Below are positions 1-64,000 of a stretch of DNA of 64,000 nt, one piece after another. The stretch lies in contig NC_054880.1 of the NCBI RefSeq assembly GCF_018320785.1, positions 1,360,827 through 1,424,826 on the forward strand. Direction: 5' to 3'. The translations under genes and the position numbers were made by a program. A model generated the notes under the pieces. It saw nothing but the letters and a program-made list of their open reading frames with translations. It was not told the origin of the DNA and searched no databases. The stretch comes from Cheilinus undulatus (taxonomy: Eukaryota; Chordata; Actinopteri; Labriformes; Labridae). Position 1 is the stretch's first letter, and each line of letters begins with the position of its first letter.

Positions 1-432
1 GTGGTGCCTGAGATGTTTTTTTTTTAAATATCCAGAGATGGAGCGTTATGGATGTCTGCAAGAAGAGTGTTCCAGAGTGTGGGGGCTGCAGCACCGAAGG
101 CTTTGTGTCCATAGGTTCGGAGTTTGGTTGTAGGAATGGACAGTAGGCCAATGTCTGAAGACTGAAGGTTGCAGGATGGTTTGTCTGGATGGAGGAGATC
201 AGAAAGGTACTGAGGAGCCAGGGCATGGAGAGATTTGTATGTGAGGAGGAGGATTTTGTAGTTGATGCGGGACTTGATGGGGAGCCAGTGAAGGTGGATG
301 AGGGTCGGAGTGAAGTGTTGCCAGGGTCTAGTGCAGGTGAGAGGTCTAGCAGCAGGGTTTTGGACAAACTGCACCTGTCTAAGGGTTTGCTGGGTACCCT
401 GGACAGGCTCCATTGCAGTAGTCGCAGAAAGG
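1..432 (-). mobile_element. LINE (L2/CR1-type) reverse transcriptase C-terminal fragment
   Basis: The minus strand reads through about 130 codons resembling the end of an L2/CR1-clade ORF2. Typical pieces are LHWLPIKSRINYKILLLTYK, YLSDLL, then TYGHKAFGAAAPTLWNTL. The 3' end of the element runs off the left edge of the window and the 5' part (endonuclease and catalytic reverse transcriptase) is missing, as usual for a 5'-truncated LINE. It lies in what should be the intron of zinc-finger gene A. Clade assignment is by eye. Confidence 0.75.
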
Positions 433-2236
433 CCTTAAAGTTTACAATATTGCTACTGTTGGACTTTGTAGAAGTACCTTTATTTAAAGATAAAGTAATA
501 GATTTTTTTCTTAAATTACATTGTTTTGAAAGCAATGCTGCAATATCAACAGGTATAGTCTATTTATTTTTAAATACTACTTAATATTTGTGTCTTTTTT
601 GTTGAGAAATACACACCTTATATTTTTCACTATTCTCTGCTTTTTTCTTGATAACCAAGCAAGCACACTCATGATACTATTTATTTATTAGATTGTTTTC
701 ACATTTGACAATATTGTCCAGTAAGGGTCAACCAATAAGGTTGTTTTCAGGGCCGATATCAATACAGATTATTAGAGGTGCATGTGACTAATTCCTGATA
801 TTTGGAGCCAATATGCATTTGTTATGACAAAGAAAATGTGCTTAATGTGATAAAAGTAAATCTGCATGTGAATAAATGAAGGAGTAGCTCTGTCAACGTG
901 AGAAACACCACAGAGTAACACAGAAAGAGGAAAACAGGAAGTGATGTTGTCCTGGTGTCAGCGCCACCAGGCCTCAGTGCTGATTGGCTGGTAGTTGCTG
1001 GTCAGATAGTATTGTGGACAGAACAGGTGAGACCACAGAGAGTGAAAACAAACCCAGAGAGGAAGACACACCTGGCAGTGAGGCCAAAGTAGCATGTCTT
1101 TGGATAAAATGATTTTAGCTGATGATCAGGAAAATTAAATGCAGACACCAATAGTCAAATATCTGTATGAGTAATTAGCCAGGATGATTTTCAGTCCACC
1201 CCTAATGTCCAGTATAATTGCAATCACACATTTTTACCATATTGTTCAGCACTACTCAAAAAGTTCAAACTTGACAAAAAAACAAGCAGTAGCTAAATCA
1301 CATCATTTCACCAATCAATACAAGTGCACATTTTTTCTTCTTGTCAGTCCTGCAGTTTTAAGTTTATATTTTGCATTGCATCAGAGTTGATTAAAAAATA
1401 TGTGGTTAAATATTTGTTCTGAGAGAGGAGTCTGTGTTTAACCAGAAATGATGCCATGAAACAGGGCTGGGCACTCAATTGAAATTTGGATTGAAACACA
1501 ATAAATCTTTCCGCAATTTTCAAATCACAAAAGGTTCAATATTTTTCAACCTGAAATCTGTGTCAAAATCCCAGTTTAATATAATTTCAGCAGCAGAGAT
1601 GTTATGGACCGGCACATCAGGCAAACATTCATGTGACTGCAATTAGATTATCTAAACGTTGACCCCGACTATGAAGTTGAACAATATATTACATCAGTGG
1701 CAGTAACAAGTCAAATACTATTGTTTTTGCATTTATAAATATCTCAGAGATTGTATTAAAAATATTGGAATCTACTTCTTGGATCTCTGAGGGACTTATT
1801 TTAAGTGTTTTGAGGTGTCGGATCCTGAAAACTAGGTTTTTGCTTTTATTCTCTATAATAATGTTGGCATTCCTGATTTTGCATTGTTTTAACCTTTTGC
1901 TTTAATCTCTGAATTCCCATCATTTAAAGACTCACTTTCAATTTGAAAACAACCGAAGTATTGGACTGGTTCAGAGGAAACAATAACAAAAGTTCTCAGG
2001 GAATATGTTCTGGGCTGAAGTACATTTAATCAATGAAATAAAGGAGAGCAACAGTAGCAGTTGACAAATACGAAACTCAGGAGGAGTACAGGATCCCTGA
2101 AACATACTTCAGAACTAGGCTATACCAGATTATTATTTCTTTGTTACATTGAACTTCTGATTGTGGCATACTGGAGTAGCATGCAGTCAGAAGGTTCCAT
2201 TCTGTTAGTATTTTTGTGTATCTTCTTGTCCTGTAG
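433..2236. other. Intron of gene A, non-coding, shared with sister introns
   Basis: I see no gene here. Much of the stretch is homologous to the introns of the other units: the CAGAGTAACACAGAAA block near 910-1110, the AATTTGGATTGAAACACAATAAATC block near 1480-1520, and the conserved run-up to the exon 2 acceptor. The run near 1641-1665 (GATTATCTAAAC) is the empty counterpart of the hAT insertion site in gene F's intron. The first exon of gene A must lie upstream of this window. Confidence 0.7.
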
Positions 2237-3042
2237 ACACCCAGCAGCTGTTAGTGCATCAAGAAGAGGTTCCCTCTGAGCAGCAGGAGTGGAGCTCCAG
2301 TCTGGACCAGGAGGACACTGAGCCTCCACACATTAAAGATGAAGTGGAGGAACTGTGGAGCAGTCAGGAGGATCTGGAGAAGTTTAATACCATCAAGTTC
2401 CCCTTTGCTCATGTCTCAGTGAAGACTGAAGATGATGAAGAGAAACCTCAGTCCTCACAGCTTAATGAAATACAGAGTGAAGGGATGAAAACAGGAGCTG
2501 ATGGAGAGGACTGTGGAGGACCAGAACAGGCCTGGAACTCAGAACCAGAGAAACATTTTCATCCAGAGACTCAGGACAAGACTGGAGACTGCTCTGAAGC
2601 TGAAACTGATGACAGTGATGATTGGAGGGTCACAATGGAAAATGATTCTGGGTTAAACTGTGTGGAAAACTTTGATGATGACAGATCAGACAATGACAAG
2701 AAATCACACAGCTGCTCTCAATGCAGTAAAACATTCAGAAGGAAATATGATCTTGCTACACATATGAGAACGCACCAAAAACAGAAACCCTTCAGCTGCC
2801 CTTTGTGTGTTAAAAAGTTTAACAAAAAGTCTCAGCTGACTACACACATGTTGGTGCACACTGGAGAGAAACCCTTCAGCTGCTCTGAGTGTGATAAAAA
2901 GTTTAGTCACAAGTGTCACCTTACTTCACACATGGTGATCCACACAGGAGAGAAACCCTTCAGCTGTGAGCTGTGTAAAAAGAAATTTTCATCATATAGT
3001 CAGGTAAAAAGGCACAAGTGTACCGGGGGCCAGACTTCATAA
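2237..3042 (+). CDS. Zinc-finger gene A, exon 2 (3' part only)
   Basis: This is the final exon of a C2H2 zinc-finger gene, probably a nuclear DNA-binding regulator. The acceptor TTGTCCTGTAG is followed by AC, which completes a GAC codon with the G left by exon 1 in the sister genes. The exon adds 267 whole codons and then TAA. The first 150 or so residues are an acidic hinge (EVPSEQQEWSSSL, IKDE, VKTEDDEEKPQSSQL) with two SUMO-type motifs, IKDE and VKTE. Three complete fingers follow (CSQC...HMRTH, CPLC...HMLVH, CSEC...HMVIH) and then the family's atypical end, CELCKKKF...VKRHKC, where the second histidine position is taken by cysteine at short spacing. With three full fingers it is the shortest array in the cluster. 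The first exon is outside the window. Confidence 0.9.
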
Positions 3043-5390
3043 AATAAGAGAAAGAAGAGCTAATGAGGAGGACTATTTAAGATGAGATGCAGGCAGTATC
3101 TGACATATATAAAAAGAAGTACATGAGACTAAAGATGAATAAGAGGATTAGAGGGAGATCAGAGAGCATCAGTCAGGTTTCAACTCTAAGCCTGCTATAC
3201 TCAATCCTGCAGCTACTCAGCTGCACACAGCTCTTTTTGGGATGCACAGATGCATCAGCTTAACATCAGTGTTGGCTGATATTATCCTTGTTTGCCTACA
3301 TTTGCAAATAATATAGCAGGAATGTTTATCATTTATAAGCAAGTATCTGTTGTACCTGATGAATTGTCTGCTTGTCATCTGACCTATCTAGCTGATTAAT
3401 TAAAAAAAACAGTGCAGAAAAAGTAGCGTTCTGGAAAATCTCTAATGTGATTTCATGGTCAAACATGAGAGAAAGCGTTTTCATTCGACGAGAAAGAAGA
3501 GAACATAAACATCATCTAGATTTTTGTGTTGAACATAAGTTTCGGCCCAATCTTTCAATATCAATGCATCTTAAGTTCTTTTATTACAAGTTGTAGTCTT
3601 GTTTGGAAAATAAACCCCGAAATATTTAAAAAAGTAGAAATTTTGCCAATTTACTTGACTCACTGCAAGTCACATCAATGCTGGTTGGCAATAAAACAGA
3701 CTGAAACAACAGCATACAACAGAGGCCCTTTCGTTGTTTTCAGTGCAAACTCCAAGAGTAAATCCTTTCTGTGGCAAAATGAGAGTCACAAATATCACTT
3801 AGTGAGGTCAATTCAGAGCTGATGTTTTAACAACCCTTTCCAGACTGAAATACAAATGTAGATTGCCAAAAGCATGGACAGTCATCACAGAGAAAAGTGG
3901 AAGACTACCTGCTATTATTGACTGTGATTCTCAGCAAAATGCTGTATGCTCAGGTGTGGACATATGACCAACTATATGTTGCGTGTTATGCTGTTGTCAG
4001 TTCTTTAATCATATTTCTTTGTGTATGTAAATAACAGAGATGCACACCAGTCATTTTTTGCAAGTCCAAGTCAGGTCTCAAGTCTCGTATGGTCTTAATG
4101 AGCATTCTATGATCTGCTTCTGACATCCAGTCTGCTTAGACTACTGCATGGTTATATCTTAGGGATTTAAAGCTGACTGTATTCTCATCATCAGCACAGG
4201 TTGGATCAGCTTTGGTGTAATAAATAAAAGATGAACATTTCAGTCCTCGAAATTTAGTGCACGAAGATTAAGCCTGTTAAGCTGACACGCCAGACGGATT
4301 TGTTTCACACATCAATCTGGAAAATCTCCCATAGATGGTGTTTGGGACACAGCAGAGCCTTTGAGCAACAAAAGATGTGACGTCATGGCCCCAAACTGAG
4401 GTGCACCAATACAGACGAATAAACTCCAGAGAGCTGTACAACGCAAACCATGGCGACTGTAGACATGTCAGTACACGACTTTTTTCGTTTTTGAATAGAA
4501 AACAACTCACTGCTGTTCTTTGTTCTGCTTTTAATGAAGAAATGTCGTCAAGCTCTGATAAAACGTATGCCTTTGCAGCATCCACGCTGATGTCTTCTGT
4601 CATAATTGCACCGGCCTCTTCTTGCTGCTTCCATACATCACGACTGCTGCGCCAGACAGTACTGCCCCTCGATGCTGATTGGTCCTGTCACTTTCTCACC
4701 GAGCCAAAATGGTTCAGATGGGAGCTTTACAAGACAGATTTACTAGTAAGAAAAACAGAAACAGTCAAATCCATCTGCGTTGCAAGGATGTAGGCGTGTT
4801 ATGTCCAAAGTTATGGTAATTTGGTATTTTTCAATAGTTTTTATATTTATTTCATTTTCACTTTCTGTGTTCGACTTCAGCTTAATTTTAGTTTTATTTC
4901 TATTCATTTTAGTGTTAGTTTTAGTTTTTTTTACAGATCGATGTCAGGACTGAGTGCCAGTCATACATTTTTAAAAACATATTAAAACAGGCTACTCTTC
5001 ACTTATCATTTTATTTGCTTGATGATGATGTTTGAATACAACTCCAGACATAAAACTACCACTATGTGAAGTCTTGACCAATCAGATCAGGCAATTTTAC
5101 TTTCCACAGACTTGGGTGTAGGTCCCAGTCAGTATGGTTGTGTCAAAGACTAAAGCTACAGATATTTTGACTCTATTTTTATTTTACTGAAGTTATTTTT
5201 TTAAGCGCACTACACCGTTTTACTTAGTTTTTTGGTTTTTGGTGAAGATCTGACGAATTAAAACATTTGTTGTTTCCCTTTAACTTAAAAGGACATATCG
5301 TTTAAAAAAAAAAGTTTTTTAATCCCTTGATGCCATAAAGAAATGTAGTTAGTGTTTGACTAAAATGTCTTGTGAGAGGTGAGTTCCTTT
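3043..5390. other. Spacer A-B, homologous to the other spacers
   Basis: No gene is supported. The first 900 bases after the stop match the 3' flanks of the other units (AGAAAGAAGAGCTAATGAGGAGG, then the CTGCAGCTACTCAGCTGCACACAGCT block). A second shared block (about 4260-4800) contains the CCATGGCGACTGTAGACATG and GATGCTGATTGGTCCTGTCACT runs seen before every first exon. Around 4840-4940 lies AT-rich TTTTAGTTTTAGTT sequence. Short open frames here recur in other spacers with changing ends, so I treat them as repeat shadows. Confidence 0.6.
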
Positions 5391-5394
5391 ATTC

Positions 5395-5736
5395 TGAAGG
5401 ACACGAACAACGTTGCACCGGAAGTGACTAGTTTTGCGAACGTTACTCTGAATTTAGCAACATGGCGGCGAATTAAAACAATTTTTAATCTGCGCCACTT
5501 TCTGTGAGAGCAGCGATTCTGATCTCTCGGAGGCTCATTCTGTCAACTGAATGGACTTTAAGCTTTAAATATTTTTTCTCAGTTTCCTCTCCCTCAGTCA
5601 TCTACCCGGAAACTACAAAGCTAGCTTAGCTTAGCATTCACACTGGAGATATGAGTGGTGAAACAGTCAAAGTTGCTGTTTGATGGAGTGGTTGTAGTGT
5701 TTACCAGAATAAATCAGCCAGTATAACTGTGTGAAA
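5395..5736 (+). promoter_or_regulatory. Promoter and 5' UTR of gene B
   Basis: CACCGGAAGTGAC (5416-5428) fits an ETS/GABP-type site and CAACATGGCGGC (5458-5469) fits a YY1-type site. No TATA box is evident. Both motifs recur at the same distance before most first exons of the array. An in-frame TAA eight codons upstream of the ATG limits the 5' end of the reading frame. Confidence 0.6.
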
Positions 5737-7912
5737 ATGCCAGGAGTCGAGACACTGAGAGATTTTGTCAACCAGAGACTGACTGCTGCTGCTGAAGAGA
5801 TTTTTGGAGTCTTTGAAAGAACGATAGCAGAATACGAGGAACAACTTTGTCGATGTAAAGAGGAAAACGAGCGAAAACAGAAACTTCTGGACGATGTTCA
5901 GCTTCGCTTTCACAGAGCAGGTTTGTTCATTTTTCCGTCAGTCATTGTTCTCATTCTGTTTGGACCGACTTTAAACAAATGGACAGTGTTGCAGAAGAGG
6001 TTGTATTCTAAGCTTTACGGTAACGGTCGTCAACGGTTATTTTAACTTTTAGCCTATTATTAGTGCGTGTGACTGATTCCTGATATTTGGAGCCAATATG
6101 CATTTGTTATGACAAAGAAAATGTCCTTGATGTGGCAAAATTAAATCTGCATGTGAAAAAATGAAGGAGTAGCTCAGTCAACATGAGAAACAGCACAGAG
6201 TAACACAGAAACAGGAAAACAGGAAGTGGTGCTTTCCCTGTGTCAGTGCCACCCAGGCCTCAGAATTTAAAATAATCACATATTGACTTTTAGTTGTAAT
6301 CTTGGGGGTTGAGTGGGCGGGTTTTAATTCGATCATTCTCCCAAATCATTAAGCCCCACTATGAAACTGAACCAGGTGCTACATCAGTGGCAGCAACATT
6401 GAGCTGCTGACTTGATAAAAGTTCAATATTATTGTATTTGCATACAGTGATTCTGACTGGAATATTTAATCTACTGCTTGGATCTCTGAGGGCTTTATCC
6501 TATTTTAAATGTTTTTTAGGTGTAGGATCCCTAAAACGGTGTTTTTGCTGTTATTCTCTAAAATAAGGTTGGCATTCCTGATTTTGCATTATTTCAACCT
6601 TCTGCTTTAAGCTCTTAGCTCCCTTCTTTAAAAGACCCACTTTCAATTTGAAAACATCCCAAATCATTGGACCACCAAATGCTGGTTCAGAGGAAACAAT
6701 AACAAGCGTTCTCAGGGAATGTGTTCTGGGCTAAAATACATTTAATCAATGAAATAAAGGAGAGCAACAGTAGCAGTTAAATAATAAGAAATTCAAGAGG
6801 AGTACAGGATCCCTGTAAAAATATTTCAGAGCTATACCAGAGCATTATTTCTTTGTTACATTAAACCTCTGATTGTGGCATACTGGATTAGCATGCAGTT
6901 ATAATTTTCCATTCTGTTTGTGTTTTTGTGTATCTTTTATCCTGTAGACACCCAGCAGCTGTTAGTGCATCAAGAAGAGGTTCCCTCTGAGCAGCAGGAG
7001 TGGAGGTCCAGTCTAGAGCAGGAGGACACTGAGCCTCCACAGATTAAAGAGGAGGAGGAAGAACTGTGGAGCAGTCAGGAGGAACTGGAGGAGTTTAATA
7101 CCATCAAGTTCCCCTTTGCTCCTGTCCCTGTGAAGACTGAAGATGATGAAGAGAGACCTCAGTCCTCACAGCTTGATGAAATACAAAGTGAAGGGATGAA
7201 AACAGGAGCTGATGGAGAGGACTGTAGAGAACCAGGACAGGCCAGGAAGTCAGAATCAGAGAGACATTCCCACTCAGAGACTCAGGACAAGACTGGAGAC
7301 TGCTCTGAAGCTGAAACTGATGTCAGCGATGATTGGAGGATCACAATGGAACATGATTCTGGGTTAAATTGTGTGGAAAACTTAGATGATGATAGATCAG
7401 ACAATGACAAGAAATCACACAGCTGCAGTAAAACATTCACAAGGAAATGTCATCTTGCTACACATTTGAAGACGCACCAAAAACAGAAACCCTTCAGCTG
7501 CTCTGACTGTGGTAAAAAGTTTAGCCAAAAGATTAGTCTGAACACACACATGGTGATCCACACAGGAGAGAAACCCTTCAGCTGCCCTGAGTGTGATAAA
7601 AAGTTTAGAAACAAGTCTCATTTGAAGTCCCACATGTTTGTTCACACAGGAAAGAAACTCTTCAGCTGCTTTCAATGTGAAAAGGGGTTTTATTACAAGT
7701 CTCATCTGAAAAGACACATGGTGATCCACACAGGAGAGAAACACTTTAGCTGCCCTGATTGTGATAAAAAGTTTAGTCAAAAGTGTCACCTTACTTCACA
7801 CATGGTGATCCACACAGGAAATAAACCCTTCAGCTGTGAGCTCTGTGATAAGAAATTTTCATGGGATAGTCAGGTAAAAAAACACAAGTGTACCGGTGGC
7901 CAGACTTCATAA
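5737..7912 (+). CDS. Zinc-finger gene B (two exons, 382 aa)
   Basis: Exon 1 is 5737-5920 and exon 2 is 6948-7912, with a 1027-bp intron (donor CAG/GTTTGT, acceptor CCTGTAG). The ATG was chosen because A is at -3 and an in-frame TAA lies 25-27 nt upstream. Residues 1-61 (MPGVETLRDFVNQRLTAAAE...) are charged and helical with coiled-coil character, and are shared by all copies. Residues 62 to about 218 are the acidic hinge with IKEE and VKTE. The first finger is damaged: SHSCSKTF replaces SHSCSQCSKTF, an in-frame loss of three codons that removes one zinc cysteine. Four intact fingers follow (CSDC, CPEC, CFQC, CPDC) and then the atypical CELC...KKHKC end. Probably a DNA-binding repressor; the target is unknown. 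Confidence 0.9.
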
Positions 7913-7979
7913 AATAAGAGAAAGAAGAGCTAACGAGGAGGACTGTAAGATGAGAACCAGGCAGTATCTGAGATATGTA

Positions 7980-8529
7980 CAGTGCTTAACAAATTTATTA
8001 GACCACCTGTCATATTTGTCTCAAAGACCATCCAGCATCATGAAGTGCTTTAATGCAGACTCTTTCATTTTCAGTGAGCTCTCCACGTTTTACCATTTTG
8101 AACAGATATGATGGATTTCAAACTGAATTCACCCAAATTTGAGCCGGCTCACTGGGCTTCTCTGAGAAGTCAGAAATGAATCAAGCATAACATTCAACCA
8201 CTAAAACTAATTTTTCTCTTCAGGAATGCAAGTAAATAACTATAATTTGACATATTAATCAAGAAATTATAATGTGCCTTACTGTTTTTTTTCAGGGTTT
8301 TTTTTTTGTAAATCAGTAAATTTGAAAATTCATGGATAACAATAATAATTACATTTTAGCATTAAAAATATCATTTGGGTTAAAGAGCTTCTACATATTG
8401 GTGTATTAACCATTGCAGAAACATAAAAAATGATTTTGGTAATTACCAATGCTGTTAATTTAGGGCAGCTGTGGCATAAACCTTACTTTGTTTAGGGTTA
8501 GGGTGGTCTAATAAATTTGTTAAGTACTG
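7980..8529. mobile_element. Tc1/mariner-type MITE, 550 bp, with TA target duplication
   Basis: The left end CAGTGCTTAACAAATTTATT continues AGACCACC, and the right end is its inverse with one difference (CAGTACTTAAC...), giving terminal inverted repeats of about 28 bp. The element is flanked by TA on both sides (7978-7979 and 8530-8531). Sister units lack it and read straight through (GATATATAAAAAGATGTGCAAC). There is no transposase frame inside, so it is non-autonomous. Confidence 0.9.
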
Positions 8530-11055
8530 TAAAACGATGTGCAACGGGAGATTGAAGATAAAAATGATTAGGGGGAGATCAGAGAACATCAGTCAGGTTT
8601 AAACTCTAAGCCTGCTATACTCAAGCCTGCAGGTACTCAGCTGCACACAGCTCTTATTGGGATGCACAGATGCATCAGCTTAACATCAGTATCGGCTGAT
8701 TTTATCCCTGTTTCCCTGCATATGCGAATAATATAGCAGGAATGTTTATCATTTATAAGCAAGTATCTGTTGTACCTGATGAATTGTCTGCTTGTCATCT
8801 GACATGTCTAGCTGATGAATAAAATAAACCAGTGCAGACCAAGTAACTTTCTGTACAATCTCTGATCTGATTTCATGGTCAAACACGAGAGAGAATGTTG
8901 GTGTTCTACGAGAAAGAAGAGATCATAAAAATCAGCTAGATTGTTGTGTTGAACATAAGTATCAGGCAAACTTTCAGTATCAATGCATCTCGAGTTCTTT
9001 TATCAAAAGTTGTAGTCTTGTTTGGAAAATAAATCCCATTTCTTTTAAAAAGGAGAAATTTTGCCCGAATACTTAATTCATTGAAAGTCACATCAATGCT
9101 GGTTGGCAATAAAACAGACTGAAACAACAGCATACAAGAGAGGCCCCTCAGATCATTGTTTCCAGTGCAAACTCCAAGAGTAAATCCTTTCTGTGGCAAA
9201 ATGAGAGTCACAAATATCACTTAGTGAGGTCAGTTCAAAGCTGATGTTTTAACAACCCTTTCCAGACTGAAATACAAATGTAGATTGCTAAAAGCATGGA
9301 CAGTCATAACAGAGAAAAATGGAAGACTACCTGCTATTATTGACTGTGATTCTCAGCAAAATGCTGTATGCTCAGGTGTGGACATATGACCAACTATATG
9401 CTGTGTGTTATGCTGTTGTCAGTTCTTTAATCCTATTTCTTTGTGTATGTGGATAACAGAGATGCACACAAGTTATTTTTTGCAAGTCCAAGTCAGGTCT
9501 CAAGTCTCCTATGGTCTTAATGAGCATTCTATGATCTGCTCCTGACATCCAGTCTGCTTAGACCACTGCATGGTTATATCTTAGGAATTCTCATCATCAG
9601 CACAGGTGGGATCACCTTTGGTGTAATAAATAAAGGATGGAACATTTCAGTCCTCGAAACTTAGTGCACGAAGATTAAGCCTGTTAACCTGACACACCAG
9701 CTGGATTTGTTTCACACATCCATCTGGAAAACCTTCCATAGACAGTGTTTGGGAAAGGGCAGAGCCTTTGAAAAAAAAATTGTAGGGTGACTGGATGAAC
9801 GTTCTTTCTGTCACATCTTTACAGGCCCATCAGAGCAACAACACACGTGACATCATAGCTCCAAACTGAGGTGCACCGCTACCAAAAAATAAACTCCATA
9901 GAGAGCTGCACAACGCCATGGCGACTGTAGACATGTCAGTACACGACTTTTGTCGTTTTTGAAAAGAAAACAACTCACAGCTGGTCCTCTTTTTTTAACA
10001 AAGAAATGTTAAAAGTTCTGATAAAACATACGCTGTCGCAGCATTCACGCTAATGTCTTCCACCATGATTGCACCGGCCTCTTCTCGCTGCTTGCATACA
10101 TCACAACTCTGCTGCACCTGACAGTACTGCCCCTCAATGCTGATTGGTCTTGTCACTTTCTCACCGAGCCCAAATGGTTCACATGGGAGCTTTGCAAGAT
10201 AGATTTGCCAGTAAGAAAGACGGAAATGGGCAAATCCATCTGCTTTGCAAGGATATAGGCCTGTTATGTTTAAGGTTATAGTAGTTTGGGATTTTTCATT
10301 AGGTTTACTTTTTATTTCATTTTCACTTTCTGTGTTGGATTTCAGTTCAGTTTTTATTAGTTTTGACTGCTGGTTTGTTAGTTTACTTTAGTTTCTATTC
10401 TGCAAAAAAAAAAAAAAAAAGCTTTATTTAAGTTTAGTTTTTATTCGCTTTAGTGTTAGTTTTAGTTTTTTACAGATAAATATCAGGGCTGAGTGCCAGT
10501 CATATATATTTTTAAAAACATATCAAAACAGGCTACTCTTCACTTATCATTTTATTTACTTAAAGATAATGTTTGAATAAACTCCAGATATAAATCTACC
10601 ACTATGTGAGGTCTTAACTAATCAGATCAGGCAATTTTACTCTCCTCAGACTCTGGTGTAGGTGCCAGTCAGTATGGTTGTGTCAAAGACTAAAACTACA
10701 GATATTTTGTCTCTATTTTTATTTTATGTGACTTATTTTTGTAAGCGCACTATACAGTTTAGGTGAGTTTCTTTCTTTTTTTTTTAAAAAAAAAGCTTAG
10801 TTTTTATTCAGTTTCAGTTAACTAAAATGATTTTTTAATTTTAGTTTTAGTTATTTACTTAGTTTTAGTTTAACTATAATATTCTTGGTTTTGTCACTTG
10901 AAGAACTGACAAAACATTTGTTGTTTCCCTTTAACTTATCAGGACATGTCGTTTCATAAAAAAAGATTTTTTTTTTTTAATCCCTTGATGCCATGAAAAA
11001 AGTTGGTTGGGTTTGGCTAAAATATCTTGTGAGAGGTGAGTTCCTTTATTCTGAA
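8530..11055. other. Spacer B-C
   Basis: This is shared spacer sequence and no gene is supported. It includes the 3'-flank block with a possible polyadenylation signal AATAAA (8818-8823, about 900 nt past gene B's stop), the CCATGGCGACTGTAGACATG block near 9920, and AT-rich TTTTAGTTTTAG repeats with poly-A (about 10300-10880). The part from about 10190 to 10780 is almost the same as 19075-19660 in the C-D spacer, with only a handful of differences, whereas other spacers differ more. Confidence 0.6.
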
Positions 11056-11059
11056 GGAT

Positions 11060-11394
11060 TCAAACAGCGTTGCACCGGACGTGATTACTATTACGAACGC
11101 CTTTCTCTGCATTTAGCCACGTGGCGGCGAGTTAGAACAATTTTCAATCTGCGCCTCTATTTATGACAGAAGCGATTCTAATTCCTCAGAGGCTCATTCT
11201 GTCAAATGAATGGACTTTGAGCTTTAAATATTTTTCTCAGTTTTCTCTCCCTCAGTCATCTACCCGGAAACTACAAAGCTAGCTTAGCTTAGCATTCAAA
11301 CTGGAGATATGAGTGGTGAAACAGTCAAAGTTGCTGTTTGATGGAGTGGTTGTAGTGTTTTCCAGAATAAATCAGCCAGTATAACTGTGTGAAA
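11060..11394 (+). promoter_or_regulatory. Promoter and 5' UTR of gene C, with altered motifs
   Basis: The position matches the other promoters, but both key motifs differ. The ETS-type core is CACCGGACGTGAT (11073-11085; GGAA has become GGAC). The YY1-type site has become CCACGTGGCGGC, which loses ATGG and creates a perfect CACGTG E-box (11118-11123). The downstream leader (CTAGCTTAGCTTAGCATTC, GTGAAAATG) is unchanged. Confidence 0.55.
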
Positions 11395-14300
11395 ATGCCA
11401 GGAGTCGAGACACTGAGAGATTTTGTCAAGCAGAGACTGACTGCTGCTGCTGAAGAGATTTTTGGAGTCTTTGAAAGAACGATAGCAGAATACGAGGAAC
11501 AACTTTGTCGATGTAAAGAGGAAAACGAGCGAAAACAGAAACTTCTGGACGATGTTCAGCTTCGCTTTCACAGAGCAGGTTTGTTCATTTTTTCCCTCAG
11601 TCATTGTTCTCATTCTGTTTGGACCGACTTTAAACAAATGGACAGTGTTGCAGAAGAGGTTGTATTCTAAGCTTTACGGTAACGGTCGGCAACGGTTATT
11701 TTAATTTCAGTGACCTTTTCTCCTATTTCTAAACCAGTTGTTACAGTCAAGGCTGGGAGACGTGATATGACCTTTCTGTGGTTCGAAGTGGCAACAATGT
11801 ACAATTTCAAGTCATCAAAATGTGTCTTTAAACTGAGGACGAACGATCTCATTGTGTTTTTTTTTTTTTGTCGTAACGCAGTATGTGTTTATGTTTTGAG
11901 TTCTTCATCATATGTATTTCTTAATGATACAAGACAACAATCACTCAATTTAAAAACCAACACAATATAAGACAGTGAAACTAGGGCTGAACAATCTTTG
12001 AAGAATATCTCATTGGGATCATTTTGACTTAGGCTATATTGCAAATTAAGTATAGTTGTATAGAAGGGAATTGTAGCATCCCTCCTGAATGAAGGACGTA
12101 ATGAATTAAAGTTATCTTAGCTTAATTCAAAACAAAACTTACAAAATAAAAAACTACAAAATGTTATAACTGTAGAAACGCCAAAGGGTCATCATTTAGA
12201 CTAAACTGGTTACTTACAGGAATAATAATTTGTACATCATTCTGATTTTGATAAAGAACAAAAACAAAGAATTAAGTGCAATTTGGGTGGCTTGGGGTGT
12301 AGGTTGTCCTTTGAACGGATCGTTGAGAGGTGTGAGGGGTTCTTTTCAAACCTGGTATAGAAGCTGTTCAGGTCTTCAGCCAGTCCAGGGTTTCCAGAGG
12401 GCGGGGGGGGGGGGGTGGGCTTCTGTGGTCGGTGATGTCTTTCAGGCCCTTCCACACTGACGCAGGGTCATTGGTCAACCGGTTTTTGTAGCTTTTCAGA
12501 GTAACTCCTCTTAGCTACTCTGATCTCCTTTGTCAGTGTGTTCCTGGCCTGCCTGTACAGAGCCCTGTCCCTGTTTCTGTAGGTCTCCTCCTTGGCCTGA
12601 TGCGGCTTCCTCAGGTTTGATGTGAACCAGGGTTTGCTGTTATTGAATGTGCAAAAGGTCTTGGTCTGCACACACATGTCCTCACAACAGCTGATGTAAG
12701 ATGTCATAGTAACAGTGAGTTCATTTAGGTCTGAGGCTGCAGCTGTAAAGATGGTCCAATCAAAGCAGGCCTGTAGCTCCAGCTTCCACTCCTCTGTCCA
12801 TCTCTTTACAGTCTTGACAACAGGCTTTGCAGATTTAATTTTCTGCCTGTAGGTTGGGATGAGATGAACCAGACAGTGATAAGAGAGCCCCAAAGCAGCA
12901 CGAGGTACAGAGCAATAGGCGTCCTTTAATATGGTGTAGCAGTGGTCCGGAGTGTTACTGTCCCTGGTGGGACACTTTAAATGCTGTCTGTATTTTGGTA
13001 GTTCGTTGGTGAGGTTTGCTCTGTTAAAGTCCCCTAGAATGATGAGCAGGGAGTTTTTTCTCCATGTCTGTTACCTGGTCGGCCAGGTGTTGCAGCGCCT
13101 CCATTACGCACACCTGAGCAGGAATGTAAACACAGACCAGGACGAACAAGGAGTGAATAAAAAGGTCTGCAGTTTATGAACAGAGTCTCTATGTGAGGAC
13201 TGCACGACTTCAACACTGTGACATCTGTACACCAACCTTGATTAACGTAGAAGCCCATTTCACCTCCCCTTTACTTCCCTGAAAGGTCCGTAGCACGGTC
13301 CGCTCAGAAGAGCTGAAAGCCCTGCCGCTGAAGCACGCTGCCTAGGATGTGTACACTGAGCCAGGTTTCAGTAAAACACAGGGCAGCAGAATGGCTCAAG
13401 TCCTTATTTTTTAGTTGAGGAGCAGCAACTCATCCATCTTGTTGGCCAGAGAGCAGACGTTCCCAAGATGTAGTGATGGGAGAGCTGTGTGTAATCCCTG
13501 CTTCGTAAGTTTAACAAGCGCTCCAGCGCGCCTCCTCCTTATCCCATAGAGAGCTGCTACTCCTCCCACCACAATCTCCGGAAAACTTTTCGGTTCAATG
13601 AGAACTGGGGAGAAAACTCCAGCAGTGGTTTTTCCATTATTCAGGAGCTCCTCTCTTGTGAATGTGATCACAGAGGGAGAGCAGAAAGCAAGAGAGAAAA
13701 AACAAAACCACTATAAATACTAGAGAGTGTAGTATCAGTGCGCCCTGCTGCAGCACCATGTTGGATCCCATTTGCGCCATCTTGGATACCATTAAAGCCA
13801 ACTTAATGCATTGTTTTTCTATACTTTATACGGTCTTGCAGGTTATTGTTGACTAGAAGTGCCTTCATGGGAACTGAGGTCAGACCCTCTTCAATGCTTT
13901 TCCTCTGGACATCATATGAGGGATTACACCAGCATATGATAGTGTCATGACCTGGTTCAGGTGGTCACAACAAAGAAGGGAGACACCATGGCAAAGTTTA
14001 AAACAAGTCTTTATTTTTCCAACCAAACCAATTTAAACCAAATTAAAAATTTAAATCAAACAGTTCTCTAATTAAACCGAATCAGGCCAAATCAAATAAT
14101 CAAATTCGGCAGTTTACTATTTAAACTGAATTAGACCAAGCTGAAGAGTCTAAAAAGCCAAATTAGTACAAATTAAATATTTGCAGCATGAAGTATGTAA
14201 GTCAGTAGAGTCAGTAGCATGGGATGTGCATGAGCGAAGGTAATGTGTGTAAATGTTGTAAAATGCAAACTTAGCTAAAGCTCGACCTAATCTAACATAA

Positions 14301-17300
14301 CTAAACCAAAGTGTGGTATACCTGTGGAGGCCAGGTCAGAGAGAGAGTGCATGTGTGACCGCAGGAGCTTAAATAACCTCCTCACTCGAAGCGCAGGTGT
14401 GTGACATTATGCTAATCAATGAGCTGCACTCACAGACACAGGCTGGAGACACTCAGGCTGACAACAGCAGACATCATATGTCAACAACACAGTAGTTCTT
14501 AATTGTGCTGCCCAGTAGTAATCTCTGAGTGACAGAAGACCCCATCCCCTTTTTTCTTTTGCCAGTTGTAAGGTTTTAAATGGAATTTGAGGCCTTTTAC
14601 CTTGCCATATGTATCAGGATAATATTTTCCCATTCTTTAAATTGTTTATGGCTTATTTCTATTGACAGGGTTTGAAATAGATATAATAATTTGGGTAGGA
14701 TGTTCATTTTAATTGAGTCTATTCTTGAGCTGAAACTTAAGTAAGGGATTAGATTCCATCTCGCTATATCCTCTTGAATTTTCTTTTGTTTCGGGGAATA
14801 ATTACATTCTAATAATTCTATGAGGTCCTTTGGTATTATGACTCCCAAATATTTAAAATGTTCTGTTTCCCATGCTAGATGGTACTTGCTCTTAACTTCT
14901 TCTGGTTGGCTATAATTTTATTTAAACAGTTGTGTTTTACTTATATTATTTTTGTTTCCTGTTGATTAATCAAAATATTCAAATGATTGCATTAGTTTAA
15001 GTAGAGAGTTTGTTGGTTGCCCTAGAAAGATCAGAATATCATCTGCATAGCAGGCTAGTTTATGCTCTTTCCCTTGAATGCTAATGCATTTTATTTCTTT
15101 GTTTTGTCTTATGTATTGAGTAAATGGTTCCAAATATAATGCAAATAATAGTGGTGAGCACGCGCAGCCCTGCCTTGTACCTCTTTCCAGAATACATTTT
15201 TTTGATAAATCACCATTAACTTTAATTCTAGCCGTGGGTTTATCATATAACGCCTGTATTGTTTGACTTGTTGTTTCATGCAGGCCAAATTTATGGAGAA
15301 CTCGATAGAGACAGCTCCAATCTACTGAATCAAAAGCTTTTTCTGCATCAATACTAATTACCATTGCTGCTATTTTATTCTTTTGGATGTGATTAATAAT
15401 TTGTAATCTCTGTTGTTTACTATCTTGCATCTGACGCTCTTGGATAAACCCTGTCTGGTCATTATTTATCAGATTAGACAGGAACTCCTCCAATCATCTA
15501 GCCATGATAGAAGTTAAGAGCATATACTCTATATTCAGAACTGAAATTGGTCTGTGTGATCTATATTCTTATTTATCTTTAGTTTCTTTTGGAATGGTGG
15601 AGATGATTTCTTCCTTCCAACTGGGCGATGTTTGTGCCTTCTTTAAAACACAATTAATGTAGGAAGCATCATTGGATGACCGGAATATTTAATTTACTTC
15701 TTGGATTTCTGAGGGCCTTATTTTAAGTGTTTTGAGGTGTAGGATCCCTAAAACTGTGCTTTTGCTGTTTTTCTGTAAAATAAGGTTGGCATTCCTGATT
15801 TTGCAGTATTTCTACCTTCCACTTTAAGCTCTTAGTTCCCTTCATTTAATGACCCACTTTCAATTTGAAAACACCCTAAATTATTGGACCACCAAATGCT
15901 GGTTCAGAGGAAACAATAACAAGGGTTCTCTGGGAATATGTTCTGGGCTAATGTATATTTTATCAAATAAATAAAGGAGAGCAACAGTAGCAGACAAATA
16001 CGAACCTCAGGAAGAGTACAGGATCCCTGAAAAAATACTTAAGAAAAATACCAGAGTATTATTTCTTTGTTACATTGAACATCTGATTGTGACACACTGG
16101 AGTAGCATGCAGTTATAATTTTCCTTTCTGTTCGTGTTTTTGTGTATCTTTTTGTCCTGTAGACACCCGGCAGCTGTTAGTTCATCAAGAAGAGGTTCCC
16201 TCTGAGCAGCAGGAGTGGAGCTCCAGTCTGGACCAGGAGGACACTGAGCCTCCACACATTAAAGAGGAAGAGGAGGAACTGTGGAGCAGTCAGGAGGGAC
16301 TGGAGGAGTTTAATACCATCAATTTCCCCTTTGCTCCTGTCCCTGTGAAGACTGGAGATGATGAAGAGAAACCTCAGTCCTCACAGCTTGATGAAATACA
16401 AAGTGAAGGGATGAAAACAGGAGCTGATGGAGAGGACTGTGGAGGACCAGGACAGGCCTGGAACTCAGAACCAGAGAGACATTTTCATTCAGAGACTCAG
16501 GACAAGACTGAAGCTGAAACTAATGACAGTGATGGTTGGAGGGTCTCAATGGAACATGATTACGGATTTAAATGTGTGGACAACTTTGGTGATGAGCGGT
16601 CAGAGAATGACAAGAAATCACACAGCTGCTCTCAGTGCAGTAAAACATTCAGATGGAAATGTCATCTTGTTACACATATGAGAACAAACCATAGAGAAAA
16701 ACCCTTCATCTGCCCTGAGTGTGGTAAAAAATTTGATCACAAGTGTCGTCTGGCGGCACATATGGTGATGCACACAGGAGAGAAACCATTTAGCTGCCCA
16801 GAGTGTGATAAAAAGTTTAACCGAAAGTCTACTCTGACTACACACATATTTGTCCACACTGGAGAGAAACCCTTCGGCTGCTCTGAGTGTGATAAAAAGT
16901 TTAATCAAAAGTCCATCTTAGCTAAACACATGTTGGTGCACACAGGAGAGAAACCGTTTAGCTGCTCTGAGTGTTATAAAAAGTTTAGCCAAAAGATCAC
17001 TCTGAACAGACACATGCTGGTGCACACAGGAGAGAAGCCATTTAGCTGCTCTCAGTGTGATAAAAAATTCAATCACAGTTCTACTTTGGCTAAACACATG
17101 TTGGTGCACACAGGAGAGAAGCCATTTAGCTGCTCTCAGTGTGATAAAAAATTCAATCACAGGTCTACTTTGGCTAAACACATGTTGGTGCACACAGGAG
17201 AGAAGCCATTTAGCTGCTCTCAGTGTGATAAAAAATTTAATCGCAAGTGTAATCTGGCTACACACATGAGGATGCACAGGAAAGACATCCTTCAGCTGTT

Positions 17301-17310
17301 AGTTCTGTGA
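11395..17310 (+). CDS. Zinc-finger gene C (two exons, 443 aa), alternative C-terminus
   Basis: Exon 1 is 11395-11578 and exon 2 is 16163-17310; the 4584-bp intron is swollen by two LINE fragments. Residues 1-61 are the shared domain (FVKQ version). In the hinge the second SUMO-type motif is lost (VKTG instead of VKTE). Eight fingers follow. The first has an H-x4-H ending (HMRTNH), and the sixth and seventh are encoded by an 84-bp tandem duplication differing by one base. After the eighth finger the frame departs from the family and ends HRKDILQLLVL; the usual terminal CELC...HKC module survives only as out-of-frame and partly deleted sequence downstream. Contact residues (-1, 3, 6) vary between fingers. 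Probable DNA-binding regulator. Confidence 0.88.
12240..13690 (-). mobile_element. LINE fragment (jockey/CR1-like), endonuclease and linker part
   Basis: On the minus strand the order is 13671 to 12240. It starts MITFTREELLN, continues through LGNVCSLANKMDELLLL and SPHIETLFINCRPFYS (apurinic endonuclease region), then LSYHCLVHLIPTYRQK, KTVKRWTEEWKLELQACFDW and KPWFTSNLRKPHQAKEETYR, and ends before the reverse transcriptase. Frames are interrupted in several places, so it is inactive. The matching 3' tail of the same kind of element is found separately near 59100-59400. Clade assignment is by eye. Confidence 0.75.
13691..14540. other. Intron C, unclassified sequence between two LINE fragments
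   Basis: This has no gene-like reading frame. The first 100 bases may be the 5' leader of the LINE to the left. The run from about 13940 (CATGACCTGGTTCAGGTGGTCACAACAAAG) has no counterpart in the introns of sister genes, so it is inserted DNA of a kind I cannot classify. Confidence 0.4.
14541..15665 (-). mobile_element. LINE-1/Tx1-like reverse transcriptase fragment
   Basis: On the minus strand, 15493-14966 encodes a reverse transcriptase core: DQTGFIQERQ, VISIDAEKAFDSVDW, GTRQGCACSPLLFALYLEP and CYADDILIFL (the YADD catalytic box). A second frame, 14848-14597, continues with MGVIIPKDLIELLE and RWNLIPYLSFSSRIDSIKMN. The spacing and motifs fit the L1/Tx1 clade. Both ends of the element are missing. 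Unique intron sequence shared with sister genes resumes near 15680. Confidence 0.85.
17041..17208 (+). repeat. 84-bp tandem duplication of one zinc finger in gene C
   Basis: 17041-17124 and 17125-17208 match except for one base (T at 17079, G at 17163), which changes FNHSSTLAKH to FNHRSTLAKH. Each unit encodes exactly one finger plus linker. This is a recent finger gain by unequal exchange or slippage. Confidence 0.95.
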
Positions 17311-19945
17311 TCATAAATTTTCATTAAGTTTACTGGTGGCCAGGCTTCATAAAATAAGAGAAAGAAGAGCTAATGAGGAGGACTATGTAAGATGAGAACC
17401 AGGCAGTATCTGAGATATATAAAAAGATGTGCAACAAGACACTGAAGATGAATAAGATGATTAGAGGAAGATCAGAGAACATCAGTCAGGTCTAAACTCT
17501 AAGCCTGCTATACTCAATCCTGCAGCTACTCAGCTGCACACAGCTCTTATTGGGATGCACAGATGCATCAGCTTAACATCGGCTGATATTATCCCTGTTT
17601 GCATATATATGCAAATAATATAGCAGAAACGTTTATCCGCATGTATCTGTTGTCATCCGACATATCTAGCTGATGAATAAAATAAACCAGTGCAGAAGAC
17701 GGAACATTCTGGAGAATGTCTAATGTGATTTCATGGTCAAACATGAGAGAAAATGTTGGCGTTCTACGAGAAAGAAGAGAACATAAAAATTGGTTAGTTT
17801 GTTGTGTTGAACACAAGTATTGGCCCAAACTTTCACAATAAATCTATCTCAAAGTCTTTTATCAAAAGTTGTCATCTTGCTTTTAAAATCAATGCCAAAA
17901 CATTTTCAAAAGTAGAAATTTTGCCTGTGTACTTGATTTATTGCAAATCACATAAATGCTGGTTGGCAATAAAACAGACTGGAACAACAGCAGAGAATAG
18001 AGGCCCTTTAGATCGTTGTTTCCAATGCAAACACCAACAGTAAATCCTTTCTGTGGCAACATGAGAGTCATAAATATCACTGAGGTAAGTTCAGAGCTGA
18101 TGTTTCAACAAACCTTTCCAGACTGAAATACAAATGTAGATTGCTAAAAGCATGGACAGTCATCACAGAGAAAAGTGGAAGACTACCTGCTATTATTGAC
18201 TGTGATTATCAGCAAAATGCTGTATGCTCAGGTGTGGACATATTAGCAACTATATTTTGTGTGTTATGCTGTTGTCAGTTCTTTAATCATATTTCTTTGT
18301 GTATGTGAATAACAGAGATGCACACCAGTCATTTTTTGCAAGTCCAAGTCAGGTCTCAAGTCTCGTATGGTCTTAATGAGCATTCTATGATCTGCTTCTG
18401 ACATCCAGTCTGCTTAGACCACTGCATGGTTATATCTTAGGGATTTAAAGCCTGTACTGTATTCTCATCATCAGCACAGGTGGGATTGCCACTGGTGTAA
18501 TAAATAAAGGATGGATGTTTCCGTACTCGACACTTTGTGCACAAAGTTTAAACCTGTTAACCTGACACGCCAGATGGATTTGTTTCACACGTCCATTTGG
18601 AAAAGCTCCCATAGATGGCGTTTGCGAAAGGGCAGAGCCTTTGATAAAAAAATTTGTAGGGTGATTGGATGAACGTTCTTTCTGTCACATCTTTACGGGC
18701 CAATCAGATCAACAAAACACGTGATGTCGTAGCCCCAAACCGAGGTGCACCGCTACCAAGGAATAAACTCTATAGAGAGCTGCACAACACGAACCATGGC
18801 GACTGTAGACATGTCAGTACACGACTTTTGTAGTTTTGGATAGAAAACAACTCACTGCTGTTCTTTGTTCTTCTTTTAATGAAGAAATGTCATCAAGTTC
18901 TGATAAAATGTATACTGTATATTGTAATGTATAGCATTCAACCTAATGTCTTCCGTCATAATTCCACCGGGCTCTTCTTGCTGCTTGAATACATCATGAC
19001 TCTGCTGCGCCCAACAGTACTGCCCCTCAATGCTGATTGGTCCTGTCACTTTCTCACCGAGCCCAAATGGTTCAGATGGGAGCTTTGCAAGACAGATTTG
19101 CCAGTGAGAAAGACGGAAATGGGCAAATCCATCTGCTTTGCAAGGATATAGGCCTGTTATGTTTAAGGTTATAGTAGTTTGGGATTTTTCATTAGGTTTA
19201 CTTTTTATTTCATTTTCACTTTCTGTGTTGGATTTCAGTTCAGTTTTTATTAGTTTTGACTGCTGGTTTGTTAGTTTACTTTAGTTTCTATTCTGCAAAA
19301 AAAAAAAAAAAGCTTTATTTAAGTTTAGTTTTTATTCGCTTTAGTGTTAGTTTTAGTTTTCTACAGATAAATATCAGGGCTGAGTGCCAGTCATATATAT
19401 TTTTAAAAACATATCAAAACAGGCTACTCTTCACTTATCATTTTATTTACTTAAAGATGATGTTTGAATAAACTCCAGATATAAATCTACCACTATGTGA
19501 GGTCTTAACTAATCAGATCAGGCAATTTTATTCTCCTAAGACTCTGGTGTAGGTGCCAGTCAGTATGGTTGTGTCAAAGACTAAAACTACAGATATTTTG
19601 TCTCTATTTTTATTTTATGTGACTTATTTTTGTAAGCGCACTATACAGTTTAGGTGAGTTTCTTTCTTTTTCAAAAAAAAAAAAGCTTAGTTTTTATTTA
19701 GTTTCAGTTAACTAAAATGATTTTTGAATTTTAGTTTTAGTTATTTAGTTAGTTTTATTTAACTGTAATAACTTTGGTTACGACGATCTGACAAATTAAA
19801 AAAGTTATTACTTCCCTTTAACTTATGAGGATATATCGTTTTAAAAAAGGATTTGTAAAAATCCCTCGTTGCCATGGAAAAATGTTGTTCGTGTTTGGCC
19901 AAAATATCTTGTGAGAGGTCAGTTTCAACATTTATTCTGAAGGAC
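17311..19945. other. Spacer C-D
   Basis: No gene is supported. Just after the stop lie the out-of-frame remains of the family's last finger and the CCAGGCTTCATAAAATAAG run. Shared 3'-flank blocks follow, with a possible AATAAA near 17675, then the CCATGGCGACTGTAGACATG block (18796) and AT-rich TTTTAGTTTT repeats. 19075-19660 is almost the same as 10190-10780. Confidence 0.6.
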
Positions 19946-19949
19946 ACAA

Positions 19950-20270
19950 TCAGCGGTGCACCGGAAGTGACACTATTGCGAACACTTTACTCTGTATTTA
20001 GCGTTTTTTTTTTTTCATCCGCGTCACTTTGTTAAGAGAGATAAGCTGTTCTGACCTGTCAGAGGCTCATTCTGTCAAATGAATGGACTTTGAGCTTTAA
20101 ATGTTTTTCTCAGTTTTCTCTCCCTCAGTCATCTACCCGGAAACTACAAAGCTAGCTTAGCTTAGCATTCAAACTGGAGAGATGATGGGTGGGGAAACAG
20201 TCAAAGTTGCTGTTTGATGGAGTGGTTGTAGTGTTTTCCAAAATAAATCAGACAGTGTAACTGTGTGAAG
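19950..20270 (+). promoter_or_regulatory. Promoter and 5' UTR of gene D, YY1-type site lost
   Basis: CACCGGAAGTGAC (19959-19971) is kept. At the place where other copies have CAACATGGCGGC, this copy has a poly-T run (20004-20015) and no GGCGGC. The leader close to the ATG is conserved. Confidence 0.55.
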
Positions 20271-23200
20271 ATGCCAGGAGTCAAGACACTGAGAGATTTT
20301 GTCAAGCAGAGACTGACTGCTGCTGCTGAAGAGATTTTTGGAGTCTTTGAAAGAACGATAGCAGAATACGAGGAACAACTTTGTCGATGTAAAGAGGAAA
20401 ACGAGCGAAAACAGAAACTTCTGGACGATGTTCAGCTTCGCTTTCACAGAGCAGGTTTGTTCATTTTTCCCTCAGTCATTGTTCTCATTCTGTTTGGACC
20501 GACTTTAAACAAATGGACGGTGTTGTAGAAGAGGTTGTATTCTAAGTTTTACGGTAACGGTCGTCAACGGTTATTTTAATTTCAGTGACGTTGTCTCCTA
20601 TTTCTAAACCAGTTGTTACAGTCAAGGCTGGGAGACGTGATATGACCTTTCTGTGGTTCCAAGCGTCAACAATGTACAATTTCAAGCCACCAAAATGTGT
20701 CTTTAAACCGAGGAAGAACGATCTAATTGTGATTTTTTTTGTTGCAATGCAGTATGTGATTATGTTTTGAGTTCTTCATTTGTATTTTTTAACGACACAC
20801 GAAAAAAATCATTTAATATAAAACCAACGCAACAAAAGATAGTGATAAGATCGACAATCTTCAAAGTATATCTAATTGAGATCATTTTCACTTATATTGT
20901 AAATTCAGTATCCATTGTTGTAGTGAAGGGAATTGTAGCATCCCTCCTGAATGAATGACAGTTGACTCTTGTTCTGATGATTTTCGTGGTTTATTTTAAC
21001 TTGACAACATCAAACAGTCAAACTAAACTGGTTCCTTACAGGAATGATAATTTGTACATCATTCTCATTTTGATTAAGAAAAAAAAAAACAATAAAAGTG
21101 GGATTTTGTGAATTATTCTTAGACTAGCTCTTGACTGTGTGCCTGATGTGTAGGACGTCGAATCTCTGATGTGGAGAAAAAAAATGATTAACTGGTATTT
21201 TGACTTCAGGTTAAAGAAATGGTTCACCATTTGTAATTTGAAAATTTCATTAGGATATGTTGTGATTTGATCTACATTTTGACAGTCACACGCACTAGTG
21301 CTGCACAGTTAATCTAATCACAATTGCAATGTCAGACTTTGCAATAACAAAACTGCATACAGGGCTGCAATTATTATTTTATAAAGAAGTTTGAAAATGG
21401 TTTTATTTATTTTTCAACACTACTTAATATTTGTATCTTTTTGATGAGAGATACACACTTCAAATGTTTCATTATTCTCTGTATTTTCCTTGATAACCAT
21501 GCACGTACACTCATGATACCATTTATTTATTAGATTGTTTTCACATTTGACAATATTGTCCAGTAAGGGTCAACCAATAATGTTGAATTTTTCAGGCCTG
21601 ATATCAATACAGATTATTATTAGCGCATGTGACTGATTCCTGATATTTGGAACCAATATGCATTTGTTATGACAAAGAAAATGTCCTTAATGTGGTAAAA
21701 GTAAATCTGCATGTGAAAAATGAAAGAGTAGCTCTGTCAGCATGAGAAACAGCACAGAGTAACACAGAAACAGGAAAACAGGAAGTGATGCTGTCCCTGT
21801 GTCAGTGCCACCCAGGCCTCAGTGCTGATTGGCTGGTAGTTGCTGGTCAGGTAGTATTGTGGACAGAACAGGTGAGACTGCAGAGAGTGAAAACAAACCC
21901 AGAGAGGAAGACACACCTTGCAGTGAAGCCAAAATAATATGTCTTTTGATGAAATGATTTTAGCTGATGATCAGGACAATGAAATGCAGACACCAATAAT
22001 CAGCTAAATGTCAAATATCTGCATTAATAATTATCCAGGCTGATAATCAGTCCACCCCTAATGTCCAGTATAATTGCAATTACATATTTTTACCACATTG
22101 TGCAGCACTACTCAAAAAGTTCAAACTTGACAAACAAACAAGCAGTAGCTAAAACAGATAATTTTACCAATCAATTCAAGTTCACAGTTTGTCTTCTTGT
22201 CAGTCCTGCAGTTTTTATGTTTATATTTGCATTGCATCAGTTATGATAAAAACAGGAAAAAAAACATGGTCCAAATATTTGTTTGGAGATGTAGATGAGT
22301 CTTTGTTTAACCAGGAATGGTGCCATGAAATGGGGCTGTGCAATATTTCTTCATTGTGTCAAAATACCAGTTTAATGCATATTTTTGCAACAGAGATGTT
22401 CTAATCCACACATTATTTAAGCAGTCATATGTAATTTTTTTCTAGAATAGTTTGCAAAAACATTCTTCTTCAGTCCCATTCAGCCCTATGTAGAATAGTT
22501 TATTTTACTTATGTTGAAAAAATACACAAGATGGGGAATTTAAAAATAATCACATATTCACTTGCAGTTGTAATATTGGGGGTTGAGAGGGGATGGATTA
22601 AGATCATTTTCCCAAATCATTAAGCCCCACTATGAAACGGAACCAGGTGCTACATCGGTGGCAGCAAAATTGAGCTGCTGACTGGATTAAAAAGTTCAAT
22701 ATTATTGTATTTGAATACAGTAATTATGACTAGAATATTTAATCTACTTCTTGGATCTCTGATGGCCTTATTTTTAGTGTTTTTTTTAGGTGTAGGATCC
22801 CTGAAACTATGTTTTTGCTGTTATTCCCTATAATAAGTTTGGCATTCCTGATTTTGCATTGTTTCTACCTTCTACTTTAAGCTCTTAGTTCCCTTCTTTT
22901 AAAGACTCACTTTCAATTTGAAAACATGCTAAACATTTGGACCACCAGATGCTGGTTCAGATGAAACAATAACAAGGGTTCTCAGGGAATATGTTCTGGG
23001 CTAAAATACATTTAATCAAGGAAATAAGGGAGTGCAAAAGTAGCAGTTGACGAATGTGAAACTCAGGAGGAGTACAGGATTCCTGAAAAAATATTTAAGA
23101 AATATACCAGAGCATTATTTCTTTGTGACATTGTACCTCTGGTTGTGACACACTGGAGTAGCATGCAGTTATAATGTTCCATTCTGTTTGTATTTTTGTG

Positions 23201-24114
23201 TATCTTTTTGTCCTGTAGACACCCAGCAGCTGTTAGTGAATCAAGAAGAGGTTCCCTCTGAGCAGCAGGAGTGGAGCTCCAGTCTAGAGCAGGAGGACAT
23301 GGAGGACACTGAGCCTCCACACATTAAAGAGGAAGAGGAAAAACTGTGGAGCAGTCAGGAGGAACTGGAGAAGTTTAATACCATCAAGTTCCCCTTTGCT
23401 CCTGTCCCTGTGAAGAATGAAGATGATGAAGAGAAACCTCAGTCCTCACAGCTTGATGAAATACAAAGTGAAGGGATGAAAACAGGAGCTGATGGAGAGG
23501 ACTGTGGAGGACCAGAACAGGCCTGGAACTCAGAACCAGAGAAACATTTTCATCCAGAGACTCAGGACAAGACTGAAGACTGCTCTGAAGCTGAAACTGA
23601 TGACAGTGGTGATTGGAGGGTCACAATGGAAAATGATTACGGATTAAACTGTGTGAAAAACTTTGGTGATGATAGATCAGGCGATGACAAGAAATCACAC
23701 AGCTGCTCCCAATGCAGTAAAAGATTCAGATGGAAATATGATCTTGCTACACATATGAGAACAGACCATGGAGAGAAACCCTTCAGCTGCCCTGAGTGTG
23801 GTAAAAAGTTTAACCAAAAGTCTCATCTGACTACACACATGTTGGTGCACACAGGAAAGAAACCCTTCAGCTGCTCTCAGTGTGATAAAAAATTTAATCA
23901 AAAGTCTAATCTGGCAACACACATGTTGGTGCACACAGGAGAGAAACCATTTAGCTGCTCTCAGTGTGGTAAAAAGTTTAGTCACAAGTGTCATCTGACT
24001 TCACACATGGTGATCCACACAGGAGAGAAACCCTTCAGCTGTGAGCTTTGTAAAAAGAAATTTTCATGGGATAGTCAGGTAAAAAGACACAAGTGTACCG
24101 GTGGCCAGACTTAA
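20271..24114 (+). CDS. Zinc-finger gene D (two exons, 359 aa)
   Basis: Exon 1 is 20271-20454, exon 2 is 23219-24114, intron 2764 bp. Residues 1-61 carry one change rare in the array (MPGVKTLRD; the others have VETLRD). The hinge has a nine-base repeat giving EDMEDTE, with IKEE kept and VKTE changed to VKNE, which still fits a SUMO motif. Four full fingers follow: CSQC...HMRTDH (H-x4-H), CPEC...HMLVH, CSQC...HMLVH and CSQC...HMVIH. The atypical CELCKKKFSWDSQVKRHKC end closes the protein before TAA (TGGQT). It belongs to the A-D hinge group. No break is visible in the coding sequence, although its promoter lacks the YY1-type motif. Confidence 0.9.
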
Positions 24115-26660
24115 TAAAATAAGAGAAAGAAACGGTAATGAGGAGGACTATGTAAGATGAGAACCAGACAGTATCTGATATATATAAAAAGATGTGCAAC
24201 AAGAGACTGAAGATGAATAAGATGATTAGAGGAAGATCAGAGAACATCAGTCAGGTTTAAACTCTAAGCCTGCTATACTCAATCCTGCAGCTACTCAGCT
24301 GCACACAGCTTTTATTGGGATGCACAGATGCATCAGTTTAACATCAGTATTGGCTGATATTATCCCTGTTTGCATACATATGCAAATAATATAGCAGGAA
24401 CATTTTTCAGCTTGTATCTGTTGTGCCTGATGAATTGTCTGCTTGCCTCTAACATATCTAGCTGATGAATAAAATAAACCAGTGCAGAAAATTGAACTTT
24501 CTGGACAATCTCTGATATGATTTCATGGTCAAACATGATAGGAAATGTTGGCGTTCTACGAGAAAGAAGAGAACATAAAAATCGATTAGATTGTTGTGTT
24601 GAACATAAGTATCCACTCAAATTTTCACAGTTAATTCAACTCGAGTTCTTTTATCACAAGGTGTAGTCTTGTTTGGAAAATAAATCACAAAATTTTTCAA
24701 AAGTAGAAATTTTGCCTGTGTACTTGATTTATTGCAAATCACATAAATGCTGGTTGGCAATAAAACAGACTGGAACAACAGCAGAGAACAGAGGCCCTTT
24801 AGATCGTTGTTTCCAATGCAAACACCAACAGTAAATCCTTTCTGTGGCAACATGAGAGTCACAAATATCACTAAGTGAGGTCAGTTCAGAGCTGATGTTT
24901 CAACAACCCTTTCCAGTCTGAAATAAAAATGTAGATTGCTAAAAGCATGGACAGTCATACCAGAGAAAAGTGGAAGACTACCTGCTATTATTGACTGTGA
25001 TTATCAGCAAAATGCTGTATGCTCAGGTGTGGACATATGACCAACTATATGATGTGTGTTATGCTGTTGTCAGTTCTTTAATCATATTTCTTTGTGTTTG
25101 TGAATAACAGAGATGCACACCAGTCATTTTTTGCAAGTCCAAGTCAGGTCTCAAGTCTCGTATGGTCTTAATGAGCATTCTATGATCTGCTTCTGACATC
25201 CAGTCTGCTTAGACCACTGCATGGTTATATCTAAGGTACTTAAGCCTGTACTGTGTTCTCATCATCAGCACAGCTGGGATCACCTTTGGTGTAATAATGA
25301 AAGGATGGACGTTTCAGTACTTGAAACTTCGTGTAGGAAGATTCAGCCTGTTAAGCTGACACACCAGATGGATTGTGTAGCACACATCCATCTGGAAAAC
25401 CTTTCATAGACAGCGTTTGGGAAAGGGCAGAGCCTTTGAAAAAAACTCTGAGGGTGACTGGATGAACATTCTGTCACATCTTTACAGGCCAATCAGAGTA
25501 TCAGAACACGTTACATCATAGCCCCAAACTGCTACCGAGGAGTAAATTCCATAGAGAGCTGCACAACACGAACCATGGCGACTGTAGACATGTCAGTACA
25601 CGGCTTTTGTCGTTTGTGAATAGAAAACAACTCACTGCTGTTCTTTGTTCTTCTGTTAATAAACAAATGTAGTGAAGTTCTGACAAAATGTACACTGTCG
25701 CAGCATCCACACTAAGCATCCTCACTGCTTGCATACGTCATGACTGCTGCACCTGACAGTACTGCCCCTCGATGCTGATTGGTCCTGTCACTTTCTCACC
25801 GAGCCCAAATGGTTCACATGGGAGCTTTACAAGATAGATTTGCCAGTAAGAAAGACGTAAATGGGCAAATCCTTCTGCTTTGCAAGGATATATGCCTGTT
25901 ATGTTTAAGGTTATAGTAGTTTGGGATTTTTCATTAGTTTTTATTTTTATTTCATTTTTACTTAATGTGTTCTATTTCAGTTCAGTTTTTATTAGTTTTG
26001 ACTGCTGGTCAGTAGTTTAGTTTCTATTTTGCAAAAAAAAAGCGCTTAGTTTTCGTTTAGTGTTTATTCGTTTTTATTGTTAGTTTTAGTTTTTTACAGA
26101 TAAATATCAGGGCTGAGTGCCAGTCATACATTTTTAAAAACATATCAAAACAGGCTACTCTTCACTTATCATTTTATTTACTGAATGATGATGTTTGAAT
26201 ACAACTCCAGACATAAAACTGCCACTGTGTGAGGTCTTAACCAATCAGATCAGGCAATTTTACTCTCCACAGACTTGGGTGTAGGTGCCAGTCAGTATGG
26301 TTGTGTCAAAGACTAAACCTAAGGATATTTTGTGTCTATTTTTATTTAATTTAGTCAGTTTTTTGAGCGCGCTATTCAGTTTAAGTTAGTTTTTTTTTTT
26401 TTTTGGTAAAGTGTAGTTTTTATTTAGTTTCAGTTAATTAAAATCATGTTTGAATTTTAGTTTTAGTTTTTTTTTGTTAGTTTAACTATCATGACCTTGC
26501 TTACCTCACTTGAAGAACTAACAAATTTAAACATTTGTTGTTTCCCTTTAACTTATCAAGACATGTCGTTTAAAGAAATTTTTTTTTTTAAATCCCTTGA
26601 TGCAAAGAAAAATTGTAGTTTGCGTTTGGCTAAAATGTCTTGTGAGAGGTGAGTTCCTTT
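24115..26660. other. Spacer D-E
   Basis: This shows the same order of shared blocks as the other spacers: 3' flank with AATAAA near 24468, the CCAATGCAAACACCAACAGT block near 24820 (close to 18030 in spacer C-D), CCATGGCGACTGTAGACATG at 25574, and AT-rich TTTTAGTTTT repeats to about 26500. No gene is supported. Confidence 0.6.
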
Positions 26661-26664
26661 ATTC

Positions 26665-27007
26665 TGAAGGACACAAACAGCGTTGCACCGGAAGTCATTA
26701 TTATTGCGAACACCTTCCTCTGTATTTAGCAACATGGCGGAGAATCAGAACAATTTTTAATCTGCGCCTCTATTTGTGAGATAAGCGATTCTGATCTCTC
26801 AGAGGCTCATTCTGTCAACTGAATGGACTTTGAGCTTTAAATGTTTTTCTCAGTTTTCTCTCACTCAGTCATCTACCCGGAAACTACAAAGCTAGCTTAG
26901 CTTAGCATTCAAACTGGAGATATGAGTGGTGAAACAGTCAAAGTTGCTGTTTGATGGAGTGGTTGTAGTGTTTTCCAGAATAAATCAGCCAGTATAACTG
27001 TGTGAAA
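26665..27007 (+). promoter_or_regulatory. Promoter and 5' UTR of gene E
   Basis: CACCGGAAGTCAT (26686-26698, ETS-type) and CAACATGGCGGAG (26730-26742, YY1-type) are present at the usual spacing, without a TATA box. The leader carries CTAGCTTAGCTTAGC and an in-frame TAA eight codons before the ATG. Confidence 0.6.
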
Positions 27008-30000
27008 ATGCCAGGAGTCGAGACACTGAGAGATTTTGTCAAGCAGAGACTGACTGCTGCTGCTGAAGAGATTTTTGGAGTCTTTGAAAGAACGATAGCA
27101 GAATACGAGGAACAACTTTGTCGATGTAAAGAGGAAAACGAGCGAAAACAGAAACTTCTGGACGATGTTCAGCTTCGCTTTCACAGAGCAGGTTTGTTCA
27201 TTTTTCCCTCAGTCATTGTTCTCATTCTGTTTGGTCCGACTTTAAACAAATGGGCAGTGTTGCAGAAGAGGTTGTATTCTAAGTTTTACGGTAACGGTCG
27301 TCAACGGTTAGTTTAATTTTAGTGACTTTTTCTCCATTTTCTAAGCTTTCTGTCTTTAAACTGTCTTTAAACTGAGGAGGAACGATCTAATTTTTGTTGC
27401 AACCCAGTATGTGGTTATGTTTTGAGTTCTTCATCATAGTTTTAACGACACAAGAAAAAAAAAATTCAATATAAAGCCAACACATTATAAGTTAGTGATA
27501 CTAGGGTTTGACAACATTTGAAGTGTATCTTATTGTGATCATTTTCACTTATATTGTAAATTCAGTATCCATTAGGGATGAACCGAAAATTCGGCCACCG
27601 AAAATTTTCGGCCGAAAGACTTTTATCACCGATACAACAAGGCCGAAACACGACGTTGTGATGACGCAAGCAAAAACCGCGGCCAGCACGGGCTTGGTGC
27701 AGTGGTTCTCAAATAGGGGTACGTATACGTGAAGGCACTTAAGGGGATACGCGAGATTTTAAAATACATGCCGGCTATTTAAGAAAAATAGCGCCTTTCT
27801 TTGCACGTCAGGAGCGACACTTTTTTGCGAGTATATTACTTACATTCTAATATCACATTCGTGCTGCAAACGTCTGCGGTGGGTTTTCTCTGTCCTCTGA
27901 TAAACACTGATATTTTTTGAAGCAGAAGATAAAAGGAGGTTTGTCCCTCTCTGTCCTTCACTCCGTCAACATGAGAAACAGCACAGAGTAACAGAAACAG
28001 GCAAACAGGAAGTGATGCTGTCCCTGTGTCAGTGCCACCCAGACCTCACTGCTGATTGGCTGGTAGTTGCTGGTCAGATAGTATTGTGGACAGAACAGGT
28101 GAGACCGCAGAGAGTGAAAACAAAACCTGAGAAGATGACACACCTGGCAGTGAAGCCAAAATAGCACGTATTTTGATGAAATGATTTTTGCTGATGATCA
28201 GGAAAATTAAATGCAGACACCAGTAATCAGCTAAATGCCAAATATCTGCATCAGTAATTAGCCAGGTTGATAATTGGTCCACCCCTGATGTCCAGTATAG
28301 TTGCAATCACACATTTTTACCACATTATTTAAGCACTCCTCAAAAAATTCAAACTAAAAAATAAAAAAACAAACACAATAAAATGTGGTCCAAATATTTG
28401 TTTTGAGATGTAGAGGAGTCTGTGTTTAACCAGAAATGATGCCATGAAATCGGGCTGGACACTCAACTGAAATTTGGATTAAAACACAATAAATCTCTCT
28501 CCAATTTTCAAATCACAAAAGGTGCAATATTTTTTAACCTGAAATCTGTGTCAAAATACCAGCTTAATATAATTTTAGCAGCAGAGATGTTAGGATCAGC
28601 ACATTAGGCAAATGTTCATGTGACTGCAATTAGATTATTTTCCCAATTTATGGAGCATTGCTATGAAATTGAACACGATATTACATCAGTAGTAGCAACA
28701 CTGAGCTGCTGACTTGATATTTACATTTATAGATACATCAGTGATTGTATTTTGAATATTGGAATTTACTTCTTTGATCTCAGAGGGCCGTATTTTAAGT
28801 GTTTTGAGGTGCGGTATCTTTAAAACTATTTTCCTTTATGTATTTGCTGTTATTCTTTATAATAATGTTTGCATTCCTGATTTTGCATTGTTTCAGCCTT
28901 CTGATTTAAGCTCTTAGTTTCCTTCATTTAAAGACTCCCTTTCATTTGAAAAAAAACTAAGTATTGGACCACCAAATGCTAGTTCAGAGGAAACAATAAC
29001 AAGGGTTCTCAAGGAATATGTTCTGGGCTAAAATACATTTTATCAAGGAAATAAAAGAGAGCAACAGTAGCAGTTGACAAATATGAAACTCAGGAGGAGT
29101 ACAGGATTCCTGAAAAAATACTTTCAATTTATACCAGAGTATTTCTTTGTTACATTGTACCTCTGATGCATGCAGTTATAATTTTCCATTCTGTTTGTGT
29201 TTTTGCATTTCTGTGTGTCCAACAGACAACCAGCAGCTGTCAGTGACTCCAGAAGAGGTTCCCTCTGAGCAGCAGGAGTGGAGCTCCAGTCTGGACCAGG
29301 AGGACACTGAGTCTCCACACCTTAAAGAGGAAGAGGAGGAACTGTGGAGCAGTCAGGAGGGACTGGAGGAGTTTAATACCATCAAGTTCCCCTTTGCTCC
29401 TGTCCCTGTGAAGACTGAAGATGATGAAGAGAAACCTCTGTCCTCACAGCTTGATGAAATACAAAATGAAGAGATGAAAACAGGAGTTGATGGAGAGAAC
29501 TGTGGAGGACCAGCACAGGCCAGGAACTCAGAACCAGAGAGACATTTTCATTCAGAGACTCAGGACAAGACTGAAGACTGCTCTGAAGCTGAAACTGATG
29601 ACAGTGATGGTTGGAGGGTCACAATGGATCACGATTACGGATTAAACTGTGTGGAAAACTTTGATGATGATAGATCAGACAATGACAAGAAATCACACAG
29701 CTGCTCTCAATGCAGTAAAACATTCAGAAAGAAATATCATCTTGCAACACATATGAGAACACACCTAAAAGTAAAACATTTGAGCTGCTCTGACTGTGGT
29801 AAAAGATTTAAGTTTAAGTCAAGGCTAACTAAACACATGGTTATCCACACAGGAGAGAAACCCTTCAGCTGCTCTCAGTGTAAAAAGGGATTTATTTACA
29901 AGTCTCAGCTGAACACACACATGTTCGTGCACACAGGAGAGAGGCCATTTAGCTGCTCTAAGTGTGATAAAAAGTTTTATCACAAGTCTAGTCTGATTAC

Positions 30001-30532
30001 ACACATGGTGATCCACACAGGAAAGAAACGTTTTACCTGCACTGAATGTGATCAACAGTTTTACCAAAAGAGTCATCTGAACTCCCACATGTTTCTTCAC
30101 ACAGGGGAGAGGCCATTTAGCTGCTCTAAGTGTGATAAAACATTTAACAGAAAGTCTACTCTGACAAATCACATGTTAATTCACAAAGAAGAGAAACCCT
30201 TCAGCTGCTCCAAGTGTGATAAAAAGTTTAATGAAGAGTCTCAGCTGAACTCCCACATGTTGGTGCACACAGGAGAAAAACTCTTCAGCTGCCCTCAGTG
30301 TGATAAAAAATTTAATCGCAAGTCTCATCTGGCTAAACACATGGTGATCCACACAGGAGAGAAACCATTTAGCTGCTCTGAGTGTGGTAAAAAGTTTAAC
30401 CAAAGGTCTCATCTGACCTCACACATGGTGATCCACACAGGAGAGAAACCCTTCAGCTGTGAGCTGTGTAAAAAGAAATTTTCATGGGATACTCAGGTAA
30501 AAAGACACAAGTGTACCGGTGGACAGACTTAA
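27008..30532 (+). CDS. Zinc-finger gene E (two exons, 496 aa), mosaic hinge
   Basis: Exon 1 is 27008-27191 and exon 2 is 29226-30532; the 2034-bp intron carries hAT fragments. Residues 1-61 are the shared domain. Exon 2 uses the second acceptor type (GTGTCCAACAG) and begins DNQQLSVTPEE, as in F-H. It then keeps SSLDQEDTE and EEFNTIKFPFAPVPVK of the A-D group, so the hinge is a mosaic. SUMO-type motifs LKEE and VKTE are present. Nine intact fingers start near residue 221; the second is CSDCGKRFKFKSRLTKH, a finger type found in E-H only. The protein ends with CELCKKKFSWDTQVKRHKC and TAA. Probable nuclear DNA-binding regulator; target unknown. Confidence 0.92.
27569..27960. mobile_element. hAT-type element fragments in the intron of gene E
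   Basis: The shared intron sequence (TTCAGTATCCATT) breaks at about 27572 and resumes near 27966 (TCAACATGAGAAACAGCACA). The insert begins TAGGGATGAACCGAAAATTC, typical of one hAT end. At 27698 a second hAT-like end begins CAGTGGTTCTCAAATAGGGG. I see no clear right end for either, so these look like nested, partly deleted copies. Confidence 0.55.
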
Positions 30533-31125
30533 TAAAATAAGAGAAAGAAGAGCTAAGGAGGAGGATTATGTAAGATGAGATCCAGGCAGTATCTGAGATA
30601 TATATAAAAAGATGTGCAACAAGAGACTGGCTACAATTACGATGATTAGAGGGAGATCAGAGAACATCAGTCAGGTTTCAACTCTAAGCCTGCTATACTC
30701 AATCCTGCAGCTACTCAGCTGCACACAGCTGTTATTGGGATGCACAGATGCATCAGCTTGACATCCGTATCGGCTGATATTATCCCTGTTTGCATACATA
30801 TGCAAATAATATAGCAGGAACGTTTATCATTATCAGTGATTATCTGTTGTACCTGATGAATTATATGCTTGCCTCTGACATATCTAGCTGATGAATAAAA
30901 TAAACCAGTGCAGAAAATTGAACTTTCTGGACAATCTCTGATATGATTTTATGGTCAAACATGATAGGAAATGTTGGCATTCTACGAGAAAGAAGAGAAC
31001 ATAAAAATCGGCTAGATTGTTATGTTGAACATAAGTATCAGCCCAAACTTTCACAACCAATGTATCTCTAGTTCTTTTATCACAAGTTGTAGTCTTGCTT
31101 GGATAATACAACCCAGCACACTTTT
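30533..31125. other. Spacer E-F, 3' flank of gene E
   Basis: Shared 3'-flank block with AATAAA near 30895 and the ACGAGAAAGAAGAGAACATAAAAATC run near 30985. No gene is supported. Confidence 0.55.
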
Positions 31126-31380
31126 TTAAGAAGAATTTGACACTTGGAAATGCTGTGATCCCTTTGTATATCCTTCTCTTGTTTTGTGAGCATCAACAAT
31201 TCTTTTACTGGAAGCTGTGTTATCTGTAGGACGGCCACAGATTAGCTAAAAGGTCACACATCAACACGGTCACTCCTTGAACCGTAACACCTGGTCTAAA
31301 GAGAGTTAATCAATGACTTTATGCAATAAAATGAGCAAACTTGCTTCATGTAAATAAAGCAACAAATCGTAATGAAGCAG
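31126..31380. mobile_element. Remnant of a Tc1-like element (deleted copy)
   Basis: 31138-31200 (GACACTTGGAAATGCTGTGA, then TTTGTGAGCATCAACAATT) matches the middle of the longer Tc1-like copy in the next spacer (about 40614-40680). The rest of that copy is missing here. Sequence after it (GCTGTGTTATCTGTAGGACGGCCACAG) is shared with 40998 onward. Confidence 0.55.
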
Positions 31381-31390
31381 TGGTCTACAG

Positions 31391-31965
31391 CAGTGGTTCC
31401 CAATCAGGTGTCGAAACAACATGTACATGTAAAGTTTTTAAAACCACAACTACAAACCTACCATCATTGGGTTTCTATGACAAACTTTATTTAAAAGGTA
31501 GAATTTTACTGCCTCCAACCAGCTTTACCATTCAGAGACCACTCCCATCTCTCCTGCACCTGCACTGCCTCGGCTCTGAGAGCTTTGGCTTTAGTAATGC
31601 TGGTGCTCGAGACAACTGCTAAAACAGATAGAGCTCAGGACTCATGGTCCACCAACACAATACACCCTGCTTCAGGGGACTCTGGAGGGGGAGAATCCTC
31701 CACCTCAAAAGATTGCTCTGGGACAGCAGTGCTGCAGGACTCCGTGTCACTTTCTGGCAAGGGGGAAGGGGAATCCCCGTCCTTTCCCCCTCCCTGCTCT
31801 CAAAACCAAACTGCCCATTTTTGGGCAGATTTTCAAAAGTCTGAAGTGGGCAGAGTTAGCTCTGAGCTGAAAGTTAACATACACTTTTATTTTTCCAAGT
31901 GGCTCATGGGAGGGCTTGGTTTTCTCAGATATAAGTGGGGCCCTGAGGAAAAACGGACTACAGGA
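31391..31965. mobile_element. hAT-like element, left end preserved
   Basis: CAGTGGTTCCCAATCAGGTG at 31391 is preceded by GTCTACAG. The sister spacer before gene G has the matching right end, TTTGGGAACCACTG followed by GACTACAG (about 41269-41290), and lacks the left end. Together they imply an 8-bp target duplication with one mismatch, as hAT elements make. The interior (31600-31960) has open reading frames without recognisable similarity. Confidence 0.55.
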
Positions 31966-32254
31966 CTGTGTCTGCTGTGAACACTGCTGCTTTCCATTTT
32001 AAGTTCATCAAACTAATTCTTGAATAAAGAATGGACTTTTCAGTACTTAAAACTTCGTGCAGGAGGACTGTAACTCTGTTACATCATTGGAAGAACTGAC
32101 AAACCAAAGTGTCTGCTGTTTCCCTTTAACTTTTGAGGACATTTTATCTTTAAAACTATAAAATAAAAATCCCTCAGTGAGATGAAAAAAATATAGTTCG
32201 TTTAACTAAAACGTCTTGTGAGAAGTTAGTTCCAACTTTTATTCTGAAGGACAC

Positions 32255-32589
32255 AAACAGCGTTACACCGGAAGTAATAGTATCGCAATCGCCTACACTG
32301 TATTTAGCAACATGGCGGCGAATCAGAGCAATTTTTAATCTGCGTCACTTTGTTATGAGAGATTAGCGATTCTAATCTGTCAGAGGCTAATTCTGTCAAC
32401 TGAAAGGACTTAATGCTTTAAATGTTTTTTCTCAGTTTTCTCTCACTCAGTCATCTACCTGGAAACTACAAAGCTAGCTTAGCTTAGCATTCAAACTGGA
32501 GATATGAGTGGTGAAACAGTCAAAGTTGCTGTTTGATGGAGTGGTTGTAGTGTTTTCCAGAATAAATCAGCCAGTATAACTGTGTGAAA
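32255..32589 (+). promoter_or_regulatory. Promoter and 5' UTR of gene F
   Basis: CACCGGAAGTAAT (32266-32278) and CAACATGGCGGC (32308-32319) are present at the usual spacing, followed by the conserved leader. Confidence 0.6.
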
Positions 32590-35500
32590 ATGCCAGGAGT
32601 CGAGACACTGAGAGATTTTGTCAACCAGAGACTGACTGCTGCTGCTGAGGAGATTTTTGGAGTCTTTGAAAGAACGATAGCAGAATACGAGGAACAACTT
32701 TGTCGATGTAAAGAGGAAAACGAGCGAAAACAAAAACTTCTGGACGATGTTCAGCTTCGCTTTCACAGAGCAGGTTTGTACAATGTACAATTTCAAGTCA
32801 TCAAAATGTGTCTTTAAACTGAGGAAGAACAATCTAATTGTGATTTTCTTTTTGTTGTTATTGCAACGCATTGTGTGATCGTTTTGAGTTCTTCATCATA
32901 TGTAGTTTTTAACGACACAAGAAAAGAACATTCAATATAAAACCAACACATTATAAGATAGGGAAACTTGGGCTGTACAATTTTTAAAGTAGCCTATATC
33001 TAATTGTGATCATTTTAACTCATTTTGCAAATTCAGTACACATCGTTGTATCGAAGGGAATGATCATTTGTACACCATTCTCATTATGAATTAAGAAAAA
33101 ATAACAAAGAGTAAAAGTCGGATTTTTTATAAATCATACTAAAAATTGTCTGTTCTGTGTTTGGCCAGAAATAATGCCATGAAACAGGGCTGGACACTCA
33201 ATTGAAATTTGGATTAAAACACAATAAACCTTTCTGCAATTTTCAAATCACAAAAGGTGCAACATTTTTTGAACCACAAATCTGTGTCAAAACACCAGCT
33301 TAATATAATTTTAGCAGCAGAGATGTCAGGGTCGGCACATTAGGCAAGGCAAGGCAAGTTTATTTGTATAGCACATTTCAGCAACAAGGCAATTCAAAGT
33401 GCTTCACGCAGGACATTAAAATGCAATGACAATGGAAAAAGAAACAAAAAAATTTTAAAAGAAAAATGTAAAAAGGGATAAAAACAGGGAATAAAACCCA
33501 CAAAAGATAAAAACAAAGATATGAAAGTAAAAGTTACAGTGCAGAGTTGTAGTTGAAATAAAATGTTTAAAAAGTGATAAAGTTTTTTAGCCAAGGCAGC
33601 AGTGAACAGGTGTGTCTCCAACCTTGATTTGAAAGAGCTCAGACTTTCAGCAGACCTGATGTTTTCTGGGAGTTTGTTTCAGATAAATGGAGCATCGAAA
33701 CTGAACGCTGATTCTCCATGTCTAGTTCTGACTCTGGGGACACAGAGCAGACCTGCACCAGACGCCCTGAGTGGTCTGGATGGTTCATACTGGACTAGAA
33801 GGTCTCTGATGTATTTTTGGCCTAAACCATTCAGTGCTTTATAAGCTAACAGGAATCGAGCAGCAGCGTTCTGGATCAGCTGCAGCTGTCTGGTTGACTT
33901 TTTAGGCAGACCAGAGAAGATCCTGTTACAGTAGTCAACTCGACTAAAGATAAATGCACGGACAAGTTTTTCAAGATCCTGCTGCAACATTAGTCCTTTC
34001 ATCCTAGAAATATTCTTGAGGTGATAATGAGATGACTTTGTAATTGTTTTTATGTGGTCTTTAAAATTCAGGTCTGAGTCCATGACAACACCCAGATTTC
34101 TGGCCTGGTCTGAGGTTTTTAACTGAAGTGACTGGAGCTTCATGCTGATTTTTAGAGATACCTCCTTGGGTCCAAAAACAACTACCTCAGTTTTTTGTCT
34201 GTTTAACTGAAGACATCTATGGCACATCCACTCAGTAATTTGTTCTATGCATTTACCCACTGCTTGTATGGGGCAATGGTCACCTTGGGACATTGGAATG
34301 TAGAGCTGTGTGTCATCTGCATAGTTATGGTAATTTATTTTGTTGTTTTCTATGATCTGAGCAAGTGGAAGCATGTAGATGTTAAACAGAAGAGGCCCCA
34401 GGATGGAGCCTTGGGGGACTCCATGTGTAGTTTTGGTCTGCTCAGATTGAAAGTTACCTTCTGACACAAAATAATCCCTTTCCTTTAAGTAGGATGCAAA
34501 CCAATCAAGAAGTGTGCCAGACAGTCCCATCCAGTTTTCCAGTCGGTCAAGTAATATATTGTGGTCGAATATGTCGTATGCAGCACTGAGGTCCAATAAC
34601 ACTAAGACTGAAGTTCTGCCATGATCTGTGTTTAAGCAAATGTCATTGAACACTTTGACCAGAGCGGTCTCAGTGCTGTGATGTGGTCTAAAATGTCACT
34701 GGAAGACGTTAAAGCAGCTGTTCGCTGTTAGAAGATAATTTAGCTGTTGACACACAGCCTGTTCAATGCTTAAAAAAAAGATTTGATATCGGCCTATAAT
34801 TGTTCATTAAGGTCTTTTCTAGATTGTTTTTTTTTTTAAGAGTGGCTTAATAACAGCCATTTTCAGGGTCTGTGGGAAGACTCCTGAGATTAGAGACATG
34901 TTTGCGATCTGTAACAGATCAGATGCCATGACATGTGAAACCTTTTTGAAAAATATTTGGGTAAAATATCCAGACAGCAGTAGGAAGAGTTCAGTTGGTG
35001 TAGAATGTCCTCCAGATTTTTGTCATTGATTGGATTAAACTGTGTCATGGTGTTTACACAGCTTTTTAATGGACATAGAACAGTTCCTGAACCTGGTGTG
35101 GAGATACTCACTGCCTGTCTAACATTTTGAATTTTCCCTCTAAAAAATGAAGCAAATTCATTGCAGGCTCTGGTAGAATGAAGTTCAGGTGCTATTGACT
35201 CAGGGGGGTTTGTTAATCTCTCAACAGCTGAAAACAATTCTCAAGCATTATTTTTGTTACTGGTGATTATGTCTGAGAAGAAAGACTGCCTTGCATTCCT
35301 CAGCTGTAGATGATAAGTTCAAAGTTTCTCTTTATAAATCGCCACATGCATTCAGCTTTTTGACACTCTCTTTTTCATTTTTCACCACAGAGGCATTTCT
35401 CCATGGAGGTCTTTCCTTGCTGGAGACAACCTTCAACCTAATGGGAGCAATGGAGTCAATAACATTTAACATTTTAGAATTAAACTTATCTACCAGATCA

Positions 35501-38500
35501 TTGACTAAACTACAGGGCAGGGTGGCTGTGGAAGAAAAAAGCTTGTAAAACATTTCACTGGTGTTTTCAGTAATGCATCGTTCCATGATAACTTCTGTCT
35601 TATTACTTGTATGCACAAAGATAGAGCTCTCAAAGAGAACACAGCAGTGATCAGACAGGGCCATCAACCGTGTGTTTGTTTAGATCCTTAGAGATAAGCA
35701 GGTCCAGAGTGTCTCCACACACTGTTCTTGAGCTAATCTGAAGGCCACATGAAGTTTGGAGGACTGTAGCGATTGACTCTGCAGATAGTTTGCGACCTCT
35801 GCGCACAACGCGCCTCAGCATCTGCTGACCCTGCTCCATCATTTTACGTGGCCTACCACTTTGTGGCTGATTTGCTTTCGTTCCCAATCACTTCCACTAA
35901 TACCACTGACAGTTGACTGTGGAATATTTAGGAGCAAGGAAATGTCACGACTGGACTTGTTGCACAGGTGGCATCCTATCACAGTACCATGCTGGAATTC
36001 ACTGAGCTCCTGAGAGCGACCCATTCTTTCACAAATGTTTGTAGAAACAGTCTGCATGCCTAGGTGCTTGATTTTATACACCTGTGGCCATGGAAATGAT
36101 TGGAACACCTGATTTCAATTATTTGGATGGGTGAGTGAATACTTTTGGCAATATAGCGTATCTCACCTTGCTGTGGTCTGCCTGTTAAACGTCCCCCCAT
36201 TACCCAGGGACATGATTTTTTCTTTGGCTTTGCTCCAAGGTGGTTCCAGGGAGGACTACTACTTGTAGACTTATTACACAGAACAGAGCCTACCTGTTTC
36301 ATGGTAGATTTGTCTGTGCATGTTAGCTGTGTGTTAGCCAGGTCCTGTCCACTAATTTTAGCCAATGGTGAAATGGTGTCATTCCCACGTAGTCCGTTCA
36401 ATTCCACATTAACTTCTAGGCGGTGAATTTTAGTCTCCAGCGCGGCAATTTTCTGTAGAAGTTTGTGGTAGTCGTCTGAAGATAGAGGAGGCATCTTGAA
36501 GCTAATTAGCTTAGCTGAGCACTGTGTTTCCAAGTGCTGTGGTACAGGCTTGTGCTGTTGACAGGCCACGGTCAAGTAGCACTGAAGAGGTCATGAAACA
36601 TTGAAAAATGGCAAAAAAAAAACCCTCCTTTGTCTTTCAAAAAGTATTTCTCCCATGAATAAAGAAAGTAAGCAAAGCAGGGAGCAAGCAGCAAAGCTTC
36701 TGCACTGTACGAAAGCAGGAAGCAGCTGTCAAACATTCATGTCATTGCAATTAGATGATCTAAACCAGGGGTGTCAAACTCAAGGCCGGGGGGCCAAAAC
36801 CGGCCCGTGGTGCAGTTATACCTGGCCCACCAGATCATATGGTATTTCTATTATAACTGGCCCACCAGTATGAGGTCTGCAGATTTCCTTCAGTATAAAA
36901 ATGTAAATTTGACCATGATGATTTATAATACCCTTGTTGAGTCATTAAAAATTAGAAAAAGTAAACAGTAAAATAATTTGAAAAAAGTCAGGAATGTAGG
37001 ACAAATTTGTATTTTCTCTATATTTTCAATTTTGCATCTAACATGGATAAAAATTATGGTTTTGACTGTTAATTTCATATTTTAACCTTTACACCTCATA
37101 ACTTTGACTGTTTCTCTCATATGTTTACCGTTTAGATTCATTATTTTACATTTTAAATCCTATTTTTGACCTTTTAAAGTCATGGTTTTGACTTTTATAT
37201 CATGTTTTGACCTTTTTCATCCCCTAACTTTGACTTTTATCTCATTTTTTTACCTTTAAAACTCGCGATTTTTAAAAGTATTTCATATTTTGACTTTTAA
37301 AACTCATGAATTTGAAATTTATTAATATTTTGATATTTTAAACTCACAATTTCGATGTTTATCTCACATTTTGATTGTTAAATATCATGATTTTGAATTT
37401 TAACTCAGTTTTGCTGACCGTTTCAACTCCTAACTTTGACTATTATCTCATTTTCTTCCCTTTAAACTTATTATTTTGAATTTTATTTTATATATCGACT
37501 TTTAAAACTCATGAATTTGACTTATTACTAATTTTTTGACTGTTAAAAATCATGGTTTCAGTATTCTATCTCATAATTTGCCTTTTTAAAACAGTATTTT
37601 GACTTTAGATATCATGTTTTTACCTGTAAAATGTATAAGTTTGACTTTTTATCTCAGATTTTGAGTTTTTAACTCATCATGTTGACCTTACAATCTCAAA
37701 CTCATTTAGGCTGACACTCAATGGTTAAATATTGACCCTGTTAGGCCCTCAGGTTAGACCCAAATTCAGAATCTGGCCCCTGCTTTGATTGAGTTTGACA
37801 CCCCTGATCTAAACATTGAGCCCCACTATCAAGTTGAACAAGATATTACATCAGTAGCAGCAACACTGACCTGCTGACTTGATAAAAAGTTAAGAACTAT
37901 TTTATTTGCATTTAGAAATATCTCAGTGATTGTAAATAAAGTATTTGAATGTGCTTCTTGGATCTCTGAGGGCCTTATTTTAAGTGTTTTGAGGTGAAGG
38001 ACCTCTAAAACCATTTTCCTTTATTTTTTGCTGTTATTCTTTAATAATGTTGGCATTCCTGATTTTGCATTGTTTCAACCTTTTGCTTAATCTCTTAGTT
38101 CCCTTCTTTAAAAGACCCACTTTCAATTTAAAATATCCTAAATATTTGGAACAGGAAATTCTGGTTTAGAGGAAACAATAACAGGAGTTCTCAGGGAATA
38201 TATTCTAGGCTAAAATACATTTTATCAAGGAAATAAAGGAGAGCAACAGTAGCAGTTGACAAATATGAAACTCAGGAGGAGTACAGGATCCACGAATATT
38301 TCTTTTTTACCTTGCATCTCTGATTGAGGCACACTGGAAAGGCATGCAGTTATAATATACTATTCTGTTTGTGTTGTTGCATTTCTGTGTGTCCAACAGA
38401 CAACCAGCAGCTGTCAGTGACTCCAGAAGAGGTTCCCTCTGAGCAGCAGGAGTGGAGCGCCAGTCTAGAGCAGGAGGGCACTGAGCCTCCACACCTTAAG

Positions 38501-39385
38501 GAGGAAGAGGAGGAACTGTGGAACAGTCAGGAGGGACTTGATGAGGTTTATACCGTCAAGTTCCCCTTTGCTTCTGTTTCAATGAAGACTGAAGATGATG
38601 AACAGAAACCTCTGTCCTCACAGCTTGATGAAATACAAAATGAAGGGATGAAAACAGGAGTTGATGGAGAGGACTGTGGAGGACCAGAAAACGCCAGGAA
38701 CTCGGAACCAGAGAGACATTCACATTCAGAGACTCAGAACAAGACCGAAGACTGCACTGAAGCTGAAACTGATGACAGTGATAATTGGAGGATCACAATG
38801 GAAAATGATTCTGGATTAAACTGCGTGGAAAACTTTGATGATGATAGATCAGACAATGACAAGAAATCACACAGCTGCTCTCAATGCAGTAAAACATTCA
38901 GGAGGAAATGCCATCTTGCTATCCATATGAGAATACACCAAAAAGAGAAACCCTTAAGCTGCTCTGACTGTGGTAAAAGATTTAAGTTTAAGTCAAGTCT
39001 GACTAAACACATGGTTATCCACAGAGGAAAGAAGCCCTTTAGCTGCTACCAATGTGAAAAGGTATTTAATTACAAATCTCAGCTGAAATCCCACATTTTG
39101 CTGCACACAGGAGAGAAGCCCTTCAGCTGCCCTCAGTGTGATAAAAAATTTAATCGCAAGTCTAATCTGGCTATACACATGGTGATCCACACAGGAGAGA
39201 AACCCTTTAGCTGCACTGAGTGTGATAGAAAGTTTACCCAAAAGTCTAATCTGAACACACACATGTTAATTCACACAGGAGAGAAACCTGTCAGCTGCTC
39301 TGAGTGTGATAAAAAGTTTTACCAAAAGTCACATCTGACTTCACACATGGTGATCCACAGAGGAGAGAAACCCTTCAGCTGTTAG
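32590..39385 (+). CDS. Zinc-finger gene F (two exons, 389 aa), ends one finger early
   Basis: Exon 1 is 32590-32773 and exon 2 is 38400-39385. The 5626-bp intron holds an L2 LINE, a Tc1 fragment and a hAT MITE, and lacks about 200 bp just after the donor compared with sister genes (the donor GTTTGT is kept). Residues 1-61 are the shared FVNQ version. Exon 2 starts DNQQLSVTPEE and has the F-H hinge (EQEGTEPPHLKEEEEELW, GLDEVYTVKF). Six full fingers follow, from CSQC...HMRIH to CSEC...HMVIH. The protein stops after KPFSC, because the GAG that begins the family's last module (CELC) is TAG. The rest of that module is still visible downstream. Whether loss of this atypical end matters is unknown. 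Confidence 0.88.
33347..36730 (-). mobile_element. L2-type LINE, about 2.9 kb plus a nested Tc1 piece
   Basis: On the minus strand, an ORF1-like part (36500-36170: MPPLSSDDYHKLLQKIAALE, coiled coil) is followed, after a Tc1 insert, by the end of the endonuclease (TLDLLISKDLN, then LSDHCCVLFESSI) and a long reverse transcriptase frame (34653-33679: LLDLSAAYDIFDHNILLDRL, GVPQGSILGPLLFNIYMLPL, YHNYADDTQLYI). The 3' end at the left is the common fish L2 tail (GTTTATTTGTATAGCACATT) finishing in GGCAA repeats. Most of the endonuclease is missing and frames are interrupted. The empty site is visible in the introns of A, E and H. Confidence 0.88.
35720..36170 (-). mobile_element. Tc1-like transposon fragment nested in the L2 LINE
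   Basis: The minus strand reads MGRSQELSEFQHGTVIGCHL, then SSRDISLLLNIPQSTVSGI and SGRPRKMMEQGQQMLRRVVR, ending LQTSCGLQISSRTV. This is the paired helix-turn-helix region at the N-terminus of a fish Tc1 transposase. It begins at a Tc1-type end (ATACTTTTGGCAATATAGCG, then TA at about 36170). The catalytic half is missing: at about 35720 the sequence switches directly to L2 (GDTLDLLISK). Confidence 0.85.
36766..37806. mobile_element. hAT-type MITE, 1041 bp, with 8-bp target duplication
   Basis: The ends are CAGGGGTGTCAAACTCAAGG and its inverse TTGAGTTTGACACCCCTG. The 8-bp duplication ATCTAAAC flanks both sides (36758-36765 and 37807-37814). The interior is a degenerate AT-rich tandem array built on TTTTGACTTTTATCTCAT-like words, with no transposase. 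Genes A and H show the uninterrupted site (GATTATCTAAACGTTGA). Confidence 0.93.
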
Positions 39386-40250
39386 CTCTGTGATCAGAAA
39401 TTTCATGGGATAGTCAGTTAAAAAGACACAAGTGTACCAGTAGCCAAATTTCATAAAATAAGAGAAAGAAGAGCTAATGAGGAGGACTGTGCAAGATGAG
39501 AACCTTGCATCTGACATATCTAGCTGATGAATAAAAAAATGAGTGCAGACAAAGTAACTTTCTCGACAAACTCTGATCTGATTTCATGGTCAAACATGAG
39601 AGAAAATGTTGGCGTTCTACGAGAAAGAAGAAACATAAAAAACGGCTAGATTGTTGTGTTGAACATAAGTATCGGCCCAAACTTTCACAATCAGTGCATC
39701 TCAGGTTCCTTTATTACAAGTTGTAGTCTTGCTTGGAAAATAAACCCCAACAAGTTTTTTAAGAAGAAATTTTTCCTGTATACTTCATTAATTGAAAGTC
39801 CTACCAATTCTGGTTAGCACTAAAACAGACTGAAACAACAGCATGCAACAGAGGCCCTTTAGATCGTTGTTTCCAGTGCAAACTCCAACAGTAAATCCTT
39901 TCTGTGGCAAAATGAGAGTCTCAGATATCACTAAGTTGGGTCATTTCAAAGCTGATGTTTTAACAACCCTTTCCAGAGTGAAATACAAATGTAAACTGCA
40001 AAAGCATGGACAATCATCATAGAAAAAAGTGGAAGACTACCTGCTATTATTGACTGTGATTCTCAGCAAAATGCTGTATGCTCAGGTGTGGACATATGAC
40101 CAACTATATGCTGTGTGTGATACTGTTGTGGACTTCTATTATCAATATATTTTTGGTTATTGCAATGCACAGCATGCCTTGAGTCTTTTCATAACCCTTA
40201 ACATTATTCAAACTCTGAAATGTGCATTGTTTTAAGGGAAGAAAAGGGGG
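39386..40250. other. Spacer F-G, 3' flank of gene F
   Basis: Just after the stop lie the untranslated remains of the last finger (TGTGATCAGAAATTTCATGG, AAAAGACACAAGTGTACC). Shared flank blocks follow. No separate gene is supported. Confidence 0.55.
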
Positions 40251-40995
40251 TTTGTGGATTGGGGCTCTTGCAACAATATTTGAGTCAGTGTGGCCTCTGA
40301 GCAGGGCAAGGTTGAGCACAAGTTCTTGAAGAAATTCAGTTTAAAATATATCTTTTTGTCTGGCTTGAATGTGTCTCTTCTGCAGAAGTGAGGTTTTCTT
40401 GGTCCATTCTTGTAGAGGGCTCTAGTGATGGTTTTCTTTGAGACTACGTTTCCAGACTTGGCCAAGCCCTTCACTAGTGTTTCTGCAGTTGTTCCGGGGT
40501 CTTTAGACACATCTCTCAGTAGTTTTCTTTCCTTGAAATCTTTCTCTTTCTACCTCTGCCAGGCTTGTTGTGGCTCTCTTTGAATTTCTGGGTGATTCTT
40601 CTCACCCCGGTTCTTGACACTTGGAAATGCTGTGATGCCTTTGTATATCATTCTCCTGTTTTTGTGAGCATCAACAATTTTTTTCCTCAAGTCTAAACTG
40701 ATTTCTTTACTTTTTGTTGAGATGCTTTCTGCAGTGACAGCTCAACCCCTTACTGGAGTTGTCATACCATTATGTAAATATGAAGATAATCTTCAGTTTT
40801 AGCTGGATTTTAGAAGCTTTCAGCAATACAAAGTTGATGCACATCATTGCACAGCAGTGCTGTCTGCTATGGCTCAACAAAAAGTTCAGTTCTAAAGGGG
40901 ACTAATAATTGTGATCCTGATCATTTTTGTATTTTTGTGAAATCATTTTGTTTCTGTGTGTAATGTTGGAATCCAAAATAAACTATGAGGTTTGA
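40251..40995 (-). mobile_element. Tc1-like transposon fragment
   Basis: The minus strand encodes VKGLAKSGNVVSKKTITRAL and YKNGPRKPH, the second helix-turn-helix of a Tc1 transposase. Upstream minus-strand sequence (GTGAGAAGAATCACCCAGAA, AAAGAGAGCCACAAC) matches the usual N-terminal region. The DDE catalytic part is absent. A reduced copy sits in the spacer before gene F, so insertion predates the duplication of that spacer. The left part (40250-40340, GCTCTTGC...CAAGGTTGAGCAC) recurs at 55680-55745 and may be a different repeat. Confidence 0.7.
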
Positions 40996-41124
40996 AAGCT
41001 GTGTTATCTGTATGACAGCCACAGATTAGCTACAAGGTCACACGTTAGCATGGTCACTCCTTGGACCGTAACACCTGATCTACAGAGAGTTAATTAATGA
41101 CTTTAAGCAATAAAATGAGCAAAC

Positions 41125-41290
41125 TGCTCTCAGTACCAAACTGCCCATTTTTGGGAAGTTTTTCTAAATCTGAAGTGGGCGGAGTTAGCTCTGAGCTAAA
41201 ACTTGTATTCAAAAACTCATGGAAGGGCTTGGTTTTCGTAGATATAAGTCAGGGCGGCCCTGAGGAAAAAGTTTGGGAACCACTGGACTA
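41125..41290. mobile_element. hAT-like element, right end preserved (sister of 31391-31965)
   Basis: CCAAACTGCCCATTTTTGGG and GGAGTTAGCTCTGAGCT match 31805-31875. The right end, GTTTGGGAACCACTG, is the inverse of the left end kept at 31391, and is followed by GACTACAG. The left part of the element is deleted here. Confidence 0.55.
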
Positions 41291-41574
41291 CAGGACTGCA
41301 ACTGCTATGAACACTGCTGCTTTCCATTTTATGTTCATCAAACTCAGTATTAAATAAAGTATGTACGTTTCAGTACTTGAAACTTCCTGCAGGAAGACTG
41401 TAACCCTGTTACATCACTGGAAGAACTGACAAACTAAAGTGTCTGCCGTTTCCCTTTAACTCATGAGGACATTTTGTTTAAAAAATATAAAATAAAAATC
41501 CATTGATGCCATGAAAAAATGCAGTTAATGGTTGACTAAAACGTCTTGTGAGAGGTGAGTTCCAACCTTTATTC

Positions 41575-41918
41575 TGAAGGACACGAACAACGTTGCACCG
41601 GAAGTGACACGATTGCGAACGCCTTACTTTGTATTTAGCAACATGGCGGCTGTAAAAACAGTTTTTAATCTGCGTCACTTTGTTTGGAGAGATAAGCGGT
41701 TCTAATCTCCCAAAAGCTCATTCTGTCAACTGAATGGACTTTAAGCTTTAAATGTTTTTCTCAGTTTTCTCTCCCTCAGTCATCTACCCGGAAACTACAA
41801 AGCTAGCTTAGCTTAGCATTCAAACTGGAGATATGAGTGGTGAAACAGTCAAAGTTGCTGTTTGATGGAGTGGTTGTAGTGTTTTCCAGAATAAATCAGC
41901 CAGTATAACTGTGTGAAA
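41575..41918 (+). promoter_or_regulatory. Promoter and 5' UTR of gene G
   Basis: CACCGGAAGTGAC (41596-41608) and CAACATGGCGGC (41639-41650) are both intact. The leader with CTAGCTTAGCTTAGC and the in-frame TAA before the ATG is conserved. Confidence 0.62.
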
Positions 41919-44900
41919 ATGCCAGGAGTCGAGACACTGAGAGATTTTGTCAAGCAGAGACTGACTGCTGCTGCTGGAGAGATTTTTGGAGTCTTTGAAA
42001 GAACGATAGCAGAATACGAGGAACAACTTTGTCGATGTAAAGAGGAAAACAAGCGACAACAGAAACTTCTGGACGATGTTCAGCTTCGCTTTCACAGAGC
42101 AGGTTTGTACATTTTTCCCTCAGTCATTGTTCTCATTCTGTTTGGACCGACTTTAAACAAATAAACAATGTTGCACATCGATATCAAGACGTAGATAGCG
42201 CGTTTGCTAGCTGCCTTCGTGGCCGCCATCTTGGCACGGGCAAAAGAGTGAGAGTTCAACAGAGTTCTATGGACAGACAGCATTTCAATGCCACAGATAC
42301 GGTAGGTTCAGGACCAACCTCCAACCGTTGTTTGTTACAAGTTGTTGCCTAACCTAAAGTAAAATGCAACAGCTGAGAGGAAATGTGGAATCCATCCCCG
42401 CTATGTGCATGTACTGTCATTTGATTGTGAAAGCCAGACTGGTCATTATGATGTTTCTGGCAGGTAGCTTGGACCTCCTTGTTGTTGCTTTAAGTATTTT
42501 TTTTTTTCACTCAGTGTTATTTTTAATAATGTAATTAAGTACAACACTTAAAATATACAACTAATGAGTTATATTCATATACATTAGTTCTTCTCCCCCA
42601 CTCCAAAAATATAATTGCCTTAATTTTCTGCTCTCCCAAAGACCCATAAATCAGTCATCAGAAGCACTGGCGGAGTTAGGGGGTGGCTACATGGGCTTAA
42701 GCCCCGGATGTTTTCATTAAAGCCCTGTACGTTTTTGGTCTCAGAGGGACTCGCCCCTCCGTTAAGTTATTGATTGTGTGTGAATTTGGGATGATGTGAG
42801 TGCTCTTGTTGTCAAAATATTATTATTATAGATTATTTGCACCGTGGAGAGAGAGTCAGTGTGCGGCGTGCTGTGCTGTCAGTCTGAGTATCAGTTTGAT
42901 TTAGGCTTTTAGACAACATAAAGATAATCAGATAAGCCAGAAACATTCAGCTTTAACTTCTGTCTTTTCTTCTTTGTTTTGCCACTTTTTGTTGTGCCAT
43001 AAAGAAACGTTAACCCAGAAAAGAAATCACGAGAAATTAGAAATCATGTGACTCGTCCTGTCGGGACTTTTACCTGTTGAGGCTTTAGTTTTCCTCATGT
43101 AGCTCTCTTTCTGCCCACCATGGATGATCAGCTCAGAAAGGTTTACTGGAAAAATGCCCTGACATTTTTGGAATCTGCTCGTGGCTCTGCAAGTGTTAAA
43201 GACAGAAATTCATCCCCTTCATGAGTAACAAAGCTGAGATCGGCCGTTGTGTCCTCACATACTATGCACTGCAAACTCAAAACTCACCAGGTGAGAAAAG
43301 GCGTGAAGGCTCCCAGTGTATGCCTGCCTTTAGATTAAAGGCCAGTTGTGAGATGAGAGGGGAGAAATTATCTGTATGAATCTATTTGGAGAAACAAAAA
43401 CTATCTAATTATAGATTTCACGTATTTGCAATTATCAAACACAGGTGCTCTTAGGTCTCAAGGAAAAGTTCATGATACCTTGGGGGGGGGTTGAGTTAAA
43501 ATAATCACATAATAATCTGTATATTTACATACATTTGCACATATTTGGATACTTTCTTCTTTCTCTGTGACATGTTTTACATCGAATCTTATTTTACTGA
43601 CAGCAATCGAGTCATCCTTCTCTCCTGGGAACAAAATAACCTTTAGGCAAAATGTTATTCAAAAGCTAGCTTAACCGCGGATATTAATCCACTTAACAAC
43701 AACCTTAGGGAAATTGCCTCTGAACGTGTTGTTATTCTAGCAAAATATGATAAAAAACAACTATTAAACTTACCCATGAAATGGATTTCACGCGGTTTTG
43801 TCTCTTCTATGAATTTATTAGAGCAGCCCCATGCAGCACAGGAGTGAGGAATCTTGCCCAGGAATGGCGTTGACGTACGGCCCACTGGCCAATGCTGCGT
43901 CTACGTATATTATGTCTATCTTGTGCCTGATGTGTAGGACTTAGAATCTCTACTGTAAAGAAAACATATTAAAATGGTATTTTGGCATCAAGTTAGAGAA
44001 ATATTTCACCTTTTGCAATTAGAAAATTGCATTAGGATATGTTGAGATTTAATCTAAATTTTGACAGTCCTACACACAAACCTGCATACAGGGCTGCAAT
44101 TATTATTTTATTAAGAAGTTTGTAAAAGGTTGTATTAATTTTCAGTACTACTTAATATTTGTTTATTTTTTTGTTGAGAAAAACACGCCTCATATCTGTC
44201 ATTATTCTCTGCATTTTCCTTGATAACCATGCACATACACTCATGATACGATTTATTTATTATATTGTTTGCACAGTTGACAACATTGTCCAGTAAGGGT
44301 CAACCAATAATGTTTTTTCAGGGCCGATATCAATACAGATTATTAGAGGTGCATGTGACTGATTCTTGATATTTGGAGCCAGGATGCATTTGTTATGACA
44401 ACAAAAATGTCCTTAATGAGGTAAAAGTAAATCTGCATTTGAAAGAAATGAAGGAGTAGCTCTGTCAACATGAGAACCAGCACAGAGTAACACAGAAACA
44501 GGAGAACAGGAAGTGATGCTGTCCCTGTGTCAGTGCCACCCAGGCCTCAGTGCTGATTGGCTGGTAGTTGCTGGTCAGGTAGTATTGTGGACAGAACAGG
44601 TGAGAGCGCAGAGAGTGAAAACAAAACCAGAGAGGATGACACACCTTGCAGTGAAGCCAAAATAGCACATCTTTTGATGAAATGATTTTTGCTGATGATC
44701 AGGAAAATGAAATACAGACACTAATAATCAGCTAAATGCCAAATATCTGTATGAGTAATTAGCCAGGCTGATAATCGGTCCACCCCTGATGTCCAGTATA
44801 ATATACTGAAAAAGACTTGGGGGATCACGTGATGCACCGACTTGAGTAGACGTGAAAGTTTCAACTCCCGGCTGGACTGCAACAAACTTTATTTTTCAGC

Positions 44901-47900
44901 TAATATTTTGTTCGTGAAAACCTCGCCGAATGCACGTTAGTCTCATAATGTCACTTGACGTGTATTTCATGCAGCTGGTTGGGAAAGATGTAAACTCTGT
45001 GGGCACGCTGTCAGTTCTGGTGTAAGTGTAGAGCTTTGTTTTGCTGCTAGTGATGGAGCACCAGGTCGCTGCGTTCGTATTCGCCGGCCCATGCTACCTC
45101 AATAGGTAGCATTCAGTAGTCTCCTGGTGATCAGGCAGTGCTCTGTTGCAGTTACTGGCAGTTGTTGTTAGCTTTTAAGCTAGCCAGGAATTTGAAATGA
45201 GACTGAGGTTTTCTTTTCACTTTTTGGGGGTTTTTCTTGATGGAAATTTCCCATTCTTTCTTTCAAAGGTGTCCTGGACCATCCATCTTCTTTGCTTTCA
45301 TAAGTTTCAACATATGTTGTCAGCTAAATTGTGAAAAACACTACAAGTCCAAGAATAACTCAAGAGTACATTTTTCTTTCTGCCAACTGCTCTGGTTGCC
45401 CAGCAACAGGGTAATCATCATTACCCTGATTACACCGATTAACAGAAAATTCTACAAGCAGCCAGAAACCAAGGCATGTTAAACATTGCGGGCAGTGACG
45501 TCTCCTTTTACCAGGATTTTTCCACGGAGGTTGTGAGAAAGACAAAGGGGTCTGCAAAATGTACAATAACAGCTGAGAGAAGCTGGGATAAGATATGACT
45601 TTCTGTACCCTGCTGTCATCAAAATCTTCCACCCAAATGGTACCAATTCCACATTTCCTACCATGCAGGAAATCAATGACTACATCCACAAAATTAAGCC
45701 AGCGAAATAATCCTCTGACTATGTAGGTAGTTGCATCTGTATTGCTACAGGTATGAATGTTTGTTAAGGAACAATCTAAAGCATTGTGTCTCCTACTCAA
45801 AGTGCTAAGTATGCTGAAGTTCCCTTCTTCCCTGTACGAATATTGTTGTTTATCTACTGGTACCTGAACAATGCTAGTCCAGTAATTGGAAACTGAGGGA
45901 TTTTTTTTTGTCTTTGCTTCTGATTCTCAAAACTGTACTAATTAGGTATAATAGTCCAACTAGGTACCATTTTATTATTCTATGTTTACATATTTGTTTT
46001 CTTTTCATGTATGTGTTACTAATGCCCCCTGTTCAGATGTCAGTGTTCCTGAGTGTGTTTAGGTTTTGCTCAGAACCCATTCTTTTGTTGCGCAAAATTT
46101 ACTCTGCTTTTCTGGCGGACGGAGTGGTCCAAACTATATTTAAATGTTTGGCGACAGCCTTTTTTTCCATGACAAAAAAACAAGACTAAGCCTAACAAAA
46201 ATAGATCTATGATGACTAAAACTGACAAAAACTGAATTTAGTTTTCATCAATCTGACTAAAACTAGACTAAAATGTAATGTAGTTTTCGTCAGACATGCA
46301 AAACCTGTAATATTTCTTTACTGTGGGTAAGTTAATTCTTAAGAAGAATACCAGAGCAATATTTATTTGTTACATTGTACCTCTGATTGTGGCACACTGG
46401 AGTTGCATGCAGTGATAATGTTCCATTCTGTTTGTGTTTTTGCATTTCTGTGTGTCCAACAGACAACCAGGAGCTGTCAGTGACTCCAAAAGAGGTTCCC
46501 TCTGAGCAGCAGGAGTGGAGTGCCAGTCTGGAGCAGGAGGGCACTGAGCCTCCACACCTTAAAGAGGAAGAGGAGGAACTGTGGAGCAGTCAGGAGGGAC
46601 TGGATGAGGTTTATACCATCAAGTTCCCCTTTGCTCCTGCCCCTGTGAAGACTGAAGATGATGAAGAGAAACCTCAGTCCTCACAGATTCATGAAATACA
46701 AAGTGAAGGGATGAAAACAGGAGCTGATGGAGAGGACTGTGGAGGACCAGAGCAGGGCAGGAACTCAGAACCAGAGAGTCATTTACATTCAGAGACTCAG
46801 GACAAGACCGAAGACTTCTGTGAAACTGAAACTGATGACAGTGATAATTGGAGGGTCACAATGGAACATGATTACGGATTAAAATATGTGGAAAATTTTG
46901 ATGATGATAGATCAGACAATGACAAGAAATCACACAGCTGCTCTCAATGCAGTAAAACATTCAGGAGGAATTGTCATCTTGTTACACATATGAGAACACA
47001 CCAAAAACAGAAACCCCCGAGCTGCTCTGTCTGTGGTAAAAGATTTAAGTTTAAGTCAAGGCTAACTAAACACATGATTAGCCACACAGGAAAGAAACCC
47101 TTTAAGTGCTCTAAGTGTGATAAGAAGTTTAACCAAAAGTCTCAGCTGACTGAACACATGGCTAGCCACATAGGAGAGAATCGATTTAGCTGCTCTCAAT
47201 GTGATAAAAGATTTTATCACAAGTCTAAGCTGAACACACACATGTTGGTGCACACAGGAGAGAAACCCTTCAGCTGCCCTCAGTGTGATGAAAACTTTAA
47301 TCGCAAGTTTCTTCTGGTTACACACATGTTGATGCACACAGGAGAGAAACCCTTCAGTTGCTCTCAGTGTGGAAAGGGATTTCATTACAAATCACAGCTG
47401 AAAAGACACATGTTGGTGCATACAGGAGAGAAGCCATTTTGCTGCCCTCAGTGTGATAAAAGATTTTATCACAAGGGCAGTCTGGTTAAACACAATGTGA
47501 TCCACACAGGAGAGAAACCCTTTAGCTGCACTGAGTGTGATAAAAAGTTTAATCAAAAGAGTCATCTGAACTCCCACATGTTGGTGCACACAAGAGAGAA
47601 ACCCTTCAGCTGCTCTGAGTGTGATAAAAAGTTTAGTGAAGGGTCTCAGCTGAACTCCCACATGTTTGTTCACACAGGAGAGAAGCCCCTCAGCTGCCCT
47701 CATTGTGAAAAGGGATTTCATTACAAATCACAGCTGAACTCTCACATGTTGGTGCACACAGGAGAGAAGTCCCTCAGCTGCCCTCAGTGTGATAAAAAAT
47801 TTAATCGCAAGTCTAATCTGGTTGCACACATGGTCAGTCACAAAGGAAAGAAGCCCTTCAGCTGCTCTCAATGTGAAAAGGGATTTCATTACAAGTCTCA

Positions 47901-48624
47901 GCTGAACTCCCACATGTTTGTTCACACAGGAGAGAGGCCATTTAGCTGCCCTCGGTGTGATAAAAGATTTTATCACAAGTCTAGTCTGGTTACACACATG
48001 GTAAGCCACACAGGAGAGAAAACCTTTAGCTGTAATGAGTGTGATAAAAAGTTTCAGGACAACTCTCATCTGAACTGCCACATGGTTATCCACACAGGGG
48101 AGAAACCCTTTAGCTGCTCTGAGTGTGATAAAAAGTTTTATCGAAAGAGCCAGCTGAACTTTCACATGTTTCTTCACACAGGAGAGAGGCCATTTAGGTG
48201 CTCTAAGTGTGATAAAACATTTCAGAGAAAGTCTATTCTAAAAAATCACATGCAAATTCACAGAAAAGAGAAACACTTCAGCTGCCGTAAGTGTGATGAA
48301 AAGTTTATCGAAAAGTCTCAGCTGAACTCCCACATGTTTGTTCACACAGGAGAGAAACCCTTCAGCTGCTCTCAATGTAAAAAGGGATTTAATTTCAAGT
48401 CTCAGCTGAACTCTCACATGTTGGTGCACACAGGAGAGAAGCCCTTTAGCTGCCCTCAATGTAATAAAAAATTTAATCACAGGTCTAATTTAGTTAAACA
48501 CATGGTGATTCACACAGGAGAGAAACCCTCCAGCTGCCCTGAGTTAGCTAAAAAGTTTAGCCACAACTCTAATCTGACTTCCCACACAGTGATCCACACA
48601 GGAGAGAAACCTGTCAGCTGTTAG
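41919..48624 (+). CDS. Zinc-finger gene G (two exons, 781 aa), largest finger array
   Basis: Exon 1 is 41919-42102, exon 2 is 46463-48624, intron 4360 bp with inserted repeats. The N-terminal domain has the most changes in the array (AAAGEIFG for AAAEEIFG, ENKRQQ for ENERKQ). The hinge is the F-H type with LKEE and VKTE. There are 19 intact C2H2 fingers and a 20th that has lost its second cysteine (CPELAKKF). The frame then ends at KPVSC, with TAG in place of the GAG of the usual CELC module. Contact residues (-1, 3, 6) run RHT, FRK, QQE, HKT, RLT, YQR, HSK, QHS, EQS, YQS, RNA, YQS and so on. So many fingers could read a long DNA site, although not all need bind. Confidence 0.92.
42160..43930 (-). 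mobile_element. Inserted DNA in the intron of gene G, with a THAP-like fragment
   Basis: The shared intron sequence breaks soon after 42165 and resumes near 43920 (TGTGCCTGATGTGTAGGAC). On the minus strand near the right end, 43885-43750 reads IPHSCAAWGCSNKFIEETKP. This resembles the start of a THAP zinc-binding domain (C-x4-C, WGC), as used by host THAP proteins and P-element-like transposases; the distal C-x2-H is not seen. ACGTAGA occurs near both ends in opposite orientation, which hints at terminal repeats. Near 42665, GGCGGAGTTAGGGGGTGGCT looks like another repeat end. The rest is unclassified. Confidence 0.45.
44815..45720 (+). mobile_element. Possible L1/Tx1-like LINE ORF1 remnant
   Basis: The insert starts after the shared TCCAGTATAAT run at about 44803. 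On the plus strand around 45480-45690, broken frames recall the C-terminus of an L1-like ORF1: a run resembling SPFYQDFSTEVVRKTKG, then ERSWDKI, YPAVIKIFHPNGT and MQEINDYIHKIK. The frame is interrupted several times. The assignment rests on this weak protein likeness. Confidence 0.45.
45721..46320. other. Intron G, unclassified and low-complexity sequence
   Basis: No gene is visible. From about 46180 the sequence is rich in GACTAAAACT-like words, the complement of the TTTTAGTTTT repeats found before the first exons. It is absent from the matching place in sister introns. Confidence 0.35.
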
Positions 48625-49220
48625 CTCTGTGATCAGAAATGTTCATGGGATACTCAGGTAAAAAGACACAAGTGTACCGGTGGCCAGACTTGATAAAATA
48701 AGAGAAAGAAGAGCTAATGAGGAGGATTATGTAAGATGAGAACCAGGCAGTATCTCAGTTATATAAAAAGATGTACAAGAGACTGAAGATGAATAAGGTG
48801 ATTAGAGGAACATCAGAGAACACCAGTCAGGTTTCAACTCTAAGCCTGCTATACTCAATCCTGCAGCTACTCAGCTGCACTTAGCTCTTATTGGGATGCA
48901 CAGATGCATCAGCTTAACATCAGTGTTGGCTGATATTAACCATGTGTGCCTATATATGCAAATATTATAGCAGGAACGTTTATCATTCTGGGTTTTTCTG
49001 TTGTGCCTGATGAATTGTATGCTTGCCTCTGACATATCTAGCTGATGAATAAAATAAACCAGTGCAGAAGACGGAACTTTCTAGGCAATCTCTGATCTGA
49101 TTTCATGGTCAAACATGAGAGAAAATGTTGGCGTTCTATAGGAAAGAAGAGAACATAAAAATCGGCTAGATTGTTGTGTTGAACATAAGTATCAGCCCAA
49201 ACTTTCACAATCAATGTATG
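48625..49220. other. Spacer G-H, 3' flank of gene G
   Basis: Begins with the untranslated remains of the last finger (CTCTGTGATCAGAAATGTTC, then AAAAGACACAAGTGTACCGG). The shared 3'-flank blocks and AATAAA near 49051 follow. No gene is supported. Confidence 0.55.
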
Positions 49221-49224
49221 TAGC

Positions 49225-49960
49225 TACCTCCTTGGTACCAATAAGCCACGTTGATTCAAGAGAACGCAAAGCCAATGCCGCCTTACTTAGTTTGTGAACA
49301 CATGGTGTTGCAAAATATCCAACCTTTGAAATGAAGACTATGAATGAGAAAAAAGCCTTTTTTCATGAAAATAGTCTGTGCTTCAGCTGCCTTAGAAAGG
49401 GACACATAACCAAAAACTGTAAACGGTGACACACCTGCAGCACATGCAGTCGGCGACATCCAACTTGCCTACACATTGAGAGAAATGAAGGACCTACAGA
49501 AACAGCAAGTAAAGACTTTGCAGCTGATGAAGAACATCCAAGTACTGGAATCCACAAGGTCATGGCCCATGCACTGACTCAAAATGTCTCTGCCACATCC
49601 AGTATTGTTCCTTGTGTCTTCAGCAGCAGAGCCCCAGAAAGAATTTCTGACTTATGCCCTTGTAGACACAGAGTGATTCCACTTTTATTTTGGAAAATTT
49701 AATTTCAGAATTGAATGTCAGCACACAGGCAGTACAGGTTAAACTAAGTACAATGACAGCTGTTAATGCAGTTATAGCAAGTAAAACTGTCAGTGGCCTT
49801 TAAGTGTGAGTTTTGAAGTTTGAAGCTCAAGTCCAACTAAAGCAAGCATACACTCGTTACTTCATCCCTGTTGACAAGTCTCACGTCCCAACCAAAAACA
49901 CAGCACTTCCGACGCCATATGAAGTCATTTGTGCTGAGTGAAGTGATTCTAGGTCTGAAT
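49225..49960 (+). mobile_element. BEL/Pao-type LTR retrotransposon fossil (gag-protease region)
   Basis: A stretch with the cysteine-histidine arrangement typical of the end of BEL/Pao gag (CFSCLRKGHITKNC, then a CSTC...HPTCLHI-like run) leads into sequence resembling the start of the protease region. Only this internal part is present. No LTRs, reverse transcriptase or integrase are visible nearby. It is old and broken. Sister spacers lack it. Confidence 0.6.
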
Positions 49961-50234
49961 GTGTGTATATCTGAGCAAATATACATGATCTTTTTTCCTT
50001 TTTTTTTTCAACAAAAGACAACATGTTGAACGTGTATTTTATTATCATTCTTGTGCATGTCAGGATGACTTGGAGAAAGGTGCTTTTTTGAGCTGCAATA
50101 TTTTTAATGTCTCTACAATTAACGACACTGTAGTAGCATGGACAACCAACGTTTTTATGTGTGTTTTTTTTAACTGAGGAATCGGATATAGCCTATTTAA
50201 CATGCCATCATCTGAACAAGTTACATATATTATT

Positions 50235-50395
50235 GGGGAGCAGGTGGCCAAGTGGTTAAAGGCACCCCCCATGTACGCGGGCGGCCCGGGTTCGAATCCA
50301 GCCTGAGGCCCTTTACCACATGTCTTGACCCTGTTTCCGACTCTATCCACTGTCCTCCTCTATCTAATAAAGGCACAAAAATGCCCAAAAAGAAA
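50235..50395 (+). mobile_element. tRNA-derived SINE with 14-bp target duplication
   Basis: The head resembles a serine/leucine-type tRNA gene, with an A-box-like TGGCCAAGTGG (50245-50255) and a B-box GGTTCGAATCC (50289-50299). An unrelated body follows (ACATGTCTTGACCCTGTTTC) and the tail is AATAAAGGCACAAAAATGCC. TTACATATATTATT (50221-50234) and TTACGTATATTATT (50396-50409) flank it and differ by one base. Confidence 0.88.
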
Positions 50396-50409
50396 TTACG
50401 TATATTATT

Positions 50410-51620
50410 AATTTCCCCATAGACTAATACCATTCAAACTCATTAACCGCCACGAAGTGCTGGTACGTAGACTGAACTAGACTTGAATGGGCACCTGCAC
50501 AGTCACCTGTATTTTCTTTCCTATTTCTACATCTTAAAACTACACAAACACCTTCCTCACTGCCTTCATGCATCTACAGACAACAATTAAGTCTTACTGT
50601 AACACTAAATCCTTTCTGTGGCAAAATGAGAGTCAGAAATATCACTTAGTGGGGTCAGTTCAGAGCTGATGTTTCAACAACCCTTTCCAGACTGAAATAC
50701 AAATGTAGATTGCTAAAAGCATGGACAGTCATGGAGAAAAGTGGAAGACTACCTGCTATTATTGACTGTGATTCTCAGCAAAATGCTGTATGCTCAGGTG
50801 TGGACAGATGACCAACTATATGCTGTGTGTTATGCTGTTGTCAGTTCTTTAATCATATTTCTTTGTGTTTGTGAATAACAGAGATGCACACCAGTCATTT
50901 TTTGCAAGTCCAAGTCAAGTCTCAAGTCTCGTATGGTCTTAATGAGCATTCTATGATCTGCTTCTGACATCCAGTCTACTTAGACCACTGCATGGTTACA
51001 TCCTAGGAATTTAAATCCTGTACTGTATTCTCATCATCAGCACAGGTGGAATCACCTTTGGTGTAATAAATAAGGTATGGACGTTTCAGTACACGAAACT
51101 TTGTGCACAAAGATTAAGCCTGTTAACCTGACACGCCAGATGGATTTGTTTCACACATCCATCTGGAAAACCTCCCATAGATGGCGTTTGGAAATGGCAG
51201 AGCCTTTGAAAGAAAACTGATGTGTGCCCTACTGAGGAATAAACTCCATAGGGAGCTGCACAACGTGAACCATGGTGACTGTAGACATGTCAGTACACGA
51301 CTTTTGTCATTTTTGAAAAGAAAACAACTCAATGCTGTTATTTGTTCTTTTAACGAAGAAATGTCATCAAGCTCTGATCAAATGTACACTTCCGCAGCAT
51401 CCATGCTGATGTCTTCCATCATAATTGCACCGGCCTCTTCTCGCTGCTGTCATATCTCTGCCATGCCCGAAAGTACTGCCCCTCGGCGCTGATTGGTCCT
51501 GTCACTTTCTAACCAGGTCAAAATGGTTCAGATGGGAACTAAAAATCCCTGATGCCATGAAAAAATGCAGTTAGTGTTTGACTAAAATGTCTCGTGAGAG
51601 GTGAGTTCCAACCTTTATTC
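50410..51620. other. Spacer G-H, upstream part
   Basis: Shared spacer sequence resumes near 50607 (AAATCCTTTCTGTGGCAAAATG) and includes the CCATGGTGACTGTAGACATG block (51269) and TGCTGATTGGTCCTGTCACT-like run (about 51490). Compared with other spacers the AT-rich TTTTAGTTTT part is missing: 51540 jumps straight to AAAATCCCTGATGCCATG. No gene is supported. Confidence 0.55.
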
Positions 51621-51624
51621 TGAA

Positions 51625-51958
51625 GGACACGAACAGCGTTGCACCGGAAGTGATTATTATTGCGAACGCCTTACGCTGTATTTAGCAACATGGCGGCGAA
51701 TCAGAGCAATTTTTAATCTGCGTCACTTTGTTATGAGAGATTATCGATTCTAATTCCTCATTCTGTCAACTGAATGGACTTTAAGCTTTAAATGTTTTTC
51801 TCAGTTTTCTCTCCCTCAGTCATCTACCCATAAACTACAAAGCTAGCTTAGCTTAGCATTCAAACTGGAGATATGAGTGGTGAAACAGTCAAAGTTGCTG
51901 TTTGATGGAGTGGTTGTAGTGTTTTCCAGAATAAATCAGCCAGTAAAACTGTGTGAAA
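51625..51958 (+). promoter_or_regulatory. Promoter and 5' UTR of gene H
   Basis: CACCGGAAGTGAT (51642-51654) and CAACATGGCGGC (51686-51697) are intact at the usual distance before the conserved leader. Confidence 0.62.
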
Positions 51959-54900
51959 ATGCCAGGAGTCGAGACACTGAGAGATTTTGTCAACCAGAGA
52001 CTGACTGCTGCTGCTGAGGAGATTTTTGGAGTCTTTGAAAGAACGATAGCAGAATACGAGGAACAACTTTGTCGATGTAAAGAGGAAAACGAGCGAAAAC
52101 AGAAACTTCTGGACGATGTTCAGCTTCGCTTTCACAGAGCAGGTTTGTTCATTTTTCCCCTCAGTCATTGTTCTCATTCTGTTTGGACCGACTTTAAACA
52201 AATGGACAGTGTCGTAGAAGAGGTTGTATTCTAAGTTTTACGGTAACGGTCGTCAACGGTTATTTTAATTTTAGTGCCTTTTTCTCCTATTTCTAAACCA
52301 GTTGTTATAGTCAAGACGTGATATGACCTTTCTGTGGTTCCAAGCGTCAACAATGTACGATTTCAAGCCAACAAAATGTGTCTTTAAACTGAGGAAGAAC
52401 GATCTAAATTTGGGAAAATATTTTGTGACTGATTGTATTTTAAGTTCTTCATCATATGCATTTTTAACGACGCAAGAAAAAAAAATCTATATATATTAAC
52501 CAACAAAATATAAGATAGTGAAACTAGGGCTGAACAGTTTTAAAATATATCTAACTGATCATTTTGACTCATATTGCAAATTGGGTACACACAGTTGTTT
52601 TGAAGTGAATGATGGTTTCTACATCATTCTCATTTTGATTAAGAAAAAAAATAACATAAAGAAGAAAAGTAGTTTTTTTGTAAATCATTCTATCTAAAAA
52701 ATTAACTTAACTGTGTGCCTGATGTGTAGGGCTTAAAATCTCTGCTTTCGCCAAAATATTAAACTGGTATTTTGACACATCAAGTTTGAGAAATATTTCA
52801 CCTTGGACATGTTGTGATCTGATCTAAATTTTGACAGTCTTACGCACTAGTGCTGCACGATTAATTTAATAACAAGTGCAATGGCAGGCTTTTTAGTAAA
52901 AATCCTGCATACAGGGCTGAAATTATTATTGTATTTTGTAGCTCTTGAAAGATTCATAAAATAGTGGCAGAAAGACTTTTAGGTTTACGATGTTTCCTCT
53001 GCCGCTATGCAGGAGTATATTTACCCTTATAAACTTATATTTTGTCTAGAAGATTATTGAATTATTTTGAAAGTAGTGCTGCAGATTCACTTGGTACACA
53101 GACACACACACACACACACCCACACCACACACACATATATAATATCGTAATGTCCACCCCTAATGTCCAGTATAACTGCAATCACACATTATTACCATAT
53201 TGTGCAGCACTAGAGGAGTCTGTGTTTAACCAGAAATAATGCCGTGAAATAGGGCTGGGCACTCAATTGAAATTTGGATTAAACACAATAAATCTTTCTG
53301 CGATTTTCAAATCACAAAAGCTGCAATATATGTTGATACTGAAATCTGTGTCAAAATCCCAGTTTAATATAATTTTAGCAGCAGAGATGTTAGGATTGGC
53401 ACATTATGCAAACATTCGTGTCATTGCAATTTGATTATCTAAACGTTGAGCCCTACTATGAAGTTGAACAGGATATTGCATCAGTAGTAGCAACATTGAC
53501 CTGCTGACTTGATTAAAAAAAAGTTCATTATTATTGTATTTACATGGATAAATACTTCAGTGATAATATATTATATATTATAATATACTTCTTGGATCTC
53601 TGAGGGCCTTGTTTTACATGTTTTGTTCTGTAGGATCTTTTAAACTATTTTTTTTCTTTTTTGCTTTTATTCTCTATATTTTTGGCATTCCTGGTTTTGC
53701 ATTGTTTCAACCTTCTGCTTTTAGCTCTTAGTTCCGTTTATTTAAAGACCATTTGAAAACATCCTAAATATTTGGACCACCAAATGCTGGTTCAGAGGAA
53801 ACAATAACAAGAGGAATATGTTTTGGGCAAAAGGACTTAACAACTATACCAGATCATTATTTCTTTGTTTCATTGAACCTCTGATTGTGACACGATGGAG
53901 TTGCATGCAGCTCTAATGTTTCATTCTGTTTGTGTTTTTGCATTTTTGTGTGTCCAACAGACAACCAGGAGCTGTCAGTGACTCCAGAAGAGGTTCCCTC
54001 TGAGCAGCAGGAGTGGAGCTCCAGTCTGGAGCAGGAGGGCACTGAGCCTCCACACCTTAAAGAGGAAGAGGAGGAACTGTGGAGCAGTCAGGAGGGACTG
54101 GATGAGGTTTATACCATCAAGTTCCCCTTTGCTCCTGTTTCAGTGAAGACTGAAGATGATGAAGAGAAACCTCTGTCCTCACAGCTTGATGAAATACAAA
54201 GTGAAGGGATGAAAACAGGAGCTGATGGAGAGGACTGTGGAGGACCAAGACAGGCCAGGAACTCAGAACCAGAGAGACATTTACATTCAGAGACTCAGGA
54301 CAAGACTGGAGACTGCTCTGAAGCTGAAACTGATGACAGTGATGATTGGAGGGTCACCATGGAAAATGATCCTGGACTAAACTGTGTGGAAAACTTTGAT
54401 GATGATAGATCAGACAATGACAAGAAATCACACAGCTGCTCCCAATGCAATAAAACATTCAGATGGAAATGTCATCTTGCAATACATATGAGAATTCACA
54501 CAGGAGAGAAACCGTTCAGCTGCCCTGAATGTAGTAAAAGGTTTAATGAAAAAGGAGGTTTGCTCCAACATATGAGAATACACCAAAAAGAGAAACCTTA
54601 CGCCTGCTCTGACTGTGATAAAAGATTTAAGTTTAAGTCAAGTCTGGCTCCACACATGTTAGCTCATACCGAACAGCATCACTTCGGCTGCTCTGACTGT
54701 GGTAAAAGATTTAAGTATAAAGTTAGTCTGACCAAACACATGCTGAGTCACACAGGAGAGAAACCCTTTAGCTGCCCTGAGTGTGACAAAAGATTTAAAC
54801 ATAAGGCTTATCTGAAATCGCACATGTTTCTTCACACAGGAGAAAGGCCATTTAGCTGCTCTAAGTGTGATAAAACATTTAACAAAAAGTCTACTCTGAC

Positions 54901-55267
54901 AAATCACATGTTAATTCATGGAGAACAGAAACGCTTCAGCTGCTCTGGGTGTGATAAAAAATTTAATCAAAAGTCTCATCTGAACTCCCACATGTTTGTT
55001 CACACAGGAGAGAAACCCTTTAGCTGCTCTCAATGTGAAAAGGGATTTTATTACAAGTCTCATCTTAACACACATATGTTGGTGCACACAGGAGAGAAAC
55101 CCTACAGCTGCTCTGAGTGTGATAAAAAATTCAGTCACAAGTCTCATCTGACTTCACACATGGTGATCCACACAGGAGAGAAACCCTTCAGCTGTGAGCT
55201 CTGTGGTCAGAAATTTTCATGGGATAGTCAGGTAAAAAGACACAAGTGTACCAGTGGCCAGACTTGA
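51959..55267 (+). CDS. Zinc-finger gene H (two exons, 496 aa)
   Basis: Exon 1 is 51959-52142, exon 2 is 53961-55267, intron 1818 bp. Residues 1-61 are the FVNQ version of the shared domain. The hinge is the F-H type (DNQELSVTPEE, LKEE, GLDEVYTIKF, VKTE). Nine intact fingers run from CSQC...HMRIH to CSEC...HMVIH, including two of the CGKRFKFK/CGKRFKYK type. Some linkers are unusual (HTEQHHF, HGEQKRF). The complete atypical end CGQKFSWDSQVKRHKC follows, then TGA after SGQT. H keeps the last module that its neighbours F and G have lost. It is the last copy of the array and the closest to the TLR gene, which faces it on the other strand. Confidence 0.92.
53098..53146. repeat. CA-dinucleotide microsatellite
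   Basis: A run of CACACA words with a few interruptions, ending in ATATAT, inside the intron of gene H. Sister introns lack it. Confidence 0.9.
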
Positions 55268-56510
55268 TAAAATAAGTGAAAGAAGAGCTAAGGAGGAGGA
55301 CTGTAAGATGAGAACCAGGCAGTATCTCAGATATATAAAAAGATGTACAAGAGACTGAAGATGAATACGATGATTAGAGGGAGATCAGAGAACATCAGTC
55401 AAGTTGAAACTCTAAGCTTGCTATACCTAATCCTGCAGCTACTCAGCTGCACACAGCTCTTATTGGGATGCACAGATGCTTCAGCTTAATATCAGTATCA
55501 GCTGATATTATCCCTGTTTGTCTACATATGCAAATGATATAGCAGGAACGTTTATCATTCTGGGTTTTTCTGTTGTGCCTGATGAATTGTATGCTTGCAT
55601 CTGACATATCTAGCTGATGAATAGAATAAACCAACGCAGTTTTCCGAAATGTGCTTGAGAAGAAGATTTTTGTGGGTTGGAGCTCTTGCACCCATATTCG
55701 AGTCAGTGTGGCCTCTGAGCAGGGCAAGGTTGAGCACAGGTTCTTGAAGAAATTCTGTTTTTTTTTCAGTAATAAAAGATGTAAGCATAAACACATCTGT
55801 TAATTAGACATGTAGTGAGATTTGATGATTTTGCAAAGACAGGAATGGGAAATGAAAGTTTTTTCTATAATTTTTAAAATATATTTTTTTAAAAGTCAAT
55901 TTGGCCCTTAAGAAACCTTAAAGTGTCAATATTCACATATTTAGTTCCACAGCTGGAAAAGTTCACAACTATTGTACTCCAGTAAAAGTGCAGTTATTCT
56001 GTTAACTGAAGTAACAGTAAAAGTACTGGTCTATGAATCTGCTCAAGTAAAAAGTATCCATTTTGAAGTTTACTGTAAGTACTGAGTAGCTACTGGAGCT
56101 GTTAAGCAAGATATGGTCTTTCTTTCTTGGAAAAACAAGAGAATAGATCTCCAACCAGGTTATTCCGACAAAATCACACCCTTATGATAAAGTAAATACA
56201 CAGTAAAATTGGCAACTTTACTTTCAGTTAACTTTAATTAAACACTGTATAAGTGTCTATATTGTTCCATACTACATATACTGTAGTTAACCTTCTGACC
56301 CCTAAGCTACTTTTTTAACCATTTTGTCTCTCCTGGACTTTTTGACTTAAAAAAGCTTGTAAAACGTCAACCCCAGGAAATCGCTGCCATATCTCACCAT
56401 CATCTGCAGAGGTCCCCTAGGTACTGCTCAACCCTACAGATGCTGTCAGCCCTTCATCGGCCAGTCAAAGGTTCAAGTCAGCTGATATCGATGATATCTC
56501 CAGATTCTCC
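55268..56510. other. End of the zinc-finger array and following spacer
   Basis: The shared 3' flank of gene H runs to about 55640. 55660-55750 repeats the run also seen at 40250-40340. From about 55760 the homology to other spacers stops, which marks the right edge of the array. The part near 55960-56080 (ACTCCAGTAAAAGTGCAGTT, TCAAGTAAAAAGTA) looks like a dispersed fish repeat. No gene is supported. Confidence 0.5.
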
Positions 56511-56524
56511 TCCTTCATCTAGAC

Positions 56525-57053
56525 CAGGGGTGTCCTGACTTTTTCCACTATGGGCCACATAGAAACATATTAGGATGGTGGGCCCACTTTCATATTCCCT
56601 GCCATGAGGATTTTTAAGTCATTAAGACTAATCCAATGTAAGTTAATACATGCTTGGCGATTGAGTAGGCTATGCCTAAATGGCTATTTAATGGCTGACA
56701 GAGCAAATAGACAGTCATTTTCAGTATTCTGGGGAGCCAATCAGATTTCAGGGGGCATCATTTAGCACGGCTACCACTGGCTCTGCCACGGAACAATTAT
56801 CGGTGATGCTACTTACTGTGATAATCCATCAGGACATTATTTATCAAGATATCTTCTTGTCAAAATGTTTGTTTGCAGATTTAACATGGCAGCACTGCCT
56901 TGTCCTGAAAACAAGAAGTACAATACAGTTAAGCTTAAGCTCTATGTTTTAATGTGGGCTATATTCCATTTTATCTCTGGAATTTACAGTGGGCCAATAA
57001 AAAATGGACTGTGGGCCTCATTTGGCCCCCGGGCCATAGTTTCAATACCTCTG
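56525..57053. mobile_element. hAT-type MITE, 529 bp
   Basis: Left end CAGGGGTGTCCTGACTTTTT followed by a GGGCCAC run; right end GGGCCATAGTTTCAATACCT then CTG, roughly its inverse with several differences. ATCTAGAC (56517-56524) and ATCTAGAT (57054-57061) fit an 8-bp target duplication with one change. No transposase frame is present. Confidence 0.8.
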
Positions 57054-57061
57054 ATCTAGAT

Positions 57062-59095
57062 GGTTCGTCTTCAAGACTCCACCTCTCCACGGCAAAGTAG
57101 ACGATTCTTGTCTAATTCCTCCTGAACGGGTTGATGTGTGTCATAACGTTTCCATTAAAAGCCATTAATCAAATCAGACCGATTTTCCAAAATCTAGTTC
57201 CAAAATTCCGCTGTTTAGTATTTTTTCCTTGATTTCAGATCACACCCTTCATTGAATTAGATTACTGTCGTATCATTTTATTACATTTAGTTATTTCCTG
57301 TTTCTTTTTCTTACATTATATTTCATATTAGTTACATGATTTATACATTGTAATCCTGCTATTCATAATAACTCTTCAAAACTTTACTCATATTATCTTT
57401 GTTTTAGCTCGGTGTCGACTATTATTATTGCTGTAGAAGCCCACAGACATGTATCAGTTCAGAGGATCAGTGCGCAGAGGCAGAAGGAGACAAACTGCCG
57501 AAAGCTGCATCATAAATTAGTGTCTGACACAGAGGAGATTTTTTGAGAGAAATGAATTGCTTTGTACGTTTTCGACACAGTGAACAGGCGAGACAACAAA
57601 TCTTCTTTGCCCATTTTTACTCTTAACTGGCTAAACTATGCAGATAAACCGACCCCATCTACAGCCATTATGCCGCAGAGTTCCCAGCTTGTTAGAAAAG
57701 CTTCTGTAAGGCTACAAAGGAATGGATTGTGTCATTAGAATAGCATAATGTAGGGCCTCCAGTGATTAATGGTTCAAAGGTAAACAACTCTTTGTAACCT
57801 GTGCCTCTCTCACCAACACCGGTCTCAGAAGGTTAATATTTTTCCAAAGGTGTTCCACATGGATCACTTTTGGGCCCCACCATAATTAGAAAACTTTAAA
57901 GGTACAAGACCCCATTTAAAAATTGTCCAGAGGTCAAGACCCAATCAGAGTTTATTTAGAGATAATCTATGAGAGATGAAGTACAACAGACAGATGTGAC
58001 TTAAAAGGCAACTGGCTATTTAAGACTGGCTGCATTTTTTGCTGCTTGAATCTGCTGCACCTGCTTTCATACCAGGCATGAGTTTGCTGCTTGTCGTCTG
58101 TGTAACTGCTGTCAAAGCTCTGTCATTCCTCTGCAAGTTTTGCCGCAATAAACCTCCCTACAAGTGACTTCATTCAGTATAGTGGAACCGCTCGGGGAGC
58201 TTTTCAAAGTAAAAGCATTATAAAAAAATGAAGTTTCTCCAAAGAAATGCTAAATGGACTTGACTCCGGAAGTGTTTTCTCACTGTGTTTATCTTTACCT
58301 GCAACATTTTGTATCATGTGGAAACAGAAAGCTTCTTCAATAGTAGAAGTTTGAAGAACAACTTTATTAAACAGGCATATTTAATATTAAAATTCAACTA
58401 TATTAAACTGATTTAAATACATTCTACCAATGTGGATGTACATATTTGTTACAAGGTAAATATGGCTCTGTATGAGACCTCGAATCTCAAAATTCTCCAT
58501 GCAGTGTCTCTACGGCATGTGAGAGCTGTAGCCCTAACACTGGCTGCCAGTCTGAAACAGAGTTAAGACACAGCAACGACAAGGAGCACTCTAGCCAAGT
58601 GACGTCATACTACCAGTGCAGACCAAGACGTGGCGGTAGGTGTCTGTGATATTTTGTATGTTCTCAGGGAAATATTAAGGCCTAAAATGAAGTTTTGTTT
58701 GCAGTTTTACTTTTAAAAGTAGTGAAATCAGTGGTTGTGGGCTTTTATTTTAACATGTGTTGCATGCTATTCTTATTAATTAAAGTTGTTCTCAGTGCTG
58801 TGTATTTAACTGTTAAGAACTCTGAATTGCTCTATTTTCAGATGTTGGCTGTACATCAGGAGCACTAGGACATTATTTGATGGTCTGATGGTCTATTAAT
58901 TCTACCATTGAGTTGTCAGTGTGAACAGACAGAATGAGTGAATGGACCTCTCTGAATGTGAACATAAACATTTCCTAGAGTGACCCTCATGGATTATTTA
59001 TTGTACTCAGCAAACTGGTATTGTGGAAAAGCCACTACCAGAAACAGGGGAAATCCACAATGGCTGAAACAACTCAAGAGCAACTAATCTGACAC
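57062..59095. other. Intergenic sequence without recognised features
   Basis: I read both strands and see no convincing exon, RNA gene or classified repeat. The longest open frames are short and show no domain. Confidence 0.4.
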
Positions 59096-59450
59096 CTGTA
59101 TGACAGGTATGACTGTGTGGTACACCAGCTGCGCTGCTGCAGAGAGGAAACACCTGCACAGTGTGCTGGGAGCAGCTCAACCCATTGTTGGGATAGAGCT
59201 ACAACTCAGTGTACACCACCAGGATGGAGAGGAGGGCTGTCGGTATAATGAAGGACAGTACACACCTTGGACAGTCCCTGTCTGACCTGCTGACCTCTGG
59301 TAAGCGGTTTAGGACAATAAAAGCTAAAACCAACAGACTCAGGAACAGTTTTTACCCCCTTGCAGTGGCTTCCATCACATCCTTCCTCTCTCAGAAATTG
59401 AAATGTATGTTCATATGCCTCAATCACTTTTTTCCACTTTAGTCACTATA
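59096..59450 (+). mobile_element. LINE 3' tail (jockey/CR1-like ORF2 C-terminus)
   Basis: Read on the plus strand in shifting frames: a SCAAAERKHLHSVLGAAQ-like start, then YTTRMERRAVGIMKDSTHLG, SLSDLLTSGKRFRTIKAKTN and RLRNSFYPLAVASI. This is the end of the ORF2 of the LINE type whose front half lies at 12240-13690. It is strongly 5'-truncated, and the frame changes inside it show it is inactive. Confidence 0.7.
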
Positions 59451-59577
59451 TCAGTTTGATAATGCTGCTCTAAAACATACATGCAAAAGCTGCTTTTAGC
59501 TATTTTTTTAAACTTACTTAGCTTTAATGCATTTGTTCATTCATTCATTTATCTTCAGTGGAATCAGATGTCTGGTC

Positions 59578-59583
59578 TTTATT
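59578..59583 (-). terminator. Candidate polyadenylation signal of the TLR gene
   Basis: AATAAA on the minus strand, about 65 nt beyond the stop codon of the receptor gene. Confidence 0.45.
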
Positions 59584-59645
59584 GTCATTGTCTGATCCTT
59601 TCGGATTAAAAGTCTCCATTAGCATCTCTTAGATTCTCCTGTATT

Positions 59646-62600
59646 TCAGCTCACAGGTTCAGGAATGTTCAGGAATCCCTCTGGTCCAGTCAGAAGATTC
59701 ACATTGTCTCTGGTGGACTCTCCCGTCTCCAGAGCCCTCCGGACGTTCTGCCAGAAGACTCCCTTGTGTTGTCCAGCCTGTGGCCAGCTCAGGTAGGTGC
59801 GTTTCTTCACCAGCTTCCTCATACGGTAGTACGGAGACAGCTGATGAGAGGGCATCTCCTCCAGAAACAGCAGGATCAACACGTCCTTCTTCTCATCAAA
59901 CAGACGGAAACTGCAACGACACCAAGACAGTCTGTGAGGAAGGTTTAGAGGACTTCCTCTGCCTGCCTGCCAGTTTGTCTTGTTTCTCTTGATCATGCTT
60001 AAAACAGGAGCTCTTTTGATCAGCCCTATCCTACCTTGCACCTGATTTTGACTGTACCTTTTATGTAAAATACTCAGAGACAACCCCCACCTGGCCATCT
60101 GGATCTCTCTGGAGCACCACTCGCTCCGCAGGTAGCTCCAGCTGATCACACAGATGGTCTTCCTGCTGCTGTAGATGGCGTCTGTGATGTTCTCTATGAT
60201 AGGTTTACCTGCAGATACAAACATAAAAACAAGAGATATCAGGTGACTTCAACAAGCATCTTCAAGATCTCTAAAACAGGTTTGTATTTTCAAAACCCCT
60301 TTGATGAAAACAGTCTCCATTGTGAAGATGCTGTTAGGTTGAAGCTCCAGGCTTCATCTGCCTAGAGGTCATATGTATAGAACTACAATGGTTCCTTTGA
60401 AAATCTTAAAATGTTCTCAATGCAGGAAGACATGACAACAAGGGTCATTAGGTATTTACCTGGTTGGAAGTCTCTGTGGTGCAGACACAGTCTCCAGCCC
60501 TGCTCTCCCTCCAGCACTGGAAGCATCTCTCTGTAGACCCAGGCCTCATCCTCAACATTGTAGGAGATGAAGGCATCGTAGAGGTGAGGGGCTCCTCTCC
60601 TCCTCTTCCTGCTGTCATAAAAGAAGGCCTGGAAGAGGAGGAAGGCATAGACCATCTGCCACCTCAGGAAGTGGTAGATGAAAGAGGTGAGGAGAGTTAA
60701 CACCACCAGACAAGAGCTGGAGATATAGCAGAGGAAGCCAACGTCCATCCAACAGGACTGGACATCAAAGTCCAACACCTTGGTTCCCTGTTTGATCAGA
60801 GGAGAGGAACAGATGTAGTCATGGGCGCCATCTACCAGAGTTTGGTTGTTGCTCTTCACCCACTGGATGAAGCCAGCATTGGAGCAGTCACAGGCCAAAA
60901 GGGTTTTCCTCAGGTCCACATAAAGAAGAGCTGGGAGGGACTGGAAGATGTCATCATCGATCGCTGTTATACCAGTGTCCCTGAGAAACAAGTATTTGAG
61001 TGCAGACAGGTTGGCCTGGGCCAAAAAATCCAGAGACTTTAGTTTAGTGTTAGATAGATCCAGTGTCTGCAGGTGTGGGATTGGCCAGAACAGTTCAGGA
61101 CCCAAATCAGACAAGTCAGACTGTGTGATTCTCAAACTTCTCAGCTGAGAATAAGACTGGAATGTGTCTGGACTTGGTGTTGAAAAGAAAATGTTCTCAG
61201 CTGTTAATTCCTCTACAAGTCTTGCAGATTTGATTATCTCTATGTGAGTTGGAATGGTGAATCCATGGTGATTATCATAGAACACCATGTTCAGCTTTTT
61301 CAGTGATGTTAAATTAAAGAGAGAACTCTTGAGGTTTTCATGGTGACTTTTTAAAACCGATGTTAAAGGGAAAGTGATTGTTAGATCCTTTATTTGATGT
61401 AAAGCCTGGAAGTTACTTCTAAAAAAATTTGGAAGTGATACAGTTAGACTTGTCAGGTTGTACAAACCATCAAATGCTCCAAGGTCTACCCCTAAAATGT
61501 CATTAGATTTCAAATCCATCTGTTTAAGGGACCCTAAACTCTCAAACTCACCCCTTTTAAAGCGAATTACAAAGTGATTTCTCAAATTCAATGTCTGAAG
61601 GTTCTTCAGGCTAAATTTGAAGGTGTCTCCAAATGTCAACAGCAGATTATAACTCAAATCTAAAACCCTGAGGCTGTTGAGATGTTGGAAGGGACACCTG
61701 TCCAGTTTGGCAATGCGGTTTTTAAACATGTAAAGCTCCCTGAGGCTGGATGTGTTTTCAAAATCCTCACAGCTCAACTCAGAGATTCGGTTGAAATCAA
61801 GTCTGAGGACCCTGAGGGAGGAGAGGCTTCTGATGTCCTCTGGCACCTTGGTGAGAAAATTAAGGTGTAGATCTAATGACCTTAGTTGCTTCATCATTTC
61901 TATTGCGCCTTTTGGCATGTTAGACATACCAGTACTACTCAAGTAAAGTTCCTTGAGTTGACAGCAAACTCCAAGTTTGGCACTGAAGTTTGCATCATCA
62001 TTGTAAGACAGATCCAGGATCTGAAGTGTTGGTACTCTGCAGATAGAGGCCAACAGTTCTTTGTTGATCAATCCCTTCATAAAATGAAGTTTAAATTGTC
62101 GTAGTGAGTCGAGACTCTGCAGGACTATTTGGATTTCTACAAAAGCATCTGAGTGACTGAAATCCAGTTGAGTTATGTTCCTCAGGAAAGACTTATCAGG
62201 GATGTCCCATTTAAATTGAGTAATTTTAACACATCAGTCAAGGTTTATCGTGTGAAGATGAGGGAAGATAGGTGTTGTGATGCTGAATCTGCTGAGGGCA
62301 TTACCTTCAACATCTAACTCTCTCAGGCTTGACGACCCATTCAGATTCAGATCTTTAGACTCAAAGGTGGAGAACAGATTCTCTGCGATGCTCAGTTTAT
62401 GTATGTGTGGTAGAATTAGAATTGGCTGTATGTCGGAAACCTTTTGTAACTTGTTGGAGTCTAGGATGACAGTTTGTAAGCTGGTCAGGAAGTGAAAGGC
62501 CAAGCCATGAATAAAAGTAATGCTGTTTTCATGGAGGTCCAACAAAGTGAGGTTTGACAGTCCCTGAAAGATGTTACTCGTCAGATGTGTGAGATTATTA

Positions 62601-62962
62601 AACCCCATGTGGAGTACTGTCAATGACACCAAATCGATGAAGGATCCACCATCTACATGAGAAATCAAATTCTTATGCAGGTTCAGAACACGTAACTGTG
62701 TGAAATTCCCAAAATCATCTCTTTTGATCTGTTTGATCTGATTGTTTAAGAGTTTTACCCAGTATGCATCTTTAGGGATGTCATCAGGGACAGAGACAAG
62801 TTTACGGAAAGAGCAGTCCAGATGAACTTCAGCCAAGCCATGCAAAGTAAAATCAAAGGTGCAGTTTTTCAGGGAGTAAGCCAGTGAAGGGTGATGAAGA
62901 AGCTGGAGACACAGAAGGAAGACGAGAAGTCTTTGGACTGAGTTTGAAGAAGGACTCTCCAT
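59646..62962 (-). pseudogene. Toll-like receptor of the TLR11 family (TLR22/23/13-like), one in-frame stop
   Basis: An innate immune receptor gene with three coding exons: 62962-60460, 60208-60091 and 59910-59646. Introns are 251 and 180 bp; both lie within the TIR domain and keep the frame (FQPG/KPIIENI; QMA-S/FRLFDEKKD). The total is 962 codons including the stop. In order: signal peptide (about 1-30), LRR N-cap with paired cysteines, leucine-rich repeats to about 685, LRR C-cap (CDCSNAGFIQW...ICSS...QSCW), membrane segment (about 741-768), TIR domain from about 795 with box 1 YDAFISYN, box 2 RDFQPGKPI and box 3 FW. The start ATG has ACC before it. Codon 243 is TGA (62236-62234) inside the ectodomain, and the frame stays open on both sides (HTINLD stop CVKITQFKWD). 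The break could be a null allele, a young pseudogene or an assembly error. TLR22 versus TLR23/13 cannot be settled by eye. Confidence 0.85.
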
Positions 62963-63051
62963 GGTTGACTCTCTGATGTTCAGGTCTATGACTGGTGAGT
63001 TTGTTGAGTTAATCTGATGTGGAGACCTAAATGATCATCTTGGCTTCACAT
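62963..63051 (-). promoter_or_regulatory. 5' UTR of the TLR gene with a likely upstream splice acceptor
   Basis: On the minus strand CTCCTACAG (63060-63052) precedes ATGTGAAGCCAAG, a good acceptor about 90 nt before the start codon. A non-coding first exon farther right is therefore likely, as in many fish TLR genes, but it is not located. Confidence 0.4.
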
Positions 63052-63060
63052 CTGTAGGAG

Positions 63061-64000
63061 AGGAGAGAAAATGTTAAATATTTTAAGGTGATCAGTTAAT
63101 TGTGAATTCTGCAGTCATTTAAAACATTTACACTATTCCAACATGGTCCCAGTTCAAAAGAAAAAAAAAATCCAGATTTATTTTGCAGAACTGAAGTTTC
63201 TTGCTTGTTAGAGTTTGTGTATGTGCAATGTTGTTTTCATGGGCAGCTGAATTATAAAGTCATAATATAACTTAATGCATTGAACGTTATTGATTTCAGA
63301 GAGGGAATAGTGTCTACTCTGTTTCCACAGAGTGCATGTCTTCTGCTTTCAGCACTATCGAACTCTGGTTGTGGTCCACTCACAGGAAGTGCATGAGGCT
63401 GTACAGCAGTAGTTTACACACCAGTCCTCAGTTCAAAGAAGCCATTTAGCCCACCTCTCTGCTGTCTGAATAAGAGGCAGTGGTGAAGCCCTGTTTTTAT
63501 CAGTTATGCTCTGTTTGGTCTGATTGTCTTGTGTTTTCTCTTTCAATATGCAACAGTTTGTGTACTTTCATGCTATCAAGGATTGATTTAATTCCAACAT
63601 GTGTTACAACTTCATTGTGAAAAGTGCTATAAATAAAATAATCAAATCAGTGGGTTGCTAGTCCAACACTGCAGGTTATGATGTTGATTCTCAGAGGCTA
63701 ACATCGGTGTACTTCTGTTTTCAAACAGCTGACTCTGGATGCTAGCAGAGCCAGCTTTTAGCAAACCCCGTAATAAAGTGTCTGTAACATATATTCACAA
63801 CCTTGTCTGTTTTTCTTTTTTGATTTAATAGATTATTCATGTTCAGAATATCTTGGCTTTTTAGACTGAAACAATACAGCACCTTTGCATCCAGTGGATG
63901 CACAGAACGTTCACCTTGTTGTCTCTATTTCTGTGTAGCTTTCACTGTGTCCTTCAGGTCATCATCTTACTGGACAGGAAACCTTCTCCCAAACCGTACT
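63061..64000. other. Upstream of the TLR gene, no recognised features
   Basis: AT-rich unique-looking sequence. No coding exon or classified repeat was recognised. The TLR promoter and a non-coding exon may lie here or beyond the window. Confidence 0.35.

Follow-up and report, generated by a model that had tools for sequence, protein, structure and literature searches.

A tandem zinc-finger gene cluster of Cheilinus undulatus with a near-identical, predicted helical first exon and SUMO-type motifs in the hinge

KRAB zinc-finger genes are clustered and their fingers change rapidly. Among fish, the cyprinid FiNZ-ZNFs are reported to repress transposons (PMC10547256), and Wells et al. describe the mechanism of this repression, and whether FiNZ recruits anything, as not known (PMC10547256). 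KRAB-like zinc-finger proteins have been described as widespread among ray-finned fish, where silencing with TRIM33 was proposed (PMC9101882, PMC11603059). In ZNF746 and ZNF777, the DUF3669 domain is reported to oligomerise and repression to require a SUMO-site lysine, and the segments tested are described as forming no stable association with TRIM28 (PMC6923878). KAP1, for its part, is reported to bind SETDB1 when SUMOylated (PMC4303303).

Here, we analysed a stretch of 64,000 nucleotides of the Cheilinus undulatus genome (GCF_018320785.1, contig NC_054880.1, positions 1,360,827 to 1,424,826 of the forward strand), hereafter the window. Seven first exons lie on its + strand, each coding for a 61-residue domain that starts with MPGVETL or MPGVKTL, and they pair one-to-one with exons encoding an acidic hinge and zinc fingers. 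An eighth finger exon belongs to gene 0, whose own first exon begins outside the window, 1,281 bp ahead of it.

5737..5920, +, exon 1 of gene A, 61 codons and 1 nt, phase-1 donor
11395..11578, +, exon 1 of gene B
20271..20454, +, exon 1 of gene C (VKTL variant)
27008..27191, +, exon 1 of gene D
32590..32773, +, exon 1 of gene E
41919..42102, +, exon 1 of gene F (AAAGEIF / NKRQQ variant)
51959..52142, +, exon 1 of gene G
2237..3042, +, exon 2 of gene 0 (exon 1 outside the window), acidic hinge and fingers
6948..7912, +, exon 2 of gene A, acidic hinge (154 aa) and fingers
16163..17310, +, exon 2 of gene B, hinge and fingers
23219..24114, +, exon 2 of gene C, hinge and fingers
29226..30532, +, exon 2 of gene D, hinge and fingers
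38400..39385, +, exon 2 of gene E, hinge and fingers, stop within the last finger
46463..48624, +, exon 2 of gene F, hinge and 19 fingers, stop within the last finger
53961..55267, +, exon 2 of gene G, hinge and fingers

Each first exon has 61 complete codons and one base before the GT, and the intron is therefore in phase 1. At gene B, where the acceptor was read directly (tgtag followed by AC), the split codon is restored as Asp, and the other finger exons have reading frames that agree. By their sequence, eight units, seven of them wholly inside the window, are tandem C2H2 genes with a separate effector exon. This layout bears out the initial annotation, which had described seven near-identical first exons and a domain with an exon to itself, in phase 1 and before an acidic hinge. 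The few replacements it had listed were also found: N or K at residue 12, VKTL at 20271, and AAAGEIF and NKRQQ at 41919. Its letters D and G for the variant genes would fit ours if its gene A was the one whose finger exon ends at 3042. It had also claimed that the finger regions changed greatly, and indeed 47 different contact quartets occur among the 60 fingers, with entropy highest at positions 3, -1, and 6, contact position 2 not being unusually variable.

The exon-1 domain is widespread within the Cheilinus undulatus genome. It matches on 15 contigs, at no fewer than 150 scored places among 221 candidates, with E-values from 2e-35 to 3e-5, and so many strong matches imply that it is not a chance pattern. 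The set used below comprises 132 exon matches on 128 loci, some of which overlap (L001-L008 among them); leaving out the six matches without ATG or without a phase-1 donor, the remaining 126 correspond to 115 distinct DNA sequences. A hinge and finger exon follows downstream on the same strand in 17 of the 20 contig C16 loci for which about 7 kb of downstream sequence was covered, and in 4 of 5 loci on contigs C5, C2, C9, C24, and C6. In viral contigs, seven pattern matches to the domain were found and none was confirmed.

The domain had been called helical, and structure prediction on the monomer agrees: AlphaFold2 gives one helix spanning residues 7-60 (54 residues; mean pLDDT 91.8, pTM 0.59), in a single-chain model built on seven near-identical sequences that is silent on partners. 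The hydrophobic periodicity of residues 6-37 was reached by 67 of 5000 shuffles, whereas over the longer span 6-57 it is not significant (446 of 2000). Dimerisation of this helix is plausible. We aligned 47 diverse members, drawn from 70 representatives of the 115 distinct exons, and found R8, R14, L15, A18, Y33, E34, and L51 conserved in at least 90% of them.

Searches against known families agree with the earlier statement that the domain is not KRAB, SCAN, or BTB, and did not place it in a characterised family. For two window variants, Pfam gave nothing above the curated cut-offs and, at E-values up to 10, no match to KRAB, SCAN, BTB, or DUF3669 (PF12417). With the 47 diverse members, the best E-value was 0.0014 among 25 of 35 families listed, and neither SCAN nor BTB was among those listed. 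The matches of the window domain to Med9, RUFY4, and TSC22 are below their cut-offs and were rejected as coiled-coil-like chance similarities, and the further weak matches of the 47 members are scattered and unrelated to one another. All PDB matches, that to a TAF1 bromodomain included, had E-values of 0.08 or worse and were taken as chance. One exon-1 sequence had no match in NCBIfam, a prokaryote library. Literature searches by sequence string and by words, over titles and abstract openings, returned no paper naming the domain.

Homology to KRAB (PF01352) was rejected on profile-profile comparison with hhalign, where the probability was 0.3% (0.6% in a second run), the KRAB side consisting of five segments of which the first matched KRAB proteins in the PDB. 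A genome-wide search for KRAB gave no matches, but its control also matched nowhere, so that absence is not established. The KRAB fold is not a single helix, unlike our model. These results weigh against the view that exon 1 is a functional KRAB counterpart, whose helix binds a TIF1-family co-repressor (TRIM33 in fish) while the hinge is a mere linker, and which is possibly identical to the "KRAB-like" domain of ray-finned fish. Its equivalent position, on an exon of its own, speaks for this view, as do the N-terminal KRAB-like region, with its docking, of actinopterygian proteins and the reported co-immunoprecipitation consistent with an eel protein binding TRIM33 (PMC9101882, PMC11603059). 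The Leu given at residue 37 of the published region is present in the exon-1 domain too, but, assuming comparable numbering, Tyr 33 and Glu 42 stand here where the published region has Glu 33 and Asp 42. Overall, we regard a KRAB counterpart as unlikely but worth keeping in mind.

A further query revealed a second N-terminal, helical-looking family in the same genome, with 19 matches on contigs C4, C13, C21, and C10. It is a distinct sequence class, and no finger exons were found within about 1.5 kb downstream at six loci (a further 3 kb at L134). Compared with the exon-1 domain, profile to profile, it reaches a probability of 78% (E 1.8e-5; 72% in a re-run), against at most 4.8% for 60 column-shuffled profiles and 0.6% for a reversed profile. 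The two are possibly one superfamily, with the reservation that column shuffling also destroys helix periodicity, such that a common coiled-coil pattern could account for the match.

The first exons of the window differ from one another at 0-6 of 186 nucleotides, a count that covers silent sites, and the resemblance extends over a 5' block:

5537..6020, +, putatively homogenised 5' block of gene A, covering about 200 bp before exon 1, exon 1 itself, and about the first 100 bp of intron 1

Within this block, the window copies share 91-99% identity on average per bin (21 of 28 pairs for the intron bin), and less beyond it. Identity is 96-98% in the closest 200 bp upstream, the resemblance tails off at about -500, and the intron of gene E departs from the others right after the donor. 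Mean dS in the window is 0.025 for exon 1 and 0.102 for the hinge, i.e. about fourfold higher in the latter. All 28 pairs have the lower value in exon 1, as do 396 of 400 codon bootstraps, given about 40 silent sites per pair, non-independent pairs, and bootstrap ranges that overlap slightly (0.000-0.075 for exon 1, 0.065-0.144 for the hinge). Outside the window there is no general deficit, as expected if homogenisation only affects young pairs: dS is 0.70 in exon 1 vs 0.57 in the hinge for 136 pairs of window and other copies, and 0.62 vs 0.74 for 135 of the 136 pairs of other copies (one is missing), exon 1 not being below the hinge in 86 and 41 of these pairs, respectively. The upstream 150 bp are 95.8% identical in the 47 pairs with exon-1 dS below 0.1, vs 65-67% in the 773 other pairs and 62.7% in a shuffled control. 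The window pattern recurs in two of four further close pairs, with no aligned intron between the two regions: the 5' block and the exon-2 region are 99.1% and 89.3% identical in L045/L046, and 96.8% and 91.4% in L037/L047. The pair L043/L044 has no clear pattern: its upstream DNA has no gap-free match, and a single 89.4% block extends into an intron repeat. The sequence of L049/L050 is too short to show the pattern either way.

Hence, silent and flanking sites suggest that the near-identity of the window exons is probably due mainly to recent homogenisation and not to protein constraint alone. A 5' block of about 500 bp (proximal upstream region, exon 1, and start of the intron) would be homogenised among neighbours, with gene conversion as the probable mechanism and exon 2 left to diverge. 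A mobile cassette was set aside because the borders of the block differ between clusters. The seven genes could instead be recent tandem duplicates in which exon 2 alone diverged fast, making conversion unnecessary. Their arrangement on one strand, the fading at about -500, as duplicate borders would give, and the lack of a clear block in L043/L044 are consistent with this, but in the same genes the hinge is fourfold more diverged than exon 1 at silent sites, whereas between clusters the two are similar, and both L045/L046 and L037/L047 keep a better conserved 5' block. We find this explanation rather doubtful.

The hinge, which the initial annotation had touched on only in passing, has strictly conserved residues.

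7043..7054, +, SUMO-consensus motif 1 (IKEE) in the hinge of gene A
2332, 16258, 23323, 29321, 38495, 46558, 54056, +, starts of motif 1 in the other hinges (computed positions)
7130..7141, +, SUMO-consensus motif 2 (VKTE, then DDEE) in the hinge of gene A

Motif 1 is found at the aligned place in 8 of 8 window hinges and motif 2 in 7, gene B having VKTG instead. Although psi-K-x-E is a short motif and the segment is Glu-rich, 25 hinges contain 62 occurrences vs a mean of 6.9 and a maximum of 16 in 1000 shuffles. In a set of 22 genes (21 from outside the window and one from within), there are 57, vs 6.6 on average and at most 16 in 2000 composition-preserving shuffles, and the reversed motif occurs three times. 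Every one of the 22 carries at least two; these genes being related, the occurrences are not independent events. Of 120 columns, only K33 and E35 of motif 1 are the same in 22 of 22 hinges, so that the most conserved feature of the hinge looks like a predicted SUMO attachment site. Among 18 genes, K62 of motif 2 is R in one and M in another, while T111 is conserved in all 18; Q3 is identical in the 21 of 22 genes having a letter there. Since T111 and Q3 are nearly as conserved as motif 1, constraints on the hinge go beyond SUMO. By these counts, the consensus sites are conserved beyond chance, which makes it improbable that the hinge is a transcriptional activation segment with IKEE and VKTE as by-products of a Glu/Lys-rich composition: its strong acidity would suit such a segment, but the composition-preserving shuffles, the rarity of the reversed motif, and the invariance of K33 and E35 do not.

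Among diverged copies (dS above 0.3), exon-1 dN/dS is about 0.28-0.43, and it is 0.55 and 0.64 in young pairs (dS below 0.3), leaving out 1521 of 6555 pairs saturated at silent sites. Judged from these ratios, the long-term protein constraint on the domain is moderate. Unusually strong purifying selection as the cause of the near-identity, implied by the initial annotation, is largely contradicted and very improbable: exon 1 is indeed more constrained than the hinge among other copies (dN 0.18 vs 0.40, at the dS values above) and seven residues are highly conserved, but in the cluster replacement sites are no less variable than silent ones, the closest 200 bp upstream are nearly as alike, and dN/dS is 0.445, which indicates no stronger constraint than among diverged copies. 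The description "almost invariant" hence holds for protein and DNA but does not point to exceptional constraint on the protein, silent sites and upstream sequence being nearly as invariant.

The model that best fits these data, to which we give about an even chance, is a transposon-repressor family combining a self-associating helix, a SUMO-acceptor hinge, diversifying fingers, and a homogenised 5' block. Exon 1 would encode the N-terminal part of a bipartite effector module in a large, expanded C2H2 zinc-finger family. Its long helix carries a hydrophobic stripe and most likely forms self-associated coiled coils, which would bring together the acidic hinges encoded at the start of exon 2, where at least two psi-K-x-E motifs occur in nearly all genes examined. 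Once SUMO-modified, the hinge may recruit chromatin silencers, e.g. SETDB1 or NuRD, via SUMO-binding partners. The fingers, diversifying at their contact positions, would select the DNA target, and the silenced sites would be those they bind, most likely transposons. By analogy, the family probably resembles KRAB-ZNFs and cyprinid FiNZ-ZNFs as transposon repressors, and the conserved motifs suggest how such proteins could silence mobile DNA.

How does this family compare with known systems? Like tetrapod KRAB genes, it places an effector domain, on a separate exon, ahead of tandem C2H2 fingers, and it differs from them by the lack of KRAB sequence similarity, the predicted single long helix, and the SUMO-type hinge. 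The actinopterygian KRAB-like ZNFs, compared by description only, also have an N-terminal region followed by fingers (PMC9101882, PMC11603059). ZNF746 and ZNF777 share an N-terminal oligomerising domain followed by a segment with the SUMO-site lysine needed for repression, but DUF3669 is given as 95 residues and restricted to amniotes under the authors' definition (PMC6923878), and it was not matched in Pfam by the two window variants of exon 1.

The cyprinid FiNZ genes are described as a fish lineage expansion with a Glu-rich N-terminal domain on its own first exon, fingers on the second, and variable contact residues (PMC10547256), as here. However, FiNZ is given as 28 residues and unique to cyprinids (PMC10547256), whereas the exon-1 domain has 61. 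The translation-blocking morpholino is complementary to a start reading MAFIKEE (Wells et al. 2023, PMC10547256), implying that FiNZ begins with an IKEE motif, as found in the hinge. By length and by its MPGVETL or MPGVKTL start, exon 1 is not a FiNZ domain: it does not resemble the seven readable FiNZ residues, to which the comparison is limited, and the shared IKEE sits here in exon 2. We found no paper joining FiNZ with SUMO for zebrafish zinc-finger proteins. Tentatively, fish zinc-finger expansions, this family and cyprinid FiNZ, might share a silencing mode based on an IKEE-type SUMO acceptor that replaces KRAB-TRIM28 in animals lacking it, with an exchangeable self-associating helix and a gene-converted 5' block. 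If so, FiNZ, as a SUMO-acceptor peptide, would be homologous to the hinge and not to KRAB, and gene conversion would keep the 5' block and helix uniform while the fingers chase transposons, which would clearly illustrate concerted evolution confined to half a gene. The tandem SUMO-type motifs, and the IKEE at the start of FiNZ, turn the question of how FiNZ-ZNFs repress into a simple lysine-mutation test.

All seven first exons that the initial annotation had assigned to the 61-residue domain were found in the window, on the + strand (C16:1360827-1424826, in a genome of 1.17 Gb and 46 contigs; C16 is NC_054880.1). In each of them the donor GT follows one base of a codon, and the paired exon 2 restores an Asp codon, the acceptor being read directly in gene B and through reading frames in the others. 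Eight second exons in the window encode an acidic hinge of 150-157 residues and then C2H2 fingers; the first (gene 0) is served by an exon 1 starting 1,281 bp beyond the window. All gene models were derived from sequence only. By comparison with the other genes, the stop falls within the final finger in genes E (38400-39385) and F (46463-48624), and the C-terminus of gene B also differs from those of the other window genes. Retroelement remnants lie between the zinc-finger genes:

14966-15493, - strand, reverse transcriptase piece (PF00078, domain match)
33679-34653, - strand, reverse transcriptase piece (PF00078, domain match)

A Pfam-domain scan also found LRR and TIR reading frames, in pieces, at 59646-62080 (- strand). 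These adjoin the zinc-finger cluster and look like a toll-like receptor gene or its remnant; a further leucine-rich reading frame lies at 62234-62962.

This domain type is probably widespread in teleosts. In the same genome, a protein search gave at least 150 matches on 15 contigs, with C16 the richest (221 candidates, of which 150 were scored and all 150 matched, the weakest with an E-value of 2.9e-5). The exon set comprised 128 loci and 132 exon hits, from which we retained the 126 with an ATG and a phase-1 donor; among these, 115 exon sequences and 112 protein sequences are distinct. On C16, 20 loci had about 7 kb of downstream DNA, and in 17 of them a hinge-and-finger exon follows on the same strand, as it does in 4 of 5 loci drawn from five other contigs. 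The first exons of L083 and L088 carry an N-terminal extension (MSAAEAFLLQLEKGAAEAAGVPALRALL...) ahead of the common core. Immediately beyond exon 1 in L043 and L044, intron 1 holds a tandem array with matches stepping by about 50 bp, and a finger exon was not found within about 7 kb downstream.

The described near-invariance of exon 1 holds within the cluster, where the seven window exons differ at only 0-6 of 186 nt. Upstream identity among these copies is 96-98% over 200 bp, 70-87% out to about -500, and about 50% farther away. Intron 1 starts at 91-95% over its first 100 bp and falls to about 70% and lower, counting aligning pairs only (21 of 28 in one comparison, 15 of 21 in another). Copies that form another cluster, about 0.7 Mb distant and on the opposite strand, have a similar identity profile. 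Mean silent divergence in the window is 0.025 in exon 1 versus 0.102 in the hinge. Exon 1 has the lower value in all 28 pairs, and 396 of 400 codon bootstraps agree, with slightly overlapping 95% ranges. Among four other close pairs, two show the same pattern: their 5' blocks, each some 530 bp long, are 99.1% and 96.8% identical, their exon-2 regions 89.3% and 91.4%, and their introns do not align; L043/L044 have no clear pattern and L049/L050 are too short. Comparisons between clusters show no overall silent deficit in exon 1: its divergence is 0.70 versus 0.57 for the hinge in pairs of window and other genes (n=136), and 0.62 versus 0.74 in pairs of other genes (n=135). Across subfamilies, upstream DNA retains little similarity (65-67% identity versus 62.7% when shuffled). 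Our conclusion is that young clusters have a homogenised 5' block, with gene conversion as the probable cause. Over the long term, exon 1 is under genuine yet moderate protein constraint, with dN/dS of 0.28-0.43 where the pair dS exceeds 0.3 and 0.55-0.64 in younger pairs.

The domain was said not to be KRAB, and comparison with KRAB gave a probability of 0.3%. Two window variants reached no Pfam family's cut-off, and for 47 diverse members the best E-value among the families listed was 0.0014. One sequence had no match in NCBIfam, and the best PDB match had an E-value of 0.08. In agreement with its description as helical, AlphaFold2 predicted from the seven window copies a monomer with one helix at residues 7-60 (pLDDT 91.8, pTM 0.59). 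The hydrophobic periodicity of residues 6-37 is unlikely to be due to chance, being matched by only 67 of 5000 shuffles; over residues 6-57 it is not significant (446 of 2000). The genome also contains another family of N-terminal domains (L134-L139, on C4 and C13; consensus FQSQLASIMEVLANAAVAEICKLVDD), two members of which had no Pfam match above cut-off. Its comparison with the exon-1 domain gave 78% (E-value 1.8e-5), against at most 4.8% in shuffled controls, and judging by sequence the two may be akin.

Hinge sequences differ considerably from gene to gene (for 17 C16 genes outside the window, the mean non-synonymous distance is 0.40). Each of the first 25 hinges contains one or more psi-K-x-E motifs, the SUMO consensus, and 24 of them contain at least two, with 62 motifs versus 6.9 in shuffles. 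In a set of 22 genes, with four added from other contigs and one window gene representing the cluster, all 22 have at least two; the total of 57, inflated by the kinship of the genes, compares with 6.6 when shuffled and 3 for the reversed motif. K33 and E35, of the first such motif (IKEE), are the sole columns of 120 identical across all 22 genes, and Q3 is identical in all 21 that have a residue there. T111 was likewise invariant in an earlier set of 18 genes, hence the hinge is under constraint outside the SUMO-type motifs as well. Acidic residues follow many of the motifs, and an acidic stretch in this position marks a known type of SUMO site. In the fingers, 47 contact quartets occur among the 60 with a full linker. 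Entropy is highest, out of 28 positions, at -1 (2.87), 3 (2.89) and 6 (2.76); a non-contact neighbour has 2.71 and contact position 2 just 1.52. Such variability fits the pattern that would be expected of target-chasing repressors.

The best supported mechanism is one in which the exon-1 helix would self-associate, the hinge would act as a SUMO acceptor recruiting silencing machinery, and the fingers would select the sites where this machinery arrives. Its main rival is that the exon-1 domain recruits TRIM33 directly, as PMC9101882 and PMC11603059 propose for a fish KRAB-like domain. For a self-associating helix joined to a SUMO-acceptor hinge, the closest precedent found is ZNF746/ZNF777, whose N-terminal domain oligomerises as proposed here. 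According to that study, ZNF746 repression needs a downstream SUMO-site lysine, SUMO attachment itself not being formally shown by its authors (PMC6923878). FiNZ, the cyprinid zinc-finger genes with a short first-exon domain, can be compared through a morpholino sequence given in PMC10547256. Translated from the ATG, the reverse complement of this morpholino gives MAFIKEE, so that the FiNZ start, as known from these seven residues, carries the same IKEE motif that is conserved in this hinge.
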